Assembly: GCA_023910675.1 (NCBI GenBank)
Contig: JAAVWC010000001.1
Coordinates: 124,001-188,000, forward strand
Direction: 5' to 3'
Source of the DNA: Gemmatimonas sp.
Lineage (GTDB): Bacteria > Gemmatimonadota > Gemmatimonadetes > Gemmatimonadales > Gemmatimonadaceae
Length of the DNA stretch: 64,000 bases
Made by a program: the position numbers and the translations under genes. The notes beneath the pieces are model-generated. The model saw only the letters and a program-made list of their open reading frames with translations, was not told the origin of the DNA and did no database searches. Positions within the stretch are counted from its first letter, which is position 1; every line of letters starts with the position of its first letter. Below, in pieces: positions 1 to 64,000 of this stretch.

Positions 1-254
1 CCAATCCAGTCGGCGCTGTTCCAGCTACGAATGAGTCCGGTGCCCCATTCCTCCTGCATGACTGCCTGCACGCGCGCCGGTGTCGCCCGAGGGAGTGCGC
101 CGAGCGAGTTGCCGTCGAGATACGTGATGCCGTCGGGGAGGAAGAACCGTTCACGATAGCGCGCAAGCGGATCGGCCGCGTCGAGGGCAGCAACGGTCTC
201 GAACAGCGCGGAACCGGTCGAGGGGAGGTGAGCACGTTCCAACGGAAACTCCAT
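1..254 (-). CDS. kynU: Kynureninase, N-terminal part (runs off the left edge)
   Basis: The N-terminal 84 residues are visible; the rest lies beyond the left edge. They show the kynureninase opening block: a LPDG segment, then YLDGNSLG, then EEWG...[10 protein letters not shown] near residue 75, which matches the start of bacterial KynU. The enzyme is a cytoplasmic PLP-dependent hydrolase cutting kynurenine to anthranilate and alanine. The ATG at 252-254 is 14 bases after the stop of the upstream dioxygenase, so the two are surely cotranscribed as a tryptophan-degrading unit. The PLP lysine and most of the fold cannot be checked here. Confidence 0.9.
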
Positions 255-268
255 ACCAAAAGACAACC

Positions 269-1381
269 TCACACTCGGGCATCAGTCGTGGAACGTCGCG
301 CCCCACCAAGGAATGAATCCAGCGCGGTGCCGCCTGTTCCCTTCATATCGCGCGTCGAGCCGGAGGGCGACACGATGTAATCGTGAGCCAGCCGCATGTG
401 CGCATCGCGGAAGTCGGCGATCGTCTGCAGCGCCGCGTTGTAGGTGGCCTGCAGCGCCGCCGTCCCTCCCTGGGCACGTTCGCGCACCTGGGTGTCCCGC
501 TCCGCGTCTTCGACGAACGCCCGATGTCGCGGCGGCATGTATTCACGCACGGCGCGAAGGTAGCTGCCGGCGGGATCGTCGTCGTGTCGCACACGCAACG
601 CGGCATCGAACAGCTGCAACAGCGCGCTCTGCCCCGCACTGCCGCCAAGGTACCGGCGCGGCTCGTTGGACACGCCTTCGTAGATCACGCCCGGCTGCGG
701 CCATCCCGTGACGAACGGACGCACCCGCCGGTAGTAGGTCGCCGGGTCACACCAGGTGCGCACGTTTTCGAGCGCGGCGTGCACGGCGTCCATTCCCTGC
801 GCGAACTGTTCGAGCAGGGCCGTCAGCTCGGCATCGCTCCCTTCTCGCGAGTGCAAGACCAGCTGGGCCACCACCGGCAACAGCGGCGCACCGGCCAACT
901 CCACGCCCATCGACGCAATGAAGAACCAGTCTTCGTCCACCCCGCCCAGGAACTGGATCTGCGTGCGGGCATTGTCCACGGACACCGGCTCGTCGGCATT
1001 GACCAAACGCCAGTTGATCAGCGTGGTGGTGGCGTAATGCGCAATGGGCTGCCGCCCCATTCGCTCAGCGAGCGCGCAGAGCGGCACGGCGATGGCGGGC
1101 GGAATGGTGAGCTCCGGTGTGTCGCCGCTCCACACGTGCGCGTTGGCGAAGTGAGTGAGCAAGAGCAGCGCGCGTTCGCGGTCCCCCTCTGTCTGGATTT
1201 CCCCGATGTCGACGACCGGCAGCGCCCGCAGCGTCTGACGCAGCCGCCGAGCCCGGATGAGCGCCGAGAGGTTCGGGACCAGCGCGTCCCAGGCGCCATA
1301 AGCCGCCGGCAGCTGGTCGGGGATCGGGAGGGGCGGAACGAACCCGGTGATCGGGTCGACCTGATAGTGTGCGAGCGCCAT
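269..1381 (-). CDS. Indoleamine 2,3-dioxygenase family protein
   Basis: A 370-residue haem dioxygenase opening the indole ring of tryptophan to N-formylkynurenine. Family landmarks are all present: NWRL around residue 120, the DEDWF segment, the [15 protein letters not shown] block, GGSAGQS, YMPPRHR, and FRDAH near the C-terminus whose His328 corresponds to the proximal haem ligand of eukaryotic IDO; a GTGGT motif follows. It is not the tryptophan 2,3-dioxygenase (TDO) type more usual in bacteria. The frame is open 30 codons further upstream, but similarity begins at the ATG at 1379-1381, so that start is chosen. kynU follows 14 bases downstream; no formamidase for the middle step is visible in the window. 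Confidence 0.9.
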
Positions 1382-1501
1382 CCGAAGGATTGTAGGGCGG
1401 CTGGCGCTGCGATGACATACGGTGTTTGTTCGCTTCGCCCCACGCCGGGATTTCCGGCCACCGGAGTTCACGGGGACGCGTTCACCGCTTTTCTTTCAGG
1501 G
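1382..1501. promoter_or_regulatory. Divergent intergenic region, IDO/fumarase
   Basis: About 120 bases between the divergent starts of the dioxygenase and the fumarase. Promoters for both must lie here, but I see no convincing -35/-10 pair. A weak purine stretch (CAGGG) sits immediately before the fumarase ATG. Confidence 0.4.
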
Positions 1502-3025
1502 ATGACCACCATCACCCAAGCCGACTTCATCCAGTCCATCGCGGACGCGCTCCAGCACATCTCGTACTACCACCCGCTGGATTACCTCCAGGCGCTCGGT
1601 GACGCCTACGAGAAGGAACAGTCCCCTGCGGCGAAGGACGCCATCGCGCAGATCCTGACCAACTCGCGCATGTGCGCGGAGGGACACCGCCCCATCTGCC
1701 AGGATACGGGCAGCGTGGTGGTCTTCCTGAAGGTGGGGATGAACGTGCGGTGGGACGCGACGCTCTCCATTCAGGAGATGGTGGACGAAGGTGTCCGCCG
1801 CGCCTACCTGCTCCCCGACAACGTGCTGCGCGCCAGCATCGTCGCCGACCCCGCCTTCTCGCGCAAGAACACGCGCGACAATACGCCCGCCGTCGTGCAC
1901 GTCGAGCTCGTCCCGGGCGACAAGGTGGAAGTGAAGCTGGGCGCCAAGGGGGGCGGTTCGGAGAACAAGTCGAAGTTCGCGATGCTCAATCCGAGCGACA
2001 ACATCGTCGACTGGGTGCTCAAGACCGTTCCGCTTATGGGTGCCGGCTGGTGCCCGCCGGGCATGCTCGGCATTGGCGTTGGCGGCAGCGCGGAAAAAGC
2101 GATGCTCATGGCGAAGGAATCGCTCATGGAGCACATCGACATGGCGCAGCTCAAGCAGCGCGGTCCGCAAAACACGATCGAAGAGCTGCGTATCGAGCTG
2201 CACGACAAGATCAACGCCCTTGGGATTGGTGCGCAGGGACTTGGCGGGTTGAGCACCGTGCTCGACGTGAAGATCTGGGATTATCCCACGCACGCCGCGT
2301 CGAAGCCCATCGCCATGATCCCCAACTGCGCCGCCACGCGGCACGCCCACTTCTGGCTCGATGGCACGGGCGTGGCGCAACTGCCGGTCCCCAAGCTCAG
2401 CGACTGGCCCGACGTCACGTGGCGTCCCGATGTGAACGCGAAGCGCGTGGATCTCAACACGCTTACGCCCGACGTGGTAGCCACGTGGAACGCGGGCGAC
2501 CGGTTGTTGCTCAACGGCAAGATGCTCACGGGTCGCGACGCGGCGCACAAGCGGATTGCCGATCTGTTTGCCAGCGGCGAAGGGCTGCCGGCCGGCGTGG
2601 ACTTCACCAATCGCGTGATCTACTACGTAGGGCCCGTCGATCCCGTGCGCGATGAAGCCGTCGGCCCCGCCGGCCCCACAACGGCCACGCGTATGGACAA
2701 GTTCACCGAGATGATGCTCGCCAAGACGGGGCTCATTGCGATGGTGGGCAAGGCCGAACGCGGTCCCGCCGGTCTCGAGGCCATTCGCACGCACAAGGCC
2801 GCATACCTCATGGCAGTGGGTGGCGCCGCGTATCTCGTGTCGAAGGCCATCCGCTCATCGCGCGTGGTGGCGTTCGCCGACCTCGGCATGGAAGCCATCT
2901 ACGAGTTCGACGTGGAGGACATGCCGGTCACGGTGGCCGTCGATGCCACGGGCGACAACGTGCATGAGACCGGCCCGGCGGTATGGAAGGACAAGATCAA
3001 GAAGGGGTTGCCGATTCTGGCGTAA
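1502..3025 (+). CDS. fumA: Class I fumarate hydratase (4Fe-4S)
   Basis: Single-chain class I fumarase of 507 residues interconverting fumarate and malate in the TCA cycle. The three cysteines expected to hold the [4Fe-4S] cluster are Cys66 (CQDTG), Cys184 (GAGWCPPG) and Cys276 (IPNCAATRH), spaced almost as in E. coli FumA. The N-terminal domain (to about residue 290) is followed by the C-terminal domain with LTGRDAAHKR and YYVGPVDP-VGPAGPTT. The frame is open far upstream into the antisense of the dioxygenase, but similarity starts at the ATG at 1502. It is slightly shorter than E. coli FumA because of a shorter N-terminus. Like other cluster fumarases it should be sensitive to oxidants. Confidence 0.95.
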   Translation: MTTITQADFIQSIADALQHISYYHPLDYLQALGDAYEKEQSPAAKDAIAQILTNSRMCAEGHRPICQDTGSVVVFLKVGMNVRWDATLSIQEMVDEGVRRAYLLPDNVLRASIVADPAFSRKNTRDNTPAVVHVELVPGDKVEVKLGAKGGGSENKSKFAMLNPSDNIVDWVLKTVPLMGAGWCPPGMLGIGVGGSAEKAMLMAKESLMEHIDMAQLKQRGPQNTIEELRIELHDKINALGIGAQGLGGLSTVLDVKIWDYPTHAASKPIAMIPNCAATRHAHFWLDGTGVAQLPVPKLSDWPDVTWRPDVNAKRVDLNTLTPDVVATWNAGDRLLLNGKMLTGRDAAHKRIADLFASGEGLPAGVDFTNRVIYYVGPVDPVRDEAVGPAGPTTATRMDKFTEMMLAKTGLIAMVGKAERGPAGLEAIRTHKAAYLMAVGGAAYLVSKAIRSSRVVAFADLGMEAIYEFDVEDMPVTVAVDATGDNVHETGPAVWKDKIKKGLPILA

Positions 3026-3224
3026 GGTCGGGGTCAGGGTCAGGGTCGGCGGCATAGCCGCGCCACGGATTTCGCGGATTGGGCGGAGGGACACGGATGG
3101 CTATGTGATCACTCGGGCAGATCCGCTCAATCCGCGAAATCCGCGCAATCCGTGGCGCGACCATGTCGCAACGGACTCGAGGCGGCACCAATCCCCGCGA
3201 CGGTCACCCGTCACCCGTCACCCG
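3026..3224. repeat. Intergenic repeat cluster: imperfect inverted repeat and short tandem repeats
   Basis: Three repeat types are packed after the fumarase stop. First, GGTCAG-like hexamers at about 3027-3048. Second, an imperfect inverted repeat at 3060-3081 and 3128-3158 built from GCGGATT/AATCCGC units; the right arm carries an extra 9-base unit. Third, four head-to-tail TCACCCG heptamers at 3204-3231, which run into the 3' end of the GxxExxY gene and supply its stop codon. The inverted repeat could act as a transcription terminator for the two convergent genes. Confidence 0.7.
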
Positions 3225-3620
3225 TCACCCGTCATCGAGTCGCTGCGTCTGCGCCGTCCATATAAGGCGCTTCACGGCGGGCTTGGGACCGAAGTTCAGG
3301 AGTAGCCCCACACTCATCCCCGACGCTCGGAGGTAGTTGAGGAGCTGCGCCTCATGCGCCGGGACAAGTTGCGGACGCGCCTTGAGTTCGACGATGACCA
3401 CTTCGTTGACCACCAGATCGCACCGAAACTCTCCGTGACACTGGCCGCCATAGTAGACGCGATAGGAGACCTCCCGTAGCGCATGGAGGCCACGCTCCGT
3501 GAGCACAAGCTGCATTACGCTGGCGTATACAGACTCGGAGAAGCCCCACCCGAGATCGTTGTACACGTCGTAGTAGCCTCCAAGAATCTGCTTCGTGATG
3601 TCCTCATGGAGCAGCGCCAT
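3225..3620 (-). CDS. GxxExxY family protein (PD-(D/E)XK-like)
   Basis: A 131-residue protein with the family signature: an N-terminal helix ITKQILGGYYDVYNDLG, then GFSESVY (the G-x-x-E-x-x-Y motif, about residues 26-32), then VVIVELKA (about 76-83, the putative nuclease-fold E-x-K) and HEAQLLNYLRASG. The fold is PD-(D/E)XK-like; the biological role is not established. Its stop codon lies within a tandem TCACCCG heptamer array and an inverted repeat follows, so the gene sits beside a repeat cluster. The start is the ATG at 3618-3620, 106 bases from the divergent peptidase start. Confidence 0.88.
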   Translation of the reverse strand: MALLHEDITKQILGGYYDVYNDLGWGFSESVYASVMQLVLTERGLHALREVSYRVYYGGQCHGEFRCDLVVNEVVIVELKARPQLVPAHEAQLLNYLRASGMSVGLLLNFGPKPAVKRLIWTAQTQRLDDG

Positions 3621-3726
3621 CTATCCTCCCGGGATTTCCATAACCGCGTCCAGCAAGCAGGTTACCACCAGCGTTCTTCCGCGCTGTCATCCGCATAGCG
3701 CAGACGTGCCCCTTTTTACGCCGAAC

Positions 3727-5025
3727 ATGATCCCGACCCGCGTTTTCGCCGCCGCCGTTGCGCTCTGCCTTGCGTCACCCCTCGCCGCCCAGCAGACCAC
3801 CTATCCCAGCAGCTGGGATCCCAAGCTCATGGAGCGCCCGGACGTGAAGTCGGCGCTCGGCATGATCGAGAAGAACTATCCGCAGCAGCTCGACGAGTGG
3901 ATCCGGCTCACCGAGATGCCCGCCAAGTCCGGTCAGGAGCAGGTACGCGGCGCGTACGTGAAGAGTGTCTTCGAGAAGGAAGGGCTCAAGCCGACGATCG
4001 ATTCCATCGGCAACATCATCGCGGTCCGCAAGGGCACCGGCGGCGGCCCCACCATCGCCATCATGGCGCATATCGACGTCGTCTTCCCCAACGAAACCGT
4101 CAAGAAGGTTCGCCGTTCGGGTGACACGCTCTTTGCCCCTGGCGTTGGCGACAACACGGCGTCGGTGGCCAACATGCTCGCGACGCTGCGCACGATGAAC
4201 GCCACCACGTTCACCAGCAAAGGCGACATCATCTTCATCGCCACGACACAGGAAGAGGTAGGACTGCGTGGCGCCGAGTATTGGCTGCGTACGAACGCGC
4301 GCCCCGACCTGCTCATCGTGCCCGACGGCTCGTACGGCAGCGTGGCGTACGGCGCGCTCGGCATTTACTGGACCAAGTTCGTCTTCACGAGCCCGGGCGG
4401 ACATACGCTGGCGTCGCGCGGTCGTCCCACGCCCGTCCGTGCGCTGGCCGCCGCCATTGATCGCCTGTACAAGCTCGAGTTTCCCGCGCTCCCCAATGGT
4501 GCGGTGCTGAACATCGGACAGGTGTCTGGTGGCAACATCTATAATGCCGTGCCGCAGGAGCTGTACTTCACCGTCGACCTGCGCAGCAGCGACCCGGTGC
4601 TGCTCGATTCCCTCGACCGCACGATCGTGCGCGTCACGAAGGCGGTGGCCGAAGAGTACAAGGTGGGGCTGCGCGTGGAAGTCGAGCAGAAGAATCAGGC
4701 GGGCGGCACCGAGAAGCAGCTGGAAGGTGCTCGGGCGCATCCCCTTGTGCAGACGGCAGTGGACATCAACCGCGCGCTCGGCATGAGTGCGGGAATGCCG
4801 GGTGCGCAGGAAGCGGTGGCCACCGGCGCAACCGACGCCAATCCGGGCGTGGTGCGCAAGATTCCCAGCATCGCGATTGGTGGCTCCAAGGCCAACGGCG
4901 CGCACCAGCTCCAGGAGTACGCGATCGCGTCGAGCGCACTGCCGAGCACCAAGTTGCTGTACCTGCTGACAGCGACGTTCGCCGACGGCATCAAGGTGGT
5001 CCCGCCGGCGAAGATCGTTCCGTAA
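3727..5025 (+). CDS. Secreted M20 family metallopeptidase
   Basis: A 432-residue exported di-zinc peptidase. An N-terminal signal peptide (charged MIPTR, hydrophobic AAAVALCLASPLA, cut near AQQ) is followed by the catalytic domain. Metal ligands and the base can be placed: His115 (AHID), Asp142 (GVGDN), Glu176/Glu177 (QEEVG), Asp200 (VPDGS) and His393 (NGAHQL). The region from about 235 to 340 is the lid/dimerisation domain. It should cut small peptides or dipeptides in the periplasm or outside the cell. The frame is open upstream, but the ATG at 3727 directly precedes the signal peptide. The substrate cannot be read from the sequence. Confidence 0.9.
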   Translation: MIPTRVFAAAVALCLASPLAAQQTTYPSSWDPKLMERPDVKSALGMIEKNYPQQLDEWIRLTEMPAKSGQEQVRGAYVKSVFEKEGLKPTIDSIGNIIAVRKGTGGGPTIAIMAHIDVVFPNETVKKVRRSGDTLFAPGVGDNTASVANMLATLRTMNATTFTSKGDIIFIATTQEEVGLRGAEYWLRTNARPDLLIVPDGSYGSVAYGALGIYWTKFVFTSPGGHTLASRGRPTPVRALAAAIDRLYKLEFPALPNGAVLNIGQVSGGNIYNAVPQELYFTVDLRSSDPVLLDSLDRTIVRVTKAVAEEYKVGLRVEVEQKNQAGGTEKQLEGARAHPLVQTAVDINRALGMSAGMPGAQEAVATGATDANPGVVRKIPSIAIGGSKANGAHQLQEYAIASSALPSTKLLYLLTATFADGIKVVPPAKIVP

Positions 5026-5026
5026 G

Positions 5027-5815
5027 TCAGCGGTGCAGGAGCTGTACCGCGACCCAGAGTGACGGGAGCGCGGCACTCCACGCCAACAGAAAGCGATTCA
5101 GCCCGAAGATCAGCGCGGTGGCAAGGTGGAAACACCATGCCATCGCTCCGTATAGGAGGCAGGTGCGGGCATCGATCATGGCCACCGGCGCGGCCAGCTC
5201 GAAGCCAATGACGCCAATCGACGCGAGGCACAGCAGCCACTGTGGACGTGGCACCCAGTGCGGGACGGCATACGCCGGCACCTCGAGAAAGGCGCGCAGG
5301 GCATCGCCGTTCCACCATGCGCGCTCGCGGCACTTCGCCAGCCCGGCGCGCACATAGGAGAGCAGCAGTTGTGCCGCTACGTACATCACCCCACCGGCGT
5401 GCACGGTGTCGCTGGTGTTGGGCCACGTTGCCAGGGTGAGCCCCAGCAAGACAGTAAAGAGCATCCCATCGCTACCGCCATTCATGGTGCCGCGCACGCG
5501 CACCGCGGTCAGCCACGAGAGTAGCATGAGGATCGCCGTTGCGGCCGTGCTCAGTGGCGCCATGCGTGGCAGGACGGCCGACATGAGAAGCAGTGCCGCC
5601 GCCGCACCCTGCACCACGGGCACCGCGCCGAAGACTGCCGGAGTCATGAAGCGTGCCCGCCACGCCCACGTGCTGCGCAGCGTCGCAGCGGGCCACGCCC
5701 CATCAATGACGCCATCGCGCAACATGACGCGCAGTTCGAGGGCTACGACGAAACTGGCGACCGCCGTCAGTGTTTGCATGAGCCGCACCACGGCGGTCAG
5801 CGAGGACTCGCTCAT
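5027..5815 (-). CDS. HTTM-like multipass membrane protein
   Basis: A 262-residue hydrophobic protein with about six to seven membrane segments. The part YVRAGLAK...AWWNGDALRAFL and the later FHLATALIFGLNRFLLAW resemble the HTTM (horizontally transferred transmembrane, vitamin-K-carboxylase-related) family. The start chosen is the ATG at 5813-5815 because it overlaps the upstream stop as ATGA, implying translational coupling; the frame is open for 47 more codons upstream but these are basic and low quality. It converges with the M20 gene, one base apart. The biochemical role is unknown, and a carboxylase activity should not be assumed. Confidence 0.65.
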   Translation of the reverse strand: MSESSLTAVVRLMQTLTAVASFVVALELRVMLRDGVIDGAWPAATLRSTWAWRARFMTPAVFGAVPVVQGAAAALLLMSAVLPRMAPLSTAATAILMLLSWLTAVRVRGTMNGGSDGMLFTVLLGLTLATWPNTSDTVHAGGVMYVAAQLLLSYVRAGLAKCRERAWWNGDALRAFLEVPAYAVPHWVPRPQWLLCLASIGVIGFELAAPVAMIDARTCLLYGAMAWCFHLATALIFGLNRFLLAWSAALPSLWVAVQLLHR

Positions 5816-6234
5816 GCAACCGCACCGCGCGGGCGCGCCGGCTGCACCGCGCTTTCGAATATCACGCGCGCGTCTGATTGCGTCGCGTGATCGACAGCAA
5901 CGACGCGCCATTGCCACGGAGTCGAACCGGGAGTCGCGACAGACACCGTCCGCCACGCAATCGCCGCCACGATGTCGTGCGCGACCTGATCGAACGCCTG
6001 CTCTTCCACCCCGACGGAAAAGCGCTCCACTGCGGATTGCTGCACCACGTGTGCGGTGCCGCGCGGATGATAGACCAGCGCGAGCAGCGTCCGCGATGGT
6101 GCCAGCAATGCGCTATGCCACGGGGTGAACGCGCCACCTTGGTCGAGCGTCCGCAGTTCGAGGCGCACGACTTCGGTGACACGATCAAAGAAGGCCCACG
6201 AGGGAAACAGGAGCCGGAGCAGCACCGTGTGCAC
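5812..6234 (-). CDS. Small hypothetical protein coupled to the HTTM-like gene
   Basis: About 140 residues with no recognised domain. The N-terminus is hydrophobic (LLRLLFPSWAFFDRV), followed by a soluble part with alternating beta-like stretches. The stop overlaps the HTTM-like start by four bases, so the two are expressed together and the protein probably works with the membrane protein. The GTG at 6232-6234 is the best start I can find, with no good ribosome-binding site in front, so the true start is uncertain. Confidence 0.5.
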   Translation of the reverse strand: MHTVLLRLLFPSWAFFDRVTEVVRLELRTLDQGGAFTPWHSALLAPSRTLLALVYHPRGTAHVVQQSAVERFSVGVEEQAFDQVAHDIVAAIAWRTVSVATPGSTPWQWRVVAVDHATQSDARVIFESAVQPARPRGAVA

Positions 6235-6315
6235 GAGGTAGAGCGCCTTTGGGGTGTGAGATGAGTCGTTTGGTCAAGATATCGACAGCCGACCAATTCC
6301 GTGGCATTGTGGAGT

Positions 6316-9300
6316 ATGCGACTGTTCGCCCGAATCGGCGTGGCGGTAGCGACAGTGATCGTGGTAGCTGCCGCCAGCTCGCCCGCGCCGTTGACCGCCT
6401 CGTCGGTTCGTCCGCCGGCACATACGCCAGTCACGCCGCCGCCGCGCACCGATTCGATGGCCAAGCGCACCCTGATCTGGGCGGTCGATGGGCTCAGCTT
6501 CGAGGCGTTTGCCGAAGCGCGGCGCCGTGGGCTGTTCTCGCGATTCACGTTCGCCGGTCGGCACATGGCTCCCTACCCCTCCATGAGTCATGCCTCATGG
6601 ACAGAGCTCACCGGCGCCCGCCGCCTGTTCGGTCCGCGCGGCACGCTGCGCTCCGTGGAGGCCAACTGGTTCGACCTCGACGAGATGCGGGTGGCCGACG
6701 ACCCGCGTCAGCTCTTCGCGCGGCAGGCGGGACCCTTCAACTACATGCGTGGCTTCGACTGGTACTTCGATCCCATGGTCGAACCGCTCATGTATTTCAA
6801 CGGCGATCGGCTCGTGGAGCGGGAGTTGGCCGAAGCGGAGCGCGCCGTGCTCGACAACTTCACTGGCGCGCATCATGTGGCGTTCATCGGTGCTGCCGAT
6901 GCCCTCGCCCACACACGCCTGAACGGACTCCATCCGTACTTGCGACGTCTCGATGCCATGATGTCGCGGGTGCTCGACTCGCTCGCGGCTCGCGGGGGGG
7001 CGCCGGTACACAGCTGGATCATCTCGGATCACGGGAACGCCGGTGCCGGCGCCGAAGGACAGCCCGAGCGACGGCTGAAGCGTGTTTCACTCGATGCCAC
7101 GCTTCGAACGGCGGGGCTCGTCCGGCAGGATACGGGCAGTCTGACGCGAAGCAACAGCGTGAGCATCGTCACGCTCGCGCTCGCCAGTATGATCGATATG
7201 TACTTCGCCGATCTTGGTCGGCGACGCAGCGTGGCCAATGCCGCGGTGCGGCACCCCGGTGTCGACCTCGTCACCTGGTTGGAGGTGAGCAACACCGATC
7301 GCCGGATCGTCATTGTCGGAGCCGACTCCGGCGAAGCAGAACTGCGCTGGCGTGACGATGGCGCGGTGTCGTACACCACGATCACCGGCAATCCGCTCGG
7401 CATCCCCGCACCACTCGCTAATGTGCGTGGCACCGCGGCACGATGGGTCCCGGATACGATCATGCGCCAAGCCACCGAAGGGGGCGCGTACCCCGATGCG
7501 GCATTCCGGTTGGTGCGAAGCGCGAGCAAGGATGTCGAGAACGCCCCGGATCTCATCGTGAATCTCCGCGATGGATACTGCTGGGCCGGTACACTGGGGC
7601 GCTACGTGCAGATGGTCCGCACACACGGCGCTCTCAGCAGGCGCTCGACGCTTGGGCTCGTGGCCAGCACACACGACAGCCTCCCCCCGTATCTCCGCAG
7701 CGAAGAAGTCCTCGCACGCACCGGCGTACGCGAGCGTGCACTGTTTGCGCGCGCACTCACACAGGCCCCGCACGATGCGCGCCTGCTCGCCGAAAGCCTT
7801 GCGGTATCGCCGGCTCAGGTGGCGACGGGGCGCGACGACGAACACCCAGACGCCGCGTTTCTGCGCCGGGTTCGTCCGCTCACATTGTCGGCGGAGTACT
7901 TCGACTGGGGTAGCCTCCGCGCGCTGACTACGACACTGACCAGTGAGTCGACCGCAACCGCCGCACATCGGCGACAGTTCATCCGCGCACAACAGGCGAT
8001 ACAGCGCGCACAGGTAGTGAACGGCGTGACGCGACATATCGACACGCTCCTGGCGTTGGGCGATGGCCTGCCTCCAGCCCCCGACCTCACCACGAGGACC
8101 GTACGCCGTCTGCTCGACGACAGCGAAGCACGACTGCGCACGATTCCCGAGCTTTCGCCGCTTGCGACCCTGCGGCGCGATCTCCGCACCAGTGAGCGTT
8201 CGCGCGAAGCCCCCGCGGAGGCACTGCGGCGCGCACTGATGGCGGCCTGGACGGTGCCATTCTTCGTCGACGCCGCGCTAGACGCGCCGGAGCGCGATTC
8301 CATTGCGGATCCGCGCGATCGGGAGTTCGCGAGGGCGTGGCACGGTGGCCTTCGCGACAGTGTGCGCGGACGACCCGCGCGAATGCTCGACGACAGTACG
8401 ATCGTTCGGCGCCTGTTCACGGAGCTGCTGGCAGAACGCGCGCTCACCAGACGCGTTGACGGAGCGACCGTACCGCTGCTCTATGACGCGCCGCTCCGTG
8501 ACGTGACGGTGGTCTATGCGCCCGGCATCTTTGGCGAATTGTTCGACCGCGAGATCTGGCAGCGCGCATTACGCAGTGTTCGCGAGCGCTTGGGCGTGCG
8601 CATCGTGAACGCCGGCACCGATGGACGATGCAGCGCACACGACAATGCGACGATGCTGCTTGCCACCTTGAAGCGCGATACGGAACGACGCCTCTCCCGG
8701 GGATATCCCACGCCGCGGTATCTGATCATCGGATACTCCAAAGGTGGCGTCGATGCATCCGAAGCGCTGTTGCGGGACCACGCGCTTGCAGAACAGCAGG
8801 TGATCGCACTGGTGACCATCGCCACCCCACATGGCGGTTCACCGGTGGCCGAACGGGCTGACATTTCCGACGAGTTTCTCCGGTTGACGACCGCCACGCC
8901 GCGCGCGGCGACATGCGATACGACACGCGCCGTCGAGTCGCTGTGGCCGGCCAACCGCGCCGCATTCTGGTCTGGCGACGGCGCGCGACTGCCAACGCTC
9001 GTGCCGCTCTATTCGCTGTCCCTCGCGAGCGACATGCGAGCGGCGCATCCCTGGATGAAGATCACCAAGCGACTGGGACACTTCTCCGAGGAGAATGACG
9101 GCGTCGTGGCCATTTCGGCCTCACGCTTTCCGTCCAGTATTCCGTCGGTCCACCTGGGAACGGTCGCCGGCGATCACATTGCCGCACGCAGCGCGTCGAC
9201 CTTTCCCCAAGAGAGCGTACTCGAGAGCGTGTTGCTCACGCTCAATGAACTGGGCGCATTCGAACCGACAGCGGCCGATGCCTGGCGTCATCTGGTGGCC

Positions 9301-10194
9301 GAGCGGCGGCGATGGCACAGCGATCGCGCGGTGGCGCTTGCGATGACCACGGCGGCGGCCGTCGCGCGTGCGCCGACACGTACACCACAGCGGTTGCCAA
9401 ATGGCAATGCCGGCTGGCGTGCCGACAAGACCTTTCGCATGAACACCGTGGAGGCGCTTGCCGACGGCACGATGATCGAGGCGACACCAGCGCTGCTGCC
9501 CACCGGGATCGCGATGTTCTGCGATCAGGAGGACATGCGTGCCTTCCGCGCGGAGTTCGCCATGCTCTACGATGCGGGTAACGGCGGCAGCGAAAACAGC
9601 GCGCAGAACGGCTTCTCCATGACCACCGCGGACACGGAAAGCGGACGGGCCTGTCGATTGCACACGCAGCGGTCAGCGATGAAGATGACCACCGTCGCCT
9701 TTCGCTTTGCTCCGGCCGACTTCCCAGAGCTTGCGTTGCGCGCCCGTGTCGACCGGGAGGTGACGGGAGTGGCCCCCGGCAAAGGCGGGAGTGGCAAGAA
9801 CGATGCGGCGCTCAAACTCTGGTATGTACTCCGCGACGAGCGACCGGCGAGCAAGGGGCGTCGTGTGCTCTTCGGATACACGTGGGCCGGAACCGACGCA
9901 CAGGGACGCACGCCGGCTGCCGACTCGCTCATGGAGAGTGGCGCCTCACGCCGACGCATCGGTTTCTCCGTGCTTCCCGAAGCGTGGGTCATGAACGTGG
10001 GTGGCCCCGCAGCACGAGGACAGTGGACCACCGTGACGCGAAACCTCGCCGCCGACATTCAGCGAGCGTATCCCAGCATTCCCCTCGCGTCGCTCCGCGT
10101 CATCGCCATCACGATCCAGAGCGACTCGGACGATTCACGCGGGGAGACCGACGTGCTGCTCGATTACCTCACCATGCGTCCGCGGAAACGCTGA
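6316..10194 (+). CDS. Secreted fusion: alkaline-phosphatase-superfamily domain + alpha/beta hydrolase + DUF3047-like domain
   Basis: A 1292-residue exported protein (signal-like N-terminus RLFARIGVAVATVIVVAAA). Residues about 50-430 look like the alkaline phosphatase/phosphodiesterase superfamily: DGLSFEAF near 57, PSMSHASW near 87 (site of the catalytic Ser/Thr) and ISDHGN near 235 (metal ligands). A linker/helical region runs to about 720. Residues 725-1000 look like a lipase/esterase: VVYAPGIFGELF, the nucleophile elbow GYSKGG with Ser808, a possible acid in ENDGVV near 927 and GDHIA near 951. The C-terminal 200 residues end in a DUF3047-like pattern (KLWYVL...GQWTTVTRNL...TIQSDSDDSRGETDV). 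The substrate is unknown; a combined phosphodiesterase/lipase on lipids is one possibility. The ATG at 6316 is chosen; a GTG at 6301 is also in frame. Confidence 0.65.
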   Translation: MRLFARIGVAVATVIVVAAASSPAPLTASSVRPPAHTPVTPPPRTDSMAKRTLIWAVDGLSFEAFAEARRRGLFSRFTFAGRHMAPYPSMSHASWTELTGARRLFGPRGTLRSVEANWFDLDEMRVADDPRQLFARQAGPFNYMRGFDWYFDPMVEPLMYFNGDRLVERELAEAERAVLDNFTGAHHVAFIGAADALAHTRLNGLHPYLRRLDAMMSRVLDSLAARGGAPVHSWIISDHGNAGAGAEGQPERRLKRVSLDATLRTAGLVRQDTGSLTRSNSVSIVTLALASMIDMYFADLGRRRSVANAAVRHPGVDLVTWLEVSNTDRRIVIVGADSGEAELRWRDDGAVSYTTITGNPLGIPAPLANVRGTAARWVPDTIMRQATEGGAYPDAAFRLVRSASKDVENAPDLIVNLRDGYCWAGTLGRYVQMVRTHGALSRRSTLGLVASTHDSLPPYLRSEEVLARTGVRERALFARALTQAPHDARLLAESLAVSPAQVATGRDDEHPDAAFLRRVRPLTLSAEYFDWGSLRALTTTLTSESTATAAHRRQFIRAQQAIQRAQVVNGVTRHIDTLLALGDGLPPAPDLTTRTVRRLLDDSEARLRTIPELSPLATLRRDLRTSERSREAPAEALRRALMAAWTVPFFVDAALDAPERDSIADPRDREFARAWHGGLRDSVRGRPARMLDDSTIVRRLFTELLAERALTRRVDGATVPLLYDAPLRDVTVVYAPGIFGELFDREIWQRALRSVRERLGVRIVNAGTDGRCSAHDNATMLLATLKRDTERRLSRGYPTPRYLIIGYSKGGVDASEALLRDHALAEQQVIALVTIATPHGGSPVAERADISDEFLRLTTATPRAATCDTTRAVESLWPANRAAFWSGDGARLPTLVPLYSLSLASDMRAAHPWMKITKRLGHFSEENDGVVAISASRFPSSIPSVHLGTVAGDHIAARSASTFPQESVLESVLLTLNELGAFEPTAADAWRHLVAERRRWHSDRAVALAMTTAAAVARAPTRTPQRLPNGNAGWRADKTFRMNTVEALADGTMIEATPALLPTGIAMFCDQEDMRAFRAEFAMLYDAGNGGSENSAQNGFSMTTADTESGRACRLHTQRSAMKMTTVAFRFAPADFPELALRARVDREVTGVAPGKGGSGKNDAALKLWYVLRDERPASKGRRVLFGYTWAGTDAQGRTPAADSLMESGASRRRIGFSVLPEAWVMNVGGPAARGQWTTVTRNLAADIQRAYPSIPLASLRVIAITIQSDSDDSRGETDVLLDYLTMRPRKR

Positions 10195-10200
10195 CGCACC

Positions 10201-13200
10201 TCACGTTACCCGGACCCGCCCGGTACGCTCCAGCTTTCCCCAGCCCGGCGCCCACCCCTTGAGGGCGGCGCGCATGGCCTTGAGCAGCGCCAGATACAAC
10301 ACCTGCCGGTAGGCAATGCGCTGCAGCGGCACGAGCAGCGCCTGCGACAGTCGCTCACCGGGCTCGAAGGCCACGCCAATCAGCGCCGTAATGGTATCGA
10401 CGGCCAGGAAGAAGAGATACAACAGTACCACGGGCTCGGCGTGCACCCACGCGGCGTGAGCGCCCAGCACCGGCGTCTCGACGACGAGTCGCGCCAGCGT
10501 GGCGAGCAGCGCGATGTCGGCGGCCGGCGCCAGCAACGGGAAGAGAAGCTGAAAGAGCCAGATGTTCGGGAGCCCGACAAGGCCAAGCGCACCGGTGCTG
10601 GAGCGCCCGAGGGCGGCCCGATGTTTCCAGGCACACTGCAGTGTGCCGAAGCTCCAGCGGAATCGCTGCTTGAGCAGCGCTTCGAACGATTCCGGTGCTT
10701 CGGTGAATGCTACCGCCTGATCGGCCAGCGCCACGCGATGGCCGCGGCGCAACAGCGTCAGCGTGAGATCCTGATCTTCGGCCAGCGTATCCGTGCGAAA
10801 GCCACCGGCATCGAGCACCGCTTGCCGACGCCATGCGCCAATGGCTCCGGGCACCACAGTGATGCAATTCAGCATCACGAACGCGCGGCGATCGAGATTC
10901 TGACTGGTGACATACTCCACGGCCTGCCAGCGAGTGACCAGGTTCACGCGATTGCCGACTTTCGCATTGCCGGCGACCGCACCCACGCGCGCATCGGCGA
11001 GCGGACGGACCAGGTGCGTGATGGCATCGGGCGCGAGCAAGGTATCCGCATCGATGACGACGATAACCGCACCATTGGCGAGCGTCATGCCGTAGTTGAG
11101 TGCGGCCGCCTTTCCACCATTCACATGATGAACGACGCGCAGCCGCTCATCGCTGGCCGCGGCGGTGGCCGCGTCGCGGGTATCGTCACTCGACCCATCA
11201 TCCACCACGATGACTTCGAAGTGCGGATACGGCTGGGCAAGCACCGAGCGCACCGTGCGACCAATGACCCGCCCTTCGTTGTACGCGGGGATCACGACCG
11301 ATACGAGCGGATGATACTCCGCATCTTCGGCCCGACGGCCATAGCGCGGACGGGCAAAGCGTGGCACGAAGCGCTGCAAGCCGGCGAGCCCGCCAATGGC
11401 GATGAGGCGCAGCACGCCGAGGACCAGCGCGAGCAGGAACGTGCCGCCGAGGAGGGTTTCGCCCACGTTGACGATACGAACCGCCGCCATCGTCATGACA
11501 CGCTGCGTGAACTCGTTGTCGGGGGCCGTCGGCGTCCCCGCTTGTGGCGCGCCGTCGAGCAATCCTGCCACGGTGGTCGGTTCGTACCCCCGCGCGCGCA
11601 GCGAATCGATGAGTGGGCCCAGCGCCGCGATGGTCGATGCGCGGTCACCGCCGGCATCGTGCAGCAGCACAATGCGACCGTTCTTGCGCTCGAGCGCCGA
11701 CAGCGCGTTCGCGATGATCTTCTGGGGATCGGTTTCGAACCAGTCCTTCGTATCGATCTCGAGACCGGCCACGCGATAGCCCAACTCGTTGGCGATAGCC
11801 ATCGGGCGGAGACGATCCTCTGTGGCGGGACGCGCGTCACCGATATACGGCGGGCGGAAGAGCAGCGGACGATGCCCCGTGACCGCCTCGATCACACGCC
11901 CCGTGGCCGCAAGCTCCATGCGCACGGCCGCCGTACTCAGCTGCGCAAAATCGGGATGGCTCCACGAGTGATTGCCGATCTCGTGCCCTTCCTCCACGAT
12001 ACGACGGGCGAGTTCGGGCAGATGCTGCACCTGACGCCCCACGACGAAGAAACTCGCCACAGCATGCCGTGAGGCGAGCGTGTCGAGAATGGGGCCCGTG
12101 AACTGCTCGTCGGGGCCGTCGTCGAAGGTGAGCGCCACGCGCTTGCTCTGGCCGCCGCCACGCGACACGAGATAGCCCCCCGCAGGCTTGAGCAGGCGCT
12201 GTCCCTCGACGAAGCCTGCGGCATCGACGCGTACCGCACGCAACCCGGTGCCGCGGTGGCCCTCTACCGCCAGCACCTCGCCATCACCGACAATCACCGA
12301 TACGCCATCGTTGGGGAGCGCGCGCAGTGAATCGGGGGTGCCGATAAGCCCTTCGCGGCCGAGCACACGCCAGAGCGTCGCGTCTTCGCCACCAAGACGC
12401 CAGAGCGCCATACCCGCCACGCCGGTGGCGCTCGCCATGCGCAGCTGATTCCAGGTGGTACTGGCATCGAGGTACCACACCGTGTGCGTGGTGCCCTGCG
12501 CGTCGCGCCAGGTGGCATACGGGTTGCGCGTGTTGGCATCGAACCACGGGCCTCCACTGGCCGAACGCCCGAGCGCCATGGCTTCGCTGACGCTGATCGT
12601 GGCCCCTTCCGGGCGATCGCTGCGCCAGTGATACCCGTACTGGCCAAGACCCACCAACAGCTTCTGCGCCGGGATGGCATCGAGCACCACATCCAGACGC
12701 TCCGCAAACCACGATGCACTGGCAATGGCGCCGGCGTCGTTCGCCTCGGACGTTTCGTCGTACAACATGGGAATGACGTAGTCGAGCGCCGCGCCATACT
12801 GTGCGAGCGGATACTGATCTTCGACACTCACCGGAATGGCGGCAGACACGACCGCATCGAGCGGACGCAGCGCGGCGCGCAGTTCGGTGATGAACGCCAG
12901 CACCTGCGGATGCGCCGACTGCGGCACGAGTTCGAAGTCGACCGTCACCCCTTGCAGTCCGAATTGCTCGACGGCCTGCACCATGCGCTGCACGGCGCGC
13001 GTACGCGATGCGGCCGTGCCAACGACGGCGGTGACCAGCGTCGAGTCGAAGCCCGAGGCCCCGAAGTTCGTGAGCATGAGGTGCACGTCGGCATCGTGCG
13101 CACGGGCATCGTCGAGCAGGTCCTCATTGAGCGCAACGGAAATCTCGTCGCGCTTTCCGCGTCCGATGAACGCGCCTTCAACAATGACCCAATCGAGCTT

Positions 13201-13560
13201 GGCGCCGTATCGCTTGACCGCAGCACGACTGGCCGGGTCCCACTGCACGGCAAACCCGGCAATGATGGGGTCCGACACCGGCGTTCCGACATGCCCCGAG
13301 ACCGGCATTGGCGCACACCCGCGCGACGGGCATGACGGCGCCACCGCACCGCCGGCGCGTGCGGCCCGGGCCGAACGCAGGACCGCGCGGCCGCCGGCGG
13401 CGCTGCCAATGGGTAACGGCTCGACGACCGGTGGGTTGAGCACACCGATCGCCACCGAACCGCCCACCAGCGCCGCCAGCGCGCCGACGGCAACGAGCAC
13501 GGAGCGCACCGTTCGGCTGCGCCGTCCGGAGGGGTCGTGAAATACAGGTCGAAGGGACAC
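10201..13560 (-). CDS. GH18 hydrolase - polysaccharide deacetylase - GT2 glycosyltransferase fusion
   Basis: A 1119-residue envelope protein with three carbohydrate enzymes in one chain. After an N-terminal membrane anchor (about 20-40), residues 85-400 are a GH18 (TIM barrel) domain with VTVDFE (catalytic Glu210). Residues 470-690 are a NodB/CE4 deacetylase: TFDDGPD (Asp480/481), NHSWSH (His531, His535) and LLHDAGG. Membrane segments near 710-730 lead to a processive GT2: DDGSSDDT near 787, EDQDL near 928 and QRFRW near 965, then several C-terminal membrane helices. This is the set needed to make, deacetylate and trim an exported beta-linked N-acetylhexosamine polymer, as in poly-N-acetylglucosamine systems. 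The start is inferred as the GTG at 13558-13560; the frame stays open far upstream in the antisense of the GMC gene. Confidence 0.88.
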   Translation of the reverse strand: MSLRPVFHDPSGRRSRTVRSVLVAVGALAALVGGSVAIGVLNPPVVEPLPIGSAAGGRAVLRSARAARAGGAVAPSCPSRGCAPMPVSGHVGTPVSDPIIAGFAVQWDPASRAAVKRYGAKLDWVIVEGAFIGRGKRDEISVALNEDLLDDARAHDADVHLMLTNFGASGFDSTLVTAVVGTAASRTRAVQRMVQAVEQFGLQGVTVDFELVPQSAHPQVLAFITELRAALRPLDAVVSAAIPVSVEDQYPLAQYGAALDYVIPMLYDETSEANDAGAIASASWFAERLDVVLDAIPAQKLLVGLGQYGYHWRSDRPEGATISVSEAMALGRSASGGPWFDANTRNPYATWRDAQGTTHTVWYLDASTTWNQLRMASATGVAGMALWRLGGEDATLWRVLGREGLIGTPDSLRALPNDGVSVIVGDGEVLAVEGHRGTGLRAVRVDAAGFVEGQRLLKPAGGYLVSRGGGQSKRVALTFDDGPDEQFTGPILDTLASRHAVASFFVVGRQVQHLPELARRIVEEGHEIGNHSWSHPDFAQLSTAAVRMELAATGRVIEAVTGHRPLLFRPPYIGDARPATEDRLRPMAIANELGYRVAGLEIDTKDWFETDPQKIIANALSALERKNGRIVLLHDAGGDRASTIAALGPLIDSLRARGYEPTTVAGLLDGAPQAGTPTAPDNEFTQRVMTMAAVRIVNVGETLLGGTFLLALVLGVLRLIAIGGLAGLQRFVPRFARPRYGRRAEDAEYHPLVSVVIPAYNEGRVIGRTVRSVLAQPYPHFEVIVVDDGSSDDTRDAATAAASDERLRVVHHVNGGKAAALNYGMTLANGAVIVVIDADTLLAPDAITHLVRPLADARVGAVAGNAKVGNRVNLVTRWQAVEYVTSQNLDRRAFVMLNCITVVPGAIGAWRRQAVLDAGGFRTDTLAEDQDLTLTLLRRGHRVALADQAVAFTEAPESFEALLKQRFRWSFGTLQCAWKHRAALGRSSTGALGLVGLPNIWLFQLLFPLLAPAADIALLATLARLVVETPVLGAHAAWVHAEPVVLLYLFFLAVDTITALIGVAFEPGERLSQALLVPLQRIAYRQVLYLALLKAMRAALKGWAPGWGKLERTGRVRVT

Positions 13561-13674
13561 GCTGGGAGCATCGGTCGCCGCAGTCTGCTCCTGAATCTCG
13601 TCCCAGCAGAAATCCCCGGGTTGTGTGGGCGACGGCCGCTTGTGAGGCTCGTGCGGCCGACGTACGTTGGCCCG

Positions 13675-14055
13675 ATGCAACGCCGTACGTTCCTCTCCGC
13701 ATCGGCGGCCACGGCCGGCGCCGCCCTGCTCGCCGGACTTTCCGGCTGTTGGAATGCGCCGCGCTACACCAGAGAGACCCTCGGCACCCCGGCGTTGCTC
13801 GCCTCCATGGGGCACGACCGCATCGTGCGGATTGGCCGAGTCTATCTGGAGATGACGCCGGCGGAACGCACGGCCGATTCGCTGCGCGACGGCATCCTGG
13901 ACATCGCCACCCCGTGGCCGTGGAGCTCCGCCCCACCGCTGGACGCACTGGTCGCGGCAGACTTCGAGCAGAACCGTACCGTCTTCGTCGACGGATGGAT
14001 GTTGTCGGCGGCCGAAGCGCGCCAGTGTGCCCTCTACGCCCTCGCGCACAGCTGA
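13675..14055 (+). CDS. Tat/lipoprotein small subunit paired with a GMC oxidoreductase
   Basis: A 126-residue exported protein. It begins MQRRTFLSASAATAGAALLAG with twin arginines and then LSGC, a lipobox, so it looks like a Tat-exported lipoprotein anchored at Cys24 or so. The mature part is short and partly helical (TPAERTADSLRDGIL). It is 6 bases upstream of the GMC oxidoreductase, which lacks its own signal; the two probably form a complex, like gluconate/fructose-dehydrogenase-type small and large subunits, with the small one bringing the flavoprotein out by hitchhiking. That partnership is an inference from order and signals. Confidence 0.7.
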   Translation: MQRRTFLSASAATAGAALLAGLSGCWNAPRYTRETLGTPALLASMGHDRIVRIGRVYLEMTPAERTADSLRDGILDIATPWPWSSAPPLDALVAADFEQNRTVFVDGWMLSAAEARQCALYALAHS

Positions 14056-14061
14056 CGGCCC

Positions 14062-15609
14062 GTGCATACCGACGCGAGAACACTGCCGGCTGGCCACACG
14101 CTCGACGGCGACGTCTGCATCGTTGGTGCCGGCGCTGCCGGCATTGCACTCGCCCTCGATTTCATTGGCCGGACGGAACGCGTCATTCTCCTCGAAGGCG
14201 GCGGGTTCGATCGCGAAGACGCGCTGCAGTCGCTCTATCGCGGTGAGATCGTGGGACGGCCGTACTATCCGCTCGAAGCCGCGCGCTTGCACTACTTCGG
14301 TGGCACCACCGGGCATTGGGGTGGCTACTGTTCCCCGCTCGACGACATCGATTTCGAGGCGCGGCCGTGGGTGCCGGAGAGCGGCTGGCCCATTTCGCGG
14401 GCGATACTCGATCCGTTCTATGCGCGCGCGCATCCACTGCTCGATCTGGGGCCGTACGCGTACGACGTTCCGCATTGGCAGCAACGGGATGCGCGTCGCG
14501 AATTGCTCCCGCTCGACCGCACCGTGCTGCAGGAGAAGCTCTGGCAATTCAGCGCGCCGACGCGCTTCGGCAGCAAGTTCCACGACCCCATCGTCCAGTC
14601 GCCCAATGTCCATCTGTACACGCATGCCAATGTCGTGCAGGTGGTAGCCAACGAAGCAGCCAGCGCCATTGAGGCGGTCACGGTTCGACACTTCGATGGA
14701 CGCGAGTTTACCGTGCGCGCGAAATGGTTCGTGCTGGCGTGCAGCACCATGCAGAATGTGCGACTGCTGCTTGCCTCGAATGCGCGCGCCGCGGCCGGCC
14801 TGGGAAATCAGCACGATCAGGTCGGTCGTTGCTTCATGGAGCACATCGAGATGCCCGGGGGCATGGCACACCTGACGCGGGCGCAGTCGATGTATCTGTA
14901 CGCGCACGACTTTGGCGTCACCACCGCACGTGCCGAATTGCGACTGACGGACGCGCAACAGCGCGATCATCAGGTCCTCAACGCCACTGTCGCGCTCGAA
15001 GCGCCACCGGAACAGGGCGAAGCCAAGAGCACCTTCGAGTTGGAACCGCCGGACGTTGTCGAGGGCTTCCGCCGCGATACCCGCGACAGTCTGCCGTCTG
15101 ACTACCGGAGCGCGGAAGGCGCTCACGACGCTGCGAGTATCAAGGCGCGGCCGACGTTTTCCCTGATGATCCGACAGGAGCAAGCCCCCAACCCCGCCTC
15201 GCGTGTCACCATTGGCCGCGACGTCGACGCGTTGGGAGTGCCGCGTGTGCGCTTCGATTGGCAGCTGACGCCGCTCGACAAGCGCTCCATTCGCACGCTG
15301 TACACGAATGTCGGTCGCGAGTTTGGCCGCCTGGGTCTTGGCCGCGTGCAACTGCGCGATTGGTTGCTGCAAGACGATACCCACTGGCCCGCGCTGGTGA
15401 GCGGTGGGTGGCATGACATTGGAGGGACACGCATGCATGCCGATCCCCGTCGCGGAGTGGTCGATGCGGAGTGCCGCGTGCACGGACTCGCCAATCTCTT
15501 TTTGGCCGGTGCCGGCGTCTTCACGACGGCCGGTGCGGCCAACCCCACATTGACGATCGTCGCCCTCGCCTTGCGACTTGGCGATCACTTGCGGGCACGC
15601 GCCGTATGA
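14062..15609 (+). CDS. GMC family FAD-dependent oxidoreductase
   Basis: A 515-residue flavoprotein. The N-terminal dinucleotide-binding motif is VCIVGAGAAGIALAL (about 19-33), followed by LLEGGG and the GMC motif GGTTGHWGG near 96-104. The C-terminus has the typical closing block GGWHDIGGTRM...LFLAGAGVFTTAGAANPTLTIVALALRLGDHL, containing the catalytic His and the Asn of GMC enzymes. It oxidises an alcohol or sugar of unknown identity. The GTG at 14062 is chosen because it lies just behind the small-subunit stop; the gene's TGA overlaps the next gene's ATG (ATGA at 15606-15609). Confidence 0.88.
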   Translation: MHTDARTLPAGHTLDGDVCIVGAGAAGIALALDFIGRTERVILLEGGGFDREDALQSLYRGEIVGRPYYPLEAARLHYFGGTTGHWGGYCSPLDDIDFEARPWVPESGWPISRAILDPFYARAHPLLDLGPYAYDVPHWQQRDARRELLPLDRTVLQEKLWQFSAPTRFGSKFHDPIVQSPNVHLYTHANVVQVVANEAASAIEAVTVRHFDGREFTVRAKWFVLACSTMQNVRLLLASNARAAAGLGNQHDQVGRCFMEHIEMPGGMAHLTRAQSMYLYAHDFGVTTARAELRLTDAQQRDHQVLNATVALEAPPEQGEAKSTFELEPPDVVEGFRRDTRDSLPSDYRSAEGAHDAASIKARPTFSLMIRQEQAPNPASRVTIGRDVDALGVPRVRFDWQLTPLDKRSIRTLYTNVGREFGRLGLGRVQLRDWLLQDDTHWPALVSGGWHDIGGTRMHADPRRGVVDAECRVHGLANLFLAGAGVFTTAGAANPTLTIVALALRLGDHLRARAV

Positions 15610-16244
15610 TCACGCTGCGTTCCGTCAATGTCGGCACGCTCCAGGCGTTATCGCCCGACACGCCACGCAAGCGCTCCGGCATCTACAAACACGCGATCGC
15701 CAGCAGCGTCGAGGTGACACCGCTTGGCCTCGTTGGCGACCGCGTAGGCAACCTCACGCACCACGGCGGACCGGATCAGGCGGTCTATCTGTACAGCGAG
15801 TCCGACTATGCCTGGTGGGACGCCCGCGGCGTCGCCCCCACGCACTCCGGCAGCTTCGGCGAGAATCTCACGCTGTCGGAATGGTGGCCCGACGTTCGCG
15901 TTGGCGATCGTGTCACGATCGGCTCAGTGTTGCTCGAACTCACCGGACCGCGTATTCCGTGCGGCACGCTCGCGACCCGCATGGCCGACCCGCAGTTCGT
16001 CAAACGCTTCCGCGACGCTGAGCGCTGCGGCGCCTATGCGCGCGTGCTGCAGCGTGGCACCGTGAGCGCCGGCATGGCGGTAACGCTCGAGCGCGCCCCG
16101 TCAGATTTTCCAACCATGCTCGAGCTGTATCGCGCGTGGTATGCCACCCCGAAGCCGCTGCCGCTGCTTCGGCATGCGCTGGAGACGCCAATTGGCAGCC
16201 GCCTGCGCGCGCAATGCGAGCGATGGTTGAACGGACCGCCCTGA
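15606..16244 (+). CDS. MOSC domain protein (YiiM-like)
   Basis: A 212-residue cytoplasmic protein of the MOSC (molybdenum cofactor sulfurase C-terminal) superfamily. YiiM-type signs are the start in ITLRSVNVGTLQ, GDRVGNLTHHGGPDQAVYLY (about 44-64), FGENLT and RIPCGT with the conserved cysteine near residue 120, then a helical C-terminal extension. YiiM homologues handle molybdenum-cofactor-dependent reduction of N-hydroxylated compounds. It is translationally coupled to the GMC gene by a four-base overlap, which is an unusual partner. Confidence 0.85.
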   Translation: MITLRSVNVGTLQALSPDTPRKRSGIYKHAIASSVEVTPLGLVGDRVGNLTHHGGPDQAVYLYSESDYAWWDARGVAPTHSGSFGENLTLSEWWPDVRVGDRVTIGSVLLELTGPRIPCGTLATRMADPQFVKRFRDAERCGAYARVLQRGTVSAGMAVTLERAPSDFPTMLELYRAWYATPKPLPLLRHALETPIGSRLRAQCERWLNGPP

Positions 16245-16344
16245 AGGAGTGGGACGAGCCGTTGTCGAGGACTGGCCTCGTTCCGGGGGGATCGGTAGCT
16301 TTCTGGTAGGCGGTTCACGAACAGCCCCTTTGCCACCAATTGCC

Positions 16345-17820
16345 ATGCGCTCTCTCATTGGCCCAGCTGCGGCTGGTCTGGTCGTCGCAGGATTGCTCGC
16401 GCACGCCGCGCAGGCACAGCCCATGTACGCGGCTCACACGGGCGTGCCGCCTGTGCGCACGCCGCAAGGGATGCGCGTCACCGGTCAGGTGCACGACAGC
16501 ATCACCGGCTTCCCCCTGCGACGCGCTGTCGTTCAACTCGTCGACCTATCGGGGAGCGAAGGCGGACGTATGGCGCTCACCGACTCGCTGGGCCATTACG
16601 CGTTCACCGATGTGCCCACCGGCCGCTACACGCTGGGCTTTCATCACACGGTGCTCGACTCGTTGGGGCTCGAACCGCTCACACGTACCATCGACGTCGC
16701 GCGCAACCTCGATGCGGCCGATCTCGCCGTGCCGTCGGCGGTCGGCATTCGTTCGGCGGTATGCGGCGCACCCTCCGCGAACAACCCCGGGACGCTCCTC
16801 ATGGGATTCGTGCGCGATGCGGCCACGGGCAACGCGCTCCCCAACGCCACCGTGACGGTGGAGTGGTTGGAATACCAGCTTGGCAAAGGACGCATGGCAC
16901 CACGCATCGTCCGCCGGCGAACGACCGCAGGCAGTAACGGATGGTACGGCGTCTGCAACATTCCGCGCGAGGGTTTTGTGCAGGTCGCCGCGCGCAGCAA
17001 CAGCGACAGCACGGATCACGTGGAGTTCGAAGTCGCCGCAGATGCGCTGCAGCGCCGTGAACTGTTCGTCGGGCGCAGCATCACCACGACGACGACGAGC
17101 AGCGGCACTGGCGACAGCGCCGTCGTCCGTGTGCTTCGGACCGGATCGACGCGATTTGCCGGTGTCGTTCGACGCGATGGCAACGGACGACCGCTCGAAA
17201 ACGCCACCGTGCAGATCGTCAATGGACCGACGACGCGTACGAACGCGAACGGGGAGTTCTTCTTCGACAACGCGCCGGCGGGTACGCGCCTGCTCGATGT
17301 GCGCGCGGTCGGATTCTACCCCCAGCGCACGACCGTAAATGTCCTCGACGACGCCCCCGCGTTCAGCGCGTCGCTGCGCACGTTTCGCTCGGTCCTCGAC
17401 ACCGTGAAGGTGCTGGCGAACTATGAACGGTTTTCGTTGCTCAAGGAATTCCAGCAGCGCGTGCGTAGCGGTGTTGGCCGCTACATCACCGAAGAGATGA
17501 TTGCGCGACGCAACCCGGTCATGGTCTCCGAGCTGTTCTGGATCATTCCGGGCGTCTACGTGGAGCGTGGGGGCGGCCTCGATCAGGAAATCTCGATGCG
17601 TGGCATCTTCTCGCCACGCTGCTCGCCGGCGTTGTTCCTCAACGGGTTCCCGCTGCAGATGCCGGACATGGGTGGTGTGCCGCTGTCCGCCGCTGAACTC
17701 GATGCGGTCGTTCGCCCCAAAGACCTGCTCGGCGTTGAGATCTACACACAGGGCCAGGTGCCCGCGCAGTTCGGTGCCGGCATGACCGGATGCGGTGCGA
17801 TCGCCTTCTGGACTAAATAG
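16345..17820 (+). CDS. Secreted CarboxypepD_reg-like protein ending in a TonB plug-like domain, no barrel
   Basis: A 491-residue protein with a signal peptide (RSLIGPAAAGLVVAGLLAHAAQAQ). Three carboxypeptidase-regulatory-like beta-sandwich repeats follow: about 45-120 (TGQVHDSITGFPLRRAVVQL), about 150-250, and 275-360 (FAGVVRRDGNGRPLENATVQI). The last 110 residues, ELFWIIPGVYVERGGG...QEISMRG...LFLNGFPL...VEIYTQGQVPAQFG, look like the plug of a TonB-dependent receptor, but the chain stops where the beta-barrel should begin. The stop is followed at once by a hairpin, so this looks like a natural short form, not a truncated receptor. The role is unknown; it may bind a ligand or modulate a receptor. 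Confidence 0.75.
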   Translation: MRSLIGPAAAGLVVAGLLAHAAQAQPMYAAHTGVPPVRTPQGMRVTGQVHDSITGFPLRRAVVQLVDLSGSEGGRMALTDSLGHYAFTDVPTGRYTLGFHHTVLDSLGLEPLTRTIDVARNLDAADLAVPSAVGIRSAVCGAPSANNPGTLLMGFVRDAATGNALPNATVTVEWLEYQLGKGRMAPRIVRRRTTAGSNGWYGVCNIPREGFVQVAARSNSDSTDHVEFEVAADALQRRELFVGRSITTTTTSSGTGDSAVVRVLRTGSTRFAGVVRRDGNGRPLENATVQIVNGPTTRTNANGEFFFDNAPAGTRLLDVRAVGFYPQRTTVNVLDDAPAFSASLRTFRSVLDTVKVLANYERFSLLKEFQQRVRSGVGRYITEEMIARRNPVMVSELFWIIPGVYVERGGGLDQEISMRGIFSPRCSPALFLNGFPLQMPDMGGVPLSAAELDAVVRPKDLLGVEIYTQGQVPAQFGAGMTGCGAIAFWTK

Positions 17821-17831
17821 TGTTGCGGCAG

Positions 17832-17863
17832 TCCCGCTCGTCAGCGATGGCCGACGAGCGGGA
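17832..17863. terminator. Bidirectional hairpin between convergent genes
   Basis: Perfect 11-base arms (TCCCGCTCGTC at 17832-17842; its complement at 17853-17863) around a 10-base loop. It lies 11 bases after the plug-like gene stop and overlaps the last codons of the convergent transporter gene. There is no T tract on either side, so termination is inferred from position and stem strength. Confidence 0.45.
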
Positions 17864-19160
17864 TGACCACGAGTAGGAGACCGGCCAGGAGCAACACGCA
17901 GGCCGAAAGCAGTGCCCACTTGAGCGTGAAGCGCTGGTGATCGTCGAAGTCGACGCCGGCGAGCCCCACGAGCAGGAACGTGGACGGCACCAGGGGACTC
18001 AGCAGATGCACCGGCTGCCCCACGAGTGACGCGCGCGCCATTTCCGCGGCCGTGATTCCGTACGCCTGTCCCGCCTTCGCCAGAACCGGCAACACGCCAA
18101 AGTAGAACGCGTCGTTCGAAATGAAGAACGTGAAAGGCACACTCAATACGCCCGTCACGATGGCGAGGTAGGGGCCAAGCGCCGGTGGGACAAGCGATAC
18201 CACGCTGTTCGCCATGGCATCGACCATCTTGGTCCCGGAGAGAATGCCGGTGAATACGCCGGCCGCAAAGATCAGCCCGACCACCGCCAGCGCGTTGCCA
18301 GCATGCCGCGCGAGCAGCGCCTTCTGCTGTTCGATACTCGGATAGTTGATGAGTGCCGCCACCGCGAAGCCCAGCATGAAGAGTACGGGCAGCGGCAAGA
18401 GCGCGAGAATGAGCGCGGCGAGCAATACGACCGTCAGTACCGCATTGACCAGGAGCCGGTCGGGACGCCGGTGCTGTGTATCGTCTTCGTACGCGGGATT
18501 GGCGAGCTCTTCGCGCAGTGTCGCCTGCTCTTCGTCGGCACGCTGTACCGAGAGGCGCTTTCGTTCGGCACGCCCGAGGCGATGCGCGACGAACAATACC
18601 CAGAGAATGCCGACCCCCATGACGGGGACCATCGGGACGAACACGTCGCTCACGTCGATGGCCAAGGCGCTCGCCGCGCGTGCCGTCGGGCCCCCCCACG
18701 GCAGAATGTTCATCACGCCGGACGCGAGCATCGTGACCGACGCGAGCACCAGCGGCCGGAGCCCCAGCGCCCGGTACAACGGCAGCATCGCGGCCGTGGT
18801 GATCATGTAGGTCGTCGACCCGTCGCCATCGAGCGACACAAGGAGGGCCAGTACCGCCGTGCCCACCACGACTTTCACCGGGTCGCCGTGCACCAGCGCC
18901 ACCAGCCGGGACACGATGGGGGCAAAGAGCCCCGCATCGATCATGACCGCGAAATACAGGATCGCGAACATGAGCATGACACCCGTGGGCGCCAGCTTGA
19001 TGACGCCCTGCAGCATCATCTCGCCCAAGCCGGGGCCGAAGCCCGCGAGAATACCAACCGCCGTGGGCACCAGAATGAGCGCCGTGAGCGGCGACAAGCG
19101 TTTGGTCATGATGAGTGCCATGAAGGCGATGACCATGCCGTAGGCCCACCAGGTCAGCAT
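17841..19160 (-). CDS. CitMHS family citrate-metal:proton symporter
   Basis: A 439-residue inner-membrane transporter with about 11-12 hydrophobic helices. The family pattern is seen in the N-terminal MALIMTKRLSPLTALILVPTAVG, the SLDGDGSTTYMITTAAMLPLYRALG block near residue 110-130, and the late SNDAFYFGVLPVLAKAG...GQPVHLLSPLVPS. The central loop (about 210-240) is charged and cytoplasmic. CitMHS proteins take up citrate complexed with Mg2+ or other divalent ions, driven by protons. No two-component regulator or citrate lyase is near; the link to the TCA gene fumA earlier in the window is only distant. Confidence 0.88.
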   Translation of the reverse strand: MLTWWAYGMVIAFMALIMTKRLSPLTALILVPTAVGILAGFGPGLGEMMLQGVIKLAPTGVMLMFAILYFAVMIDAGLFAPIVSRLVALVHGDPVKVVVGTAVLALLVSLDGDGSTTYMITTAAMLPLYRALGLRPLVLASVTMLASGVMNILPWGGPTARAASALAIDVSDVFVPMVPVMGVGILWVLFVAHRLGRAERKRLSVQRADEEQATLREELANPAYEDDTQHRRPDRLLVNAVLTVVLLAALILALLPLPVLFMLGFAVAALINYPSIEQQKALLARHAGNALAVVGLIFAAGVFTGILSGTKMVDAMANSVVSLVPPALGPYLAIVTGVLSVPFTFFISNDAFYFGVLPVLAKAGQAYGITAAEMARASLVGQPVHLLSPLVPSTFLLVGLAGVDFDDHQRFTLKWALLSACVLLLAGLLLVVIPLVGHR

Positions 19161-19187
19161 GTGCGTTCCGTCAGCGCCCGAGCGGCG

Positions 19188-20138
19188 TCAGCGTCCAAGT
19201 GCCGTCAATGCGCGCTGCGCCACGAGCGCGCCGGTCGCTTGCGTGGGGTGAAAGCTATCCCAGAAGAAGAATGTGGCCGGCGTGCCGCATACCGAGGGCG
19301 GCGAGGTGACGACACACGCATTCGTCACGTTCGTGAAGCCGAACGACGACGGGTTCGCCATGACCTGCGCGGTGAGCGCGCCGAGATCGAGCGGATAGAT
19401 CGTGAGCCCGGCCGACGCGGCGCGCCACGCGGGAAGCTGCGCGGCGAGGGCCGCGTTGAACTGCTGTGACAGCGCCGTGGCCGTTGCGCTGGCGACTGCT
19501 CCAAGGCGCGTCACCTGCGGGGTGCGTCCGATGTCGGTGCTATTCACCAACAGAATGTGGCGCGCACCGGCGGCATAGAGTCTGGTCACCATCGTGCCGA
19601 CGTTCGCCACGGATCCGGCAAGAATCGTTGCCGGCGCTTGCGGGTTCGTGAGCCCCTGCGTGAGGGCGTCGGTGATATCGTTGCCGACGGTCGCCGCGTT
19701 GACCACGAACAGCGTGAGCTCACGATCCGTCTTGCTGCCGTTCTGCAGATAGAGATCGATCTGCGCGAGCATGTTGGGCGACGCCTGCGTGGTGCCCGTA
19801 ATGGGGCCGGTGCGCGCTCCGCCAAACGCGTAGTTCGTGCCTCCCCCGAGCGCGGGAGTAACTCGCGCGTTCAAGGTCGTAGCCATCTGTTCCACCCACA
19901 GCGGACCGTTCGAGAAGCGCGCGTTGGCGTACGGGAAGGGCGGGCACGACGTCGGCGCCGCATTGCAGGCGTTGCCGGTGTCATCGAGGCTCGCCCCGAA
20001 AACCACGACGTTTTCGAACAGCTTCGGTGCTGCCGGCGCAGTGCTGCCGTCGCCGCAGGCGGCCACGAGCACGACGGCCGCAACGCGAAGCAGGGTGCGC
20101 GCTATGCGCGCCGAGGAATTCAGTGACATCACAGTCAT
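19188..20138 (-). CDS. SGNH/GDSL hydrolase lipoprotein
   Basis: A 316-residue lipoprotein: hydrophobic AVVLVAAC gives a lipobox with Cys near residue 28. The catalytic domain opens FGASLDDTGN, where the usual GDS has become GAS but the nucleophile serine is kept, and ends WDSFHPTQATGALVA with the Asp-x-x-His pair. An intermediate YAFGGART block matches plant-type GDSL enzymes. It should be an outer-membrane or surface esterase/lipase. The first ATG (20136-20138) has GGGA nine bases upstream and is chosen. The change of the motif aspartate may be harmless, as the serine is the catalytic residue. Confidence 0.8.
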   Translation of the reverse strand: MTVMSLNSSARIARTLLRVAAVVLVAACGDGSTAPAAPKLFENVVVFGASLDDTGNACNAAPTSCPPFPYANARFSNGPLWVEQMATTLNARVTPALGGGTNYAFGGARTGPITGTTQASPNMLAQIDLYLQNGSKTDRELTLFVVNAATVGNDITDALTQGLTNPQAPATILAGSVANVGTMVTRLYAAGARHILLVNSTDIGRTPQVTRLGAVASATATALSQQFNAALAAQLPAWRAASAGLTIYPLDLGALTAQVMANPSSFGFTNVTNACVVTSPPSVCGTPATFFFWDSFHPTQATGALVAQRALTALGR

Positions 20139-20159
20139 GATATCAGTCCCGGAATAAGG

Positions 20160-20486
20160 TCAGGGTGCGGGAGACTTGCGGGTCCAGCGATTGGCATCGC
20201 GTGTCTCCACTTTCGTCATCATCGCGTTGAAGGCGTCGTCGAGATCGATCCCTTCCCGATTGGCCATGCAGATGAGCACGAAGATGATGTCGGCCATTTC
20301 CATGGCGAGGTCGGCGTCGGGCTCATCTTTCTTTTTGGGCTTCTGCCCGAATCGATGATTGACTTCGCGCGCGAACTCACCCACCTCTTCCGTCAGTCGG
20401 GCGAGGTTGGTGAGCGGCTCGAAGTATCCCTCGTCGAACTGGCTGATCCAGCGGTCGACGCGCTGCTGGTAGTCGCTCATCGGCAT
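20160..20486 (-). CDS. MazG-like nucleotide pyrophosphohydrolase
   Basis: A 108-residue all-alpha NTP-PPase. It has the metal-binding pattern EEVGE (about residues 33-37) and EMADIIFVLICMAN (about 63-76), the E-x-x-E / E-x-x-D arrangement of the MazG superfamily, and a KPKKKDEPDADLAME insert. It probably hydrolyses non-canonical or excess nucleoside triphosphates in the cytoplasm. ATGs at 20486 and 20480 are both possible starts. Confidence 0.85.
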   Translation of the reverse strand: MPMSDYQQRVDRWISQFDEGYFEPLTNLARLTEEVGEFAREVNHRFGQKPKKKDEPDADLAMEMADIIFVLICMANREGIDLDDAFNAMMTKVETRDANRWTRKSPAP

Positions 20487-20572
20487 GCGACTATGCTAGT
20501 CACCTCCGACGCTCCCCGACAGCGGAGGCCAGCTGGGCGCCCGTTGTCATACGTTCTCCCGTGCATCCCCCG

Positions 20573-21472
20573 ATGACCGTCGCCCCCTTTCACTACGACT
20601 GCCTGCTCCCCGTCACGGCGGACCGCCTGTACGTCGCCTGGACCACCGGGTGGGGGCTGTGGTTCGCCGACGAAGCGTCGGTACGTGCCACCGCGCGTGA
20701 AGGGGAACCGTTCTCCTTCGCGGTGAGCGAACTGGGACGCACGCCGGCCGTACACCACCCGCACTACGGGCGCTTCCTGGAGCTCGTCCCAGGCGAGCTG
20801 GTGCGCTGCACGTGGGTAACGCGCGGAACGGCTGGCGTCGAGACGCAGCTGTCGGTGCGATTTACTCCCGGCCCGGAGGGCGCCACCCACTGTGCCCTCA
20901 CGCATAGCGGCTTTGCCGATCCGCGTGCGCGGGAGCAGCACGCGTCCGCCTGGCCTGCCGCGCTCGCGGCGCAGGGCGCCCGCTTGGCGGCGTTATCGGA
21001 GCGGGAGTTTGCGCGGGCCCTGCATCGCGGCGGTGGTATTGGCCGTGCGAACCGCTCGATGCCCGACGCTACCCTGATTCCCACGCGCAGCTACCCCGAT
21101 CCCGAGGCGGCAGTGCACTGGCTCCGGGAGGTGCTGGGATGCGTGGAGCGGCTCCGGGAGCCCGGTCCCCGCGTGCAACTCACCATGGGCAACGGAGCGG
21201 TCGTTGTTGCGGCCTGGGACCCTTCGAGTGCGCCGGCAAGCGGCGGACGGCCACCGGCCACGCTCCTCGTGCGGGTATCCAACGTCGACGACGCGTATGC
21301 GCGCGCCCTCGCCCTCGGTGCCACCGGACTGTCGGCGCCCACGACGCTGCCTTTTGGCGAGCGCCAGGCCGCGGTGCGAGACCCCGCCGGCCACGCGTGG
21401 ACCCTCTCGCAGACGGTGGCCGACGTAGACCCGGCATCATGGGGAGCAGCGCCGGTTCAGACGACCGGGTGA
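20573..21472 (+). CDS. SRPBCC (AHSA1-like) + VOC/glyoxalase domain fusion
   Basis: A 299-residue two-domain protein. Residues 1-140 are an Aha1/START-like fold: LPVTADRLYVAWTTGWGLWFADEASV, then VPGELVRCTWV and a C-terminal SGFADPRAREQHASAWPAAL. Residues about 165-290 look like a vicinal-oxygen-chelate domain of the bleomycin-resistance type: IPTRSYPDPEAAVHWLREVLG...LLVRVSNVDDAYARALALGATG...FGERQAAVRDPAGHAWTLSQ. The same order is known in other Aha1-VOC fusions. The ligand is unknown. A GTG at 20561 is an alternative start. Confidence 0.8.
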   Translation: MTVAPFHYDCLLPVTADRLYVAWTTGWGLWFADEASVRATAREGEPFSFAVSELGRTPAVHHPHYGRFLELVPGELVRCTWVTRGTAGVETQLSVRFTPGPEGATHCALTHSGFADPRAREQHASAWPAALAAQGARLAALSEREFARALHRGGGIGRANRSMPDATLIPTRSYPDPEAAVHWLREVLGCVERLREPGPRVQLTMGNGAVVVAAWDPSSAPASGGRPPATLLVRVSNVDDAYARALALGATGLSAPTTLPFGERQAAVRDPAGHAWTLSQTVADVDPASWGAAPVQTTG

Positions 21473-21509
21473 CTGTGCACCGGCGCGTGGCGCCTCTTAC
21501 ACTTCTCCC

Positions 21510-22124
21510 ATGCCACGCGCGCCACGCATTCTGGTCATTGCCGCCACGAGCCGTGAACTGACGGCGCCGGATGCGCTCAGTGCATCGACCGCGCCGTTCA
21601 TCGGTGTGCTCTGTGGGGCCGGTCCCGTCGAGGCCGCCATCGCGTCCACGCGAGCCATTCAAGAGCACCACCCTGACGGCATCGTTCATGTCGGCATTGC
21701 CGGCGCGCGACGGGCTGCGGCACTCGCCCCCGGTTCGCTTGTCATCGGCAGTGCTTCGCATTACACCGACCTTTCGGCGCTGCCAGCCGAGTGGGCCCCC
21801 TCGCGACTCACGTCCGACCCGTCGCTGCTCGAGGCGTTCTCTCGCGACGTCCCCCGCGCGCGCGTGCTGCCGATTGGGACCAGCGCCCGCGTGGGCGGTA
21901 CGCTGAGCGATGCGACCCTATGCGACGTGGAAGCCATGGAAGGCTTCAGTGTCCTACGCGCCGCGCAGAGGGCCGGCGTCCCCGCTATCGAAGTGCGCGC
22001 GATCTCCAACGACATCGAAGAAGACGACCGCGCCCGCTGGCACTTCGCCACGGCGTTCGATGCCATCACGACCGTGACGCCCACGCTCGTGGCGACCATG
22101 CAGGAGTTACTCCGCCGTGCGTGA
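21510..22124 (+). CDS. mqnB: Futalosine hydrolase
   Basis: A 204-residue nucleoside-phosphorylase-fold protein. Pointers are ILVIAATSREL at the N-terminus, GAGPVEAAIASTRAI, VHVGIAGARR, and the substrate/catalytic block CDVEAMEGFSVLRAAQRAGVPAIEVRAISND (about 148-176). MqnB splits futalosine to dehypoxanthinyl futalosine in the alternative menaquinone pathway. The next gene, mqnD, overlaps by 8 bases, which makes the assignment firm. Confidence 0.92.
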   Translation: MPRAPRILVIAATSRELTAPDALSASTAPFIGVLCGAGPVEAAIASTRAIQEHHPDGIVHVGIAGARRAAALAPGSLVIGSASHYTDLSALPAEWAPSRLTSDPSLLEAFSRDVPRARVLPIGTSARVGGTLSDATLCDVEAMEGFSVLRAAQRAGVPAIEVRAISNDIEEDDRARWHFATAFDAITTVTPTLVATMQELLRRA

Positions 22125-22896
22125 ACTGACCTTCGGCTACTCCCCCTGTCCCAACGATACGTTCGCGTTTCATGCCCTGACCTTCGGTTTGGTCGATGCG
22201 CCGTTCGTGATCAAGCCCGTCCTGCTCGATATCGAAGAACTCAATCGGCGCGCGCATGAGGGGGCGTTCGACCTCACCAAACTCAGTGTCGGTGCATTTG
22301 CCGGCGTCGGCGACCGCTACACCCTGCTCCGCAGCGGCGCCGCCCTCGGCAAGGGCGTCGGGCCGTTGGTCGTCACACGCACGCCCATGACGTTCGACGA
22401 CGCGGTGCAGTTGCGCGTAGCCATCCCCGGGCGCGAAACAACCGCGTATCGACTGCTACGCCTGGCGGCGTCGGCGTTGCCGAACGTGGTCGAAATGCGC
22501 TACGATCGCATTCTGCGCGCCGTGGCCGACGGTGAGGTGGACGCAGGGCTCATCATTCACGAGAGCCGGTTCACGTACGCCAAGCATGGACTCCGCAAGG
22601 CCATCGATCTTGGCGACTGGTGGGAGCGCGAGACGCAGCTTCCCGTGCCGTTGGCCGGCATTTGCGCCCGCAGTGATGTGCCGCCCAATGTACGGGCGCA
22701 CGCCGAACGGGCCATTCGCGCGTCAGTGCAGTACGCATTCGATCATCCCGAGGCGAGCCGCGAGTATGTGCGCGTGCACGCGCAGGAGCTGTCCCCCGAG
22801 GTCTGTGCGCAGCATATCGCGTTGTACGTGAACGAGTACAGCCTGGATATCGGCGACGAGGGGTTGGCGGCGATTACGCGGTTGGTGACGGCGTAA
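22117..22896 (+). CDS. mqnD: 1,4-dihydroxy-6-naphthoate synthase
   Basis: A 259-residue periplasmic-binding-protein-fold enzyme. It begins with the MqnD signature GYSPCPNDTFAFHAL, followed by LTKLSVGAF (about 54-62), RVAIPGRETTAYRLLRL and IIHESRFTYAKHGL. MqnD turns cyclic dehypoxanthinyl futalosine into 1,4-dihydroxy-6-naphthoate, a late futalosine-pathway step. GTG start at 22117, overlapping mqnB by 8 bases. The organism therefore makes menaquinone by the futalosine route; the other mqn genes are elsewhere. Confidence 0.95.
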   Translation: MRELTFGYSPCPNDTFAFHALTFGLVDAPFVIKPVLLDIEELNRRAHEGAFDLTKLSVGAFAGVGDRYTLLRSGAALGKGVGPLVVTRTPMTFDDAVQLRVAIPGRETTAYRLLRLAASALPNVVEMRYDRILRAVADGEVDAGLIIHESRFTYAKHGLRKAIDLGDWWERETQLPVPLAGICARSDVPPNVRAHAERAIRASVQYAFDHPEASREYVRVHAQELSPEVCAQHIALYVNEYSLDIGDEGLAAITRLVTA

Positions 22897-22913
22897 GCTT
22901 CAGCGGGTAGGCG

Positions 22914-23750
22914 CTAGCGCCGCGCGATCTCCGTGAGATGCTTCGCCTGTGGCAGCTCGTGCGGCGGCACGTTGTATTGGACACGGGATATCGTGAACGT
23001 GCCGTAGCACCAATCGGGCTTGTCCTCGTAGTGCCAAATGGCGTCGCCTTCACTGGCCAGTCGCGCGACACCGAACTCATGGTACGCGCGCAGCGGGGTC
23101 GTCCAGCGAACACCGTCGGCATCGAGGACATGCCGGTCCGTCGACGAAAAGTTGGTGAGATCCCCCTGTGCGTCGAAATGCATCGTCGCGGAGACCACAT
23201 GCGCACCGTTGTGAAACGTGACGGTCGCTTCTTGATCATTGACGGCGTGCCAGTGAAAACGCTCATCGATCAGTACCGCCGGCGCCAGCACACAGTAATC
23301 GTTGAGGACGGTGACCGTCTCGGCGTGCGCAAACGCGTCGCCCGAGGCGTTGACAATGGGCAATAGCCCCAGCAGCCGGATCTCCATGCTCGCACCGGCA
23401 TCGCTGTATTGGTGGAGTCCGCTCACCGGGAGGCCGTGCATCGACGTGCTGAGCAGAAACAGTCGCGTGGGGTGATCGACGAAACTCACCTGCAGCACTG
23501 CTGTGTCCATCCACGGTTGTCCCGGCCCCTGATTCAGTCGCGCCTGCATTTCCACGACCACGTTATGCACGCGGGGGCGCCCGACCACACCGGCGCGTCG
23601 CAGATAGCGTGCGACCGGTGCCGGGAGATGCGTCAAATCGGACTCGGCGACGGTCTGCACATGCGGCAGCGGCTGACGCGCCGCCTGCGCCGCGACAGTC
23701 CGATTGAACTGCGTAGCGACTGTCGTGAGGTCATTGACCACATCGCGCAT
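22914..23750 (-). CDS. DUF6544/DUF6920 family protein
   Basis: A 278-residue soluble protein. The pattern LPAPVARYLRRAGVVGRPRVHNVVVEMQARLNQGPGQPW (about 43-80), followed by a long beta-rich region and LRAYHEFGVARLASEGDAIWHYED near 235, matches the DUF6544 (DUF6920) family. The function is unknown; the fold is probably beta-rich and binding. No signal peptide. It converges with mqnD. Confidence 0.72.
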   Translation of the reverse strand: MRDVVNDLTTVATQFNRTVAAQAARQPLPHVQTVAESDLTHLPAPVARYLRRAGVVGRPRVHNVVVEMQARLNQGPGQPWMDTAVLQVSFVDHPTRLFLLSTSMHGLPVSGLHQYSDAGASMEIRLLGLLPIVNASGDAFAHAETVTVLNDYCVLAPAVLIDERFHWHAVNDQEATVTFHNGAHVVSATMHFDAQGDLTNFSSTDRHVLDADGVRWTTPLRAYHEFGVARLASEGDAIWHYEDKPDWCYGTFTISRVQYNVPPHELPQAKHLTEIARR

Positions 23751-23759
23751 AACGGCCCC

Positions 23760-23793
23760 AGCGTAGGAGATGGACCTGCATATCGCCTACGCT
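23760..23793. repeat. Inverted repeat before the DUF6544 gene
   Basis: Perfect 8-base arms AGCGTAGG (23760-23767) and CCTACGCT (23786-23793) separated by 18 bases, 10 to 43 bases upstream of the DUF6544 start. It could be an operator or a small hairpin; nothing else argues for either. Confidence 0.35.
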
Positions 23794-23884
23794 ATCACGC
23801 TCGCGGCGGCGGGTCAGCAGGGATTCCCCCTGCACCCGTCGTGGAATTGCCCGACGGCGCCCCGTCCGTCCGTGGCTTCGTAGG

Positions 23885-24043
23885 CTAGAGGCCCCAGTGC
23901 GTCGCGAGTCGCCGGCCGGCCCACACGCCAATCGCCGTTCCCACCATGCTCACCATGAACGCGGTCATGATCCCGAACGGCGCGCCCGCCCACCATCCAA
24001 CCGCGCTCCCGATCGTCGAGCTGAACATCACCAGCATCCTCAT
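23885..24043 (-). CDS. Small glycine-zipper membrane protein (52 aa)
   Basis: A 52-residue protein with two short hydrophobic helices and small-residue spacing: MFSSTIGSAVGWWAGAPFG, then IMTAFMVSMVGTAIGVWAG and RRL. This resembles a widespread family of tiny bacterial membrane proteins with GWW and MTAFM-VS-VGTG-G motifs and no assigned function. GGAG lies eight bases before the ATG at 24041-24043. The ATG overlaps the stop of the broken upstream gene as ATGA, so translational coupling is likely. Codon third positions are mostly G/C, as in real genes here. Confidence 0.72.
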   Translation of the reverse strand: MRMLVMFSSTIGSAVGWWAGAPFGIMTAFMVSMVGTAIGVWAGRRLATHWGL

Positions 24044-24338
24044 GCATCCGCTCCGATCGAAGGGTCCATGAGCATGGCGGCCGCGTCGAGCGCGCGCGCC
24101 AGCACCGCGTCGGCGGCGTGGAATCCTGATGCCCGGCCATCATTTCACTGACGCACTCGGGGTCATGGTGCAACACCGCCTGCAACCACTCAAGGCGGCT
24201 GGAGCAGATGAGTGCGCGGATGTCCCCCGTCACCCGTGACAAGCGCTCGGCAACGACCTGGCGACGGACCTCGTCAACGGCGCCGCACGCGGGAGCGGCA
24301 AACAGACTGTCGGTGCGCACGTCGGAGAAGCGCGCCAC
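24040..24338 (-). pseudogene. Small hypothetical gene broken by a single-base frameshift
   Basis: The first about 70 codons from a GTG at 24336-24338 (VARFSDVRTDSLFAAPACG...) have the high G/C third positions of a coding region. The continuation that keeps this quality (FHAADAVLARALDAAAMLM...) lies in another frame and ends with a TGA that overlaps the next start as ATGA. Adding one G to the GG pair at 24125-24126 joins the two into a 99-residue protein. The product is unrecognised, helical and without membrane segments. It may be a real decay, a programmed shift or a sequencing error. Confidence 0.5.
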
Positions 24339-24347
24339 GATCCGTCA

Positions 24348-24386
24348 AACGCTCCAGTAGAGGGGGATGCCCAATCCTGGAGCGTT
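24348..24386. repeat. Inverted repeat downstream of the ferredoxin reductase gene
   Basis: Perfect 10-base arms, AACGCTCCAG (24348-24357) and CTGGAGCGTT (24377-24386), with a 19-base spacer, in the 94-base gap between the reductase stop and the next leftward gene. It is either a terminator stem or an operator of the downstream gene. Confidence 0.4.
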
Positions 24387-24432
24387 CTGGCATGGGCGCT
24401 ATGCCACAGGCAAGCGCGTGTGACCGCAGCGA

Positions 24433-25824
24433 TCAGCGGCGATGCGTGCCGATGATCTCGAGCATCTCGCCAACGTGGGTGATCTTCACGCGCGGCCGTC
24501 CCGCCGCAGCACCACGCGCCTGCTCTTCCTTGTCGAGCGTCTGCCAGTCGCTCCAGCTGGTGACCGTCACCTGGCGCTCAGCGAGCAACGCATCGAGTGA
24601 TGGCAGCGAGTCGCTGATCGTGGGGATCGCGCCTGCTGCGACATCGGCAAGCACCTGGGTCACCGTGTCGGTGGCGCACAGCTTGTTCGTGCCGATGATC
24701 CCCTGCGGTCCGCGCTTGATCCAGCCGGCGACATACAGCCCGGGCACCGTGGTCGCGCTCCCCGCCTGCTCCACCACGCGTCCGCCGATGTTCGGCACCA
24801 CACCGTTGCGCTCGTCGAACGGCACGCCGACAATCGCGCGTCCCTTGTAACCCACCGAGCGGAACACGACACCCACCGGGATGTCATAGCGCTCGTCGGT
24901 CGCCACCGCCCGCACGCCACCCTTCCCGTCGGACTCGAGGCGGTTCTTCACCACCGTCATCGATTCCACGCCGTCCGTGCCCGACAGCGCCACCGGCGAC
25001 GCGTTGAAGTGCAGCACCACCTGGCGCCTTGCGCCCGTGAGTGGACGCGCCGCCCAATCGCGCAACACCTCGAGATTCTTGGCCGGGTTGCGGTCTTCCA
25101 TGGCCGCCAACTGCGCTTCACTCGCGGCATCAAGCTCGAGGTCGCGCGGGTTCACCACCACATCCACGCCTTCGAGCTCACCGAGCTCGCGCAACTCCGG
25201 CGTGGTGCACGCCGCCTGCACTGGGCCACGACGTGCGACCAGGTGAATGGTCTGCACGTTCGACGATACGAGTGCCTGCAGCGCGTGATCGGCCAGGTCG
25301 GTACCGGACAGCACGCTCGTCGGCTTGGCGAGAATACGCGCCACGTCCATAGCCACGTTGCCAATACCCACCACAGCGACCGCGCGCTGCGTCAGATCGA
25401 ACTGTGCTGCGGCGTAGTCGGGGTTGCCGTTGTACCACGCGACGAACTCCGTGGCCGCATGACTGCCGGGCAGCGTTTCTCCCGGAATGCCGAGCGTGCG
25501 GTCGGTATCGGCACCGTACGAGAGCAGCAGCACGTGATAGCGGGCGCGCAGCTCGTCGATGCTCACGTCTTCGCCCACGCGTACATGACCGATGTAGCGG
25601 AAGCCTGGCTGCGACGCGATGCGATCGAAAATGCGCGTAACCGACTTGATCTTGGGATGGTCCGGGGCCACGCCACCGCGCACGAGCCCGAAGGGCGTCG
25701 GGAGGCGGTCGATGAGATCGATGGCGATACCGGGCGCCGCTTTCTGCAGCGCCTCTGCGGCATAAAACCCAGCCGGTCCCGATCCGACGATCGCGACCCG
25801 CACGTTGGCAAGTGGAGTGGACAT
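24433..25824 (-). CDS. fprA: Ferredoxin--NADP+ reductase, FprA/adrenodoxin reductase type
   Basis: A 463-residue flavoprotein moving electrons between NADPH and ferredoxin. The FAD motif is VAIVGSGPAGFYAAEAL (about 9-25), followed by DRLPTPFGLVRGGVAPDHP, characteristic of the adrenodoxin-reductase/FprA group. The NADP site is VAVVGIGNVAMDVARIL (about 148-164), and VARRGPVQAACTTPELREL follows. The C-terminal GLYVAGWIKRGPQGIIGTNK closes the FAD site. Length is normal. The partner ferredoxin is not in the window. Confidence 0.93.
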   Translation of the reverse strand: MSTPLANVRVAIVGSGPAGFYAAEALQKAAPGIAIDLIDRLPTPFGLVRGGVAPDHPKIKSVTRIFDRIASQPGFRYIGHVRVGEDVSIDELRARYHVLLLSYGADTDRTLGIPGETLPGSHAATEFVAWYNGNPDYAAAQFDLTQRAVAVVGIGNVAMDVARILAKPTSVLSGTDLADHALQALVSSNVQTIHLVARRGPVQAACTTPELRELGELEGVDVVVNPRDLELDAASEAQLAAMEDRNPAKNLEVLRDWAARPLTGARRQVVLHFNASPVALSGTDGVESMTVVKNRLESDGKGGVRAVATDERYDIPVGVVFRSVGYKGRAIVGVPFDERNGVVPNIGGRVVEQAGSATTVPGLYVAGWIKRGPQGIIGTNKLCATDTVTQVLADVAAGAIPTISDSLPSLDALLAERQVTVTSWSDWQTLDKEEQARGAAAGRPRVKITHVGEMLEIIGTHRR

Positions 25825-26226
25825 GCGGCGAAAAATAGCCGAATGGCCATGTCGGCGAAAACCGGGGCGTCAGCGCTTCCCGTCAAGCGAAAAGGCCACC
25901 AGCTCCGCGCTGTCCCCTCCACCTGTGGCTAAGATGGGCCACCTGTGGCGACGGTGCCCCCACGGCGCCCGTGAGGTGACGGGAACAGGCTGGGCTTGCG
26001 AGAGCCGTGCCGCGGGCGTGCACGCCAGCCACAGGGCGGCTATACGCGACGGGACAGGCGCGTGTCGTGGGGCGGAGACCTTGAACACTCCGCTAAACGA
26101 TCCGGCCGGTCCGGCCGTTTTACTGGTGCAGCCGTGCGCCATGCCGTAACGTCTCTTTATCCCCCGACCGGGGCGCCCGGCTCCCGCCGCCCCCCGGTCC
26201 GGCCGCTCAACACCGGAGTTCGTACC
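25825..26226. promoter_or_regulatory. Divergent control region fprA/DUF305 with a 20-bp-spaced direct repeat
   Basis: A 402-base region between two divergent genes with no plausible gene. It contains a perfect direct repeat CCACCTGTGGC at 25919-25929 and 25939-25949; the start-to-start distance of 20 bp is about two helical turns, and each copy holds the small palindrome CCAC-CT-GTGG. This layout suggests a pair of sites for a dimeric regulator. A GGCCGG-rich palindromic stretch follows near 26101-26117. No confident promoter hexamers. Confidence 0.45.
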
Positions 26227-26823
26227 ATGGCTCTTCGTTCCGTCCTTACCGTCGCCGCGCTGAGCCTGCTGCTCACCGCACCGGCGTGGGCGCAGGACCA
26301 CAGCATGCACCGCATGGGGCCCGAGATCGTGATCCCCAAGGGTGCCCTGTATACCAAAGCTGATGTGGAGTTCATGCAGGGCATGATCGCGCACCACGCG
26401 CAGGCGATCGTGATGGCCAAGATGGCCGAAACGAACAGCACCAATGCGCAGCTCCTCAAGCTGTCGCGCAAAATCGATCAATCGCAGGTGCCAGAGATTC
26501 AGATCATGCAGGACTGGCTGCGCCGCTATGAGCAGTTCGCGCCCGACACGTCATCGTGGCACGACATGCGGATGGACGGCATGCTCAGTGACGACGAACT
26601 CAAGGCCATGAGCCAGGCCAAAGGCGCGGCCTTCGATCGCCTCTTTTTGAATGGCATGATCAAGCATCACGCGGGCGCCATCAAAATGGTGGACGACCTG
26701 TTCAAGACACCAGGCGCCGGTCAGGAAGTCGACGCCAATGTGTTCGCCAACGATGTGGTGACGGCGCAGACCGCCGAGATCGGCATCATGAAGCGCTTGC
26801 TGGCGCAGTTGCCCGCCAAATGA
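26227..26823 (+). CDS. Secreted DUF305 (ferritin-like) protein
   Basis: A 198-residue exported protein (signal RSVLTVAALSLLLTAPAWAQ). The DUF305 four-helix pattern is clear from two repeats: VEFMQGMIAHHAQAIVMAKM (about 55-74) and RLFLNGMIKHHAGAIKMVDDL (about 140-160), each with the His-His pair thought to bind metal. It is 54 bases upstream of an LVIVD beta-propeller gene. Such pairs recur together and may act in metal handling or stress outside the cytoplasm; the real role is not known. Confidence 0.88.
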   Translation: MALRSVLTVAALSLLLTAPAWAQDHSMHRMGPEIVIPKGALYTKADVEFMQGMIAHHAQAIVMAKMAETNSTNAQLLKLSRKIDQSQVPEIQIMQDWLRRYEQFAPDTSSWHDMRMDGMLSDDELKAMSQAKGAAFDRLFLNGMIKHHAGAIKMVDDLFKTPGAGQEVDANVFANDVVTAQTAEIGIMKRLLAQLPAK

Positions 26824-26876
26824 CTCTCGTGCTCCCCTGTTCCCCCCGTTTCCCCTCCACCACCGGACGTAACCCC

Positions 26877-28715
26877 ATGCGCGTGATGCGTGGCTTGCTT
26901 CTCCTTGCGGCAACCGTCGCGGCGCCGATGCTCGCGTCGGCCCAGACGTTCCCGAGCAACAAGGACCCTCGCAGTACCCTCAAGCCCGGCCGGTACGACG
27001 CGGGTGTGGCCGAAAAGAACATGCGCCTCGTCTCGACGGTGCAGAAGGCGGCGCAGTTCGACACCGCGCGCGGGCTCACGTTCATCAATTCCGACCTCGC
27101 CTTCCGCGGCAACTACGTCTACCAGGCCAACTTCGCCGGCTTCACCATTTGGGATATCAACAACCCCGCCAAGCCGGTCATGACCGCGGCCGTCCGCTGC
27201 ATTACGTCGCAGGGCGATCCGACCATCTACGGCAACCTGCTCTTCCTCTCGGCTGAAGGGCCCGGTAACCGTAACGACTGCGGCGACGGCGGCGTGAAGG
27301 ATCCCAAGGATCACATGGCCGGCGTGCGCATCTTCGACGTGAGCGATCCGAAGGCGCCCAAGCTGATCAAGAACGTGCAGACGTGCAAAGGCTCGCACAC
27401 GCACACGCTGGTCCCCAGCCCGACGAACAAGAACATCATTTACCTCTACGTGTCGGGCCAGCAGGCCGCGCGTCCGGAAACGGAACTCGCCGGCTGCAAG
27501 AACGGCAACGACCCCGCCGATCCGACCAACTCGCTGTATCAGCTCGACATCATCAAGATCGCGCTCGATCACCCGGAGCGCGCTGAAGTCATTCCGGGCG
27601 CTCGTGTTTTTACGGGACTCGGTGGCGCCGGTGAGTGCAGGCAGTTCTGCGAGCCGGTCAATCCCCGCGCTGCGGGTCGGGCGCCTCGCCCGGCGCCGGT
27701 GGCTGGTATGCCCGACGGGCCGCGCAACTGCCACGACGTGACGGCGTATCCCGCGCTCAACCTGCTCGCGGCATCGTGCTCCACGCACTCCATCCTCGTC
27801 GACATCAGCAACCCCGAGAAGCCGTTCCGTATCGACGCGCTCGCCGACACGAACAACTATCAGGGCCGACACACTGCGGCGTTCAGCAACGACGGCAAGA
27901 AGCTCATTCAGACCGACGAATGGGGCGGCGGCACGGGCCCCATGTGCCAGGCCTCCAGCATGATCGAGCTGGGCGGCAACACGGTCATTACGCTCGACGC
28001 GAAGAAAAAGCAGGCGCAGCGCGCGTACTTCAAGCTGCCGTCGGCGCAGGCGGCCGAAGAGAACTGCGTGTCGCACAACGGCGGCATCATTCCCGTGCCG
28101 GGGCGCGATCTGTATGTGCAGGGCTGGTATCAGGGCGGCGTGAGCATCATGGACTTCAGCGATGCCGACAGGGCCTTCGAAGTCGGCTACTTCGATCGTG
28201 GCTCCATCGATCCGCCGCGCCCCGTCGACGTGCCGTCGGCCGCGGCGTCCAGCATGAACCCCAACGTGCGTGGTGGCGGCAACGTCATCGGCGGCTCGTG
28301 GGGCGCGTATTACTGGAACGGCCTCATCTTCTCGTCCGAACTCGACCGTGGCATGGACATTCTCGAGCTCACGCCGAGTGCTGAACTCACGGCCAACGAA
28401 ATCGCCGCAGCGAAGCTGGTCACATTCACCGAGTACAACCCGCAGAGCCAGCCCAAGATGGTGTGGCCGGCCGCCTTCGTGGTGGTGCGGTCGTACCTCG
28501 ACCAGCTGGTGCGTGGCCAAGGCCTCGCGAGTGCGCGCACTTCGGCCATCGACGCCGCTCTCACCTCCGCCGAAGCAAAGACGGGCCGGGCCCGCGCGGC
28601 TGCGCTGACGGCGCTCGCCGCAGAAGTCACGAAGGACGTCGCCGGTGCCAAGGACGCGGCACGCACGCGTGCGATGGCCGGTGAAATTCGTCGGCTCGCC
28701 GCTGCGACGAAGTAA
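26877..28715 (+). CDS. Secreted LVIVD-repeat beta-propeller protein
   Basis: A 612-residue exported protein (MRGLLLLAATVAAPMLASAQ). Repeated blades of the LVIVD type are visible: GNYVYQANFAGFTIWDINNPAKP (about 80-102), AGVRIFDVSDPKAPKLIKNV (about 141-160), HSILVDISNPEKPFRI, and GGVSIMDFSDADRAFEVGYF, consistent with a seven-bladed propeller. Several cysteines suggest periplasmic disulfides. The C-terminal 80 residues are an Ala-rich helical region. Operon with the DUF305 gene; a strong terminator follows. The ligand is unknown. Confidence 0.87.
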   Translation: MRVMRGLLLLAATVAAPMLASAQTFPSNKDPRSTLKPGRYDAGVAEKNMRLVSTVQKAAQFDTARGLTFINSDLAFRGNYVYQANFAGFTIWDINNPAKPVMTAAVRCITSQGDPTIYGNLLFLSAEGPGNRNDCGDGGVKDPKDHMAGVRIFDVSDPKAPKLIKNVQTCKGSHTHTLVPSPTNKNIIYLYVSGQQAARPETELAGCKNGNDPADPTNSLYQLDIIKIALDHPERAEVIPGARVFTGLGGAGECRQFCEPVNPRAAGRAPRPAPVAGMPDGPRNCHDVTAYPALNLLAASCSTHSILVDISNPEKPFRIDALADTNNYQGRHTAAFSNDGKKLIQTDEWGGGTGPMCQASSMIELGGNTVITLDAKKKQAQRAYFKLPSAQAAEENCVSHNGGIIPVPGRDLYVQGWYQGGVSIMDFSDADRAFEVGYFDRGSIDPPRPVDVPSAAASSMNPNVRGGGNVIGGSWGAYYWNGLIFSSELDRGMDILELTPSAELTANEIAAAKLVTFTEYNPQSQPKMVWPAAFVVVRSYLDQLVRGQGLASARTSAIDAALTSAEAKTGRARAAALTALAAEVTKDVAGAKDAARTRAMAGEIRRLAAATK

Positions 28716-28748
28716 TCGCGTCACGTCGCACCGCAGCGCCGTACCACA

Positions 28749-28790
28749 CAAAGGGCGCTCCCGACATGGGGGCGCCCTTTGTTGTTGTTG
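28749..28790 (+). terminator. Rho-independent terminator
   Basis: Stem CAAAGGGCGC (28749-28758) with its complement at 28772-28781. The inner TCCC/GGGG pairs, one of them a wobble, extend it to about 14 pairs around a 5-base loop; a T-rich tail TTTGTTGTTGTTG follows. It ends the DUF305-LVIVD operon and may also serve the convergent M28 gene. Confidence 0.85.
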
Positions 28791-28810
28791 CAGTCACCAC
28801 GCGACCGTGG

Positions 28811-30211
28811 CTACTTCTTGACCTGCACTTCCTGCATGCGCCGGTTTGCCGAGACGTACGCGCTGATGAGGCTTTCGTGCCCGTCCGCGTTTACTGCCGC
28901 CACGCCGAACACGTAGTCGTCGATCGACACATTGGGCAGCTGAAAGCGCGTCACATTGCCCACGTACTGCGAACGCTCCCAGTCGTTGCTCCACGTGTTG
29001 CGCCAGTACACGCGATACCCGGCCGCGCCAGCAGACGCCTCCCACTGCAGCGCCGCATCGTACCCTGACGTCCCGCGGCTGATCGTCGGCGTGCCACCAC
29101 CGGTCGTCACCTTGGGCGCCGCTGGCGCAAGCGCAAGCGACGCCGCTGCGGCCGCATTCACGCGGGTGTTCTGCGCGAGATACCGGAAGTCCATCCCCTC
29201 CGGCTTGTCCTCGGCGTTGTGCTGGCGCTGGTAGTTCTCATTGGCTTCGCGAAACACCACCGCCGGGAAATCGAACGCCGTGAACGACGAGTGATCGCTG
29301 CCACGTCCAAATCGATCTTCGCGCGCCATGAGACGAATCGTGTGCGACGGCACATAGATGCCAGCCAGCCGCGCGATGTAGCGCGCCAGCGAGCGGTTCA
29401 TCGAGTCTTCGGGGCCGAGCGAGTAGATGCGCACGCTCTCCGCGTCGATGATGCCGTTGCCACCGAGGCTGCTGCCGACAATATCGTTGTTGAAGTTGGC
29501 GGTGACCGTCGACTTGGCCGCCGCGAGGTTCTGCGCGTGCACCATAGCGCCAATGAGCCCCTGCTCTTCGCCGGCCCACGTGACGAACACCAGCGTCGCG
29601 TCGAACTCGAGCCCGCTGTTGGCAAAGACGCGCGCGAGTTCGAGGGTGAGCGACGTGCCGCTGCCGTCGTCGTTCGCGCCGGGGGCATCGGCGTTGTGGT
29701 CCATCTCGGCGCGCATCTGCGCGTCACCACCGGCAGCGCCCGCACCAGCTTCGGTGCGCGCCCCCGCGCCGGCGCCCGGATTATTGGGCGCATTGCCGCG
29801 CGGATTCACCGAGTCGTAGTGCCCCGAGAGGTAAATGCGGCGATCGGTTTTGCCGGGAAGGATGGCCACGACATTCACCAACTCGACGTCGCGTGTAATG
29901 CGCCCCTGCTTCGGCAACATGTGGCGATCGAACGCGACCTGCAGCTTGGGGCTCGCCTTGCGAAACTCCTCGAAGATCCAGCGGCGCGCGGCGCCGATGC
30001 CGCGCGTGGTCGAGAGGGTGTCGGAGAGCGTGGAGCGGGTACCGAAGCTGGCGAGCTTGGTGGCCGTCGCCTGCAGTCTCTCGGGCGACACACTCGCGAC
30101 GAGGGCGGCCACACGCGGGTCGGAGGCGCCTTGGGCGGCCGTTGCCTGGGCGGGAAGGAGCGCCGGCGTCAGCAGCAGACCTACAGCGACGGCGCGAAGG
30201 GCGCGGGACAT
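28811..30211 (-). CDS. Secreted M28 metallopeptidase with C-terminal fibronectin III-like domain
   Basis: A 466-residue exported zinc aminopeptidase. Signal peptide SRALRAVAVGLLLTPALLPAQA. Zinc ligands in order: His in SGHYDS (about 144), Asp in APGANDDGSG (about 190), the Glu pair in WAGEEQG, Asp in NNDIVG and His in QRQHNAEDK. The insertion rich in Gly/Ala (about 155-180) is flexible. The last 100 residues (YDAALQWEASAGAAGYRVYWRN...) are a fibronectin type III-like module. A GAGAGG sequence sits in front of the ATG at 30209-30211. It releases amino acids from peptides outside the cytoplasm. Confidence 0.92.
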   Translation of the reverse strand: MSRALRAVAVGLLLTPALLPAQATAAQGASDPRVAALVASVSPERLQATATKLASFGTRSTLSDTLSTTRGIGAARRWIFEEFRKASPKLQVAFDRHMLPKQGRITRDVELVNVVAILPGKTDRRIYLSGHYDSVNPRGNAPNNPGAGAGARTEAGAGAAGGDAQMRAEMDHNADAPGANDDGSGTSLTLELARVFANSGLEFDATLVFVTWAGEEQGLIGAMVHAQNLAAAKSTVTANFNNDIVGSSLGGNGIIDAESVRIYSLGPEDSMNRSLARYIARLAGIYVPSHTIRLMAREDRFGRGSDHSSFTAFDFPAVVFREANENYQRQHNAEDKPEGMDFRYLAQNTRVNAAAAASLALAPAAPKVTTGGGTPTISRGTSGYDAALQWEASAGAAGYRVYWRNTWSNDWERSQYVGNVTRFQLPNVSIDDYVFGVAAVNADGHESLISAYVSANRRMQEVQVKK

Positions 30212-30290
30212 CGAGAAACCTCTCGGACAGGGGGGGCGGAACGACACGCGAAGGGGCAATGATAGTACCCGGCAAGCGCCCCCGCCGTTG

Positions 30291-30337
30291 ATGATGTCTT
30301 GACATCATTGTATTGATGCATTAGCATCATTTGATGC
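30291..30337 (+). promoter_or_regulatory. vapBC promoter with two palindromic operators; predicted leaderless start
   Basis: A consensus -35 TTGACA (30299-30304) is followed, after 17 bases, by TAGCAT (30322-30327), a fair -10. Two palindromes overlap these boxes: ATGATGTC-TT-GACATCAT (30291-30308) and TGATGC-ATTA-GCATCA (30314-30329); a half-site TGATGC lies at 30332-30337 across the start codon. The predicted transcription start falls at or next to the antitoxin ATG (30334), so the message is probably leaderless. This is the expected autorepression layout of a toxin-antitoxin operon. Confidence 0.72.
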
Positions 30338-30594
30338 GCACCACGGTCGATCTCGATCCTAAGCTCCTCGAGCAGCTCCGCCTGGAGGCGGTGCGCCGAG
30401 GCACGTCGGTGAAGGCGCTGCTCAACAGCGTCATCCGGGCGGGCTTGGCGGCGCGGATTGCCGAACCGGTGGCCACGTATCGGGTGCCGACCGTGTCGTT
30501 GGGTGCGCCGCGGGCCAATCTCGATCACGCGCTGCAGTTGGCCGCGGTGCTCGAGGACGAAGAGCACGTGCGCGAGCTGCATCTGCGGAAGTGA
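30334..30594 (+). CDS. vapB: VapB-like antitoxin
   Basis: An 86-residue protein. The N-terminal RTTVDLDPKLLEQLRLEAVRRGTSVKALLNSVIRAGL is a ribbon-helix-helix/CopG-like DNA-binding domain (about 1-45). The acidic C-terminal tail (ALQLAAVLEDEEHVRELHLRK) should wrap the toxin. It lies directly upstream of the PIN toxin and just behind palindromic operators it probably binds. The ATG at 30334 is chosen over a TTG three bases earlier. Confidence 0.82.
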   Translation: MRTTVDLDPKLLEQLRLEAVRRGTSVKALLNSVIRAGLAARIAEPVATYRVPTVSLGAPRANLDHALQLAAVLEDEEHVRELHLRK

Positions 30595-30604
30595 TATCGC
30601 GCTG

Positions 30605-31039
30605 ATGCGTGTCGTCGACCTGAACCTGCTCATCTACGCTGTCAACCGTGATGCACCACAGCACGCGCCGGCGCGTGACTGGCTGGAGGCGCGCCTTGGC
30701 GGCGACGAGACCATCGGGCTGAGTTGGGTGGTGGTCCTGGGGTTTCTGCGCCTGGTCACCAGCAGTCGCGTGTTCGAGACCCCCATACCCGTGACGCGTG
30801 CCATGGCACTCGTCGACGAATGGCTCGCCCATCCCAATGTTGAGCTGATTGTGCCCGGCGAACACCACTGGAGTATTCTGCGGGCGTTGCTTGCGGAAAG
30901 CGGTAGCGCAGGCAACCTGAGCACCGATGCGCATCTCGCCGCGCTGGCCATCGAGCATGGCGCCGAGCTGGAATCAGCCGATGCCGACTTCGCACGGTTT
31001 CGCGGCGTACGCTGGTCCAATCCGTTGACGTCAGGATAG
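30605..31039 (+). CDS. vapC: VapC-like PIN-domain toxin RNase
   Basis: A 144-residue PIN domain. It begins MRVVDLNLLIYAVNRDAPQH with the first catalytic Asp at position 5, and has TDAHLAALAIEHGAEL (about 106-121) and SADADFARFRGVRW, giving the later acidic residues. The usual middle Glu is replaced in LGFLRL, as is common in this PIN subgroup. Ten bases behind vapB. VapC toxins cut tRNA or rRNA; the target here is unknown. Confidence 0.87.
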   Translation: MRVVDLNLLIYAVNRDAPQHAPARDWLEARLGGDETIGLSWVVVLGFLRLVTSSRVFETPIPVTRAMALVDEWLAHPNVELIVPGEHHWSILRALLAESGSAGNLSTDAHLAALAIEHGAELESADADFARFRGVRWSNPLTSG

Positions 31040-31069
31040 GCGGGCGCGGGCGAGATAAGGGTGCGCGGC

Positions 31070-31879
31070 TTACCGGTTGCCCCACTCCTTGAGCATTGCA
31101 TCGAGGTTAAGATCGGGCGCCAAGAAGCAGCCATGGCCGTGACCGTGCAGCACACGCATGTCGGCGTTGGGAACGCGCGCCGACATGTAGGTGGCTTGCT
31201 CCACCGATGGAATGAGGTGATCCTCATCGGCGGCGAGGAACAACGTGGGCACGCGGATGCCGTTCAGCTGATCACGCAGATCGTACTGTGTCAGGATGCG
31301 CAGCCGGTTGATGTAGCCGCGTCGCGTCGTGGCGCGGGTCAACAACAGAAAACGCTTGATCTCGTCACGATGCGTGTGCGACGAGTGGAGGCGCGACGCC
31401 GTGAGCCGCCGAACAATTCGCATGGTGCCCCAGGGTACGAGGCTCGCCGCGGTGATGGCGGCGTACAATTTGATCTTCGGCGTGATGCGCGAGAACGAAT
31501 TCAGGATAACGAGCGCCCTGATGCGTTGCGGATATGCCAGCGCGAAACTCATGGCGAGTGCGCCCCCGAACGATTCCCCAACCACGATCGCCGGCGCACT
31601 ATCGGGCACCGCATCATCCAGGTGGCGCGCCACCTCGGCCACCAGGCTGTCCATGCTGAGCGCGTCATCGCGTAGCCGGAAGGTGATCACGCGAAACCGA
31701 TGCGCCAGCAGCCGAGCTTGTCGGTAGAACAACAGCCCCGTGCCGTCGAGTCCGGGGATATAAATCAGTGGTGGCCCTTGGCCCTGAACGTGACAATGTT
31801 CAGGGTGGTGCGCCGCGGGAACAATGCGCCCTCGCTCGCCCACCGGTGCGCGTTCCGTTTCCTCATGCGCCTGATTCAA
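31070..31879 (-). CDS. Alpha/beta hydrolase
   Basis: A roughly 269-residue hydrolase. The fold shows in PLIYIPGLDGTG (oxyanion region), VVGESFGGALAMSFAL (nucleophile elbow GESFGG), VPTLFLAADEDHLIPS (acid Asp) and HGHGHGCFLAPD (catalytic His). No signal peptide. The proposed TTG start (31877-31879) overlaps the first base of the divergent acyltransferase gene, and the N-terminal 25 residues look non-conserved, so the start may lie further inside, for example a GTG at 31841-31843. Confidence 0.78.
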   Translation of the reverse strand: MNQAHEETERAPVGERGRIVPAAHHPEHCHVQGQGPPLIYIPGLDGTGLLFYRQARLLAHRFRVITFRLRDDALSMDSLVAEVARHLDDAVPDSAPAIVVGESFGGALAMSFALAYPQRIRALVILNSFSRITPKIKLYAAITAASLVPWGTMRIVRRLTASRLHSSHTHRDEIKRFLLLTRATTRRGYINRLRILTQYDLRDQLNGIRVPTLFLAADEDHLIPSVEQATYMSARVPNADMRVLHGHGHGCFLAPDLNLDAMLKEWGNR

Positions 31880-32589
31880 TGACTGCGACCTCGCATGGTA
31901 GGGCTCGGTTTCTGTGGGCTGCGCTGTCGGTGGTGTTCGTGGAAACGATCATCACCGGCCTCGCGCTCGCGCCTGCAGTGCTGTTCATACATTGGCAGTC
32001 AACGTGGCCGTTGTCCACATGGCTCCGACTGGCGTTGGCCTCACTGGCCTTCGTGCCGGTGTATCTGGCGTGCGCCTGCTCGCTCATGCTGTACTCCGCG
32101 CTTGCCACGAAGGTGCTGGGTTGGCGCACGCCGGCCAATGTGGAACTGCCGCTCGGAGACTTCAGTTGGCCAGTGCTGAACTGGGGACGCTACCTCATGA
32201 CCATTCATGTGGTGCGCATCTTCGCCGGCCCGGCATTCCGGTCGACCACGATCTGGAACTGGTACATGCGCCTCAACGGCGCGCGAGTCGGCCGCAACGT
32301 GTGGGTGAACAGTCTCTCACTCATGGACCACAACCTGCTCGAGTTTGCCGACGGCGTGGTCATCGGCTCCGACGCGCACGTGTCGGGTCATGTGGTCGAG
32401 CGCGGCATCCTGAAAACCGCTGCGGTGCGACTCGACCGCAATACCCTTGTTGGCATCGGCAGCGTGGTGGGCATCGGCGTGGAGTCTGGCGCTGACGTGC
32501 AAGTGGGCGCGTTATCCGTGGTCCCGAAGTTCGCGACACTCGAGGCCGGTGGTGTGTACGTTGGCGTGCCCGTGGTGAGAGTGCACTGA
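31879..32589 (+). CDS. Membrane-anchored hexapeptide-repeat acyltransferase
   Basis: A 236-residue protein with two N-terminal membrane helices (about 10-35 and 48-72), then a left-handed beta-helix of hexapeptide repeats: RLNGARVGRNVWVNSLSLMDHNLLEFADGVVIGSDAHVSGH and NTLVGIGSVVGIGVESGADVQVGALSVV. The layout resembles the acyltransferase region found at the ends of some non-ribosomal peptide synthetase-related proteins. It likely acetylates or acylates a membrane-linked substrate. It shares its start region with the divergent hydrolase, so the two may be co-regulated. Confidence 0.75.
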   Translation: MTATSHGRARFLWAALSVVFVETIITGLALAPAVLFIHWQSTWPLSTWLRLALASLAFVPVYLACACSLMLYSALATKVLGWRTPANVELPLGDFSWPVLNWGRYLMTIHVVRIFAGPAFRSTTIWNWYMRLNGARVGRNVWVNSLSLMDHNLLEFADGVVIGSDAHVSGHVVERGILKTAAVRLDRNTLVGIGSVVGIGVESGADVQVGALSVVPKFATLEAGGVYVGVPVVRVH

Positions 32590-32652
32590 GGGGGAGCGTG
32601 GGCAGTCCGAGCAGCACCGGGCAGCACCAACCAATACGACAATACGACTACC

Positions 32653-33693
32653 TCACTCCGGAAACAGCGCCCGCCGACCGTTGGCCGACGTAAACATTCC
32701 GCCATTCGAATGACCGACGCCGGTTACGGTCACGAGCTTGTGCGCATGACCGGGGTATACCGTGTTCATGTAGTCCATGAGCGTGAGCCCGCGCGAGTAC
32801 CGCCGTGCGCCTTGCAGGTTGGCCCCACAGCTTACGTCGAGATCGGCGGTGAGTGTATCGGCAGTCCCGAGCAAGACCGTCACATCGCGTTGGGTGAGGT
32901 TCTGCCGGACCGCGGCCATGGACGGTGCATTGGCGTACGTGTTGCGGTTCTGCAATCCGTAGTGCCAGTCGTCATAGTCGGCGCAATCGGTTCGTGAGGC
33001 GGGCACCGTGAAGGCGCGGCCATTGGCGCGCTCGGGGCCGAGGTATAGCCACGTCGAGGGATTAGCCGCGACGAACTGCACGGCAATGCCCGTATTGAGC
33101 GTTGCCGTACGACTCGTTGCGGCCAATCGATGCACCAGCTGTGCCCCTGCCGAATGTCCCGCGATCGTAACGCGCGTCAACCGCGGGAATCGCGCTCGAT
33201 TCCCCAACGCGGCGACGATGCTGTCAACGACCGCATACGCGCTGATGCGTGGCAACGGCCCGGTGCTGCTCGACAGATCGCCTTGCCGCCATCCGCTGCT
33301 TGTCCAGACTGGTTCGTCGCTGGCCGGACTGTCATCGGCGGTGATGAAGCGTGGCGCGAGGACGATGGTGCTGGGGACGCGATTGGCCAACCGCACGGCA
33401 TCCATCATGGTGGCGAAGTAGTCGTCGGCATTGCGATCGGTGCCATGCACCACCACGACGGCCTGCGTGACCAGGGAATCACCGGCGCCCAGCGAATAGC
33501 TCTGATAACTGCGCACAAAGCGGCCCGGTGTGACTTCGATGCGCGCTGCGCACAGCGAGGTCGCAACCGCACACGCCTGTCGGGTGGACGTTGGCGTGGT
33601 GGGCGACGAGAGCGGCTCGCTTCCACACGCGACGACGGCGAATTTGAGGATCGCGAGAGCGACGGATCGTGGTGTGCCCCTGGGCCCCGGCAT
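32653..33693 (-). CDS. Alpha/beta hydrolase lipoprotein
   Basis: A 346-residue exported hydrolase. The N-terminus ALAILKFAVVACGS gives a lipobox-like cysteine near residue 23. VVVVHGTDRNADDYFATMM holds the oxyanion region and VTIAGHSAGAQLVHRLA the nucleophile elbow GHSAG. VLLGTADTLTADL and TGVGHSNGGM (catalytic His) complete the triad. It resembles poly(hydroxyalkanoate)-depolymerase/esterase-like secreted enzymes; the substrate is unknown. The start ATG at 33691-33693 lies 11 bases beyond the stop of the coiled-coil gene. Confidence 0.78.
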   Translation of the reverse strand: MPGPRGTPRSVALAILKFAVVACGSEPLSSPTTPTSTRQACAVATSLCAARIEVTPGRFVRSYQSYSLGAGDSLVTQAVVVVHGTDRNADDYFATMMDAVRLANRVPSTIVLAPRFITADDSPASDEPVWTSSGWRQGDLSSSTGPLPRISAYAVVDSIVAALGNRARFPRLTRVTIAGHSAGAQLVHRLAATSRTATLNTGIAVQFVAANPSTWLYLGPERANGRAFTVPASRTDCADYDDWHYGLQNRNTYANAPSMAAVRQNLTQRDVTVLLGTADTLTADLDVSCGANLQGARRYSRGLTLMDYMNTVYPGHAHKLVTVTGVGHSNGGMFTSANGRRALFPE

Positions 33694-33704
33694 CAGCGCA
33701 GCAC

Positions 33705-34397
33705 TCAGCGTCTCCCCAGTTCGTCGGCACTCCGCGCGAGCGGAACCGCCACCGGTTCGCCTCCGCGCTCTGCGCGTTCCGCCAGCAGCTTGGTCACGTA
33801 GCGCTGCCCTTCGGACATGCGCTCCATTTCGACGGCAATGGTGTCGACTGCTTGTTCGACTCGCTCGAGACGCCGCGCATCGTCGGGGTTAGCTCCGGAC
33901 TCCGGGCGCGTCGTGGTACGCTTCCAGATGAGACGCGCCACCGCGATCGCGATGGGCATGCCGATGCACACAATGGCCGCCAACGCCGCGATGAAGATCT
34001 TCTCCTGCGCCGACGACAAATTCGGGTCGAAGGGAATGCCCGGCAGCTCCGGCGGCACGCCGATTTCCGTAAACGTCGGCTGCGCACCGACTCCCGCCAG
34101 CTGATTCTCGACGCGTTCGAGCGCTTCTTCGGCGTCAGCGCGGCGTCCCTCGAGTCCGGTGAGCCGCAGCTGATTCGATGGCATGAGCGGCGCGGAACCC
34201 GGCGCGTTCATCTCCGCCTTTACGGCCTCGATTTCCTTGGTCAGCGACGCAACGCGCGCCTTGAGCATCTGCGCTTGCACCGTGAGCGCCGCGGTCGTTT
34301 CTGCGTCCCCCTGCCCCAGGACGGTCACGCCGTTGGTGCCGATCTGAATACGCATGTCACCGGGGGGCGCCGGCGGCGCGGGCTGGAATGAAGTCAT
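33705..34397 (-). CDS. Coiled-coil protein with one membrane helix
   Basis: A 230-residue protein I cannot assign. Residues 30-105 form a heptad-like coiled coil (QAQMLKARVASLTKEIEAVKAEM ... EEALERVENQLAGV). A membrane helix follows at about 135-158 (EKIFIAALAAIVCIGMPIAIAVARLIW). Behind it lies a second helical stretch (RRLERVEQAVDTIAVEMERMSEGQRYVTKLLAER). It is probably an inner-membrane scaffold or stress protein. Cotranscribed with the downstream hydrolase. Confidence 0.62.
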   Translation of the reverse strand: MTSFQPAPPAPPGDMRIQIGTNGVTVLGQGDAETTAALTVQAQMLKARVASLTKEIEAVKAEMNAPGSAPLMPSNQLRLTGLEGRRADAEEALERVENQLAGVGAQPTFTEIGVPPELPGIPFDPNLSSAQEKIFIAALAAIVCIGMPIAIAVARLIWKRTTTRPESGANPDDARRLERVEQAVDTIAVEMERMSEGQRYVTKLLAERAERGGEPVAVPLARSADELGRR

Positions 34398-34455
34398 GCC
34401 TCAACCTACGCCACGGCGCGGCAGGGCGTTTCAGCCGGCGCCCGTGCGCCGGTGT

Positions 34456-34662
34456 TCAGGCAGCGCCGGCGTCGATTTCTTCGATCCGGACATGCGGCAG
34501 ACGCGCCGTGGTTGCCGCATGCTCGATGGTCATGCTCGCCACGTTTCCCGCTTTGTCGAAGTCGACGAACACATGTTCGCTGATTTCTCGCGTTTCCTCG
34601 ACGGCAGCGTCAGAAAACTCGAGGAGCGCCGTATCGGTGTCCTTGAGGTATTTGACGTTCAT
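34456..34662 (-). CDS. DUF2283 protein
   Basis: A 68-residue protein matching DUF2283: MNVKYLKDTDTALLEFSDAAVEETREISEHVFVDFDKAGNVASMTIEHA. A good ribosome-binding site (GGAGG) lies upstream. The start overlaps the upstream gene's stop as ATGA (34659-34662), so it is coupled. DUF2283 proteins are often paired with a small gene of the type seen upstream; a toxin-antitoxin role has been guessed for such pairs and here is inference only. Confidence 0.85.
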   Translation of the reverse strand: MNVKYLKDTDTALLEFSDAAVEETREISEHVFVDFDKAGNVASMTIEHAATTARLPHVRIEEIDAGAA

Positions 34663-34952
34663 GGTGTGAACCTCCGATCGAGGAAGGCGTGGTGAACGGT
34701 GACGCCGTCCGCGAGCAACACCACGCACAGGTAACGAGCGACCTCCACAATGTACGCCCAGTGGCGAATGCGGCCATCCCTCTGAACCAGCTCGGCTGTT
34801 GTATTCTGAAGCGCCGTCAGGATCCATTCGTCGCGAATCGCCGCGCGATCTGCGCGTTTTCGATGTACGCGCCGTAGTTCCCTTCGGACGACCGATACGA
34901 TCAGAGCGGTTGTGATCTTCAGAGGGGAAATCACGCGTGACAGGCCTTCCAT
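34659..34952 (-). CDS. DUF4258-like small protein, putative partner of DUF2283
   Basis: Up to 97 residues. The conserved part is DEWILTALQNTTAELVQRDGRIRHWAYIVEVARYLCVVLLADGVTVHHAFLDRRF, a pattern I associate with DUF4258-like RelE-type small proteins found in front of DUF2283. The N-terminal 40 residues are poorly conserved and basic. The DNA encoding part of them (34860-34886) is a near-exact copy of an ettA 3' segment read in another frame, so the 5' end may have been rebuilt by recombination. Start uncertain: the ATG at 34952, or a GTG at 34934 with AGG in front. Confidence 0.6.
   Translation of the reverse strand: MEGLSRVISPLKITTALIVSVVRRELRRVHRKRADRAAIRDEWILTALQNTTAELVQRDGRIRHWAYIVEVARYLCVVLLADGVTVHHAFLDRRFTP
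34860..34886 (-). repeat. Copy C of the ettA 3'-end segment (27 bp)
   Basis: A 27-base stretch with one mismatch to 52064-52090 inside ettA and three to 51188-51214. In the ettA frame it still reads EGNYGAYIE, the motif near the ettA C-terminus, but beyond it the similarity stops. It lies in the same orientation as the other two copies and at the left limit of the RM/hipBA/XRE block. Confidence 0.75.
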
Positions 34953-35016
34953 CGTGCCGATGTGACAAAGAATGTGACAAAACGCTCAGGGTTTCGGGCG
35001 GGGAGGGACGATGGGA

Positions 35017-35874
35017 TCATGGCTTCAGCGCATCAACGGGAGCCACGATCAGCTTGCCGGTCGCAGAGAATTGAAACTGGCGGCGCCCGCGTTTCTCTGG
35101 GGCTCTCTTCACGCGATCAAGCAAACGCTTCAAGGCGAGTGTGGGGCCCACCCGGGATGACCACGTGACTCTTCCTCCGAATCGACGCATGCAGTTCGGT
35201 GGTGGCGGCGAATCGAGGACGTTCGAGATCGAAAGCGCTGTAATCGCTGCCTCACCGAGCTGCTGCACACGAGCGCCAAGTTCAACATCATCCTCCGGCA
35301 GCAACGGAACGATGGCTTTCAGCGTCTCGACGATGTTCTCGGATACATGAAGCAGTGAATCAACCTTGTGTTCCCACACGGCCCAGTCGCGAATACGCTG
35401 CTCCTCGGCCTCCAGCAGCGAGTTCATCAGTCCGCAGCCGTCGACCAGCCAATCGGTCGAAAGCCCGTGACCCTTGACGACATTGAACGCGCCCTCGTTG
35501 TCGCGCCTGCGGATGTGGGAATGAACGTGGATCGCAAGATCCTGTTCGAGTTCTTCGCGTGATCTACTCGCCGTCCACGGAACGACACTCTCGCCCCCGC
35601 GGCCCATGAGCAGCCAGTCGGCAGAGACGCCCGTCCGCTCGCATATCTGACTGAGCAAGCTCGCGCCTGGCATCTGCTCTCCCGCGAGCCACTCAGAGAC
35701 ACGAGCCTGTTGAATTCCGCAGTGCCTTGCGAAGGCTGCCGCGCTATCGAAGCCGCGAACAAGCAGCCGGAGCCGATCTTGGAACGCTCGATTGGAGGCG
35801 TCTTTTGTTGCGGACTTTGCTCGTTTTCGGACGCTCGCCGATGACTTTCGCGTGCTTCGGTTTTCCGTAGGCAT
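35017..35874 (-). CDS. XRE-family helix-turn-helix regulator with unknown C-terminal domain
   Basis: A 285-residue protein. Basic N-terminus (ENRSTRKSSASVRKRAKSATK), then a Cro/CI-type HTH at about 30-90: RLRLLVRGFDSAAAFARHCGIQQARVSEWLAGEQMPGASLLSQICERTGVSADWLLMGRGG. The remaining 190 residues are helical and unassigned; an acidic segment (SLLEAEEQRIRDWAVWEHKVDSLL) could dimerise or bind a ligand. Codons are less G/C-biased than the neighbours, consistent with transferred DNA. It may control genes of this island. Confidence 0.75.
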   Translation of the reverse strand: MPTENRSTRKSSASVRKRAKSATKDASNRAFQDRLRLLVRGFDSAAAFARHCGIQQARVSEWLAGEQMPGASLLSQICERTGVSADWLLMGRGGESVVPWTASRSREELEQDLAIHVHSHIRRRDNEGAFNVVKGHGLSTDWLVDGCGLMNSLLEAEEQRIRDWAVWEHKVDSLLHVSENIVETLKAIVPLLPEDDVELGARVQQLGEAAITALSISNVLDSPPPPNCMRRFGGRVTWSSRVGPTLALKRLLDRVKRAPEKRGRRQFQFSATGKLIVAPVDALKP

Positions 35875-36395
35875 GGCTTCGGAAATACTCGGAACCACCC
35901 GGATGCGCAACTACAATGGCCAACGCAGCTTGCTTCCGTCCTAGCAAACGGAGCGACGAGATGCAGCTACCAGCGCGACCTCACGGTGTCGACGGGCGTA
36001 TGTGGATCACGGGGATCTTCGTGATCCGACTCCCGCGAATCCTCATTTCGCTGGCCGTGCTTCTGAGCACTTGCCGTCCACAAGAGAGGCATAGTCTGAG
36101 CATTCGTAGTGCTACTGGGGTATCGTCGAGCGTATCGCTGGGAACTAGAAGGCGGCAGCAGGCAGCCTGCTGCCTATCGTCACCCGAAGAGGGCACGTCT
36201 CCTGCGCCCGGCAACACGGTGCCGCCCGCACCCGTGTCGCCCTTGCTGTCCTACCCGAGATGAGTTCGAGAGGACGTCAACGCCAACACGCCCCGCGAAC
36301 CTGCTCTGGGCTTGGGTCACCGTGGCTGCCCCAAGTAGCGGGAGCACAATAACACCTTATATTTACACTATAACATTTCGATATAATGTTTATTT
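35875..36395. other. Non-coding gap with two strong palindromes
   Basis: About 520 bases between the divergent XRE gene and hipBA without a convincing gene. It holds an inverted repeat GGATCACG (36004-36011) / CGTGATCC (36020-36027) with an 8-base loop. It also holds a 21-base palindrome at 36154-36174 with 10-base arms GGCAGCAGGC/GCCTGCTGCC around a single A. The last 60 bases turn AT-rich into the hipBA promoter. The palindromes could be regulator sites or part of a small structured RNA. Confidence 0.5.
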
Positions 36396-36398
36396 ATG
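36372..36398 (+). promoter_or_regulatory. hipBA promoter/operator; predicted leaderless start
   Basis: A perfect -10 TATAAT (36382-36387) sits only 8 bases before the HTH gene's ATG, so transcription should start at the start codon and give a leaderless message. An inverted repeat AACATT (36372-36377) / AATGTT (36385-36390) overlaps the -10. The flanks are strongly AT-rich in a GC-rich genome. A possible -35 TTTACA (36362-36367) has too short a spacing (14), so the -35 is uncertain. Confidence 0.6.
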
Positions 36399-36776
36399 CG
36401 TGAAAAGCCACTTATCGAGCAGACTCCCAAGGCATTGGTACAGCGCACCGGCGAGCGCGCCAAGGCCCGCCGCCTCGCGCTTGGACTCACACGCGAGGTC
36501 CTGGCGGAGCGAGCCGGCGTCTCAGTCGACACACTCCGTCGCTTCGAGACTACCGGGCAGATCGCGTTCGAGCGATTGGTGCGCATTGTGGTGGCGCTGA
36601 ACGTCTCGCCGAGCCTCGACGATCTCTTCCCGGCGGTCACGGTCGAGAGGCTGGAGGATCTCGAGCGCGCCGCCCCTGCCCGGCAGCGCGGCGTACGTCG
36701 CGATGCGAGCGCGGCCGTTCGTGCCAAGCTGGTTCGCGTGGGCCCCCGCGGCGGCACAATCGGCGGGCGCAAGTGA
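36396..36776 (+). CDS. hipB: HipB-like XRE regulator/antitoxin
   Basis: A 126-residue HTH protein. The DNA-binding domain spans about 15-70: RTGERAKARRLALGLTREVLAERAGVSVDTLRRFETTGQIAFERLVRIVVALNV. The C-terminal tail is Ala/Arg rich (RQRGVRRDASAAVRAKLVRVGPRGG). It lies directly upstream of a HipA gene, overlapping it as GTGA (36773-36776), and behind a palindromic operator, the usual hipBA arrangement in which the B protein represses the operon and neutralises the kinase. Confidence 0.85.
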   Translation: MREKPLIEQTPKALVQRTGERAKARRLALGLTREVLAERAGVSVDTLRRFETTGQIAFERLVRIVVALNVSPSLDDLFPAVTVERLEDLERAAPARQRGVRRDASAAVRAKLVRVGPRGGTIGGRK

Positions 36777-38146
36777 CGCCTCGTTCGCCTCGCCGGCCGT
36801 CGGCCACCGCGCGCGCCACGAAGCCTGTTGCGCGCGTGCAGGTCGGGCTCCGGTTCGGGATGGATCGACACGGCGTCGCCGTGCCCGACCGCGTCGTTGG
36901 GACCCTCGCCCTGCACGAGGGACGCCCGGTCTTCTTCTACCACGACGCGTTCTGCCTGGACCCTCTGCCGCTCTCGCCCTTTCGTCTGGCGGTGGGACCG
37001 GGACCGCACACCCATGACGACCGCGCGTTCGACCGGCTCCCCGGCCTCCTCGCCGACGCCCTGCCCGACGGGTGGGGTCGTCGCCTGCAGGATCGTGCCT
37101 TTCGCCGGGCAGGGAAACGCCTCGACGACATTTCGCCGCTGGATCGCCCGCTCGCCGTGGGACACGCCGCCATGGGCGCCTTGTTCTTCGAGCCCGCGTC
37201 CCCACTGCTCCGAGAACGCGAGTCGACCGACCCGCTCGCGTTTGATCTCGGCGCCGTCGCCGCGCAGGCGGCACGGCTGCTGGAAGGGAGCGAAGAGGAG
37301 GTCCTCGAGGCCGTCATGCTCACGGGCGGCTCCCCCGGAGGCGCGCGGCCGAAATCCGTCATCGGCCTCGCCGGCGGGGATCCCGCGCGACTCGTTGCCG
37401 GGGTGACACCAGAGATCGCCAGCGGGACCGACCTGGCGCTCCCAGACGCGTACGACGCGTGGCTCGTGAAGTTCGCCAACGATGAGGATCGCCGGCTCTT
37501 CGGAGACGATGTGGGCGCCGTCGAAGCCGCGTACGCGCGCGTGGCGGAGCGCGCTGGACTCGCGATGCCACCGACCCGCCTGCTCACGGACGCCACCGGC
37601 CAGCGCCATTTCGCCGTGCAACGATTCGACCGATTCGGCCCCGGTGGGCGCGGGCGCGTGCACATGCATACGGCCGGCGGCCTCCTGCACGCGTCGTTCC
37701 GTGAGCCCTCCCTCGATTACGAGGGGCTTCTGGCGCTCACCTGGCAGCTCACCGGCTCGTATGCGGAGGTGCGCCAGATGTTTCGGCGCATGGCGTTCAA
37801 CGTGTTCATGTACAACCGGGACGATCACGCCAAGAACTTCGCGTTCCTCATGGAGGCGGACGGCTCGTGGTCCCTCGCCCCGGCCTACGACCTCATGTAC
37901 AGCACCGGCATGGGGGGGTGCCACACCACCGCCATCGGCGGCGTCGACGCCTGGCCAACGCTCGCGACGCTCCGCGCCGTGGGTCGGCAGGCGTCGCTCG
38001 AAACCGCTCATATCGCGGCCGATCTCGACAAGGTGCGCAGCGCGGTCGCCGACGTGACCACCGTGCTGCGTGACCTCGGCTGCGCACGCGACACCATCGC
38101 GCTCCTTACCTCACGTTTCGACGAGGTCGAAAGACGCGCGCGGTGA
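36773..38146 (+). CDS. hipA: HipA-family serine/threonine kinase toxin
   Basis: A 457-residue HipA-like kinase. Kinase marks in order: the Gly-rich TGGSPGGARPKSVI loop (about 183-196), DAWLVKF (about 223-229, holding the ATP Lys), FAVQRFDR, the catalytic NRDDHAKNFAFL (about 344-355) and LAPAYDLMYS (about 363-372, metal-binding Asp). The N-terminal 110 residues match the small HipA N1 domain (GTLALHEGRPVFFY ... LPDGWGRRLQDRAF). E. coli HipA phosphorylates GltX; the target here is unknown. GTG start overlapping the antitoxin stop. Confidence 0.9.
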   Translation: MTPRSPRRPSATARATKPVARVQVGLRFGMDRHGVAVPDRVVGTLALHEGRPVFFYHDAFCLDPLPLSPFRLAVGPGPHTHDDRAFDRLPGLLADALPDGWGRRLQDRAFRRAGKRLDDISPLDRPLAVGHAAMGALFFEPASPLLRERESTDPLAFDLGAVAAQAARLLEGSEEEVLEAVMLTGGSPGGARPKSVIGLAGGDPARLVAGVTPEIASGTDLALPDAYDAWLVKFANDEDRRLFGDDVGAVEAAYARVAERAGLAMPPTRLLTDATGQRHFAVQRFDRFGPGGRGRVHMHTAGGLLHASFREPSLDYEGLLALTWQLTGSYAEVRQMFRRMAFNVFMYNRDDHAKNFAFLMEADGSWSLAPAYDLMYSTGMGGCHTTAIGGVDAWPTLATLRAVGRQASLETAHIAADLDKVRSAVADVTTVLRDLGCARDTIALLTSRFDEVERRAR

Positions 38147-38164
38147 CGCCCGCCCGCCGCGGCC

Positions 38165-38869
38165 CTATAGCGGCAGCTCATTCAACTCCGTCCGCGCCTC
38201 GCGCCACGCCGGATAGTGCGCATCCAGCAACGCCAGAAACCGCGGCCCGTGATTCGGCTCGATCAGGTGCGCCATCTCGTGCACGATCAGGTACTCCAGC
38301 AGGTCCTTCGGCTTCTTCACGAGCTCCGTGTTCAGCCGGATCGTGCGCGCGGCGTGATTGCACCCACCCCAGCGGGTCTTCATGCGCTGCAGGAAGTAGC
38401 GCGACACCGTCACACCGAGCGTACGCTCCCACTTGGCGATCAGATTGGGCACCGCATCGTGCAGTACCTGCAGGTGCCACGCGTGCATCACGGCGCGCCG
38501 ACGATCGCCGGTGCTCCCAGGGCGCACCGTCAGCGTGATGCGACGATGGTCCAGTGTGACCATGGGTTTGGCGTCCCGCTCCTTCACGACGAGCAGATAC
38601 CGTCGCCCCCATACCCAGTGGCTTTCTCGCGTGACAAAGCGCCGCGGCGCCTCACGCGCCTGTGCTCGCAACCTGGTGCGCTGATCGCGGATCCACGGCA
38701 ACTTCGTCACCGCGTACGCGCGCGCAACGTCGGTACGGGTACCGACCGGCGCGACGAGCGTCACGCGTCCGTCCGGTGGATGTACGGCCAGATGCACGTT
38801 CTTCACGTCGCGCCTGGTGAGCTCCACCGTAACGTCCCCAAGCTCGATGATGCTTAGCGAACTGGCCAT
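38165..38869 (-). CDS. YgjP/SprT-like zinc metalloprotease (M48-like, DUF45)
   Basis: A 234-residue protein with the DUF45 layout: WGRRYLLVV, LQRMKTRWGGCN, TIRLNTELVKKPKDLLEYLIVHEMAHLIEPNHGPRF. The zinc site HEMAH is at about residues 197-201, with a further His in EPNHGPRF. Its ATG overlaps the hsdR stop as ATGA, so it is the last gene of the type I RM operon. YgjP-like genes recur as passengers in type I RM loci; the function there is not settled. Confidence 0.88.
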   Translation of the reverse strand: MASSLSIIELGDVTVELTRRDVKNVHLAVHPPDGRVTLVAPVGTRTDVARAYAVTKLPWIRDQRTRLRAQAREAPRRFVTRESHWVWGRRYLLVVKERDAKPMVTLDHRRITLTVRPGSTGDRRRAVMHAWHLQVLHDAVPNLIAKWERTLGVTVSRYFLQRMKTRWGGCNHAARTIRLNTELVKKPKDLLEYLIVHEMAHLIEPNHGPRFLALLDAHYPAWREARTELNELPL

Positions 38870-41800
38870 CAGTAGCCCGGCTGATTCTTCACGATCTCGA
38901 ACACCGCCGTCGTGGCCTCGCGGTCCCGGTCGAGCAGGGGATACAAGGCGTTCTTCACCTTCGACTCGCGCACGTAATCACCCCTCCACCCGGCTGGCGC
39001 CTGCTCCCGCACCGTGCGGTCCAGCTTGAGGGCAAACGCCGCCAGCGCCTCCTCAGGAGTAGGGTACAGAAACGTGGTAGCCGGGACCGTGGGCAGGTTG
39101 TTGAACAGCACCGTTGCCTCATGGTTGCCGTGCAACACCGCCGGCACGCCGTTCGGACTGCCACGCACCGCCAGCTGGCGGGCCAGCTCCTCCGCCTTTC
39201 GCAGGAACTCCTCGTATGCTTCTGCGCCCTTCCGACTCTGCTCGATGAGATCGTCCAGCAGCGTCGACATGCGCTCGTAGAAGCGCGGGTCCGTGAGCTG
39301 ATCGCGAATAATCACCTTGCGCACGTTGTTGATGATCGTCTCCGCAATGGCTCGCTTCGACAGTCTTCCGGCTCGATTGATCTGTCGCGCGATCACGTCG
39401 TTGATGCCTGTGTCGACGATCATCTCCACGAGCGACTGCGTACCGGCCGCCCCGATCACCACGGCGGGATCGGCCAGCACATACATGTCGAGCAGGTTGC
39501 GCATGTCGGCTTCGTACGGTTTGATGTCCAGCTCTTCGCCCGAATACTTCTTGATCGCGTCGCGAATGTCGGCGTAGACGTGGACCTCGTGCTTGATGCC
39601 AGCGGCCTTCGCTGTGTCGTATCCAAGAGCGGCCATATCGGTCGCCACCTCGGCGTAGGCGCGGGCGAACGCGGCCGTAGCCTTGTAGTACGCGATTCGC
39701 AGCGGCTCCGTGGCATTAAGCGCCTCAGGGTCGCTCGCTTCGCCGCAGAAGTAGTGCAGATACTGCTCCACGTCCTGCGGCGCGAGGACCGGCTCGCAGA
39801 GACGCATCACGACTTCCCGCGTGTTCTCCAGCTGTCGGCGACCCTCCTCACGCCAATCGCGAACTGGCACGTTGCCATCCTCACCAGTCGCTTCGTCTAC
39901 GTCGAGTACATCGGAGCTGTAAAGCGAGATCGCCCCCTGCACTTCGCCAAACAGCTGCTTGAAATCCACGATCTGCCCGAACGGCTTGTCGTCACCGTCA
40001 AGACGATTGGTTCGGCAAATGGCCTGAAACAGGTTGTGGTCGCGCAGCTCGTGGTCGAAGTAGATGTACGTACAACTCGGCGCATCAAAACCCGTGAGCA
40101 ACTTGCTCACGACGATGAGCAGCTTCGTGTTGGCCGGCTCCTCGATGAAGCGGCGCTTGATCTCGGCTTCGTACTGCCCCGTGGTCTGACCGGCGGAGAG
40201 CACATGTTTGGTATACGTGTCGAACTTGTAGCGCTCGTCGCTGTCGGCCGGCTCGCGCGAAATGGCGTTGTGATTGGGCTCGTAACTCGTGACGATGCCA
40301 ACGTACTTGCCGAAGGTGGTGTGCTGAAACAAGCGGACGTAATGACAGGCGTCACGAATGGACGCCGCAACAAGTATCGCGGTGCCGCGGTCCGCATTGA
40401 GGCGGGGCTTGAGCGCGAAGTCCTCGATGATGCTGGCGATGACCCGATCCTTCCGCTCCTGCGAGCTCAGGAGCTCCTGCATGTTCGCCCACCGCTTCTT
40501 CAGCACCGACTTCTGGTAGTTGTTGAGGGCGGCGGTCTTGGTCTCGAACCACTCGTCCACCTTCTCGCCCTGCGTGAGGCGTTGCGGGACGTGTCGCGCC
40601 TCGTACCGGAAGTCGAGCACCACCTTGTCGGAGACGGCTTCGTGGAACTTGTACGTGTGGATGTACGTGCCGAAGACGTCGCGCGTGAGCGGTTTATCCG
40701 TGCGCAGCAGCGGCGTGCCGGTGAAGCCGATGAAGACAGCCCCCTCGAGCCACCGCTTCATTTGCTTGTTGAGCGCCCCGCCTTGGGTGCGGTGACATTC
40801 ATCCACGAACACATAGAACGTGCCGTGCCGCGGCGGGGGCGGCCCCTCCAGGTCGTTCGGATTGAACTTGTGCAGCAGCGCGCACATCACCCGCGGCGCG
40901 GTGGCGGCCAGCTGACTTACAAGCTGCGCCCGCGTGGTCACACGCACGTCCTTCTGGTCTTCGCTAACCACGCCCGCATTCTTCATCACGCCCGTGATCT
41001 GCTTGTCCAGTTCATCACGGTCGGTGACCACCAGCACGCGCGCGCTCGGGTCGTGCTCCAGCAGCCACTTGGCCAACAGCACCATGAGGATGCTCTTGCC
41101 ACTTCCCTGCGTGTGCCAGATCACGCCCCCTTCGCGCTGGGCCATGCGCGCCTGCGCCGCCTTGACACCGAGGTACTGATGTTGGCGCGGGACCTTCTTG
41201 CGGCCCGCATCGAAGATGACGAAGTGGCGAATGAGGTCGAGCAGACGGGCCTTGTCGCAGAGCTGCGCCAGAGGGCTGTCGAGCAGTTCGCCCGGAGTAG
41301 CTGCTACGCCCGTCGTGGCGGGCTCGCCGCGCTTCCACTGCACGAAAAACTGTTCGGGCGTACCCACGGTGCCGTAGTGCAATCCCTGCGTGTCATTGCC
41401 GGCAAACAACAGCTGCGCGGTGGTGAAAAACCGCTCGTTGAAAATGGATTCCTGATTCGTGATCAACTGCCGAATGCCGTCGGCCACCTCCACCGAGCTG
41501 CGCTTGAGCTCCAGCACGGCCATGGCAATGCCGTTCACATATAGCACGACGTCAGGGCGACGTTCGTGGCCGCCGGTGAGCGTCACCTCTTCGGCAATGG
41601 CAAAGTCGTTCAGCGCGGGCTCGTCCCACTCTACGAAATGCACCGTGTCGTGCGGCGCACCGGCGGCGACCTGCACCTTGGCGCCGTAGCGCAGCAGGCT
41701 ATAGGTGCGCAGGTTCGCCTGGTACAGCGTGGAACCAGCCACCTCGGCCGCCTTCTCCAGCTCGAGGAGCGCGGCGCTGATGTGCGCGGCACTGTAGCCG

Positions 41801-41955
41801 CGGCGCGTGAGATTGGCGCGCAGCAGCGCTGTTTCGATGTGGCGATTGCCGGGGCGCGACTCCCAGTTGCCGAGGTACTGGTAGCCGAGCGTGTCGCGAA
41901 ACAGGGCGATCACGCGGTCCTGCGTGGCGCGCTCAGAACGGGACTCAGAGATCAT
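38869..41955 (-). CDS. hsdR: Type I restriction enzyme R subunit (HsdR)
   Basis: A 1028-residue motor/nuclease subunit. The N-terminal PD-(D/E)XK nuclease shows ERRPDVVLYVNG...AVLELKRSS (about 131-152). The SF2 translocase follows with Walker A HTQGSGKSILMVLLAK (about 282-297), FVDECHRTQGG (about 386-396, DEAD-like box), FTGTPLL and later the helicase motif region QAICRTNRLD. A helical C-terminal part binds HsdM/S. Length is typical. 26 bases behind the AlbA_2-like gene. As HsdR cannot assemble without a working HsdS, the frameshift in hsdS in this copy would disable restriction. Confidence 0.94.
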   Translation of the reverse strand: MISESRSERATQDRVIALFRDTLGYQYLGNWESRPGNRHIETALLRANLTRRGYSAAHISAALLELEKAAEVAGSTLYQANLRTYSLLRYGAKVQVAAGAPHDTVHFVEWDEPALNDFAIAEEVTLTGGHERRPDVVLYVNGIAMAVLELKRSSVEVADGIRQLITNQESIFNERFFTTAQLLFAGNDTQGLHYGTVGTPEQFFVQWKRGEPATTGVAATPGELLDSPLAQLCDKARLLDLIRHFVIFDAGRKKVPRQHQYLGVKAAQARMAQREGGVIWHTQGSGKSILMVLLAKWLLEHDPSARVLVVTDRDELDKQITGVMKNAGVVSEDQKDVRVTTRAQLVSQLAATAPRVMCALLHKFNPNDLEGPPPPRHGTFYVFVDECHRTQGGALNKQMKRWLEGAVFIGFTGTPLLRTDKPLTRDVFGTYIHTYKFHEAVSDKVVLDFRYEARHVPQRLTQGEKVDEWFETKTAALNNYQKSVLKKRWANMQELLSSQERKDRVIASIIEDFALKPRLNADRGTAILVAASIRDACHYVRLFQHTTFGKYVGIVTSYEPNHNAISREPADSDERYKFDTYTKHVLSAGQTTGQYEAEIKRRFIEEPANTKLLIVVSKLLTGFDAPSCTYIYFDHELRDHNLFQAICRTNRLDGDDKPFGQIVDFKQLFGEVQGAISLYSSDVLDVDEATGEDGNVPVRDWREEGRRQLENTREVVMRLCEPVLAPQDVEQYLHYFCGEASDPEALNATEPLRIAYYKATAAFARAYAEVATDMAALGYDTAKAAGIKHEVHVYADIRDAIKKYSGEELDIKPYEADMRNLLDMYVLADPAVVIGAAGTQSLVEMIVDTGINDVIARQINRAGRLSKRAIAETIINNVRKVIIRDQLTDPRFYERMSTLLDDLIEQSRKGAEAYEEFLRKAEELARQLAVRGSPNGVPAVLHGNHEATVLFNNLPTVPATTFLYPTPEEALAAFALKLDRTVREQAPAGWRGDYVRESKVKNALYPLLDRDREATTAVFEIVKNQPGY

Positions 41956-41981
41956 TGATGCAGTGGACGGGGAGAGGCCAT

Positions 41982-43428
41982 TTATGTGTTCAGCTGCTCC
42001 AGCAGCACACGGCCAGCAGCCGTCAATCGGTACTTCTGCATCCGGCTGCTGGGCTTGTCAGGAATGGTCATCTCGACCCATCCCCCTGCGAGACTCGGGC
42101 GAACATAACGATCCCGCACGTCTGCGCGATCCTTGAGCTGCAGGCGCGCGCGGATCTCCGCGTTCCCAAGCTCTCCGACGACACCCAGCGCCCGGATCAA
42201 GGCAGCGACTGGAGGGGCGACTGGGGGGATAACTGGGGGGGCGACTGGGGGGGGTGACTTGTGGGGTGATTTGCTGGGTCGCCGGTCGCTTCACCACCGC
42301 CCGGAACTGGTTCCCCCGCACGTCGTCATCGAAATCCACCTCCGCCCCGGCCTCAAGCGCTCGACGAATGCCGCTCCCGAGCCCGCGGTACGGCAGCAGC
42401 TGCACCGCGTGGTCGGTGAGCGTGGGATTCCGACGATTGGTCACCCCGCAGCGGATGGCCTCGATGTTCAGGCTGTCCGGCAGATGGCCTGGGCTGATGA
42501 TCTCCACCCGGTCGGCGAACACCAGCACGCGAATGGACGCGCTGGTGAAGTAGTCCCGGTGGATGAGGGCGTTCACCAGCAGTTCTTCCAACGCCGCCTC
42601 CGGAATCTCCAGCCGGCCGAGCGAGTTGAAGCCTTGGTCGCCCTGCACGTGGCGCAGGTTACGCTTGATGAACGCGAATGCGCGCGTGAACTGCTCGGGC
42701 AGCGTGCCGTCAATGTCTTCGCTGTCCAGATAGCGCATGTCGTGCAGCACCGTACCCGGAAAGGCCACCGCCTTGATCATGAACGCAGGCCGAAACCGCT
42801 GCGGACGCTCGGCAAAGAGCATCACACCAACGAGGTTGAGCTCCGTACCGTCGCCCAACCCAATGTTCTGCAGGACCTGATCGAGTGACTGCCCATCGGC
42901 ATCGGGGCGCCGACCATAGCGCTTCTCGAAGTACGCCGTGAACGCCTTGCTGTCTATGTCGGCGGCCGAGCTCCCAGCCACCGGCACCACGTCGGCGAAG
43001 AGCAGTCCGGCGCGCTGGAACAGCCGCTGCACCTCCTCGCGGGCCGTCACCTGTCGCTTGTCGGCTCCCTGCTTCACCCAGAAGCGACCGCTGTTGTCCT
43101 GGTACGGCTTGGCGTGACCATCGGGTACCGTCACCACGATCACCAGCCCGCGGTTGGTGGCCACGTTCTGTGTGGTAGGGTGGACGGCGGGGCGCACGTG
43201 CTGCGACGACGCGTTGCCGATCAGTTGGTTGATGCGCTGCACATCGGCCGCATCGAGCCCCGCGATAGTGCCGTTGTCGTGCACGCCAATGAAAAGCCGA
43301 CCGCCCTCACTGTTGGCGAAGGCCACCAACTCGGCGGCCAGGCCATCAGCGTTGGTGACATCACGCTTGAACTGCTGCCGGCTGTCTTCGCCGCGCGCGA
43401 GCAGTTGGAGCAGGTTGGCTTCGGTCAC
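41982..43428 (-). pseudogene. AlbA_2/Schlafen-like ATP-binding protein with wHTH tail, frameshifted at a C8 tract
   Basis: From the GTG at 43426-43428 the chain shows an AlbA_2 (Schlafen-like) domain: EDSRQQFKRDV...ELVAFANSEGGRLFIGVHDNG (about 13-52). Later comes a RecG-like GHKL/HATPase part (ALEELLVNALIHRDYF, GLGSGIRRALEAG). In this assembly the frame leaves its natural path in a run of eight Cs (plus-strand G8 at 42247-42254) and would end near 42058 with a nonsense tail. Losing one C restores a TPPVAPPVIPPV linker and a winged-helix tail (RALGVVGELGNAEIRARLQL...MTIPDKPSSRMQKYRLT), giving 481 residues ending at 41982. Proteins of this type often accompany type I RM genes. Confidence 0.8.
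42222..42254. repeat. Poly-G/C tract array (G6, G7, G8)
   Basis: Three homopolymer runs within one imperfect tandem repeat of a GACTGGGGGG-type unit: G6 at 42223-42228, G7 at 42235-42241 and G8 at 42247-42254. They encode the Pro-rich linker of the AlbA_2-like protein. Runs of this length are prone to slipped-strand change, and the G8 run is the point where the reading frame is lost. Confidence 0.85.
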
Positions 43429-43501
43429 GAGACAGATGCTGAAGGATCGGTAGTGCGATACGGGGCGGCGTATGACGACGGTGTGCGATTGCGAAATATG
43501 C

Positions 43502-44706
43502 TCACACGAGCCGCGTTCGGCCCGTGAGGAGTTCCTGCATCACGGCCTGCTTGAGGGCGACGGTCTTTTCGCGGCGGGCTTCGAGGGCGGAGAGTTCGGT
43601 GTCCATTTCCGAAAGGACTTCAGCGATTGCCTGCTGCTCGTCCAGCTCGGGCAATTGAGTCTCGATGTCGGCAAGGGAACTTGCGCTGATGTGAACGACC
43701 GCATCTCCTTGCCCTTTGCTTGCCTTCTGCTTCGCAATTCCAGGTGCGTTCAAGAGGAACCCCATGAACGTTGAGTCGACCGAAGAAGTTGGCCTGAGGA
43801 CCACGATATCACCGCCGGCGTAAGCCTCAACGGAGTCGACGAACGCCACGCATTTCCCGATCTCTTCTTTGGTTTCGCCAGATCCGGCAAATAGCAGATC
43901 ACCGGACTGAAGCGCCAGAGCGTGACCCGCAACTTCGCGACTGATGAACGAGCGAAACTCACGAATTACGTCGTTATGCACTGTGTAGATCTCACCGTAG
44001 CGAATACACGGCAGTGAACCACTTGAAGCCTCGTCCTTCCGAACGCCGCTGCCCTTCACGAAGCGACCAAGGCTTCCCAGCTTCCGTGCATCCCACTCCC
44101 CCGTGAACCCCGGTAGACGGGTCTGGCCCGTGAGCAGCTGCTGCATGGCGGCCTGCTTGAGGTCGCGCTTCTTGGAGATGAGCCGCGTCAGCCCCTCCAG
44201 CAGCGCATCCACATCGCTCAACGCGGACGCGATGGTGCGTTGCTCTGGAAGTGGAGGCAAAGGGATGGTGTACTCGCCTCTTATTACACTCGGATGTGCT
44301 TTAATCTGGTAATCAAAGGACTTTGCTCCGTGGAGATTCTGAAGCTGCGAAGCTAGGAAACGGCAGTCTACCTGCGTCGCGTCGACGCGCATGTAGCCGC
44401 ACACGTTGGTTACCGAAAATCGGTGATGACTTCTGTGGAAGGAATGGCCACCGCCGTCAATTGACCAGGTAATGAGCTCCTCATCGAACATGTAGCGGCC
44501 GTAGCGGCCAAAAGTCCTTCGTTGTGAACGGATGACGAGTAGATCGGGTACTCTCCGGGTTCCCGTCTGATGTCGGTCTTGGAGATCACGTTCCCGCGTG
44601 AAAGCGCGATGACTCCTCGTGACTCGAGCTCCCGAAGCAGGGAGACATCCCAATCCTCCGGAATAACCCCAACCTCCGTCCGCTTATACCCCGCCCTCAG
44701 CCCCAC
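43502..44706 (-). pseudogene. hsdS: Type I restriction specificity subunit (HsdS), single-base frameshift in TRD1
   Basis: The N-terminus (GYKRTEVGVIPEDWDVSLL ... GEYPIYSSSVHNEGL) is read from the GTG at 44704-44706. At a T4 run (plus-strand 44510-44513) the frame breaks; FGRYGRYMFDEELITWSIDGGG continues in another frame to 43502. One added T joins them as NEGLFGRYGRYMFDEE, the normal HsdS sequence. The rest is complete: central helical repeat LPPLPEQRTIASALSDVDALL ... LLTGQTRLPGF, TRD2, and the second repeat LPELDEQQAIAEVLSEMDTEL ... LLTGRTRLV. As read, no full specificity subunit is made. Start overlaps the hsdM stop by 10 bases. Confidence 0.85.
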
Positions 44707-47120
44707 ACCGCCCCCATCTTCGCGAGATGCGCATCCACCCGCGCACTCAACTCCGCAATCTCCTCCATCAGCGCCGGCAACGGCGTCGCATACCGCTCCG
44801 CCAATTCGCGAATGCGCCCGGTGAGCGTCTGCGACACACGATCAAGTTCACCACGCACCACCGTCGACAAGCGCGCCATCCACTTGTCGTCCACTATGAG
44901 CGTCTTGATCTCCGCCACAGTGAGCGATGCGTACTTCGCAAACGCGAGCGCGTCGAGCGCCGCATCCTGCTCACGCACTGTTCGCTTCAACGCGGCTTCA
45001 GTCTCGCACAGCTCGAGCCAGCGCTTCAGCACCGCCACTTCGTCGGTCGCGTCCTTGTCGCCCTTGAGCTCCCTGAGCCGCGCCGACACATCGGCCTTGG
45101 CCACCTTCTCGAGCGCCGCCAGATACCCGTCCTCTCCACCGTGCTCCTCTTCCAGCTCGGCAATGGCGGCGGTGGCCGCTTCCAACGCCGCCATCGCGGC
45201 CTCCAGCGCCGCCTGCTCAGACGCGAAGTAGCGCGCCACAATAAGCGGCTTAGGCACCAGCTCGCAGGCCCACCCCCGGTCTTTCGTGCGCCCCTTCTTG
45301 TCCGTTTCCACAATGCGCGCCGGCTTCGCCGCCCAACCGTCGGCCGCAATGAGATACGCGTCGTCCTGCATGCTCTCGGCCCAATAGTCCATGAGGTGCT
45401 GGTACACGTCGTACGCGTCCAACAGCGGCGCCGTCTCAAATGCCGCCAGCAGCTCTTCGGCAATAGCCCCAATCAACGCCTTGGGGTGCCCACCCTGGTC
45501 GAACGCTGTGAGCTGCTGCGTGGCCGAGTCGCGCCACGCAGTGAAGCGTTCCGTGGCCAGCCGTTGAAACGCCGCGAACTCCGCATGGCCGAGGATGGCG
45601 GGCTTCACCTCGGCGATAGGACACGCGAGCCGAGCGTATCCCGGGCGCCCAGCCGACTCGAACAGCGCCGCGCGCACCGTGGGCAGCACCTGCCAGAAGT
45701 CGCCCAGCGCGTCGAGATCGCGCGTGGGAATGCCGCCGCGCAGATGCCCGTCGATGTCCTGCAGGTCTTCCGGTGTGCTGGAGTCGATGTAGCGCGGCAA
45801 GTTGAGATTGAAGTCGTTCTTGACGTCGGCGATCTCGCTGGCCGGCACCATGCGTGCATAACGCGGCACCTCCACCTGCCGCGTGAACACATCCACGATG
45901 CGATGGATGTCCTGCGCGCGCAGCCGGTTCTTGTTGCCGTCCTTGATGAAGCCCTTGCTGGCGTCGATCATGAACACGCCCGTGCGCGCGGCGGCGTTCT
46001 CTTTATCGAGCACCAGAATACACGCCGGAATGCCGGTGCCATAAAACAGATTGGCCGACAGCCCAATGATCCCCTTCAGCACTCCAGAGCGTACCAACTC
46101 CTTGCGGATGGCCCCTTCGGCATTGCCGCGAAAGAGCACGCCATGCGGCAGGATACACGCGCCTTTGCCCGTGCTCTTGAGACTGCGCACGATGTGCAGC
46201 AGGAACGCGTAGTCGCCCTGCTTGGCCGGCGGTACGCCCCACGCGAAGCGGCCGTACGGGTCCGCGTCCGGGGTGAGCCCCACGCTCCACGTCTTCACCG
46301 AGAACGGCGGATTGGCCACCACGTAGTCGTAGCGGCGCAGCTGCTCGCCATCGAGGAAGCGCGGATTGGCCAGCGTGTTCCCCTGCCGGATGTTGGCGGT
46401 GGGGAAGTCGTGCAGAATCATGTTCATGCGGGCGAGACCGGCGGTGGTCACGTCCATCTCCTGCCCTTCAAGCGTGATGTGCTTCCCCGCCTGCTCGGCC
46501 ACCTTGAGCAGCAGCGAGCCCGACCCGCAGGTGGGGTCGTAGGCGGTGGTTGAACTCACGGTGTTCGCGGGCCCGATGCCGATCACCTGCGCGATCACGC
46601 GGCTCACCTCGGACGGCGTGTAGAACTGCCCCTTGCTCTTGCCACTTTCGGTGGCGAAGTGACGCATGAGGTACTCGTACGCATCGCCCAGCAGGTCGTC
46701 CTGTTCCGCGCGGTGCTGCGAGAAGTCGAGCTCCGGCTCCTCGAAAATGGCGACGAGGTCCGACAACCTGTCCACCATCTCCTTGCCATCGCCAAGCTTC
46801 GTCTTGTCGTTGAAGTCCGGGAAGTCGGAACGGGCCAGGCTGCGCGTGTTCGCGTCGATGAGCGGCTGGATGACCTCGGTGTTGATGCGGTCCCCGATGT
46901 TCGGGTGCCCCTTCATCTTCGCCATGTCGGCGAACGACGCCCCCTTGGGGATCACGACCGCCGGCGCGAAATCGGCACTATCGGCGTACTTGTCGCTCAC
47001 GTACTTGATGAAGAGCATGAACAGGACGTAGTCCTTGTACATGCTGGCATCCATGCCGCCGCGGAGGGCGTCGCAGGAGGCCCAGAGGGAGGCGTAGAGG
47101 TCGGACTTCTTGAGGGGCAT
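44697..47120 (-). CDS. hsdM: Type I DNA methyltransferase M subunit (HsdM)
   Basis: An 807-residue N6-adenine methyltransferase. The N-terminal helical HsdM domain (about 1-140) is followed by GQFYTPSEVSRVIAQV, the AdoMet motif DPTCGSGSLLLKVAE (about 193-207), and the catalytic NPPFS (about 269-273, motif IV). It is longer than the usual 500-residue HsdM: the C-terminal 300 residues form a helical/coiled-coil extension (EAAMAALEAATAAIAELEEEHGG...). The ATG overlaps the fic stop as TAATG, so it follows fic in one operon. The methylated motif cannot be inferred because hsdS is broken. Confidence 0.94.
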   Translation of the reverse strand: MPLKKSDLYASLWASCDALRGGMDASMYKDYVLFMLFIKYVSDKYADSADFAPAVVIPKGASFADMAKMKGHPNIGDRINTEVIQPLIDANTRSLARSDFPDFNDKTKLGDGKEMVDRLSDLVAIFEEPELDFSQHRAEQDDLLGDAYEYLMRHFATESGKSKGQFYTPSEVSRVIAQVIGIGPANTVSSTTAYDPTCGSGSLLLKVAEQAGKHITLEGQEMDVTTAGLARMNMILHDFPTANIRQGNTLANPRFLDGEQLRRYDYVVANPPFSVKTWSVGLTPDADPYGRFAWGVPPAKQGDYAFLLHIVRSLKSTGKGACILPHGVLFRGNAEGAIRKELVRSGVLKGIIGLSANLFYGTGIPACILVLDKENAAARTGVFMIDASKGFIKDGNKNRLRAQDIHRIVDVFTRQVEVPRYARMVPASEIADVKNDFNLNLPRYIDSSTPEDLQDIDGHLRGGIPTRDLDALGDFWQVLPTVRAALFESAGRPGYARLACPIAEVKPAILGHAEFAAFQRLATERFTAWRDSATQQLTAFDQGGHPKALIGAIAEELLAAFETAPLLDAYDVYQHLMDYWAESMQDDAYLIAADGWAAKPARIVETDKKGRTKDRGWACELVPKPLIVARYFASEQAALEAAMAALEAATAAIAELEEEHGGEDGYLAALEKVAKADVSARLRELKGDKDATDEVAVLKRWLELCETEAALKRTVREQDAALDALAFAKYASLTVAEIKTLIVDDKWMARLSTVVRGELDRVSQTLTGRIRELAERYATPLPALMEEIAELSARVDAHLAKMGAVWG

Positions 47121-48595
47121 TACGCGCCTGCTTGCTGAGGCTCTGGTGTGTCGGTGGCCTGTTTCCAGGCGTCGAATTCGCTCATGCGGAGTTGGTAGCG
47201 CGCGAGGATATCGGGGCGCAGCACACGCAGATCCCGACGCGCAGCCACGACGAAGGCGCCCTGATCGTGCGTCGGGACGCCAGACTGTTTCGCGCGTGAA
47301 ACGAGGATGTCCTCCGTGGGCCGGAGGCGGCCCCGTACGATATCTGCAACGAGCGCTCGCAGCTCTGCCCGGTAGTTCAACCGAATAGGGTCCGGATCAC
47401 CCATCGCCTGGCGAATGACTTTGAACTGAGCACACGAGCGCTCGTAGGCCCAGGCAAAGACGTCGCGCAGCAGCGAGACATCGTTGCTTTCGTAGACCGC
47501 GAGGGTGCCTTGGGTGTACGTCGCCTCGGGGACATCCACGAACGACAGCGGGCAGAGATTGGCCTTGATGAGTGAGATGTTCGCGGACAGGCGCGAGGTC
47601 CGCTTGTTCACATCGATGAACGGCTGGAGATACGGCAGGTGCACCATCATGAAGAACGCCTGCTCCATCGGATCGGGGATGGCTCCCGCTTTTTCGAGCA
47701 TCGTGCGGAAGTGCTCGTCGATCAGCTGCGGGATGGCCGTTGGCGTGTATACCGAGTTGCCGATGCCAATGGGGCGGCTGCGCAGTTCGCCTTCGTCTTC
47801 CGGGTTGCCGAGGAGATTTTCGGAGAGCAGGGCATGCAGACCGAGCACGGTGTATCGATCGAAACCGATCTGCTGCGCGTTCTCCACGAGGAACTCGATT
47901 GCCGCCTTGTGATTCAGGATCATCTGCCGATCTCGATCGGATGCCCCGTTCGCCTCGCGTCCGCCGGTGAGGAGTTCCTCTGTGTCGATGCGGCTGTACT
48001 TGTTTCCCTCGAGGCGACTGGAGCCCCATGAGAGATCGATGATCAGTCGCTGAATGATGTCGCGCGCGTAGGTACCGGCAGGCTCGCCCACATACGCCGT
48101 TTGCCCGAGCGCCTTGAGATAACTGCGGAGCGCGCTGGGTAGATACCAGGTGATTCCTGGTTCGTACATATCCAGGAACTCGACGTGGTACGACACGGGA
48201 GGACGCTGCGTGCGCGGCCGGAGCACCAACGCCCGAGCCGCCTCGGCCTGTTCGGAGAGAAGCATTCCCGGCTCGCCAGCCGTCGTGAGGGCAGCGTCGA
48301 CCGCAGCCGGGTTCGCGCCTCCCTCGCGCGGCGCTCGCCGCAGGCGCTCCGCCTCCTCCATGCGCGCGGACAAGCGGTACGTGGGATTGCGGCGCGCTGA
48401 AGATCTCTCGACCAGTTCGGCCGCCAGAAGTTCGTCCAGCCTCACTCGCAGCGTGGTATAGGCGATGTGCTTGGCCGTCCGGGCCGCATAGGCGCGACGA
48501 ATCTGCTCATACTGCAATGCAGCCGGCGCATCACGCAGGACCATGAGGATCGCCCGTCTCTCATCCTCGACCGCTCTATTGCTTTTGCGCGCCAT
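47120..48595 (-). CDS. Fic-fold protein with catalytic His replaced by Gln, first gene of the RM operon
   Basis: A 491-residue protein. An N-terminal winged-helix-like part (about 10-75: RRAILMVLRDAPAALQYEQIRRAY...TTLRVRLDELLAAELV) precedes a Fic domain. The inhibitory-helix-like motif SSRLEGN is present (about 203-209). The active-site loop reads LQPFIDVNKRTSR, so the canonical HPFxxGN-R has Gln324 in place of the catalytic His and Val in place of the Gly, though the N-x-R part remains. Thus AMP transfer by the classical mechanism is doubtful. The ATG at 48593-48595 has GGGGAG upstream; the frame is open 22 codons further. It may regulate or protect the RM genes that follow. Confidence 0.8.
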   Translation of the reverse strand: MARKSNRAVEDERRAILMVLRDAPAALQYEQIRRAYAARTAKHIAYTTLRVRLDELLAAELVERSSARRNPTYRLSARMEEAERLRRAPREGGANPAAVDAALTTAGEPGMLLSEQAEAARALVLRPRTQRPPVSYHVEFLDMYEPGITWYLPSALRSYLKALGQTAYVGEPAGTYARDIIQRLIIDLSWGSSRLEGNKYSRIDTEELLTGGREANGASDRDRQMILNHKAAIEFLVENAQQIGFDRYTVLGLHALLSENLLGNPEDEGELRSRPIGIGNSVYTPTAIPQLIDEHFRTMLEKAGAIPDPMEQAFFMMVHLPYLQPFIDVNKRTSRLSANISLIKANLCPLSFVDVPEATYTQGTLAVYESNDVSLLRDVFAWAYERSCAQFKVIRQAMGDPDPIRLNYRAELRALVADIVRGRLRPTEDILVSRAKQSGVPTHDQGAFVVAARRDLRVLRPDILARYQLRMSEFDAWKQATDTPEPQQAGA

Positions 48596-49367
48596 CCGCA
48601 GCTCCCCTGGGCTGACCGCCCTTCCGCACCGTATCGGAGTTCGAACCGCGTCCAGAACCAATGGGTTCTGCCACGGAGCGGGCGGTTTGTGCAGTAACGA
48701 GCCCTATTTTACAGTAAAGTATCAGTTGCAGTAACAATTAGCAAATACGGCAATAATCGAACGTACTGCAATTCATTTTCCCTGAAGCCTGTGCAGCCTT
48801 TGGCTCACTAACGCGTTGTTAGCTTGAGAGTTATGCAAACATTTGACCTCAAATGTCAAGCACCGCACACTGAAACTATTTCAGTATTACCGTAACGAAA
48901 ATGCTTCCCAATACCGCAAAAGTCCCTGTGTTACTGTATAAACATTACATTATGCAGTAAAATAGGCGCACCGGCTTCCCCAGGTATGGGATCATTGAAC
49001 AGCGAAAGCCCAGCCGAGCAGCGCGCTCAACTGGGCTTCGATCCGTCTTACCGCAGGGGCCAGCCAGCCTAGGCGATTTTGCCCCTACCATCGAGCGGGT
49101 TGCTCCATCTTCTGCAGGTCCAATCGCCCGCAATGCTCGCACCCGGCTATGCACTTCAAATTCAGCCAGGTTGGTACGGGCGCTGACGCGTTGAGCTGAC
49201 GAATCGAGTTGATTCGTGAATAACGGCACATGGTACGTCCAACCGTTGAACTTCTCTGCGTATTTCGGCTGATGTCGATCACCCAGGAGGCTGCGGACGG
49301 GGACCATCCGCGCGGCACATTCCCCCGGACTCTTTCCGGAGGGGCGGTGCCCGCAGTGAGGATCCCC
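48596..49367. promoter_or_regulatory. AT-rich control region of the fic-hsd operon, many short palindromes
   Basis: About 770 bases without a gene; the part from about 48690 to 48970 is strikingly AT-rich. It contains several copies of GCAGTAA/TTACTGT-like sites (48691, about 48709, 48727, 48931 and 48954). A TTTAC-A-GTAAA palindrome lies at 48708-48718, and an 18-base palindrome ACATTTGA-CC-TCAAATGT at 48839-48856. TGAAA-CTA-TTTCA lies at 48871-48883. A stem AGCCCAG/CTGGGCT lies at 49007-49037, with inner GAGC/GCTC pairs. The sites look like operators for a regulator of the RM operon, or the junk edge of a transferred block. Confidence 0.55.
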
Positions 49368-49580
49368 ATGCGACAGGTAGCAGAGGCACTCCGCCTCGCG
49401 TTTGACCAGGGCCGCAGCCAGCGCGAGATCGCGCAGGCGCTCCGCGTTTCGCAAAGCACGATCAATGAGTATCGAAGCCGGTTCGCGGCGTCAGGGCTGA
49501 CGTGGTCGCAGACGCTCCCCGGCTGGATCGCCGCGCCCGTGGCGATGCTCGAAGCCTTTGTCGATCAGTGGCCGGGTTAA
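49368..49580 (+). pseudogene. IS21-family IstA transposase, N-terminal remnant
   Basis: A 70-residue open frame whose start, MRQVAEALRLAFDQGRSQREIAQALRVSQSTINEYRSRFAASGLTW, is the helix-turn-helix N-terminus of IstA. A full IstA has around 400-500 residues and a DDE core; here the frame ends after a short unrelated tail. No istB and no IS ends were found. It shows past IS21 activity next to the RM block. Confidence 0.65.
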
Positions 49581-50644
49581 TGAGGGCTTGATGGCGGCGT
49601 CGGAGCCGACGGCTTTGCCTGATCATCCTTCTTGGGTTCAGCTGACTTAGGCTCCTCCTTCTTGAACGGATTCGATGAGAGTCTCAAGCTCATGCCTAGC
49701 GCGTGCATGAAGCGGTACGCCGATTGGGTGAGCTGCTCCTCGGTGAGTTGTTCGCTGATCTCCTTCGACGTCCCACGATACTCAGGTCGCAAGCGGCGTG
49801 TGTTGCCAAGGACCCCTCCGTAGTGCAGCTGCATCCACGAATTGCCGAAGCTCAGGCCAGCGCCCCAGCCGGCGAACGCCGATTCACCGAGTGTTATCGG
49901 TACGAAGGCGGAGATTCGCAAGTTCTTCCATGACGCAGGGAAGGTGATCGCGACCAATGCCGTTGGATCAAGCGCGTCGTTCTGCCCGCCTTCGACAGTG
50001 TACTTCCCCGCCGCCGATTCTCGCGCGCGGAATCGCTCCTGCTTGCCGAACCGGTGGAGGACGCCGAAGGAGAAGAATGGTTGTGGGCCATCGTCGGTGG
50101 AGACAAGCACGATCTCCTTAACGGTGGTACGAAGGGTGTCGGCGATACGAAGAACCGCTACCAGCACTGTCTCGCCAGGCCCAATCTTGACTGAGCCTTC
50201 AAGTTCCCGCCCCTCGCGGATGGGATCAAAGAGCAGGGCAAGACTAGCACGCTCCTCACGGGTACAGGCTGGCGACGCTTTGGCAATGGCATCATCGGCG
50301 GCGGCAACAAACTCAGGAACAGCACGCTCCGTTTGGACAGAGGCAAAGGCAAGCCGCCATGTCTCGACCGCACAGGGCTTGCCCGATGAAAGTGGTCCGC
50401 CGGTTGCCTTCGGCAGTGAAATGGGCGCGGTCGCCGCTTTCTGCCGTCCGCGTTCGGTCAACGCATAGGCATACCCAATCAGGCCATTGCGTACCTGCAC
50501 CCTATACTCGCCGGTCGACACCTTCACGGTGTCTGCCTTCGCGGTTGACAGGTCAACCACAGGCACCTGTCTCGCCCATAGAACACCCGGCAACACTACC
50601 GTGAGCATCACCGCCCCGACGAAACGGGCAATCAGTCGCATCAT
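49577..50644 (-). CDS. Secreted hypothetical protein
   Basis: A 355-residue protein with a signal peptide (MMRLIARFVGAVMLTVVLPGVLWARQ) and no domain I recognise. The middle part has extended beta-like stretches (SVKIGPGETVLVAVLRIADTL; SFGNSWMQLHYGGVLG), perhaps a beta-barrel or sandwich. The last 35 residues are Lys/Pro/Ser rich (FKKEEPKSAEPKKDDQAKPSAPTPPSS), which suggests a disordered tail. Its stop overlaps the stop of the convergent IstA remnant. Codon use is less G/C-biased than the flanking core genes. Confidence 0.65.
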   Translation of the reverse strand: MMRLIARFVGAVMLTVVLPGVLWARQVPVVDLSTAKADTVKVSTGEYRVQVRNGLIGYAYALTERGRQKAATAPISLPKATGGPLSSGKPCAVETWRLAFASVQTERAVPEFVAAADDAIAKASPACTREERASLALLFDPIREGRELEGSVKIGPGETVLVAVLRIADTLRTTVKEIVLVSTDDGPQPFFSFGVLHRFGKQERFRARESAAGKYTVEGGQNDALDPTALVAITFPASWKNLRISAFVPITLGESAFAGWGAGLSFGNSWMQLHYGGVLGNTRRLRPEYRGTSKEISEQLTEEQLTQSAYRFMHALGMSLRLSSNPFKKEEPKSAEPKKDDQAKPSAPTPPSSPH

Positions 50645-51114
50645 CGTACACCTCGAGGAGTTGGCCTTCATTCGGTGCGCAACGGTAAGACTGCACTGGA
50701 CCCTGGCACAATAGGACGAATAGCCTATCGATCTGGCAGCGGCGATCAGTGGTATCGAATGCCCTCCGTCAGTGCGGTGTCAGCGGCGACAACCAACGGC
50801 ATCGGACCACAAGATCCGGACGAAGCGCAATAACTGGAGACGCGATCTTCACAGTGTTGCGGTTCGCGGCTGGTCGGCGAGTCATGAACCGAAGCTGACG
50901 GACGGTCACGCGGTGCCCGATGCTCTTTCGAGTCCTCCGCCATGCTGCACGCCGTTCGCCGCCCGCGTCCGGTGCACCGGATGTGACGAATCATGTGACA
51001 AGAACCAACGCCCGGCCGCGCCCACGCTCGACCGGGCGTCGCCGGCGTTGAACCGGGCTCGCCGGCGGCCACGAACGAGACCTCACCGGCAAACCCAAAC
51101 AAATCAACGACGTA
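50645..51114. other. Non-coding gap
   Basis: About 470 bases in which I find no convincing gene, promoter or RNA. Short GC-rich repeats (CGCCGGCG) lie near 51040-51070. It ends where an ettA-like fragment begins. Confidence 0.5.
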
Positions 51115-51216
51115 TCACCGCACCAACTTCTTGTACTTAATGCGGTGTGGCTGGTCGGCATCGGCGCCTTTCCGCTTCTTCAAGTCCTCGATGTACGCCG
51201 CGTAGTTCCCCTCGGA
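51115..51216 (-). repeat. Copy B of the ettA 3' end (last 33 codons plus stop)
   Basis: Read on the minus strand this fragment encodes SEGNYAAYIEDL, then KKRKGADADQPHR and [12 protein letters not shown], the complete C-terminus of EttA. It differs from the true ettA end (51991-52092) at about 14 mostly synonymous positions, with the last 24 bases identical. Such synonymous divergence shows it is not a fresh local duplication but an ettA end from another genome or an old copy. It begins exactly behind the nucleotidyltransferase stop codon (51217-51219). Confidence 0.88.
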
Positions 51217-51777
51217 CTACAGGAGGTCCACCGAACCGATCGCCCGCCACTGCGCGCCAAGACCGAGCGCGCTCACCCAACGCTCCACATACGCGCGATC
51301 AAACACAGGGCCAGCAAGCGAAACGAGCGCCCGTACATCCTCCAACTGACGGGCAGACGCGCCAAGCTGCGCCCACTCGAGCTTGGCAATCACCAAGTCC
51401 TCGACGGTCGCCACCGGCAGTGTGACATTGCCCAGCGCCAGATCGACCCGGCGTGAAAACTCCTCAATACTGAACGGCCGAGCCTTCCGAACAATAAGGT
51501 CAATTTTCCACCCCGATTCGACGTCGACCACGTTGAACATGCTGCGCGTCGCCATCGCCTCCTCGGCAGCGTCCATCGACACATACCGACCAGTCGACAG
51601 CATCGCCGTGACAAACTGTTCGAGCGACGCAGGCGTAGGGTCGATGACGAAATCGATATCCAACGTCGAACGGCCTGCGCCGTGCACGGCCGCAGCAAAC
51701 GATCCGGTAAGCATGAACGGCACCCCGGCGGACTTCAGCGCGACGACCATTTCGTCGAGCAGAGAGAGCACGGTCAT
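51217..51777 (-). CDS. Nucleotidyltransferase-like protein (AbiEii/DUF6036-type)
   Basis: A 186-residue protein. The nucleotidyltransferase signature is FMLTGSFAAAVHGAGRSTLDIDFVIDP (G-S near 25-26, D-x-D near 40-42), followed by GWKIDLIVRKARPFSIEEFSRR and EDLVIAKLEWAQLGASARQLEDV. The family resembles the AbiEii/MNT-type enzymes that act as toxins or antitoxins. Its start overlaps the stop of the preceding 70-residue gene as TAATG, so the two form one unit. That unit lies between the ettA 3' end and its divergent copy B, in the same orientation. Confidence 0.82.
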   Translation of the reverse strand: MTVLSLLDEMVVALKSAGVPFMLTGSFAAAVHGAGRSTLDIDFVIDPTPASLEQFVTAMLSTGRYVSMDAAEEAMATRSMFNVVDVESGWKIDLIVRKARPFSIEEFSRRVDLALGNVTLPVATVEDLVIAKLEWAQLGASARQLEDVRALVSLAGPVFDRAYVERWVSALGLGAQWRAIGSVDLL

Positions 51778-51989
51778 TAGTCCGCCCGCGGCGTGTGCGA
51801 CCCCTCACTCACCATGTACGCCAACTCCACCATGGTCCGGTCGGGATAGCGCGCTTTGAAGCGCGCTATCGCCGCCGCATGTACGAGCTCGCTCAACTCG
51901 AGCGCATCGCGAAGACGCGCTTCCGGTGAGCGGGCACGGATGGCGGCCACGCGCACCGCCTCGGCCTCCGCGCTCGTGTCGTTCGACAC
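51777..51989 (-). CDS. Small helical partner of the nucleotidyltransferase
   Basis: A 70-residue protein: VSNDTSAEAEAVRVAAIRARSPEARLRDALELSELVHAAAIARFKARYPDRTMVELAYMVSEG. It resembles small helical proteins (SPxxRL-xAxELSE ... RRHPDxT) found upstream of DUF6036-type nucleotidyltransferases, probable antitoxins or regulators. The GTG at 51987-51989 is two bases behind the ettA stop (51991-51993), so it is read through from ettA transcription. A longer start inside the ettA 3' end is also open but would only translate ettA out of frame. Confidence 0.72.
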   Translation of the reverse strand: MSNDTSAEAEAVRVAAIRARSPEARLRDALELSELVHAAAIARFKARYPDRTMVELAYMVSEGSHTPRAD

Positions 51990-51990
51990 G

Positions 51991-53658
51991 TCACCGCACC
52001 AACTTCTTGTACTTGATCCGGTGCGGCTGGTCCGCATCCGGCCCCTTCCGCTTCTTCAGATCCTCGATGTACGCGCCGTAGTTCCCCTCGAACCACACCA
52101 CTTCCGAGTCACCTTCGAACGCCAGAATGTGCGTCGCCACACGATCGAGGAACCAGCGATCGTGAGAAATGATGACGGCGCAGCCGGAGAAGTCGATCAC
52201 CGCCTCTTCCAACGCACGCAACGTATCGACGTCGAGATCGTTCGTCGGTTCGTCGAGCAGCAGCAGATTGCCGCCCTGCATCACCGTCTTGGCGAGATGC
52301 AACCGGTTCCGCTCACCACCCGACAGGTTGGCCGTGAGCTTCTGCTGATCGGCGCCCTTGAAGTTGAAGCTCGCGGCATACGCGCGGGAATTGAGCTCGC
52401 GCTTGCCCACCGGAATGGTTTCGCGGCCCCCCGAAATCTCTTCCCACACCGTGCGCTTCCCTTCGAGCGTGCGCTGCTGATCCTGATACGAGATCTGCAC
52501 CGTTTCGCCAATCGTGAGCTCGCCGCCGTCGGGCGTCTCCAAGCCGTTGATCATGCGGAACAACGTCGTCTTACCGGCACCGTTGGGGCCGATGATCCCC
52601 ACGATACCGGCACGCGGCAAGTCGAAGTTCAGGTTCTCGAACAACAGCTTGTCACCGAACGCCTTCTTCAACCCCTTCGCGCGCACGACATCGTTGCCGA
52701 GGCGCGGCGCCGGCGGAATGACGATTTCGTTCGACATCACGCGATCGTTCTGCGCTTCGCTGGCGAGATCCTCGTACGCCTGCAAACGCGCCTTGTTCTT
52801 GGCCTGACGCGCGCGCGGCGACATGCGCACCCACTCGAGCTCCTTCTGCAACGTCTTCTGACGCGCACTGGCCTGCTTCTCTTCGAGCGCCAACCGCGCC
52901 TGCTTCTGCTCCAGCCATCCCGAGTAGTTCCCCTCGTACGGCACACCCTTGCCGCGATCGAGCTCAAGGATCCACTTGGCCACGTTGTCCAGGAAGTAGC
53001 GATCGTGGGTGATGGCCACCACGGTCCCCGCAAACTTCTCGAGGTAATGCTCGAGCCACGCCACCGATTCGGCGTCGAGGTGATTCGTGGGTTCGTCGAG
53101 CAGCAGCATGTCCGGCTCTTCGAGCAGAATGCGGCAGAGCGCCACACGTCGCTTTTCGCCACCCGACAACACGGTCACGTCGGCATCACCCGGCGGCAAC
53201 CGCAACGCGTCCATCGCCACGTCGATCTTGTTGTCGAGATTCCACAGATCGTGCTGGTCGATGTACTCCTGCAGCTTCGCCTGACGGTCCATCAACTTGT
53301 CGAAGTCCGCATCGGGTTCCGCGAACTTCATCGAAATCTCGTTGTACTCGTTGAGCGCGTCACGCTGCGCCTTCACGGCGAGCTCCACGTTGCCGCGCAC
53401 GTCGAGCGTGGGGTCGAGCTCGGGCTCCTGGCTCAGGTACCCAATGCGCGTGCCCTTGTGCGCCCACGCCTCGCCCTGAAACTCGGTGTCCACGCCCGCC
53501 ATGATGCGCAGCAGCGACGACTTGCCGGCCCCGTTCGGACCGAGCACGCCGATCTTGGCGCCGGGATAGAAGGAGAGCCAGATGTCGTCGAGAATGATGC
53601 GCGAAGGCGGAACGACCTTGCGCAGCGCCTTCATGACGTAAATGAACTGCGGAGCCAT
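51991..53658 (-). CDS. ettA: ABC-F protein EttA (energy-dependent translational throttle)
   Basis: A 555-residue ABC-F ATPase, the normal EttA length. It starts [20 protein letters not shown] and has two nucleotide-binding domains: Walker [10 protein letters not shown] (about 39-47) and GPNGAGKTT (about 350-358), [13 protein letters not shown] and [13 protein letters not shown] signatures, [13 protein letters not shown] and [13 protein letters not shown]alker B. The linker between them holds the arm seen in EttA. It binds the ribosomal E site and gates entry into elongation according to ADP/ATP. A 27-base segment of the 3' end (52064-52090, EGNYGAYIE) recurs at 51188 and 34860. Confidence 0.96.
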
Positions 53659-53867
53659 GGACACGGAGACCGAAGAGAATGCGCCGCCGCCCGGATGGCA
53701 GCGGCTTACCGGTCGAAATCTAGGCGGCGACGGAAGCCTGCCCAGACGGCCACGGCGCCGTCGTACGCCCCGGGCCGACCCGATCGCCGATGAAGCCTGG
53801 CGGGGAACGCCCTTTGCCCGGGGATTGCGGAACTCGTATGCGGCGGCCGATATATGGTTTACCAATC

Positions 53868-55901
53868 ATGTCCGCCGCATCGCCCTCGCCCGCAGTGCCC
53901 ACGACGGTGCAGTCGATTTTTTCCCGGCTGGCCATGGCGATTGCGCGCCGGCGATCGTACGCCGACGGGCATCCCATGGCCGTTCAGGCGGATGAGGCGC
54001 TGACCGCAGCCCTCACCGCCTATCTGGCCGAGGAACCGTCGCTCGCCCTTGGCGTCGCCAACCGGGAACTCCTCCTCGATGGCGTCGTCCTTCCGGCCAC
54101 GAGCACGGTGGTGCGCGACCTCGCGACCCGGCTGCACGCGATGGGCATCGGGGCCATCAAGCTGCAGCGGGGCGTGACCGTCGACGCGGTGACGCAGCTG
54201 GTGCGCCTGCTGTCCCGCCGGCTCAACGATCCCACGCTCCAGGACCCGCTGCCGAGCATCAATGGCATCGCGCTCGGGCGCATCGACTACGAGCAGCTGG
54301 GACTGGCCGACGCCGAAACGAGCCGCACCGAAAGCGCGCAACTGTGGAGGGCGCTGGCCGAACGCATGTTGGGATCGGTTGGTGAGCGCGATGACGGCAG
54401 TGATGTCGTGTCACCCACCAGACTCGCGTCATCGCTGGGCGACGCATCGACTGACGAATCCATTGCGCAACGCGCCTTCGAGGCGCTGGACACCGTGGCC
54501 GACGGCGTTTCGCTGGCGCCGCGCGCGGTCCGCGAAACCATCGGCGAGCGACTGCAGGATCTGTTGTCGGCCACCGAGCTGGGCGCGATTGTCGCCACGT
54601 TGCGCGTGGCCGGCCGCGCCCGACGCCAGCACCTCGTGCAAAACATGGCGACCGTGCTCCCGGCGGCGGCCGTAGTGCGCTGGCTCCATGCGGCGGCATC
54701 GGCCTCGGGAGAGGACATGTCGCCGCACATGCTGCGCCTGCTCTCCAAGATGTCCGTGCACTTCCGCGGCCGGCGCAAGGAAGCGGCCGAGGAAGCGCTG
54801 CGCGAGACCGCCGCCAAACTGGTCGGCGGCTGGGAAGGGGGGCAACTCAATCCGGTCGACCACGCCGCGCTGCTCGATACGCTGGCCGAATGGACGGCGC
54901 GCGAGGGCGCCCCAACGGCGGCGAGCGCCTCCCCATTCGACTCGGCGTCGCAGGAAGCCGCGCGACTGGTCCAGATGGCGTGCGAACTCGACTTTGTCGC
55001 CCCCGATACGACCGTGGCCGTACAGAAGCTCGCCGACAATGGCCACTCGACCGCAGTGCTGGCGTGGGCCGATCGCGCGACCAGCGAGTCGACCAAGCGG
55101 CAGCTGCGCGAAATGACTCTGACCCCTGCCGCCATTTCGCGCACATTGCTGGCGACACCGCTGGACAGCGCGGCCGCGAAGGCGTTGCTCGACGCCACGC
55201 ACGAAGATGTCGCCAGGGTGCTCATCGACGCCCTCGAGCGGTGTGAAACCCGTGCCGGACGCCGGCTCATTTTTGACCGGCTACGCACGATGCACATCAG
55301 CATTGCCGACACGGTGCGCGCGCGCATGGCTGAACCCATGCCGTGGTTCCTCGTGCGCAATCTGCTGGCATTGCTGCGCGAGTTGCTGCTGGCCACCCCC
55401 GACCTGCCGCCGACGTTCGCCGTCGGTCCGCTGCTCCTGTTCCAGCGTCACGAGCGCGCGGCGGTGCGGCGCGAGGCCATCCGCCTGTTGGCGGGTATTC
55501 CATCGGTACGTGCGGCCGCGCTGCGGCGTGCGCTCGACGACGACTCGGACGACGTGCAGCAGGCCGCCATCGACGTTGCCTTTTCGCAGCGCAAGGACGA
55601 ACTCCCTCTCGACGTGGCGACGCGCCTGCTGGCGTTGGCCGAGCGCGCGACGGTGCCGGTGGAACTGCGCGAGAAGGCGGTGCGCGCGGTGGGCGGTACC
55701 CGACACGCCGACGTGCGCACCTGGCTGATCGCGCACAGTACGCGTCGGGCGCGGCTCACTGGCTCGACCAAGATGGCGCCGACCAGCGAAACGGTGCGCG
55801 CCGCCGTGCACGTGCTGGCCACCGCCTTTGCAACCGATCCGCTGGCCGCTCCGGTTCTGGCGCTCGCCCGCAAGGCTGGCATGGTAGGAGACCCGCGATG
55901 A
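53868..55901 (+). CDS. HEAT-repeat protein with a domain shared with the next gene
   Basis: A 677-residue cytoplasmic protein. Residues about 15-135 (IFSRLAMAIARRRSYADGHPMAVQADEALTAAL...DLATRLHAMGIGAIKLQRGVTVDAVTQLVRLL) form a domain related to the start of the HD-GYP protein encoded next. The rest is a long series of alpha-helical HEAT-like repeats, best seen at 560-620 (RRALDDDSDDVQQAAIDVAFSQRKDELPLDVATRLLAL). It should be a scaffold. The ATG at 53868 is preceded by an open frame without similarity. The stop overlaps the next start as ATGA. Confidence 0.75.
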   Translation: MSAASPSPAVPTTVQSIFSRLAMAIARRRSYADGHPMAVQADEALTAALTAYLAEEPSLALGVANRELLLDGVVLPATSTVVRDLATRLHAMGIGAIKLQRGVTVDAVTQLVRLLSRRLNDPTLQDPLPSINGIALGRIDYEQLGLADAETSRTESAQLWRALAERMLGSVGERDDGSDVVSPTRLASSLGDASTDESIAQRAFEALDTVADGVSLAPRAVRETIGERLQDLLSATELGAIVATLRVAGRARRQHLVQNMATVLPAAAVVRWLHAAASASGEDMSPHMLRLLSKMSVHFRGRRKEAAEEALRETAAKLVGGWEGGQLNPVDHAALLDTLAEWTAREGAPTAASASPFDSASQEAARLVQMACELDFVAPDTTVAVQKLADNGHSTAVLAWADRATSESTKRQLREMTLTPAAISRTLLATPLDSAAAKALLDATHEDVARVLIDALERCETRAGRRLIFDRLRTMHISIADTVRARMAEPMPWFLVRNLLALLRELLLATPDLPPTFAVGPLLLFQRHERAAVRREAIRLLAGIPSVRAAALRRALDDDSDDVQQAAIDVAFSQRKDELPLDVATRLLALAERATVPVELREKAVRAVGGTRHADVRTWLIAHSTRRARLTGSTKMAPTSETVRAAVHVLATAFATDPLAAPVLALARKAGMVGDPR

Positions 55902-57157
55902 GCGACACGTGGAGCAAGACCCCGCACCGGTCGATGAGTGCGGAATCGTCGTCCAGCGGGGCGCAACACCACGCGCTCGTGGCCGAGTTTCTGACCGCCC
56001 TCGGCCAGGCACTGGCGTCGATGTCGCTGTACGGTGCCGGGCATCCGTCGCGCGGTATCAGCCGCACGCGCGCCCACGAACGGCTGGCCGCCGCACTCGC
56101 CATCGTGCATCCGCTACGGCTGACGTTCCTCGACGGCGATATCATCGTGGGGCTGCAGGCGCTGCACGAGCTGCGCGCCGGTGACCTCGCACAGCGACTC
56201 GGGGCCGCCGGCGTACAGCGCCTCGAGTTCGATGGGGCCGTCCCCACTGATGCCGTCATGACAGCGCTGCTCGACACGCTCTATGCGGCGGCCGGCCCGC
56301 ACGGCACCCCGGTGACGCAGATGGTGGCGCTCCCGGGCATTCGCCTGGGACCGGTGGCGCTCCTCAGCGACGCCTCCGAGGACAACAGCCCGACCGGGGC
56401 GTCGGGCGTCGGGCGTCAGGAGAACGAGGAGAGTGCCTTCATGAACGCCCTCGTGACCGCCGGACTGCAGGAAGAACTCGACACGATGACGTGGATTGCG
56501 TCGAGCACGGCGGCGAGGGGGCGCGTGCCCATTGGCGACGTGGAGGCCGTCATCCGCGGCCTGTCGCTGTCCATGCAGGCCGAACACGACACACTCATTC
56601 CGCTCATTTCGCTCAAGTCGGTCGATGAGTACACCACGGTGCATGCCTGCAACGTGTCGATGCTGGCCATGGGGCTCGCCGAATCGCTAGGCTTTGCGTC
56701 ACGCGATGTGCGAGCCGTGGGAACGGCCGCCCTGCTGCATGATATCGGCAAGGTGAAGCTCCCCGAGTCGATACTGCGCAAAGCCGGGGCGCTCACCGAC
56801 AGCGAGCGCGCCCTCATGTGCACCCATCCCGTCGAAGGCGCCAAGCTCCTGGGAGCGCGCGGCGAAGGACACGCCCTCGCCGCCATTGTCGCGTACGAGC
56901 ACCACGTGTGGGCCAACGGCGAAGGGGGCTACCCCACGTTCCAATTCCCTCGGCGCACGCACTACGTGAGCCGGCTGGTGCAAGTGTGCGACGTGTACGA
57001 CGCGCTCAGCACCGAGCGTCCGTACCGCGCGGCGTGGCCGCGCGCCCGGACGCTACACTACATGCGGCTACAGGCCGGTCGCGAACTGGACTACGATCTG
57101 CTGCTGGCATTCTTCGACCTGCTCGACCGGGCCGAACGGCGCCAGGCGGCGGGCTAG
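55898..57157 (+). CDS. HD-GYP-like phosphohydrolase
   Basis: A 419-residue protein. The N-terminal domain (about 25-135: LTALGQALASMSLYGAGHPSRG...DLAQRLGAAGVQRLEFDGAVPTDAVMTALLDTLY) is related to that of the preceding HEAT protein. Residues about 205-400 are an HD-GYP-like domain: VHACNVSMLAMGLAESLGF, LLHDIGKVKLPESIL (HD pair near 285-286), HPVEGAKLL, and YEHHVWANGEGGYP, where the canonical HHExxDGxGYP is changed. A c-di-GMP phosphodiesterase or related hydrolase is likely but the motif change leaves activity open. Coupled to the HEAT gene; a long hairpin follows. Confidence 0.82.
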   Translation: MSDTWSKTPHRSMSAESSSSGAQHHALVAEFLTALGQALASMSLYGAGHPSRGISRTRAHERLAAALAIVHPLRLTFLDGDIIVGLQALHELRAGDLAQRLGAAGVQRLEFDGAVPTDAVMTALLDTLYAAAGPHGTPVTQMVALPGIRLGPVALLSDASEDNSPTGASGVGRQENEESAFMNALVTAGLQEELDTMTWIASSTAARGRVPIGDVEAVIRGLSLSMQAEHDTLIPLISLKSVDEYTTVHACNVSMLAMGLAESLGFASRDVRAVGTAALLHDIGKVKLPESILRKAGALTDSERALMCTHPVEGAKLLGARGEGHALAAIVAYEHHVWANGEGGYPTFQFPRRTHYVSRLVQVCDVYDALSTERPYRAAWPRARTLHYMRLQAGRELDYDLLLAFFDLLDRAERRQAAG

Positions 57158-57189
57158 CTCTAGTTCCCCCGCCCCTGCCGTCTGGGCTC

Positions 57190-57249
57190 CTGCCGTCTGC
57201 GAGACTCGGCGCCATTCCGCCGCATCGCGCCGAGTCTCGCAGACGGCAG
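57190..57249. terminator. Long perfect hairpin after the HD-GYP gene
   Basis: Two perfectly complementary 23-base arms (57190-57212 and 57227-57249) around a 14-base loop; the arms contain CTGCCGTCTGCGAGACTCGG. An extra direct copy of CTGCCGTCTG precedes the left arm. No T tract follows, but the stem is very stable and sits between two cotranscribed-direction genes. It may be a terminator, an RNA-stabilising structure or a mobile hairpin element. Confidence 0.65.
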
Positions 57250-57321
57250 CCACACAGATAGCAGGCGCGCAGGAACCGACGTGCCGGGAACGCTCCCGCC
57301 CCCGAACCCGTATGAAGGGCA

Positions 57322-58065
57322 ATGCCTGCCCTCCTGTTCCAGATCTCCGATTTGTCGGCTCAGCTCTCCGGCAATCCGGCCGCGGCGCTCCCGTTCCTGT
57401 TCGGCGCGGGAGTGCTCACAAGCCTCACGCCCTGCGTGTACCCGATGATCCCGATTACTGCCGCGATTGTCGGTGGTCAATCATCATCAGAGCAGTCCGG
57501 CGCCACCACAGTGTCGCGCTGGCGTCCGCTTGGGCTTTCCATGCTGTATGTCGCTGGGCTGGCGAGTGTCTATGCGGGGCTCGGACTACTGGCGGGGCTC
57601 ACCGGCACGATGTTCGGGACGGTGTCGGCCAACCCGTGGGCGTTCTTCGTCATGGCCAACCTGCTCATGGTCGCGGGGCTCTCCATGCTCGACGTCATCC
57701 CGGTGCGCGTGCCGTCGGCCATCATGCAGCGCGCAGCGAACGCCGGCACCGGCGGGCGCGCGGCCGGCGCCCTGATCATGGGGGCCGCCTCCGGGTTGGT
57801 CGCCGCCCCCTGTTCCGCGCCGGTCATGGCCGCGGTCCTCACCTGGGTTTCCACCACCAAGTCGGCGCTCCTCGGCTTCACCTACCTCTTCACCTTCTCC
57901 CTCGGCATGTGCACCCTTTTGGTGCTGGTTGGGGTATCTGCCGGTACACTGTCGCGATTACCACGCGCTGGTGCGTGGATGCTGACGGTAAAAAAGGGCT
58001 TCGCCTTCGTGATGATCGGCATGGCCGAGTACTACTTGGTGAAGATGGGGCAGGTCTATTTTTGA
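57322..58065 (+). CDS. CcdA/DsbD-like transmembrane electron carrier
   Basis: A 247-residue inner-membrane protein of about six to seven helices. The redox cysteines are in LTSLTPCVYPMIPIT (about 33-47) and VAAPCSAPVMAAV (about 159-171), the two conserved sites of the CcdA/DsbD family that move electrons from cytoplasmic thioredoxin to the periplasm. It lacks the flanking periplasmic domains of full DsbD. A thioredoxin-like gene is downstream, its probable periplasmic partner. Start at ATG 57322. Confidence 0.85.
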   Translation: MPALLFQISDLSAQLSGNPAAALPFLFGAGVLTSLTPCVYPMIPITAAIVGGQSSSEQSGATTVSRWRPLGLSMLYVAGLASVYAGLGLLAGLTGTMFGTVSANPWAFFVMANLLMVAGLSMLDVIPVRVPSAIMQRAANAGTGGRAAGALIMGAASGLVAAPCSAPVMAAVLTWVSTTKSALLGFTYLFTFSLGMCTLLVLVGVSAGTLSRLPRAGAWMLTVKKGFAFVMIGMAEYYLVKMGQVYF

Positions 58066-58088
58066 TCTGCTTTGCGTGGACTGCGGTC

Positions 58089-58286
58089 GGTTGGTCCGGC
58101 GGTCCACGAACGACGGATCAAGCCCTCAGGAAAAAGAAAGCAAGGGGAAAGGAGGAAGCGCGGTGCCGTCCACAAAACCGCAACTGCCGTTGACGTTTTT
58201 CAGTGGATGGTACCGCGCGACTCCCTGTGCTCTTGCGTTCTTCCCCCTGGGGCTCGATCCGTCGCTGGTAGACCGACGGACCAACC
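58089..58286. repeat. Giant imperfect inverted repeat (about 96-base arms)
   Basis: The left arm from GGTTGGTCC (58089) and the right arm ending GGACCAACC (58278-58286) pair over almost their whole length with a few mismatches and one-base shifts (for example GACGGATCAAGCCC against the complement of GGGCTCGATCCGTC). They meet at AACTGCCGTT (58182-58191), leaving almost no loop. It fills the 268-base gap between the CcdA-like and TlpA-like genes. As RNA it would form an almost continuous double helix; as DNA it could be a MITE-like element or extrude a cruciform. Confidence 0.75.
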
Positions 58287-58333
58287 ATCCGTTTTCTGTG
58301 TCCAACCCGTTCATTGCACCCTTGAACCATCTC

Positions 58334-58834
58334 ATGACCCGTCTCCTCCAGCACGCCCGCGTCGCCGTCGCGGCCATCGCGCTGACCGCCGCGCCCGCGC
58401 TCGCGCAGGACCTCGGCATCGCCGTCGGCGAAAAGGCCCCGGGCGGTCCGCTCGAAACGCTGACCGGCCAGACCGTCGACCTGGGCAGCTTCCTTGGCAA
58501 GCAGCCCACGGTGGTGGAGTTCTGGGCCACCTGGTGTAGCAACTGCAAGCAGCTGGAGCCATCGGTGCGCGCGGCGCACGCGAAGTACGGGGCGACCGTC
58601 CGCTTCGTCACGGTGGCGGTGTCGGTGAACCAGTCGGCGGAGCGGGTCAAAGCGTGGCAGGCGGCCAACAAGCTGCCTGGGGAGCTGCTATACGACCGCA
58701 AAGGCACCGTGAGCGGCGCCTACGACGTACCGGCGACCTCCTACGTGGTCGTCGTCGACAAGACCGGCAAGATCGTCTACACCGGTGTGGGCGGCACCCA
58801 GAACCTCGATGCCGCCATCAAGAAGGCCATGTAA
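58334..58834 (+). CDS. Periplasmic TlpA-like thioredoxin
   Basis: A 166-residue exported thioredoxin-fold protein. Signal peptide MTRLLQHARVAVAAIALTAAPALAQ. The active site is VEFWATWCSNCKQLEP with CSNC (about residues 67-70), and the cis-proline loop is VPATSYVVVVD. It likely reduces periplasmic disulfides using electrons from the CcdA-like protein just upstream. The ATG at 58334 is chosen because the signal peptide starts there; the frame is open further upstream through the hairpin. Confidence 0.88.
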   Translation: MTRLLQHARVAVAAIALTAAPALAQDLGIAVGEKAPGGPLETLTGQTVDLGSFLGKQPTVVEFWATWCSNCKQLEPSVRAAHAKYGATVRFVTVAVSVNQSAERVKAWQAANKLPGELLYDRKGTVSGAYDVPATSYVVVVDKTGKIVYTGVGGTQNLDAAIKKAM

Positions 58835-58860
58835 CAGCGCACCAATCGTGCGCGAAGGGC

Positions 58861-58874
58861 TGTAACGCGTTACA
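58861..58874. promoter_or_regulatory. LacI-type operator palindrome
   Basis: A perfect 14-base palindrome TGTAACGCGTTACA with the central CG typical of LacI-family sites. It lies 92 bases before the LacI-type regulator gene and is the natural candidate for its autoregulatory operator. A second structure, the stem GCCGCGTCGC/GCGACGCGGC (58908-58932) with a 5-base loop, lies in the leader. Confidence 0.65.
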
Positions 58875-58965
58875 TTCCTTCTGGAGTAGGAAAGCCGGTC
58901 CGAACCCGCCGCGTCGCTGTCTGCGACGCGGCTGTCGTTTCCCGCCTCAAACAGCGAGCTTTCGC

Positions 58966-60000
58966 GTGAGCAGTCGCCCTACCCCCACCATTCGGGACGT
59001 GGCCAAAGCGGCCGGTGTGTCCATTGCCACCGTGTCCCGGGTCCTCAACGATGCCGCGCGCGTTACCGACGACACGCGCGACCGCGTTCGTTCGGTGGTC
59101 GACAAGATGGGCTATGCGCCACACGGCGGGACCCGCAGCGTCGTGGTGCGCCGCACGCGCACCCTCGGCGTGCTGCTTCCCGAGCTCTACGGCGAGTTCT
59201 TCTCGGAGTTCATCCGTGGTATCGACGAGACGGCCAAGAAGCACGGCTTCCTGACGCTCGTCACCAGTGCCCGACGCGAGGCCAATGAGATTTCGGCCGC
59301 CGTGAGCAACATGCGCGGACGGGTCGACGGGTTTCTGGCGGTGTCACCGTCGGTCGCCGCCCGGGCCACCCTCGCGGAAGTCGCCGAACGCTATCCCACC
59401 GTACTCGTGGGCGCCGGCAGCGACGTGGGCGCTTTCGCCGCGCTCTCGGTGAACAACTTCCAGGGCGCTGCCGCGATGATGAAGCACCTGTTGTCGCTCG
59501 GCCATCGCAAAGTTGTCTTTCTGCGCGGTCCGGCCGGCAACGTCGACGCCGGCGAACGCCTGCACGCCGTGCGCGAAGTGGCGAACTGGTACGACGACTG
59601 CGAACTCACGGAACTCTCGGGGGAGTTCCGCATGGATACGGCCTACGAGGTCGTCACGCAGCTGCTGCAGCGTGGCGCACGCCCCGACGCCATCTTCGCC
59701 GCCAACGACACGATGGCCATCGGCGCCATTTCGGCCGTCAAGGACGCCGACCTGCGGGTCCCCGACGACATCGCGGTGACGGGCTTTGACGACATCCCGA
59801 TGACGCGCTTTCTCTCGCCGCCGCTCACGACGGTCCGCATGCCCATCTTCGCCCTCGGCGAGCGCGCCGCCCTGCGCCTCATCGAAACGTTGCGCGCGGG
59901 AGGAACCGCGGTCCCGGCCAATCACGAAATCCTGCCGACGCAGTTGGTGATCCGGTCGAGTTGTGGAGCGGCCCACAAAATGATGGAAGCCGCCACCTGA
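58966..60000 (+). CDS. LacI-family transcriptional regulator
   Basis: A 344-residue regulator. The HTH is TIRDVAKAAGVSIATVSRVLNDAARVTDDTRDRVRSVVDKMGY (about 8-50), the hinge follows, and the periplasmic-binding-like sensor domain continues from TLGVLLPELYGEFFSEFIRGID to ILPTQLVIRSSC. PDAIFAANDTMAIGAISAVKDADLRVPDDIAVTGFDDIPMTRFLSPPLTTVR is the usual LacI C-terminal half. It likely binds a sugar and represses a uptake or catabolic operon that is not in the window. The GTG at 58966 is the start closest to the HTH. Confidence 0.9.
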   Translation: MSSRPTPTIRDVAKAAGVSIATVSRVLNDAARVTDDTRDRVRSVVDKMGYAPHGGTRSVVVRRTRTLGVLLPELYGEFFSEFIRGIDETAKKHGFLTLVTSARREANEISAAVSNMRGRVDGFLAVSPSVAARATLAEVAERYPTVLVGAGSDVGAFAALSVNNFQGAAAMMKHLLSLGHRKVVFLRGPAGNVDAGERLHAVREVANWYDDCELTELSGEFRMDTAYEVVTQLLQRGARPDAIFAANDTMAIGAISAVKDADLRVPDDIAVTGFDDIPMTRFLSPPLTTVRMPIFALGERAALRLIETLRAGGTAVPANHEILPTQLVIRSSCGAAHKMMEAAT

Positions 60001-60052
60001 GACATGAGTTCGAGAGCTGAGACTGAGAGTTCAGTCGGCGAGAGGCGAGCCC

Positions 60053-60156
60053 GGATAGGGGTGAGAGTCGAGTAACGCAGAAGCGAGAAGCCAGCACAAC
60101 CGCCACCGCGGGTCCTCGCTTCTCGCTTCCGCGTTGCTGGACTCTCACGCCTATCC
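60053..60156. terminator. Long imperfect hairpin between convergent genes
   Basis: Arms of 39 bases (60053-60091 and 60118-60156) pair with four mismatches around a 26-base loop; outside them further GAGAGT/ACTCTC repeats extend to about 60010-60225. It lies between the LacI gene and the convergent STAND gene, and probably ends both transcripts. No T tract was noted. Confidence 0.6.
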
Positions 60157-60229
60157 AGAACTCAGCGCTCGACTCTCACTGCTTCGTCTCACGCTGAGTA
60201 CTGAGCTCTCAGCGAGGAGTACGCGGTAG

Positions 60230-63200
60230 TCAGGGCCGCGACGTCGTCGGCGCCGCCGCCGGGTTGAACACGCAGCTTGCGCTCTCGCGGTCGAACTCCC
60301 GCGAGGCTTCGCGGAACAGCGAGCGGAAATCCACGCAGCGTGTCTTCCACGAGTCCGCGCGCCGGCGAATGAGATTGGCGTCGAGCTCCCACGTGCGCTG
60401 TCGCGAGAGCTCGCCCGGCAGTGCCATGAACGAATGCAGCCGTGTGCCGTCTTCGGAGAAGACCGACGCCGCCAGCTGCACCACCGACGACCGGCGCACG
60501 CGCGGGGTGTGCTCGCGCTGCATGACGGGACGCGCGCGCATCATTTCGGCGCTGCTGTCCCACCACAGTTCCCACAGGTGCACGCTCCCGAACTCCGTCG
60601 TGGCTACAATGCGCAGCCCGCTGGAGTCGAACGCGACGTGGCGCACCGCGTCCTTACCCGAGAGGCGCATGGGCAGCGGCACCTGACGCAGGGAGGTGGG
60701 GAGCACTTCGAGCAGGAATAGCCCGCCGCGATCGGTCACGTAGGCAAGGGCATACTCGTCGCGACGTGTTGCAAACGACGTAATCGTGGTACGCGGCGCA
60801 CCGGTAAACGCCGCGCGCGTGACCAGTGTATCGCGCGTGGATGCAAGCTCACGCACGAACACGCGTCCGTCGTCATCCACCCAGAGCACACGCTTGCCGC
60901 TGGGGAAGAGTGTGTGATACACGGTGTTGGCGTTCACGCGACGCGGGAAGCGGCGCACCAGTCGCGCAGTGGCCACGGTGCGCACCTGCACGCCGCCCGA
61001 GTCGATATACGCCACGAGCGCCCCGGCGCTGTCGAGTCGCGGTGCCGTCGGCACGCGCACCGCTCTCCACGCCTGTGCAGTCCGCGAGGCACCACGGTTG
61101 CCATCGAGGACCGATACCGTGGAATCCGCGTGGACGGCCATCAGGATGGCGCCGTCGGTGCTGAAGTCCATGCCGAGTGCCCCGAACGCGGGGCGCAATG
61201 CCGTGAGGGATTCCGCAGAAGCCGTCGCCGAGCCCGCGCGTTCGTGCCACCACCAACGCAAGCCGTCATCCGCGCCGAGAATGGCCGTCGTGCCAGCCGG
61301 CGAGAGCGCCAGCACGCGCGTTGATGGCCCGGGCAACGCGGCGACCATGCGCACGCGTCGGTCCTGCTCAACGACCAACGAGTCGCGCAGCGTGGTGACC
61401 ACACGATCGCCGAACCGACTGATGAACCAGGCGGGGCTGCTGCTGCGCCTGGCATTGAGTAGATAGCGACGGCGCCACGGTGCCGGCTGCCACACGCGCA
61501 GGCGATGGTCGTCATCGATGGTCGCGAGCAATCCGTAGCCACTGGCGGTGCGGCCGGCACGCACGACACCACGGTGCCCATCGAGCCTGTACTGCTCCGA
61601 TGGATCTGCCAGTGCCGTGTAGAGCATGGCGTGATCGGCCGCAGTCGACAGGGCGTAACCGGTATTTCCCGTCTCGATGGCGCTCACGAAATCGACGTGA
61701 TTGGCAAGGCGCCTCGGGGTATTCACCTGCCCCGCCCGCAGCAGTTCCACGTGCCCGTCGACGGTTCCCGCGACGACCGTCGCCGCGCTGTCGTTGGTCG
61801 CCGAGAGCGTGGTACCATGAAAGTCCGCGACGATCTGCGGGTCGGCGCCGCTGCGGAATTCGAGCAGATCGTCACCCGCGAGCGCGAGCACCCGTCCATC
61901 CGCCGCGAGCGCCACCTGTTGCGCGGTACGTGACGACAGGCCGCCGACGCGCGTGAACCGCGGCGTGGTCTGCATGGCTGTCACGACCACCACACTCGCG
62001 TTCTCGCCACGGGTGGCATACACGAGTCGGTCGGCGTCCCGCGGGGAGAAGGCGAGCGCGGTAACCTGCACGGAACCGACGAGCACATCGACGCGAGCTG
62101 GTGCATCGGCACGCCAGCGCAACACGCGTCCGTCGCTGGTGTGCAGGGCGATCGTGCTGCTATCGGCCGAACGCGCGGCGTGGAGCACGCGCGAACGCAG
62201 CCGCCGCCGGGTCGTGCGGCTGGCCGTCGCCGTTGGCGAGGGCAGCGTGTACGCCTCGAGGGTACCGGTGGTATCGATGAGCAGGAGCGCCCCATTGCGG
62301 GCGCGGTAGACGAACTCCACCGCCGGCGCATTCGCACTGCGCGGCACCACCGCCACCGCCCGTTGCGGTGCGCGCAGCGACGACACCGTGACTTCACCAC
62401 TCATGAACGCCGTCACCACATGCGCGCTGTCGAGAATGGCGACCGCCGAAACCTGCGGCACTTCCAGCAGCGCGGCCGATCGTTCTTCGAGTCGGTGCAC
62501 CGAGGCCCGCAGCGAGTCTTCCGAGAGTTCGACACCCAGAAAGCCGGCGAGCAACTGTCCGTAGGTGGGATCGGCCGCGGCGAAGCGCTGCAGAGAGGTC
62601 GACAGGACCGCTTCGAGCTGCTGCTTGCGCACGGTGCTGTCGGACATGCCGACCTTGATGCGCACCGCCACGAGCGCTGCGACGAGCAACGCGGCAACGG
62701 CGACGCGCGTGGTGTTCCTTCGCACGCGCGCATCGCGACTGACCTGCACGAAATGGTGCACCAGTCGAAGCGGCGCCGCGCTGTCGTCGTACCGTCCGGA
62801 TACCCACGCCTCCGACGCCGGTCCGTTGAGGCGTTGTTGCGCAAGCTGCCACGCCGGGCGCGTCAGGAGCTCCACGTCGGCCCCGCGCGCATGACGCGAC
62901 GCCCGATCGGCGAGTGCGTAGTACCAATCGCCGAGTGCCTGCTCTTCGTCCATCCAGGTGCGCAGGGCCAGCCATTGCCGAATGAGACAGTCGTTGGCCA
63001 GCAGATACCGCGGATTGTCCGGCTGCGCATCGTCGGCGCGACAGAGCACGTGCGTGTCGTCACGCGTGAGCGCATCGAGCAACGCCGCAAGTCGGGCCTG
63101 CGCGTCGGGGTGCGTTCCCGCGGCCACCGCGCGCAACTCGAGCCACCGCGCCGCACGCGGCGCGCGGTGCCCGCTCGCCGTCACCTGCGTGAGACGCTTG

Positions 63201-64000
63201 AACACCCGCGACACCATTTCGCGATCGTAGCTCCCCACTACGCGCTCGATGTCGAGCGACAGGGCGTTGTCCACCCCACCGACCTCCTCGAGGAGCGGCA
63301 CATCGAGAAGTACATCGCGCAGCACATCGCCGGTACCCGCAGACGATGTGGCGAACGCCCGTTCCCAGAGGCGTCGGAGCAGATGCTGTATGAGCGGCAG
63401 CACCTCGCTGTGCGCATCGGCGCCACGCGCATCGGCGCCACGCGCATCGGCGCCACGCGCATCGGCGCCACGGGCATCGGCGCCACGGGCCGCGGCGAAG
63501 GCGAGGAGCTGTTGCACCAGCGCTGGCGACACGCGACCGCCCAGACGTCGCGCGGGCTGCTCGATCGCCTCCGTGAGCTGCGCCGGAGACAATCGCGGCA
63601 CCAGATAGCCGTGGGCATTCACCAACTCGGCCAGCCCCGCGTACCGTGTGCACTCGGCGAGCGTGTCGGCGTGCAGCGTGAGCACGACATGGATCGGCAG
63701 CGACGGGTCGCTCGCCACGCGTTGCAGCAGCGCCACGTACGCGGCGGATTCGGCATCACGGGCACTCCGTTCGGCGGCCAGCTGCTGCTGCACCGCCCAC
63801 TCGATGTCCCCATCGTCGGGGGGCAGGCGGGTCGGACGCAGATTGGCAAAGAGCGCGTGGAACTGATCGGCGACGAGGAGCACCGGCCGCTGACCTCCGG
63901 TACTGGTGATCGCGCGTGCGCTGTACCACTCGCGTAGCGCGGTCAGCCCTTCGGCGCGCAGTCGTGCCGCAAACTGCGACACGACATCACGCGGGACGGC
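60230..64000 (-). CDS. STAND-NTPase/beta-propeller protein (5' end beyond the right edge)
   Basis: At least 1256 residues; the start is outside the window. Near the visible N-terminus PVLLVADQFHALF is a Walker B of the nSTAND1 type (DQFEELF), so the Walker A is beyond the edge. The STAND/winged-helix part runs to about residue 430 and contains an ADARG pentapeptide repeat. A membrane helix (VAVAALLVAALVAVRIKV) near 450 separates it from about 800 residues of WD40-like, degenerate propeller blades (DGRVLRWRAD, DDHRLRVWQP, FGSVHLWELWW). The cytoplasmic NTPase switch and extracytoplasmic propeller suggest signal-gated sensing. Confidence 0.8.
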   Translation of the reverse strand, partial: AVPRDVVSQFAARLRAEGLTALREWYSARAITSTGGQRPVLLVADQFHALFANLRPTRLPPDDGDIEWAVQQQLAAERSARDAESAAYVALLQRVASDPSLPIHVVLTLHADTLAECTRYAGLAELVNAHGYLVPRLSPAQLTEAIEQPARRLGGRVSPALVQQLLAFAAARGADARGADARGADARGADARGADAHSEVLPLIQHLLRRLWERAFATSSAGTGDVLRDVLLDVPLLEEVGGVDNALSLDIERVVGSYDREMVSRVFKRLTQVTASGHRAPRAARWLELRAVAAGTHPDAQARLAALLDALTRDDTHVLCRADDAQPDNPRYLLANDCLIRQWLALRTWMDEEQALGDWYYALADRASRHARGADVELLTRPAWQLAQQRLNGPASEAWVSGRYDDSAAPLRLVHHFVQVSRDARVRRNTTRVAVAALLVAALVAVRIKVGMSDSTVRKQQLEAVLSTSLQRFAAADPTYGQLLAGFLGVELSEDSLRASVHRLEERSAALLEVPQVSAVAILDSAHVVTAFMSGEVTVSSLRAPQRAVAVVPRSANAPAVEFVYRARNGALLLIDTTGTLEAYTLPSPTATASRTTRRRLRSRVLHAARSADSSTIALHTSDGRVLRWRADAPARVDVLVGSVQVTALAFSPRDADRLVYATRGENASVVVVTAMQTTPRFTRVGGLSSRTAQQVALAADGRVLALAGDDLLEFRSGADPQIVADFHGTTLSATNDSAATVVAGTVDGHVELLRAGQVNTPRRLANHVDFVSAIETGNTGYALSTAADHAMLYTALADPSEQYRLDGHRGVVRAGRTASGYGLLATIDDDHRLRVWQPAPWRRRYLLNARRSSSPAWFISRFGDRVVTTLRDSLVVEQDRRVRMVAALPGPSTRVLALSPAGTTAILGADDGLRWWWHERAGSATASAESLTALRPAFGALGMDFSTDGAILMAVHADSTVSVLDGNRGASRTAQAWRAVRVPTAPRLDSAGALVAYIDSGGVQVRTVATARLVRRFPRRVNANTVYHTLFPSGKRVLWVDDDGRVFVRELASTRDTLVTRAAFTGAPRTTITSFATRRDEYALAYVTDRGGLFLLEVLPTSLRQVPLPMRLSGKDAVRHVAFDSSGLRIVATTEFGSVHLWELWWDSSAEMMRARPVMQREHTPRVRRSSVVQLAASVFSEDGTRLHSFMALPGELSRQRTWELDANLIRRRADSWKTRCVDFRSLFREASREFDRESASCVFNPAAAPTTSRP
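63413..63488. repeat. In-frame 15-bp tandem repeat in the STAND gene
   Basis: About five copies of GCATCGGCGCCACGC, in frame, coding for repeated ADARG in the STAND protein. Units differ only in the last bases. Being a multiple of three it changes length without breaking the gene, as a minisatellite. Confidence 0.85.

Follow-up and report, generated by a model that had tools for sequence, protein, structure and literature searches.

The 3' end of ettA as a probable integration hotspot for cassette-like units in the Gemmatimonadaceae

Integron gene cassettes are short gene units that lack a recombinase and build up in tandem at a single site, the staphylococcal/enterococcal cassette chromosomes (SCC/ECC) code for large serine recombinases within the element, and islands of the SGI1/dusA group code for their own Int; we know of no short cassette-like arrays in the latter. 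SCC/ECC sits at rlmH (orfX) (PMC6222049). These cassettes insert into the 3' terminus of a conserved, ribosome-linked gene without disrupting it, are bounded by direct repeats that form the att sites, can build up as tandem composites, vary in cargo, and in some members lack a recombinase. SGI1 lies at the 3' end of trmE and codes for its own Int, and dusA islands are integrase islands in a conserved housekeeping gene (PMC8409611, PMC4482086). The locus at the 3' end of ettA presented here resembles SCC/ECC in all of these respects, SGI1/dusA islands in having a conserved housekeeping gene as the target, and integron cassettes in its short, recombinase-free units in tandem at one site. It differs from SCC/ECC in that the target is ettA and not rlmH, no recombinase was found coded in the units, the layout is more like a tyrosine-recombinase site, and a replacement gene end of ~99 bp is carried. 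Neither the target gene nor the host phylum is that of the SGI1/dusA islands, and, unlike in integron cassettes, the shared sequence consists of the end of ettA together with arm-like repeats, and no integrase match lies beside the array. Searches of an open-access library turned up no account of ettA serving as an integration site, and the term ettA occurs 0 times in PMC12884075; the locus would add a translation factor to the integration target genes.

The window, which is the whole 64,000-nucleotide stretch of DNA analyzed, comes from a draft genome (G000; 4.55 Mb, 85% complete) and was compared with those of its close relatives G061 and G067. Its features, read from ettA outward and including three copies of the ettA tail (R, M, and L), are as follows.

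51991-53658, minus strand: ettA, 555 residues
51991-52089, minus strand: R, core plus ettA's own tail (E-G-N-Y ... K-L-V-R-stop)
51777-51989, minus strand: small protein of the 0.8-kb module, no Pfam match
51217-51777, minus strand: AbiEii-like nucleotidyltransferase (NT), PF08843 (E = 3.4e-5, above the cutoff)
51115-51213, minus strand: M, second core plus ettA tail, by sequence match
34893-51114, strand undefined: 16-kb unit between L and M, from comparison with G067
50983-51001, plus strand: proximal arm-like repeats GTGACGA...GTGACAA, 12-bp period, within the 16-kb unit
49577-50671, minus strand: predicted protein of the 16-kb unit, no Pfam match
49230-49580, plus strand: HTH transposase-like remnant, from HTH matches (putatively IS21 in the preliminary description)
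47120-48661, minus strand: Fic protein, PF02661
44697-47120, minus strand: HsdM, type I methyltransferase
43502-44706, minus strand: HsdS, split across two reading frames
42058-43428, minus strand: Schlafen/AlbA_2 protein, PF04326
38869-41955, minus strand: HsdR, type I restriction enzyme
38165-38869, minus strand: YgjP-like metallopeptidase, PF01863
36396-38146, plus strand: hipB-like gene (36396-36776) and hipA (36773-38146)
35017-35910, minus strand: XRE/CI-like repressor adjoining the distal arms, mostly absent in G067
34962-34980, plus strand: distal arm-like repeats, GTGACAA twice, 12-bp period, 83 and 95 bp from the core
34860-34892, minus strand: L, distal-end core (GAAGGGAAC) plus only ~26 bp of ettA tail
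34456-34859, minus strand: DUF2283 protein (PF10049) and the body of a gene that we take to be DUF4258-like
33705-34435, strand undefined: conserved chromosomal flank; G061 homology stops at 34435

The three same-strand copies of the ettA 3' end noted in the preliminary description were confirmed by searches of the window and of its own genome. Within the window, R matched M (51115-51221) at 86.9% identity over 107 bp (14 mismatches, gapless, E = 2e-33) and L (34860-34892) at 90.9% over 33 bp (E = 8e-8); M and L were 87.9% identical, and all three shared one orientation. In the genome-wide search that had been proposed for these segments, the ettA 3' end matched the three copies with E values of 1e-60, 2e-31, and 3e-6 (next best, 0.93), and no further significant copy was found in the G000 draft genome beyond R, M, and L. 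M corresponds to the ettA C-terminus from codons E-G-N through the stop; the mostly synonymous divergence ascribed to it stands (of the 10 codons that differ from R, 8 are synonymous), but its extent is revised to 99 bp from GAG, at 51115-51213. L, previously taken as the border of the block, does carry a copy of the core, but its tail is truncated, and the variable region begins at ~34435, where homology to G061 ends. After the first ~26 bp of tail, the sequence at L enters the DUF4258-like gene, which lost its 5' end there and had no Pfam match; L is the end that lost most of its tail. A secondary site, with insertion into the DUF4258-like gene, was judged less likely than a truncated tail fused by deletion because the window's ettA match is exact. 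Homologues of this gene resemble the ettA core at L's place (~14/20).

Across the family, 22 extra ettA tails with one common 5' boundary (codons E-G-N) were found in 12 genomes of 6 genera, and the core, GAGGGGAA, was exact at 18 of the 22 displaced sites. These 22 sites, termed System A, were chosen by a boundary at codons 7 to 9 (the boundaries of approximately 10 further displaced tails lie elsewhere), and two of them (L050 and L053) are degenerate at the core. Among the matches listed, at least two strong ones were obtained in 12 genomes with a C-terminus query (10 on one contig) versus 2 genomes with an N-terminus query (0 on one contig); at a loose cutoff of E = 1, at least two matches were obtained in 35 versus 19 genomes. 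Changed codons were synonymous in 93 of 145 cases when 16 copies were compared with their own ettA, leaving out the G061 row and six of the 22 sites (L, L053, L040 twice, and L041 twice); the G040 tails had just 9 of 20 and 10 of 21 synonymous changes. An end of ~120 bp was common to g20 units carrying different genes.

The sequence GTGACRA/TYGTCAC occurred within 200 bp upstream of 13 of the 22 cores, at 83 to 129 bp, compared with 11.4% of random 200-bp windows; arm repeats were absent at the other 9 System A sites, M included. Arm-like repeats lie at the place equivalent to the window's proximal pair in G067 and G057. The paired-repeat pattern matched 6 places in 179 genomes, 4 of them at ettA unit ends (reversed control, 0), and the two outside ettA units were in G076 and G133. 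The G076 match sits in a coding region among what are presumably flagellar-type genes. An inverted repeat around the core scored at least 5/7 at 9 of the 22 sites and was exact (7/7) at one of those nine. The short core and the GTGACAA repeats at near-fixed distances resemble the att sites of tyrosine recombinases.

The 16-kb unit was 94% identical to G067 over 36335-43639 and 97% identical over 44645-51155, with its distal end missing in G067, and the NT module was common to G067 and the window (96.4%). An additional 10.4-kb unit in G067 had the same ends, both present, with exact 128-bp overlaps with shared contigs; the contig graph is compatible with either an insertion or a free circle for this unit. 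Because the hipBA and restriction-modification (RM) genes are shared with G067, the 16-kb block likely predates the 10.4-kb unit. In G061, the same outer flank and ettA were separated by only 1.7 kb with one tail, and the comparison of G061 and G067 (one unit more) with G000 fits unoccupied and occupied states of a site. The empty ettA site sought in related genomes was thus found in part, as G061 retains the flank with a small interval, but no bare ettA-flank junction was found in the relatives compared (G061 and G067). Other cargo between ettA-like ends, also anticipated, was present in the 10.4-kb unit and beside same-boundary tails in six genera.

The observations at this gene end thus comprise copies of the tail, a boundary that recurs among them, ends common to units, units that one near relative has and another lacks, and a second type of element that bears an integrase. 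They support the earlier proposals of successive integrations at ettA and of a replacement end that leaves a displaced, diverged copy on the far side, the latter through same-boundary displaced tails in six genera. We consider it quite probable that in this family the ettA 3' end serves as a hotspot for the site-specific integration of recombinase-free, cassette-like units, with the enzyme, probably a tyrosine recombinase, supplied in trans. Units of ~1 to 16 kb would recombine into the short core at codons E-G-N, with GAGGGGAAC as the exact end point expected for the circular junction of a unit and TTTGTCACAT pairs as the element-end mark by which a helper integrase would be recognized. Each unit would arrive with a copy of the final ~33 codons of the gene, restoring ettA, and presumably EttA function, and pushing the earlier tail to the far side. 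Because each displaced tail starts with a core, further units could insert and produce tandem arrays, such as the putative order ettA, NT module, core/tail M, 16-kb defense unit, and core L in the window. The units may still be mobile today.

Direct gene-end repeats flank the insert, and the gene appears reconstituted, as in a tyrosine-recombinase integrative element (genomic island); an integrase within the element was found only in the second type. In agreement with the lack of a visible integrase in the window's block, none was found in units of its type. No PF00589 match fell inside a unit in any of the 12 genomes with System A sites (matches fall outside units), including the 10.4-kb G067 unit and units in five other genera, and the annotated genes of the window's unit included no serine recombinase. 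Since no recombinase gene was found in such units, the enzyme most likely acts in trans; a tyrosine recombinase is somewhat favored as its class. G000 had 11 PF00589 matches; eight stretches covering ten of them contained no ettA tail or arm pair, and a core-like string occurred in three of the eight. An integrase candidate common to G000 and G067 (contig C10) was rejected; it lies next to a short repeat present in several places, not next to ettA. The recombinase motif pattern was weak (8 of 18 loci taken around PF00589 matches), so the absence of a recombinase rests on the genome searches; one match to the pattern (L058) was an apparent antisense false positive. In viral contigs, 139 pattern stretches for the ettA tail yielded 0 confirmed by profile, the core pattern matched 2 stretches, and the arm pattern had no match; the proximal end had no match in plasmids.

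The second element type occurs in G022 (record LBMAG hypo.bin1) and G047 (Gemmatimonas sp. UBA2094), in which an integrase lies beside a shorter, different displaced tail. It shares with the window's type the target gene end, a replacement tail, and repeats of a 12-bp period but differs in its crossover ~25 codons further downstream, its repeats (TTACGTGA), and its integrase in cis; at least two crossover specificities therefore use the ettA gene end. No member of its integrase family (profile A2) was found in G000, G067, or G057. Because PF00589 by itself failed to detect this family in G062, a divergent enzyme could likewise have gone undetected.

Alternatively, the units could be remnants of autonomous elements (prophages or integrative elements) with decayed integrases, with nothing mobilized in trans. 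This explanation shares the hotspot with the preferred one and differs in how units move. The truncation of L, the missing distal end in G067, the transposase-like remnant, the CI-like repressor, and the integrase-bearing elements at the same gene end are consistent with it, but the lack of PF00589 matches extends to five other genera and the two-ended 10.4-kb unit, and the integrase-bearing type has a different crossover and repeats; decay is a real possibility, though a doubtful one on balance. A broader form of integration in trans, a family-wide integron-like system in which the ettA gene end is a portable site for recombinase-free units in at least six genera served by a single tyrosine recombinase that the host or a helper encodes, is tentative and rather unlikely.

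Homologous or illegitimate recombination with foreign DNA bearing an ettA 3' end, producing partial duplications with no site-specific enzyme, could account for ettA duplications with other boundaries (G022, 80 codons; G124/G125, 97 codons; G148, G226, G001, and G006), for the tails within G067 (96 to 98% identical), which look homogenized, and for tails off ettA's contig. The source genomes are mostly draft assemblies, and 8 of the 22 tails were on the same contig as ettA and 14 on contigs without it. One same-boundary tail, that of G155, is embedded in a contig of 0.93 Mb that lacks ettA. This counts against integration at ettA, as ettA-like segments at unrelated positions had been expected to do, although that reading is supported overall. 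Such recombination is improbable given one 5' boundary in 22 displaced copies of six genera, spaced repeats upstream of 13 copies, and g20 ends that are alike beside different genes. Movement of the units as integron cassettes, by IntI-like integrases that these genomes encode, is highly improbable: several genomes have PF00589 matches spanning an enlarged domain (which we take to be IntI), and such a gene on G067 contig C193 adjoins a homologue of L's neighboring DUF2283/DUF4258 module, but the core does not match GTTRRRY, the attC/attI consensus, units reach 16 kb, and no PF00589 match lies at a unit.

Under site-specific integration in trans, the question raised is which enzyme moves units that code for no recombinase. 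Several units carry antiphage systems, and defense cargo at ettA included type I RM with HipBA and Fic, ZorAB-like proteins, and a PADLOC candidate system. The ettA tails may thus serve as an address where a little-studied group swaps defense genes, with new ones to be found between tails. HsdS is a single open frame in G067. In the 0.8-kb module, the NT stop codon sits at the core, and a small protein similar to that of the window follows ettA in G067, G062, and G048.

Multiple ettA tails, a recurrent boundary, shared unit ends, and polymorphic units were found. Local alignment in the window (G000:C1:124001-188000, G000 being the source draft genome) confirmed the coordinates in the preliminary description for three ettA-end segments in the same orientation:

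51991, - strand: stop of ettA
51115-51221: displaced copy M, 86.9% identical to the ettA end over 107 bp
34860-34892: displaced copy L, 90.9% identical over 33 bp

In a search of the whole draft, these three alone were significant (E values of 1e-60, 2e-31, and 3e-6; next match, 0.93). L reads as the distal end, its displaced tail apparently cut after about 26 bp through a deletion fusing L to a DUF4258-like gene. DUF2283/DUF4258-like gene pairs (window 34456-34859; L191, L229, L221, L222, and L223) were scattered across the genus, one adjoining a presumably IntI-like integrase (G067 contig C193).

The last 39 EttA residues matched in 157 and the first 39 in 156 of 179 family genomes. Among the matches listed, 12 genomes had two or more strong C-terminal matches (10 of them on one contig), and 2 had two or more strong N-terminal matches (neither on one contig). 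The ettA tail is multiplied in relatives and the head is not, a contrast that weakens at the loose limit of E 1 (two or more matches in 35 genomes for the C terminus versus 19 for the N terminus). In a phylum-wide sample of 395 genomes, 244 had an ettA tail at E 1e-4; two or more were found in 15 genomes inside the family and in one outside it, G226, with a different boundary.

In a codon alignment, displaced tails began at codons E-G-N in G000, G067, G062, G048, G075, G102, G103, G104, G155, G156, G040, and G002, preceded by sequence that is not ettA. Among the 22 tails chosen by this boundary, GAGGGGAA was exact at 18. Eight shared a contig with ettA (G000 twice, G067, G062, G048, G075, G102 contig C128, and G156 contig C246); the other 14 were on contigs without ettA, several ending at a tail, as contigs do at repeats. 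The G155 tail was inside a 0.93-Mb contig that does not hold ettA; as assembled, then, at least this copy is not located at ettA.

A GTAGTTC-GAGGG-GAACTAC-type inverted repeat, confined to genera g1 and g20, was exact at one of the 22 sites and kept 5 or more of 7 positions at nine, that one included. In g20, end plus tail were 81 to 88% alike next to different genes, and two sites had a different kind of end. GTGACAA-like repeats occurred 83 to 129 bp before the core at the E-G-N codons at 13 of 22 sites versus 11.4% of random windows (binomial, 1e-7, ignoring relatedness among sites). In g1 they were paired, with a 12-bp period, at both unit ends:

34962/34974: pair at one end of the 16-kb unit
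50983/50995: pair at its other end
G067 contig C135, 155/167 and 10321/10333: pairs at both unit ends
G057: proximal pair

The pair pattern occurred at 6 places in the 179 genomes, 4 being such g1 unit ends; its reversed control had 0 matches in these genomes. One element end in G103 (contig C29; L192:3017-3142) had arms and GAGGGG without an ettA tail behind, possibly a secondary insertion site or decay.

A less occupied site was present in G061: both the flank (window 26037-34435; 90%) and the side of ettA (93%) were retained, 1.7 kb apart, and there was a single tail. G067 matched G000 in the 16-kb unit (36335-43639 at 94% and 44645-51155 at 97%, HsdS in between partly aligned) and the nucleotidyltransferase (NT) module (96.4%), as well as in the flank and the DUF2283 module, but lacked L with its arms and most of the repressor gene. 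Other cargo between ettA-like ends was present in an extra 10.6-kb contig of G067, both ends of which match the M type. These ends have overlaps of exactly 128 bp with the NT contig, with the 16-kb contig, and with one another, and the NT contig overlaps the 16-kb contig in the same way; therefore, the 10.4-kb unit in G067 either sits precisely between the NT module and the 16-kb unit as an insertion or exists as a free circle. Two G102 contigs (L054:9318-9413 and L039:74-172) had a common flank behind different unit ends, which may mean that the assembly combines strains bearing the array and strains lacking it.

In comparisons of 16 tail copies with the ettA of the same genome, synonymous changes made up 93 of the 145 changed codons (summed over comparisons), including 16 of 16 in G002, 17 of 22 in one G102 copy, and 8 of 10 in M, which had been described as differing mostly at synonymous sites; G040 tails had just 9 of 20 and 10 of 21. 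This fits displaced tails being replacement ends that once served as gene ends.

The units would be moved by a tyrosine recombinase, presumably acting in trans, with EttA restored by the unit's replacement tail. All PF00589 matches in the 12 genomes with E-G-N sites were outside units, and no enzyme of the A2 (G022-type integrase) family was found in G000, G067, or G057. The PF00589 search did not pick up the A2-family enzyme present in G062, so a divergent recombinase may likewise have escaped it. The units act like SCC at rlmH, SGI1 at trmE, or dusA islands, but no integrase was found within the element, and for this reason they are not classed here as a standard integrase island; their target gene also differs from that of SCC.

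A second element type, bearing an integrase, uses this gene end as well. The G022 example is a 3.8-kb insert encoding a 411-residue integrase (phrog_1, E 5e-16; PF00589 below cut-off); it is flanked on one side by an ettA 3' end that lies at the edge of the contig and on the other by a displaced tail of the final codons only (KYKKLVR-S-stop). An enzyme 75% identical to it adjoins a short displaced tail in G047, an assembly in which ettA was not found. The integrase alignment retains R, K, R-x-x-R, H, and Y, taken here to be the tyrosine-recombinase positions; no solved structure matched the family profile. The repeats of this type, TTACGTGA, are likewise 12 bp apart, and from this common period it might be guessed that a relative of the G022-type family moves window-type units. 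Immediately upstream of ettA, and directed away from it, lie relatives 46% identical to this integrase:

L042:16761-17948: G062
L077:882-2081: G032

Direct repeats TATGGGGAA upstream of ettA in G062 also have a 12-bp period, and the 5' side of ettA in G062 and G032 is perhaps a third docking site.

Window cargo included an XRE/CI-like repressor, HipBA, a YgjP-like peptidase, type I RM, Schlafen/AlbA_2, and Fic, bearing out the type I RM, hipBA, and XRE genes previously assigned to the 16-kb block. HsdS (43502-44706) was in two reading frames in the window, where HsdR and HsdM were open, and in one open frame in G067. The G067 unit encoded a UvrD_C fragment and a protein of 1561 residues that matched PADLOC candidate PDC-M54A, and ZorA- and ZorB-like proteins followed ettA in G057. 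Units in g20 and genus g8 were about 1 to 3.4 kb, with one of about 11.5 kb, and carried a sigma factor, a Fic protein, carboxypeptidase-regulatory-like proteins, a transposase presumed to be IS3-type, and proteins without Pfam matches. Regions adjacent to ettA in G043 and G048 (L057 and L053) had large defence-like genes, with the tail copy absent or degenerate.

In G001 (L208:5934-5978 and 12462-12577), a displaced ettA tail began at a different boundary, DADTP, and the resident tail was frameshifted. Longer C-terminal duplications of 80 to 97 codons flanked or followed inserts in G124, G125 (L046 and L047), and G022 (L045:12961-13200) and likely arose by another mechanism.
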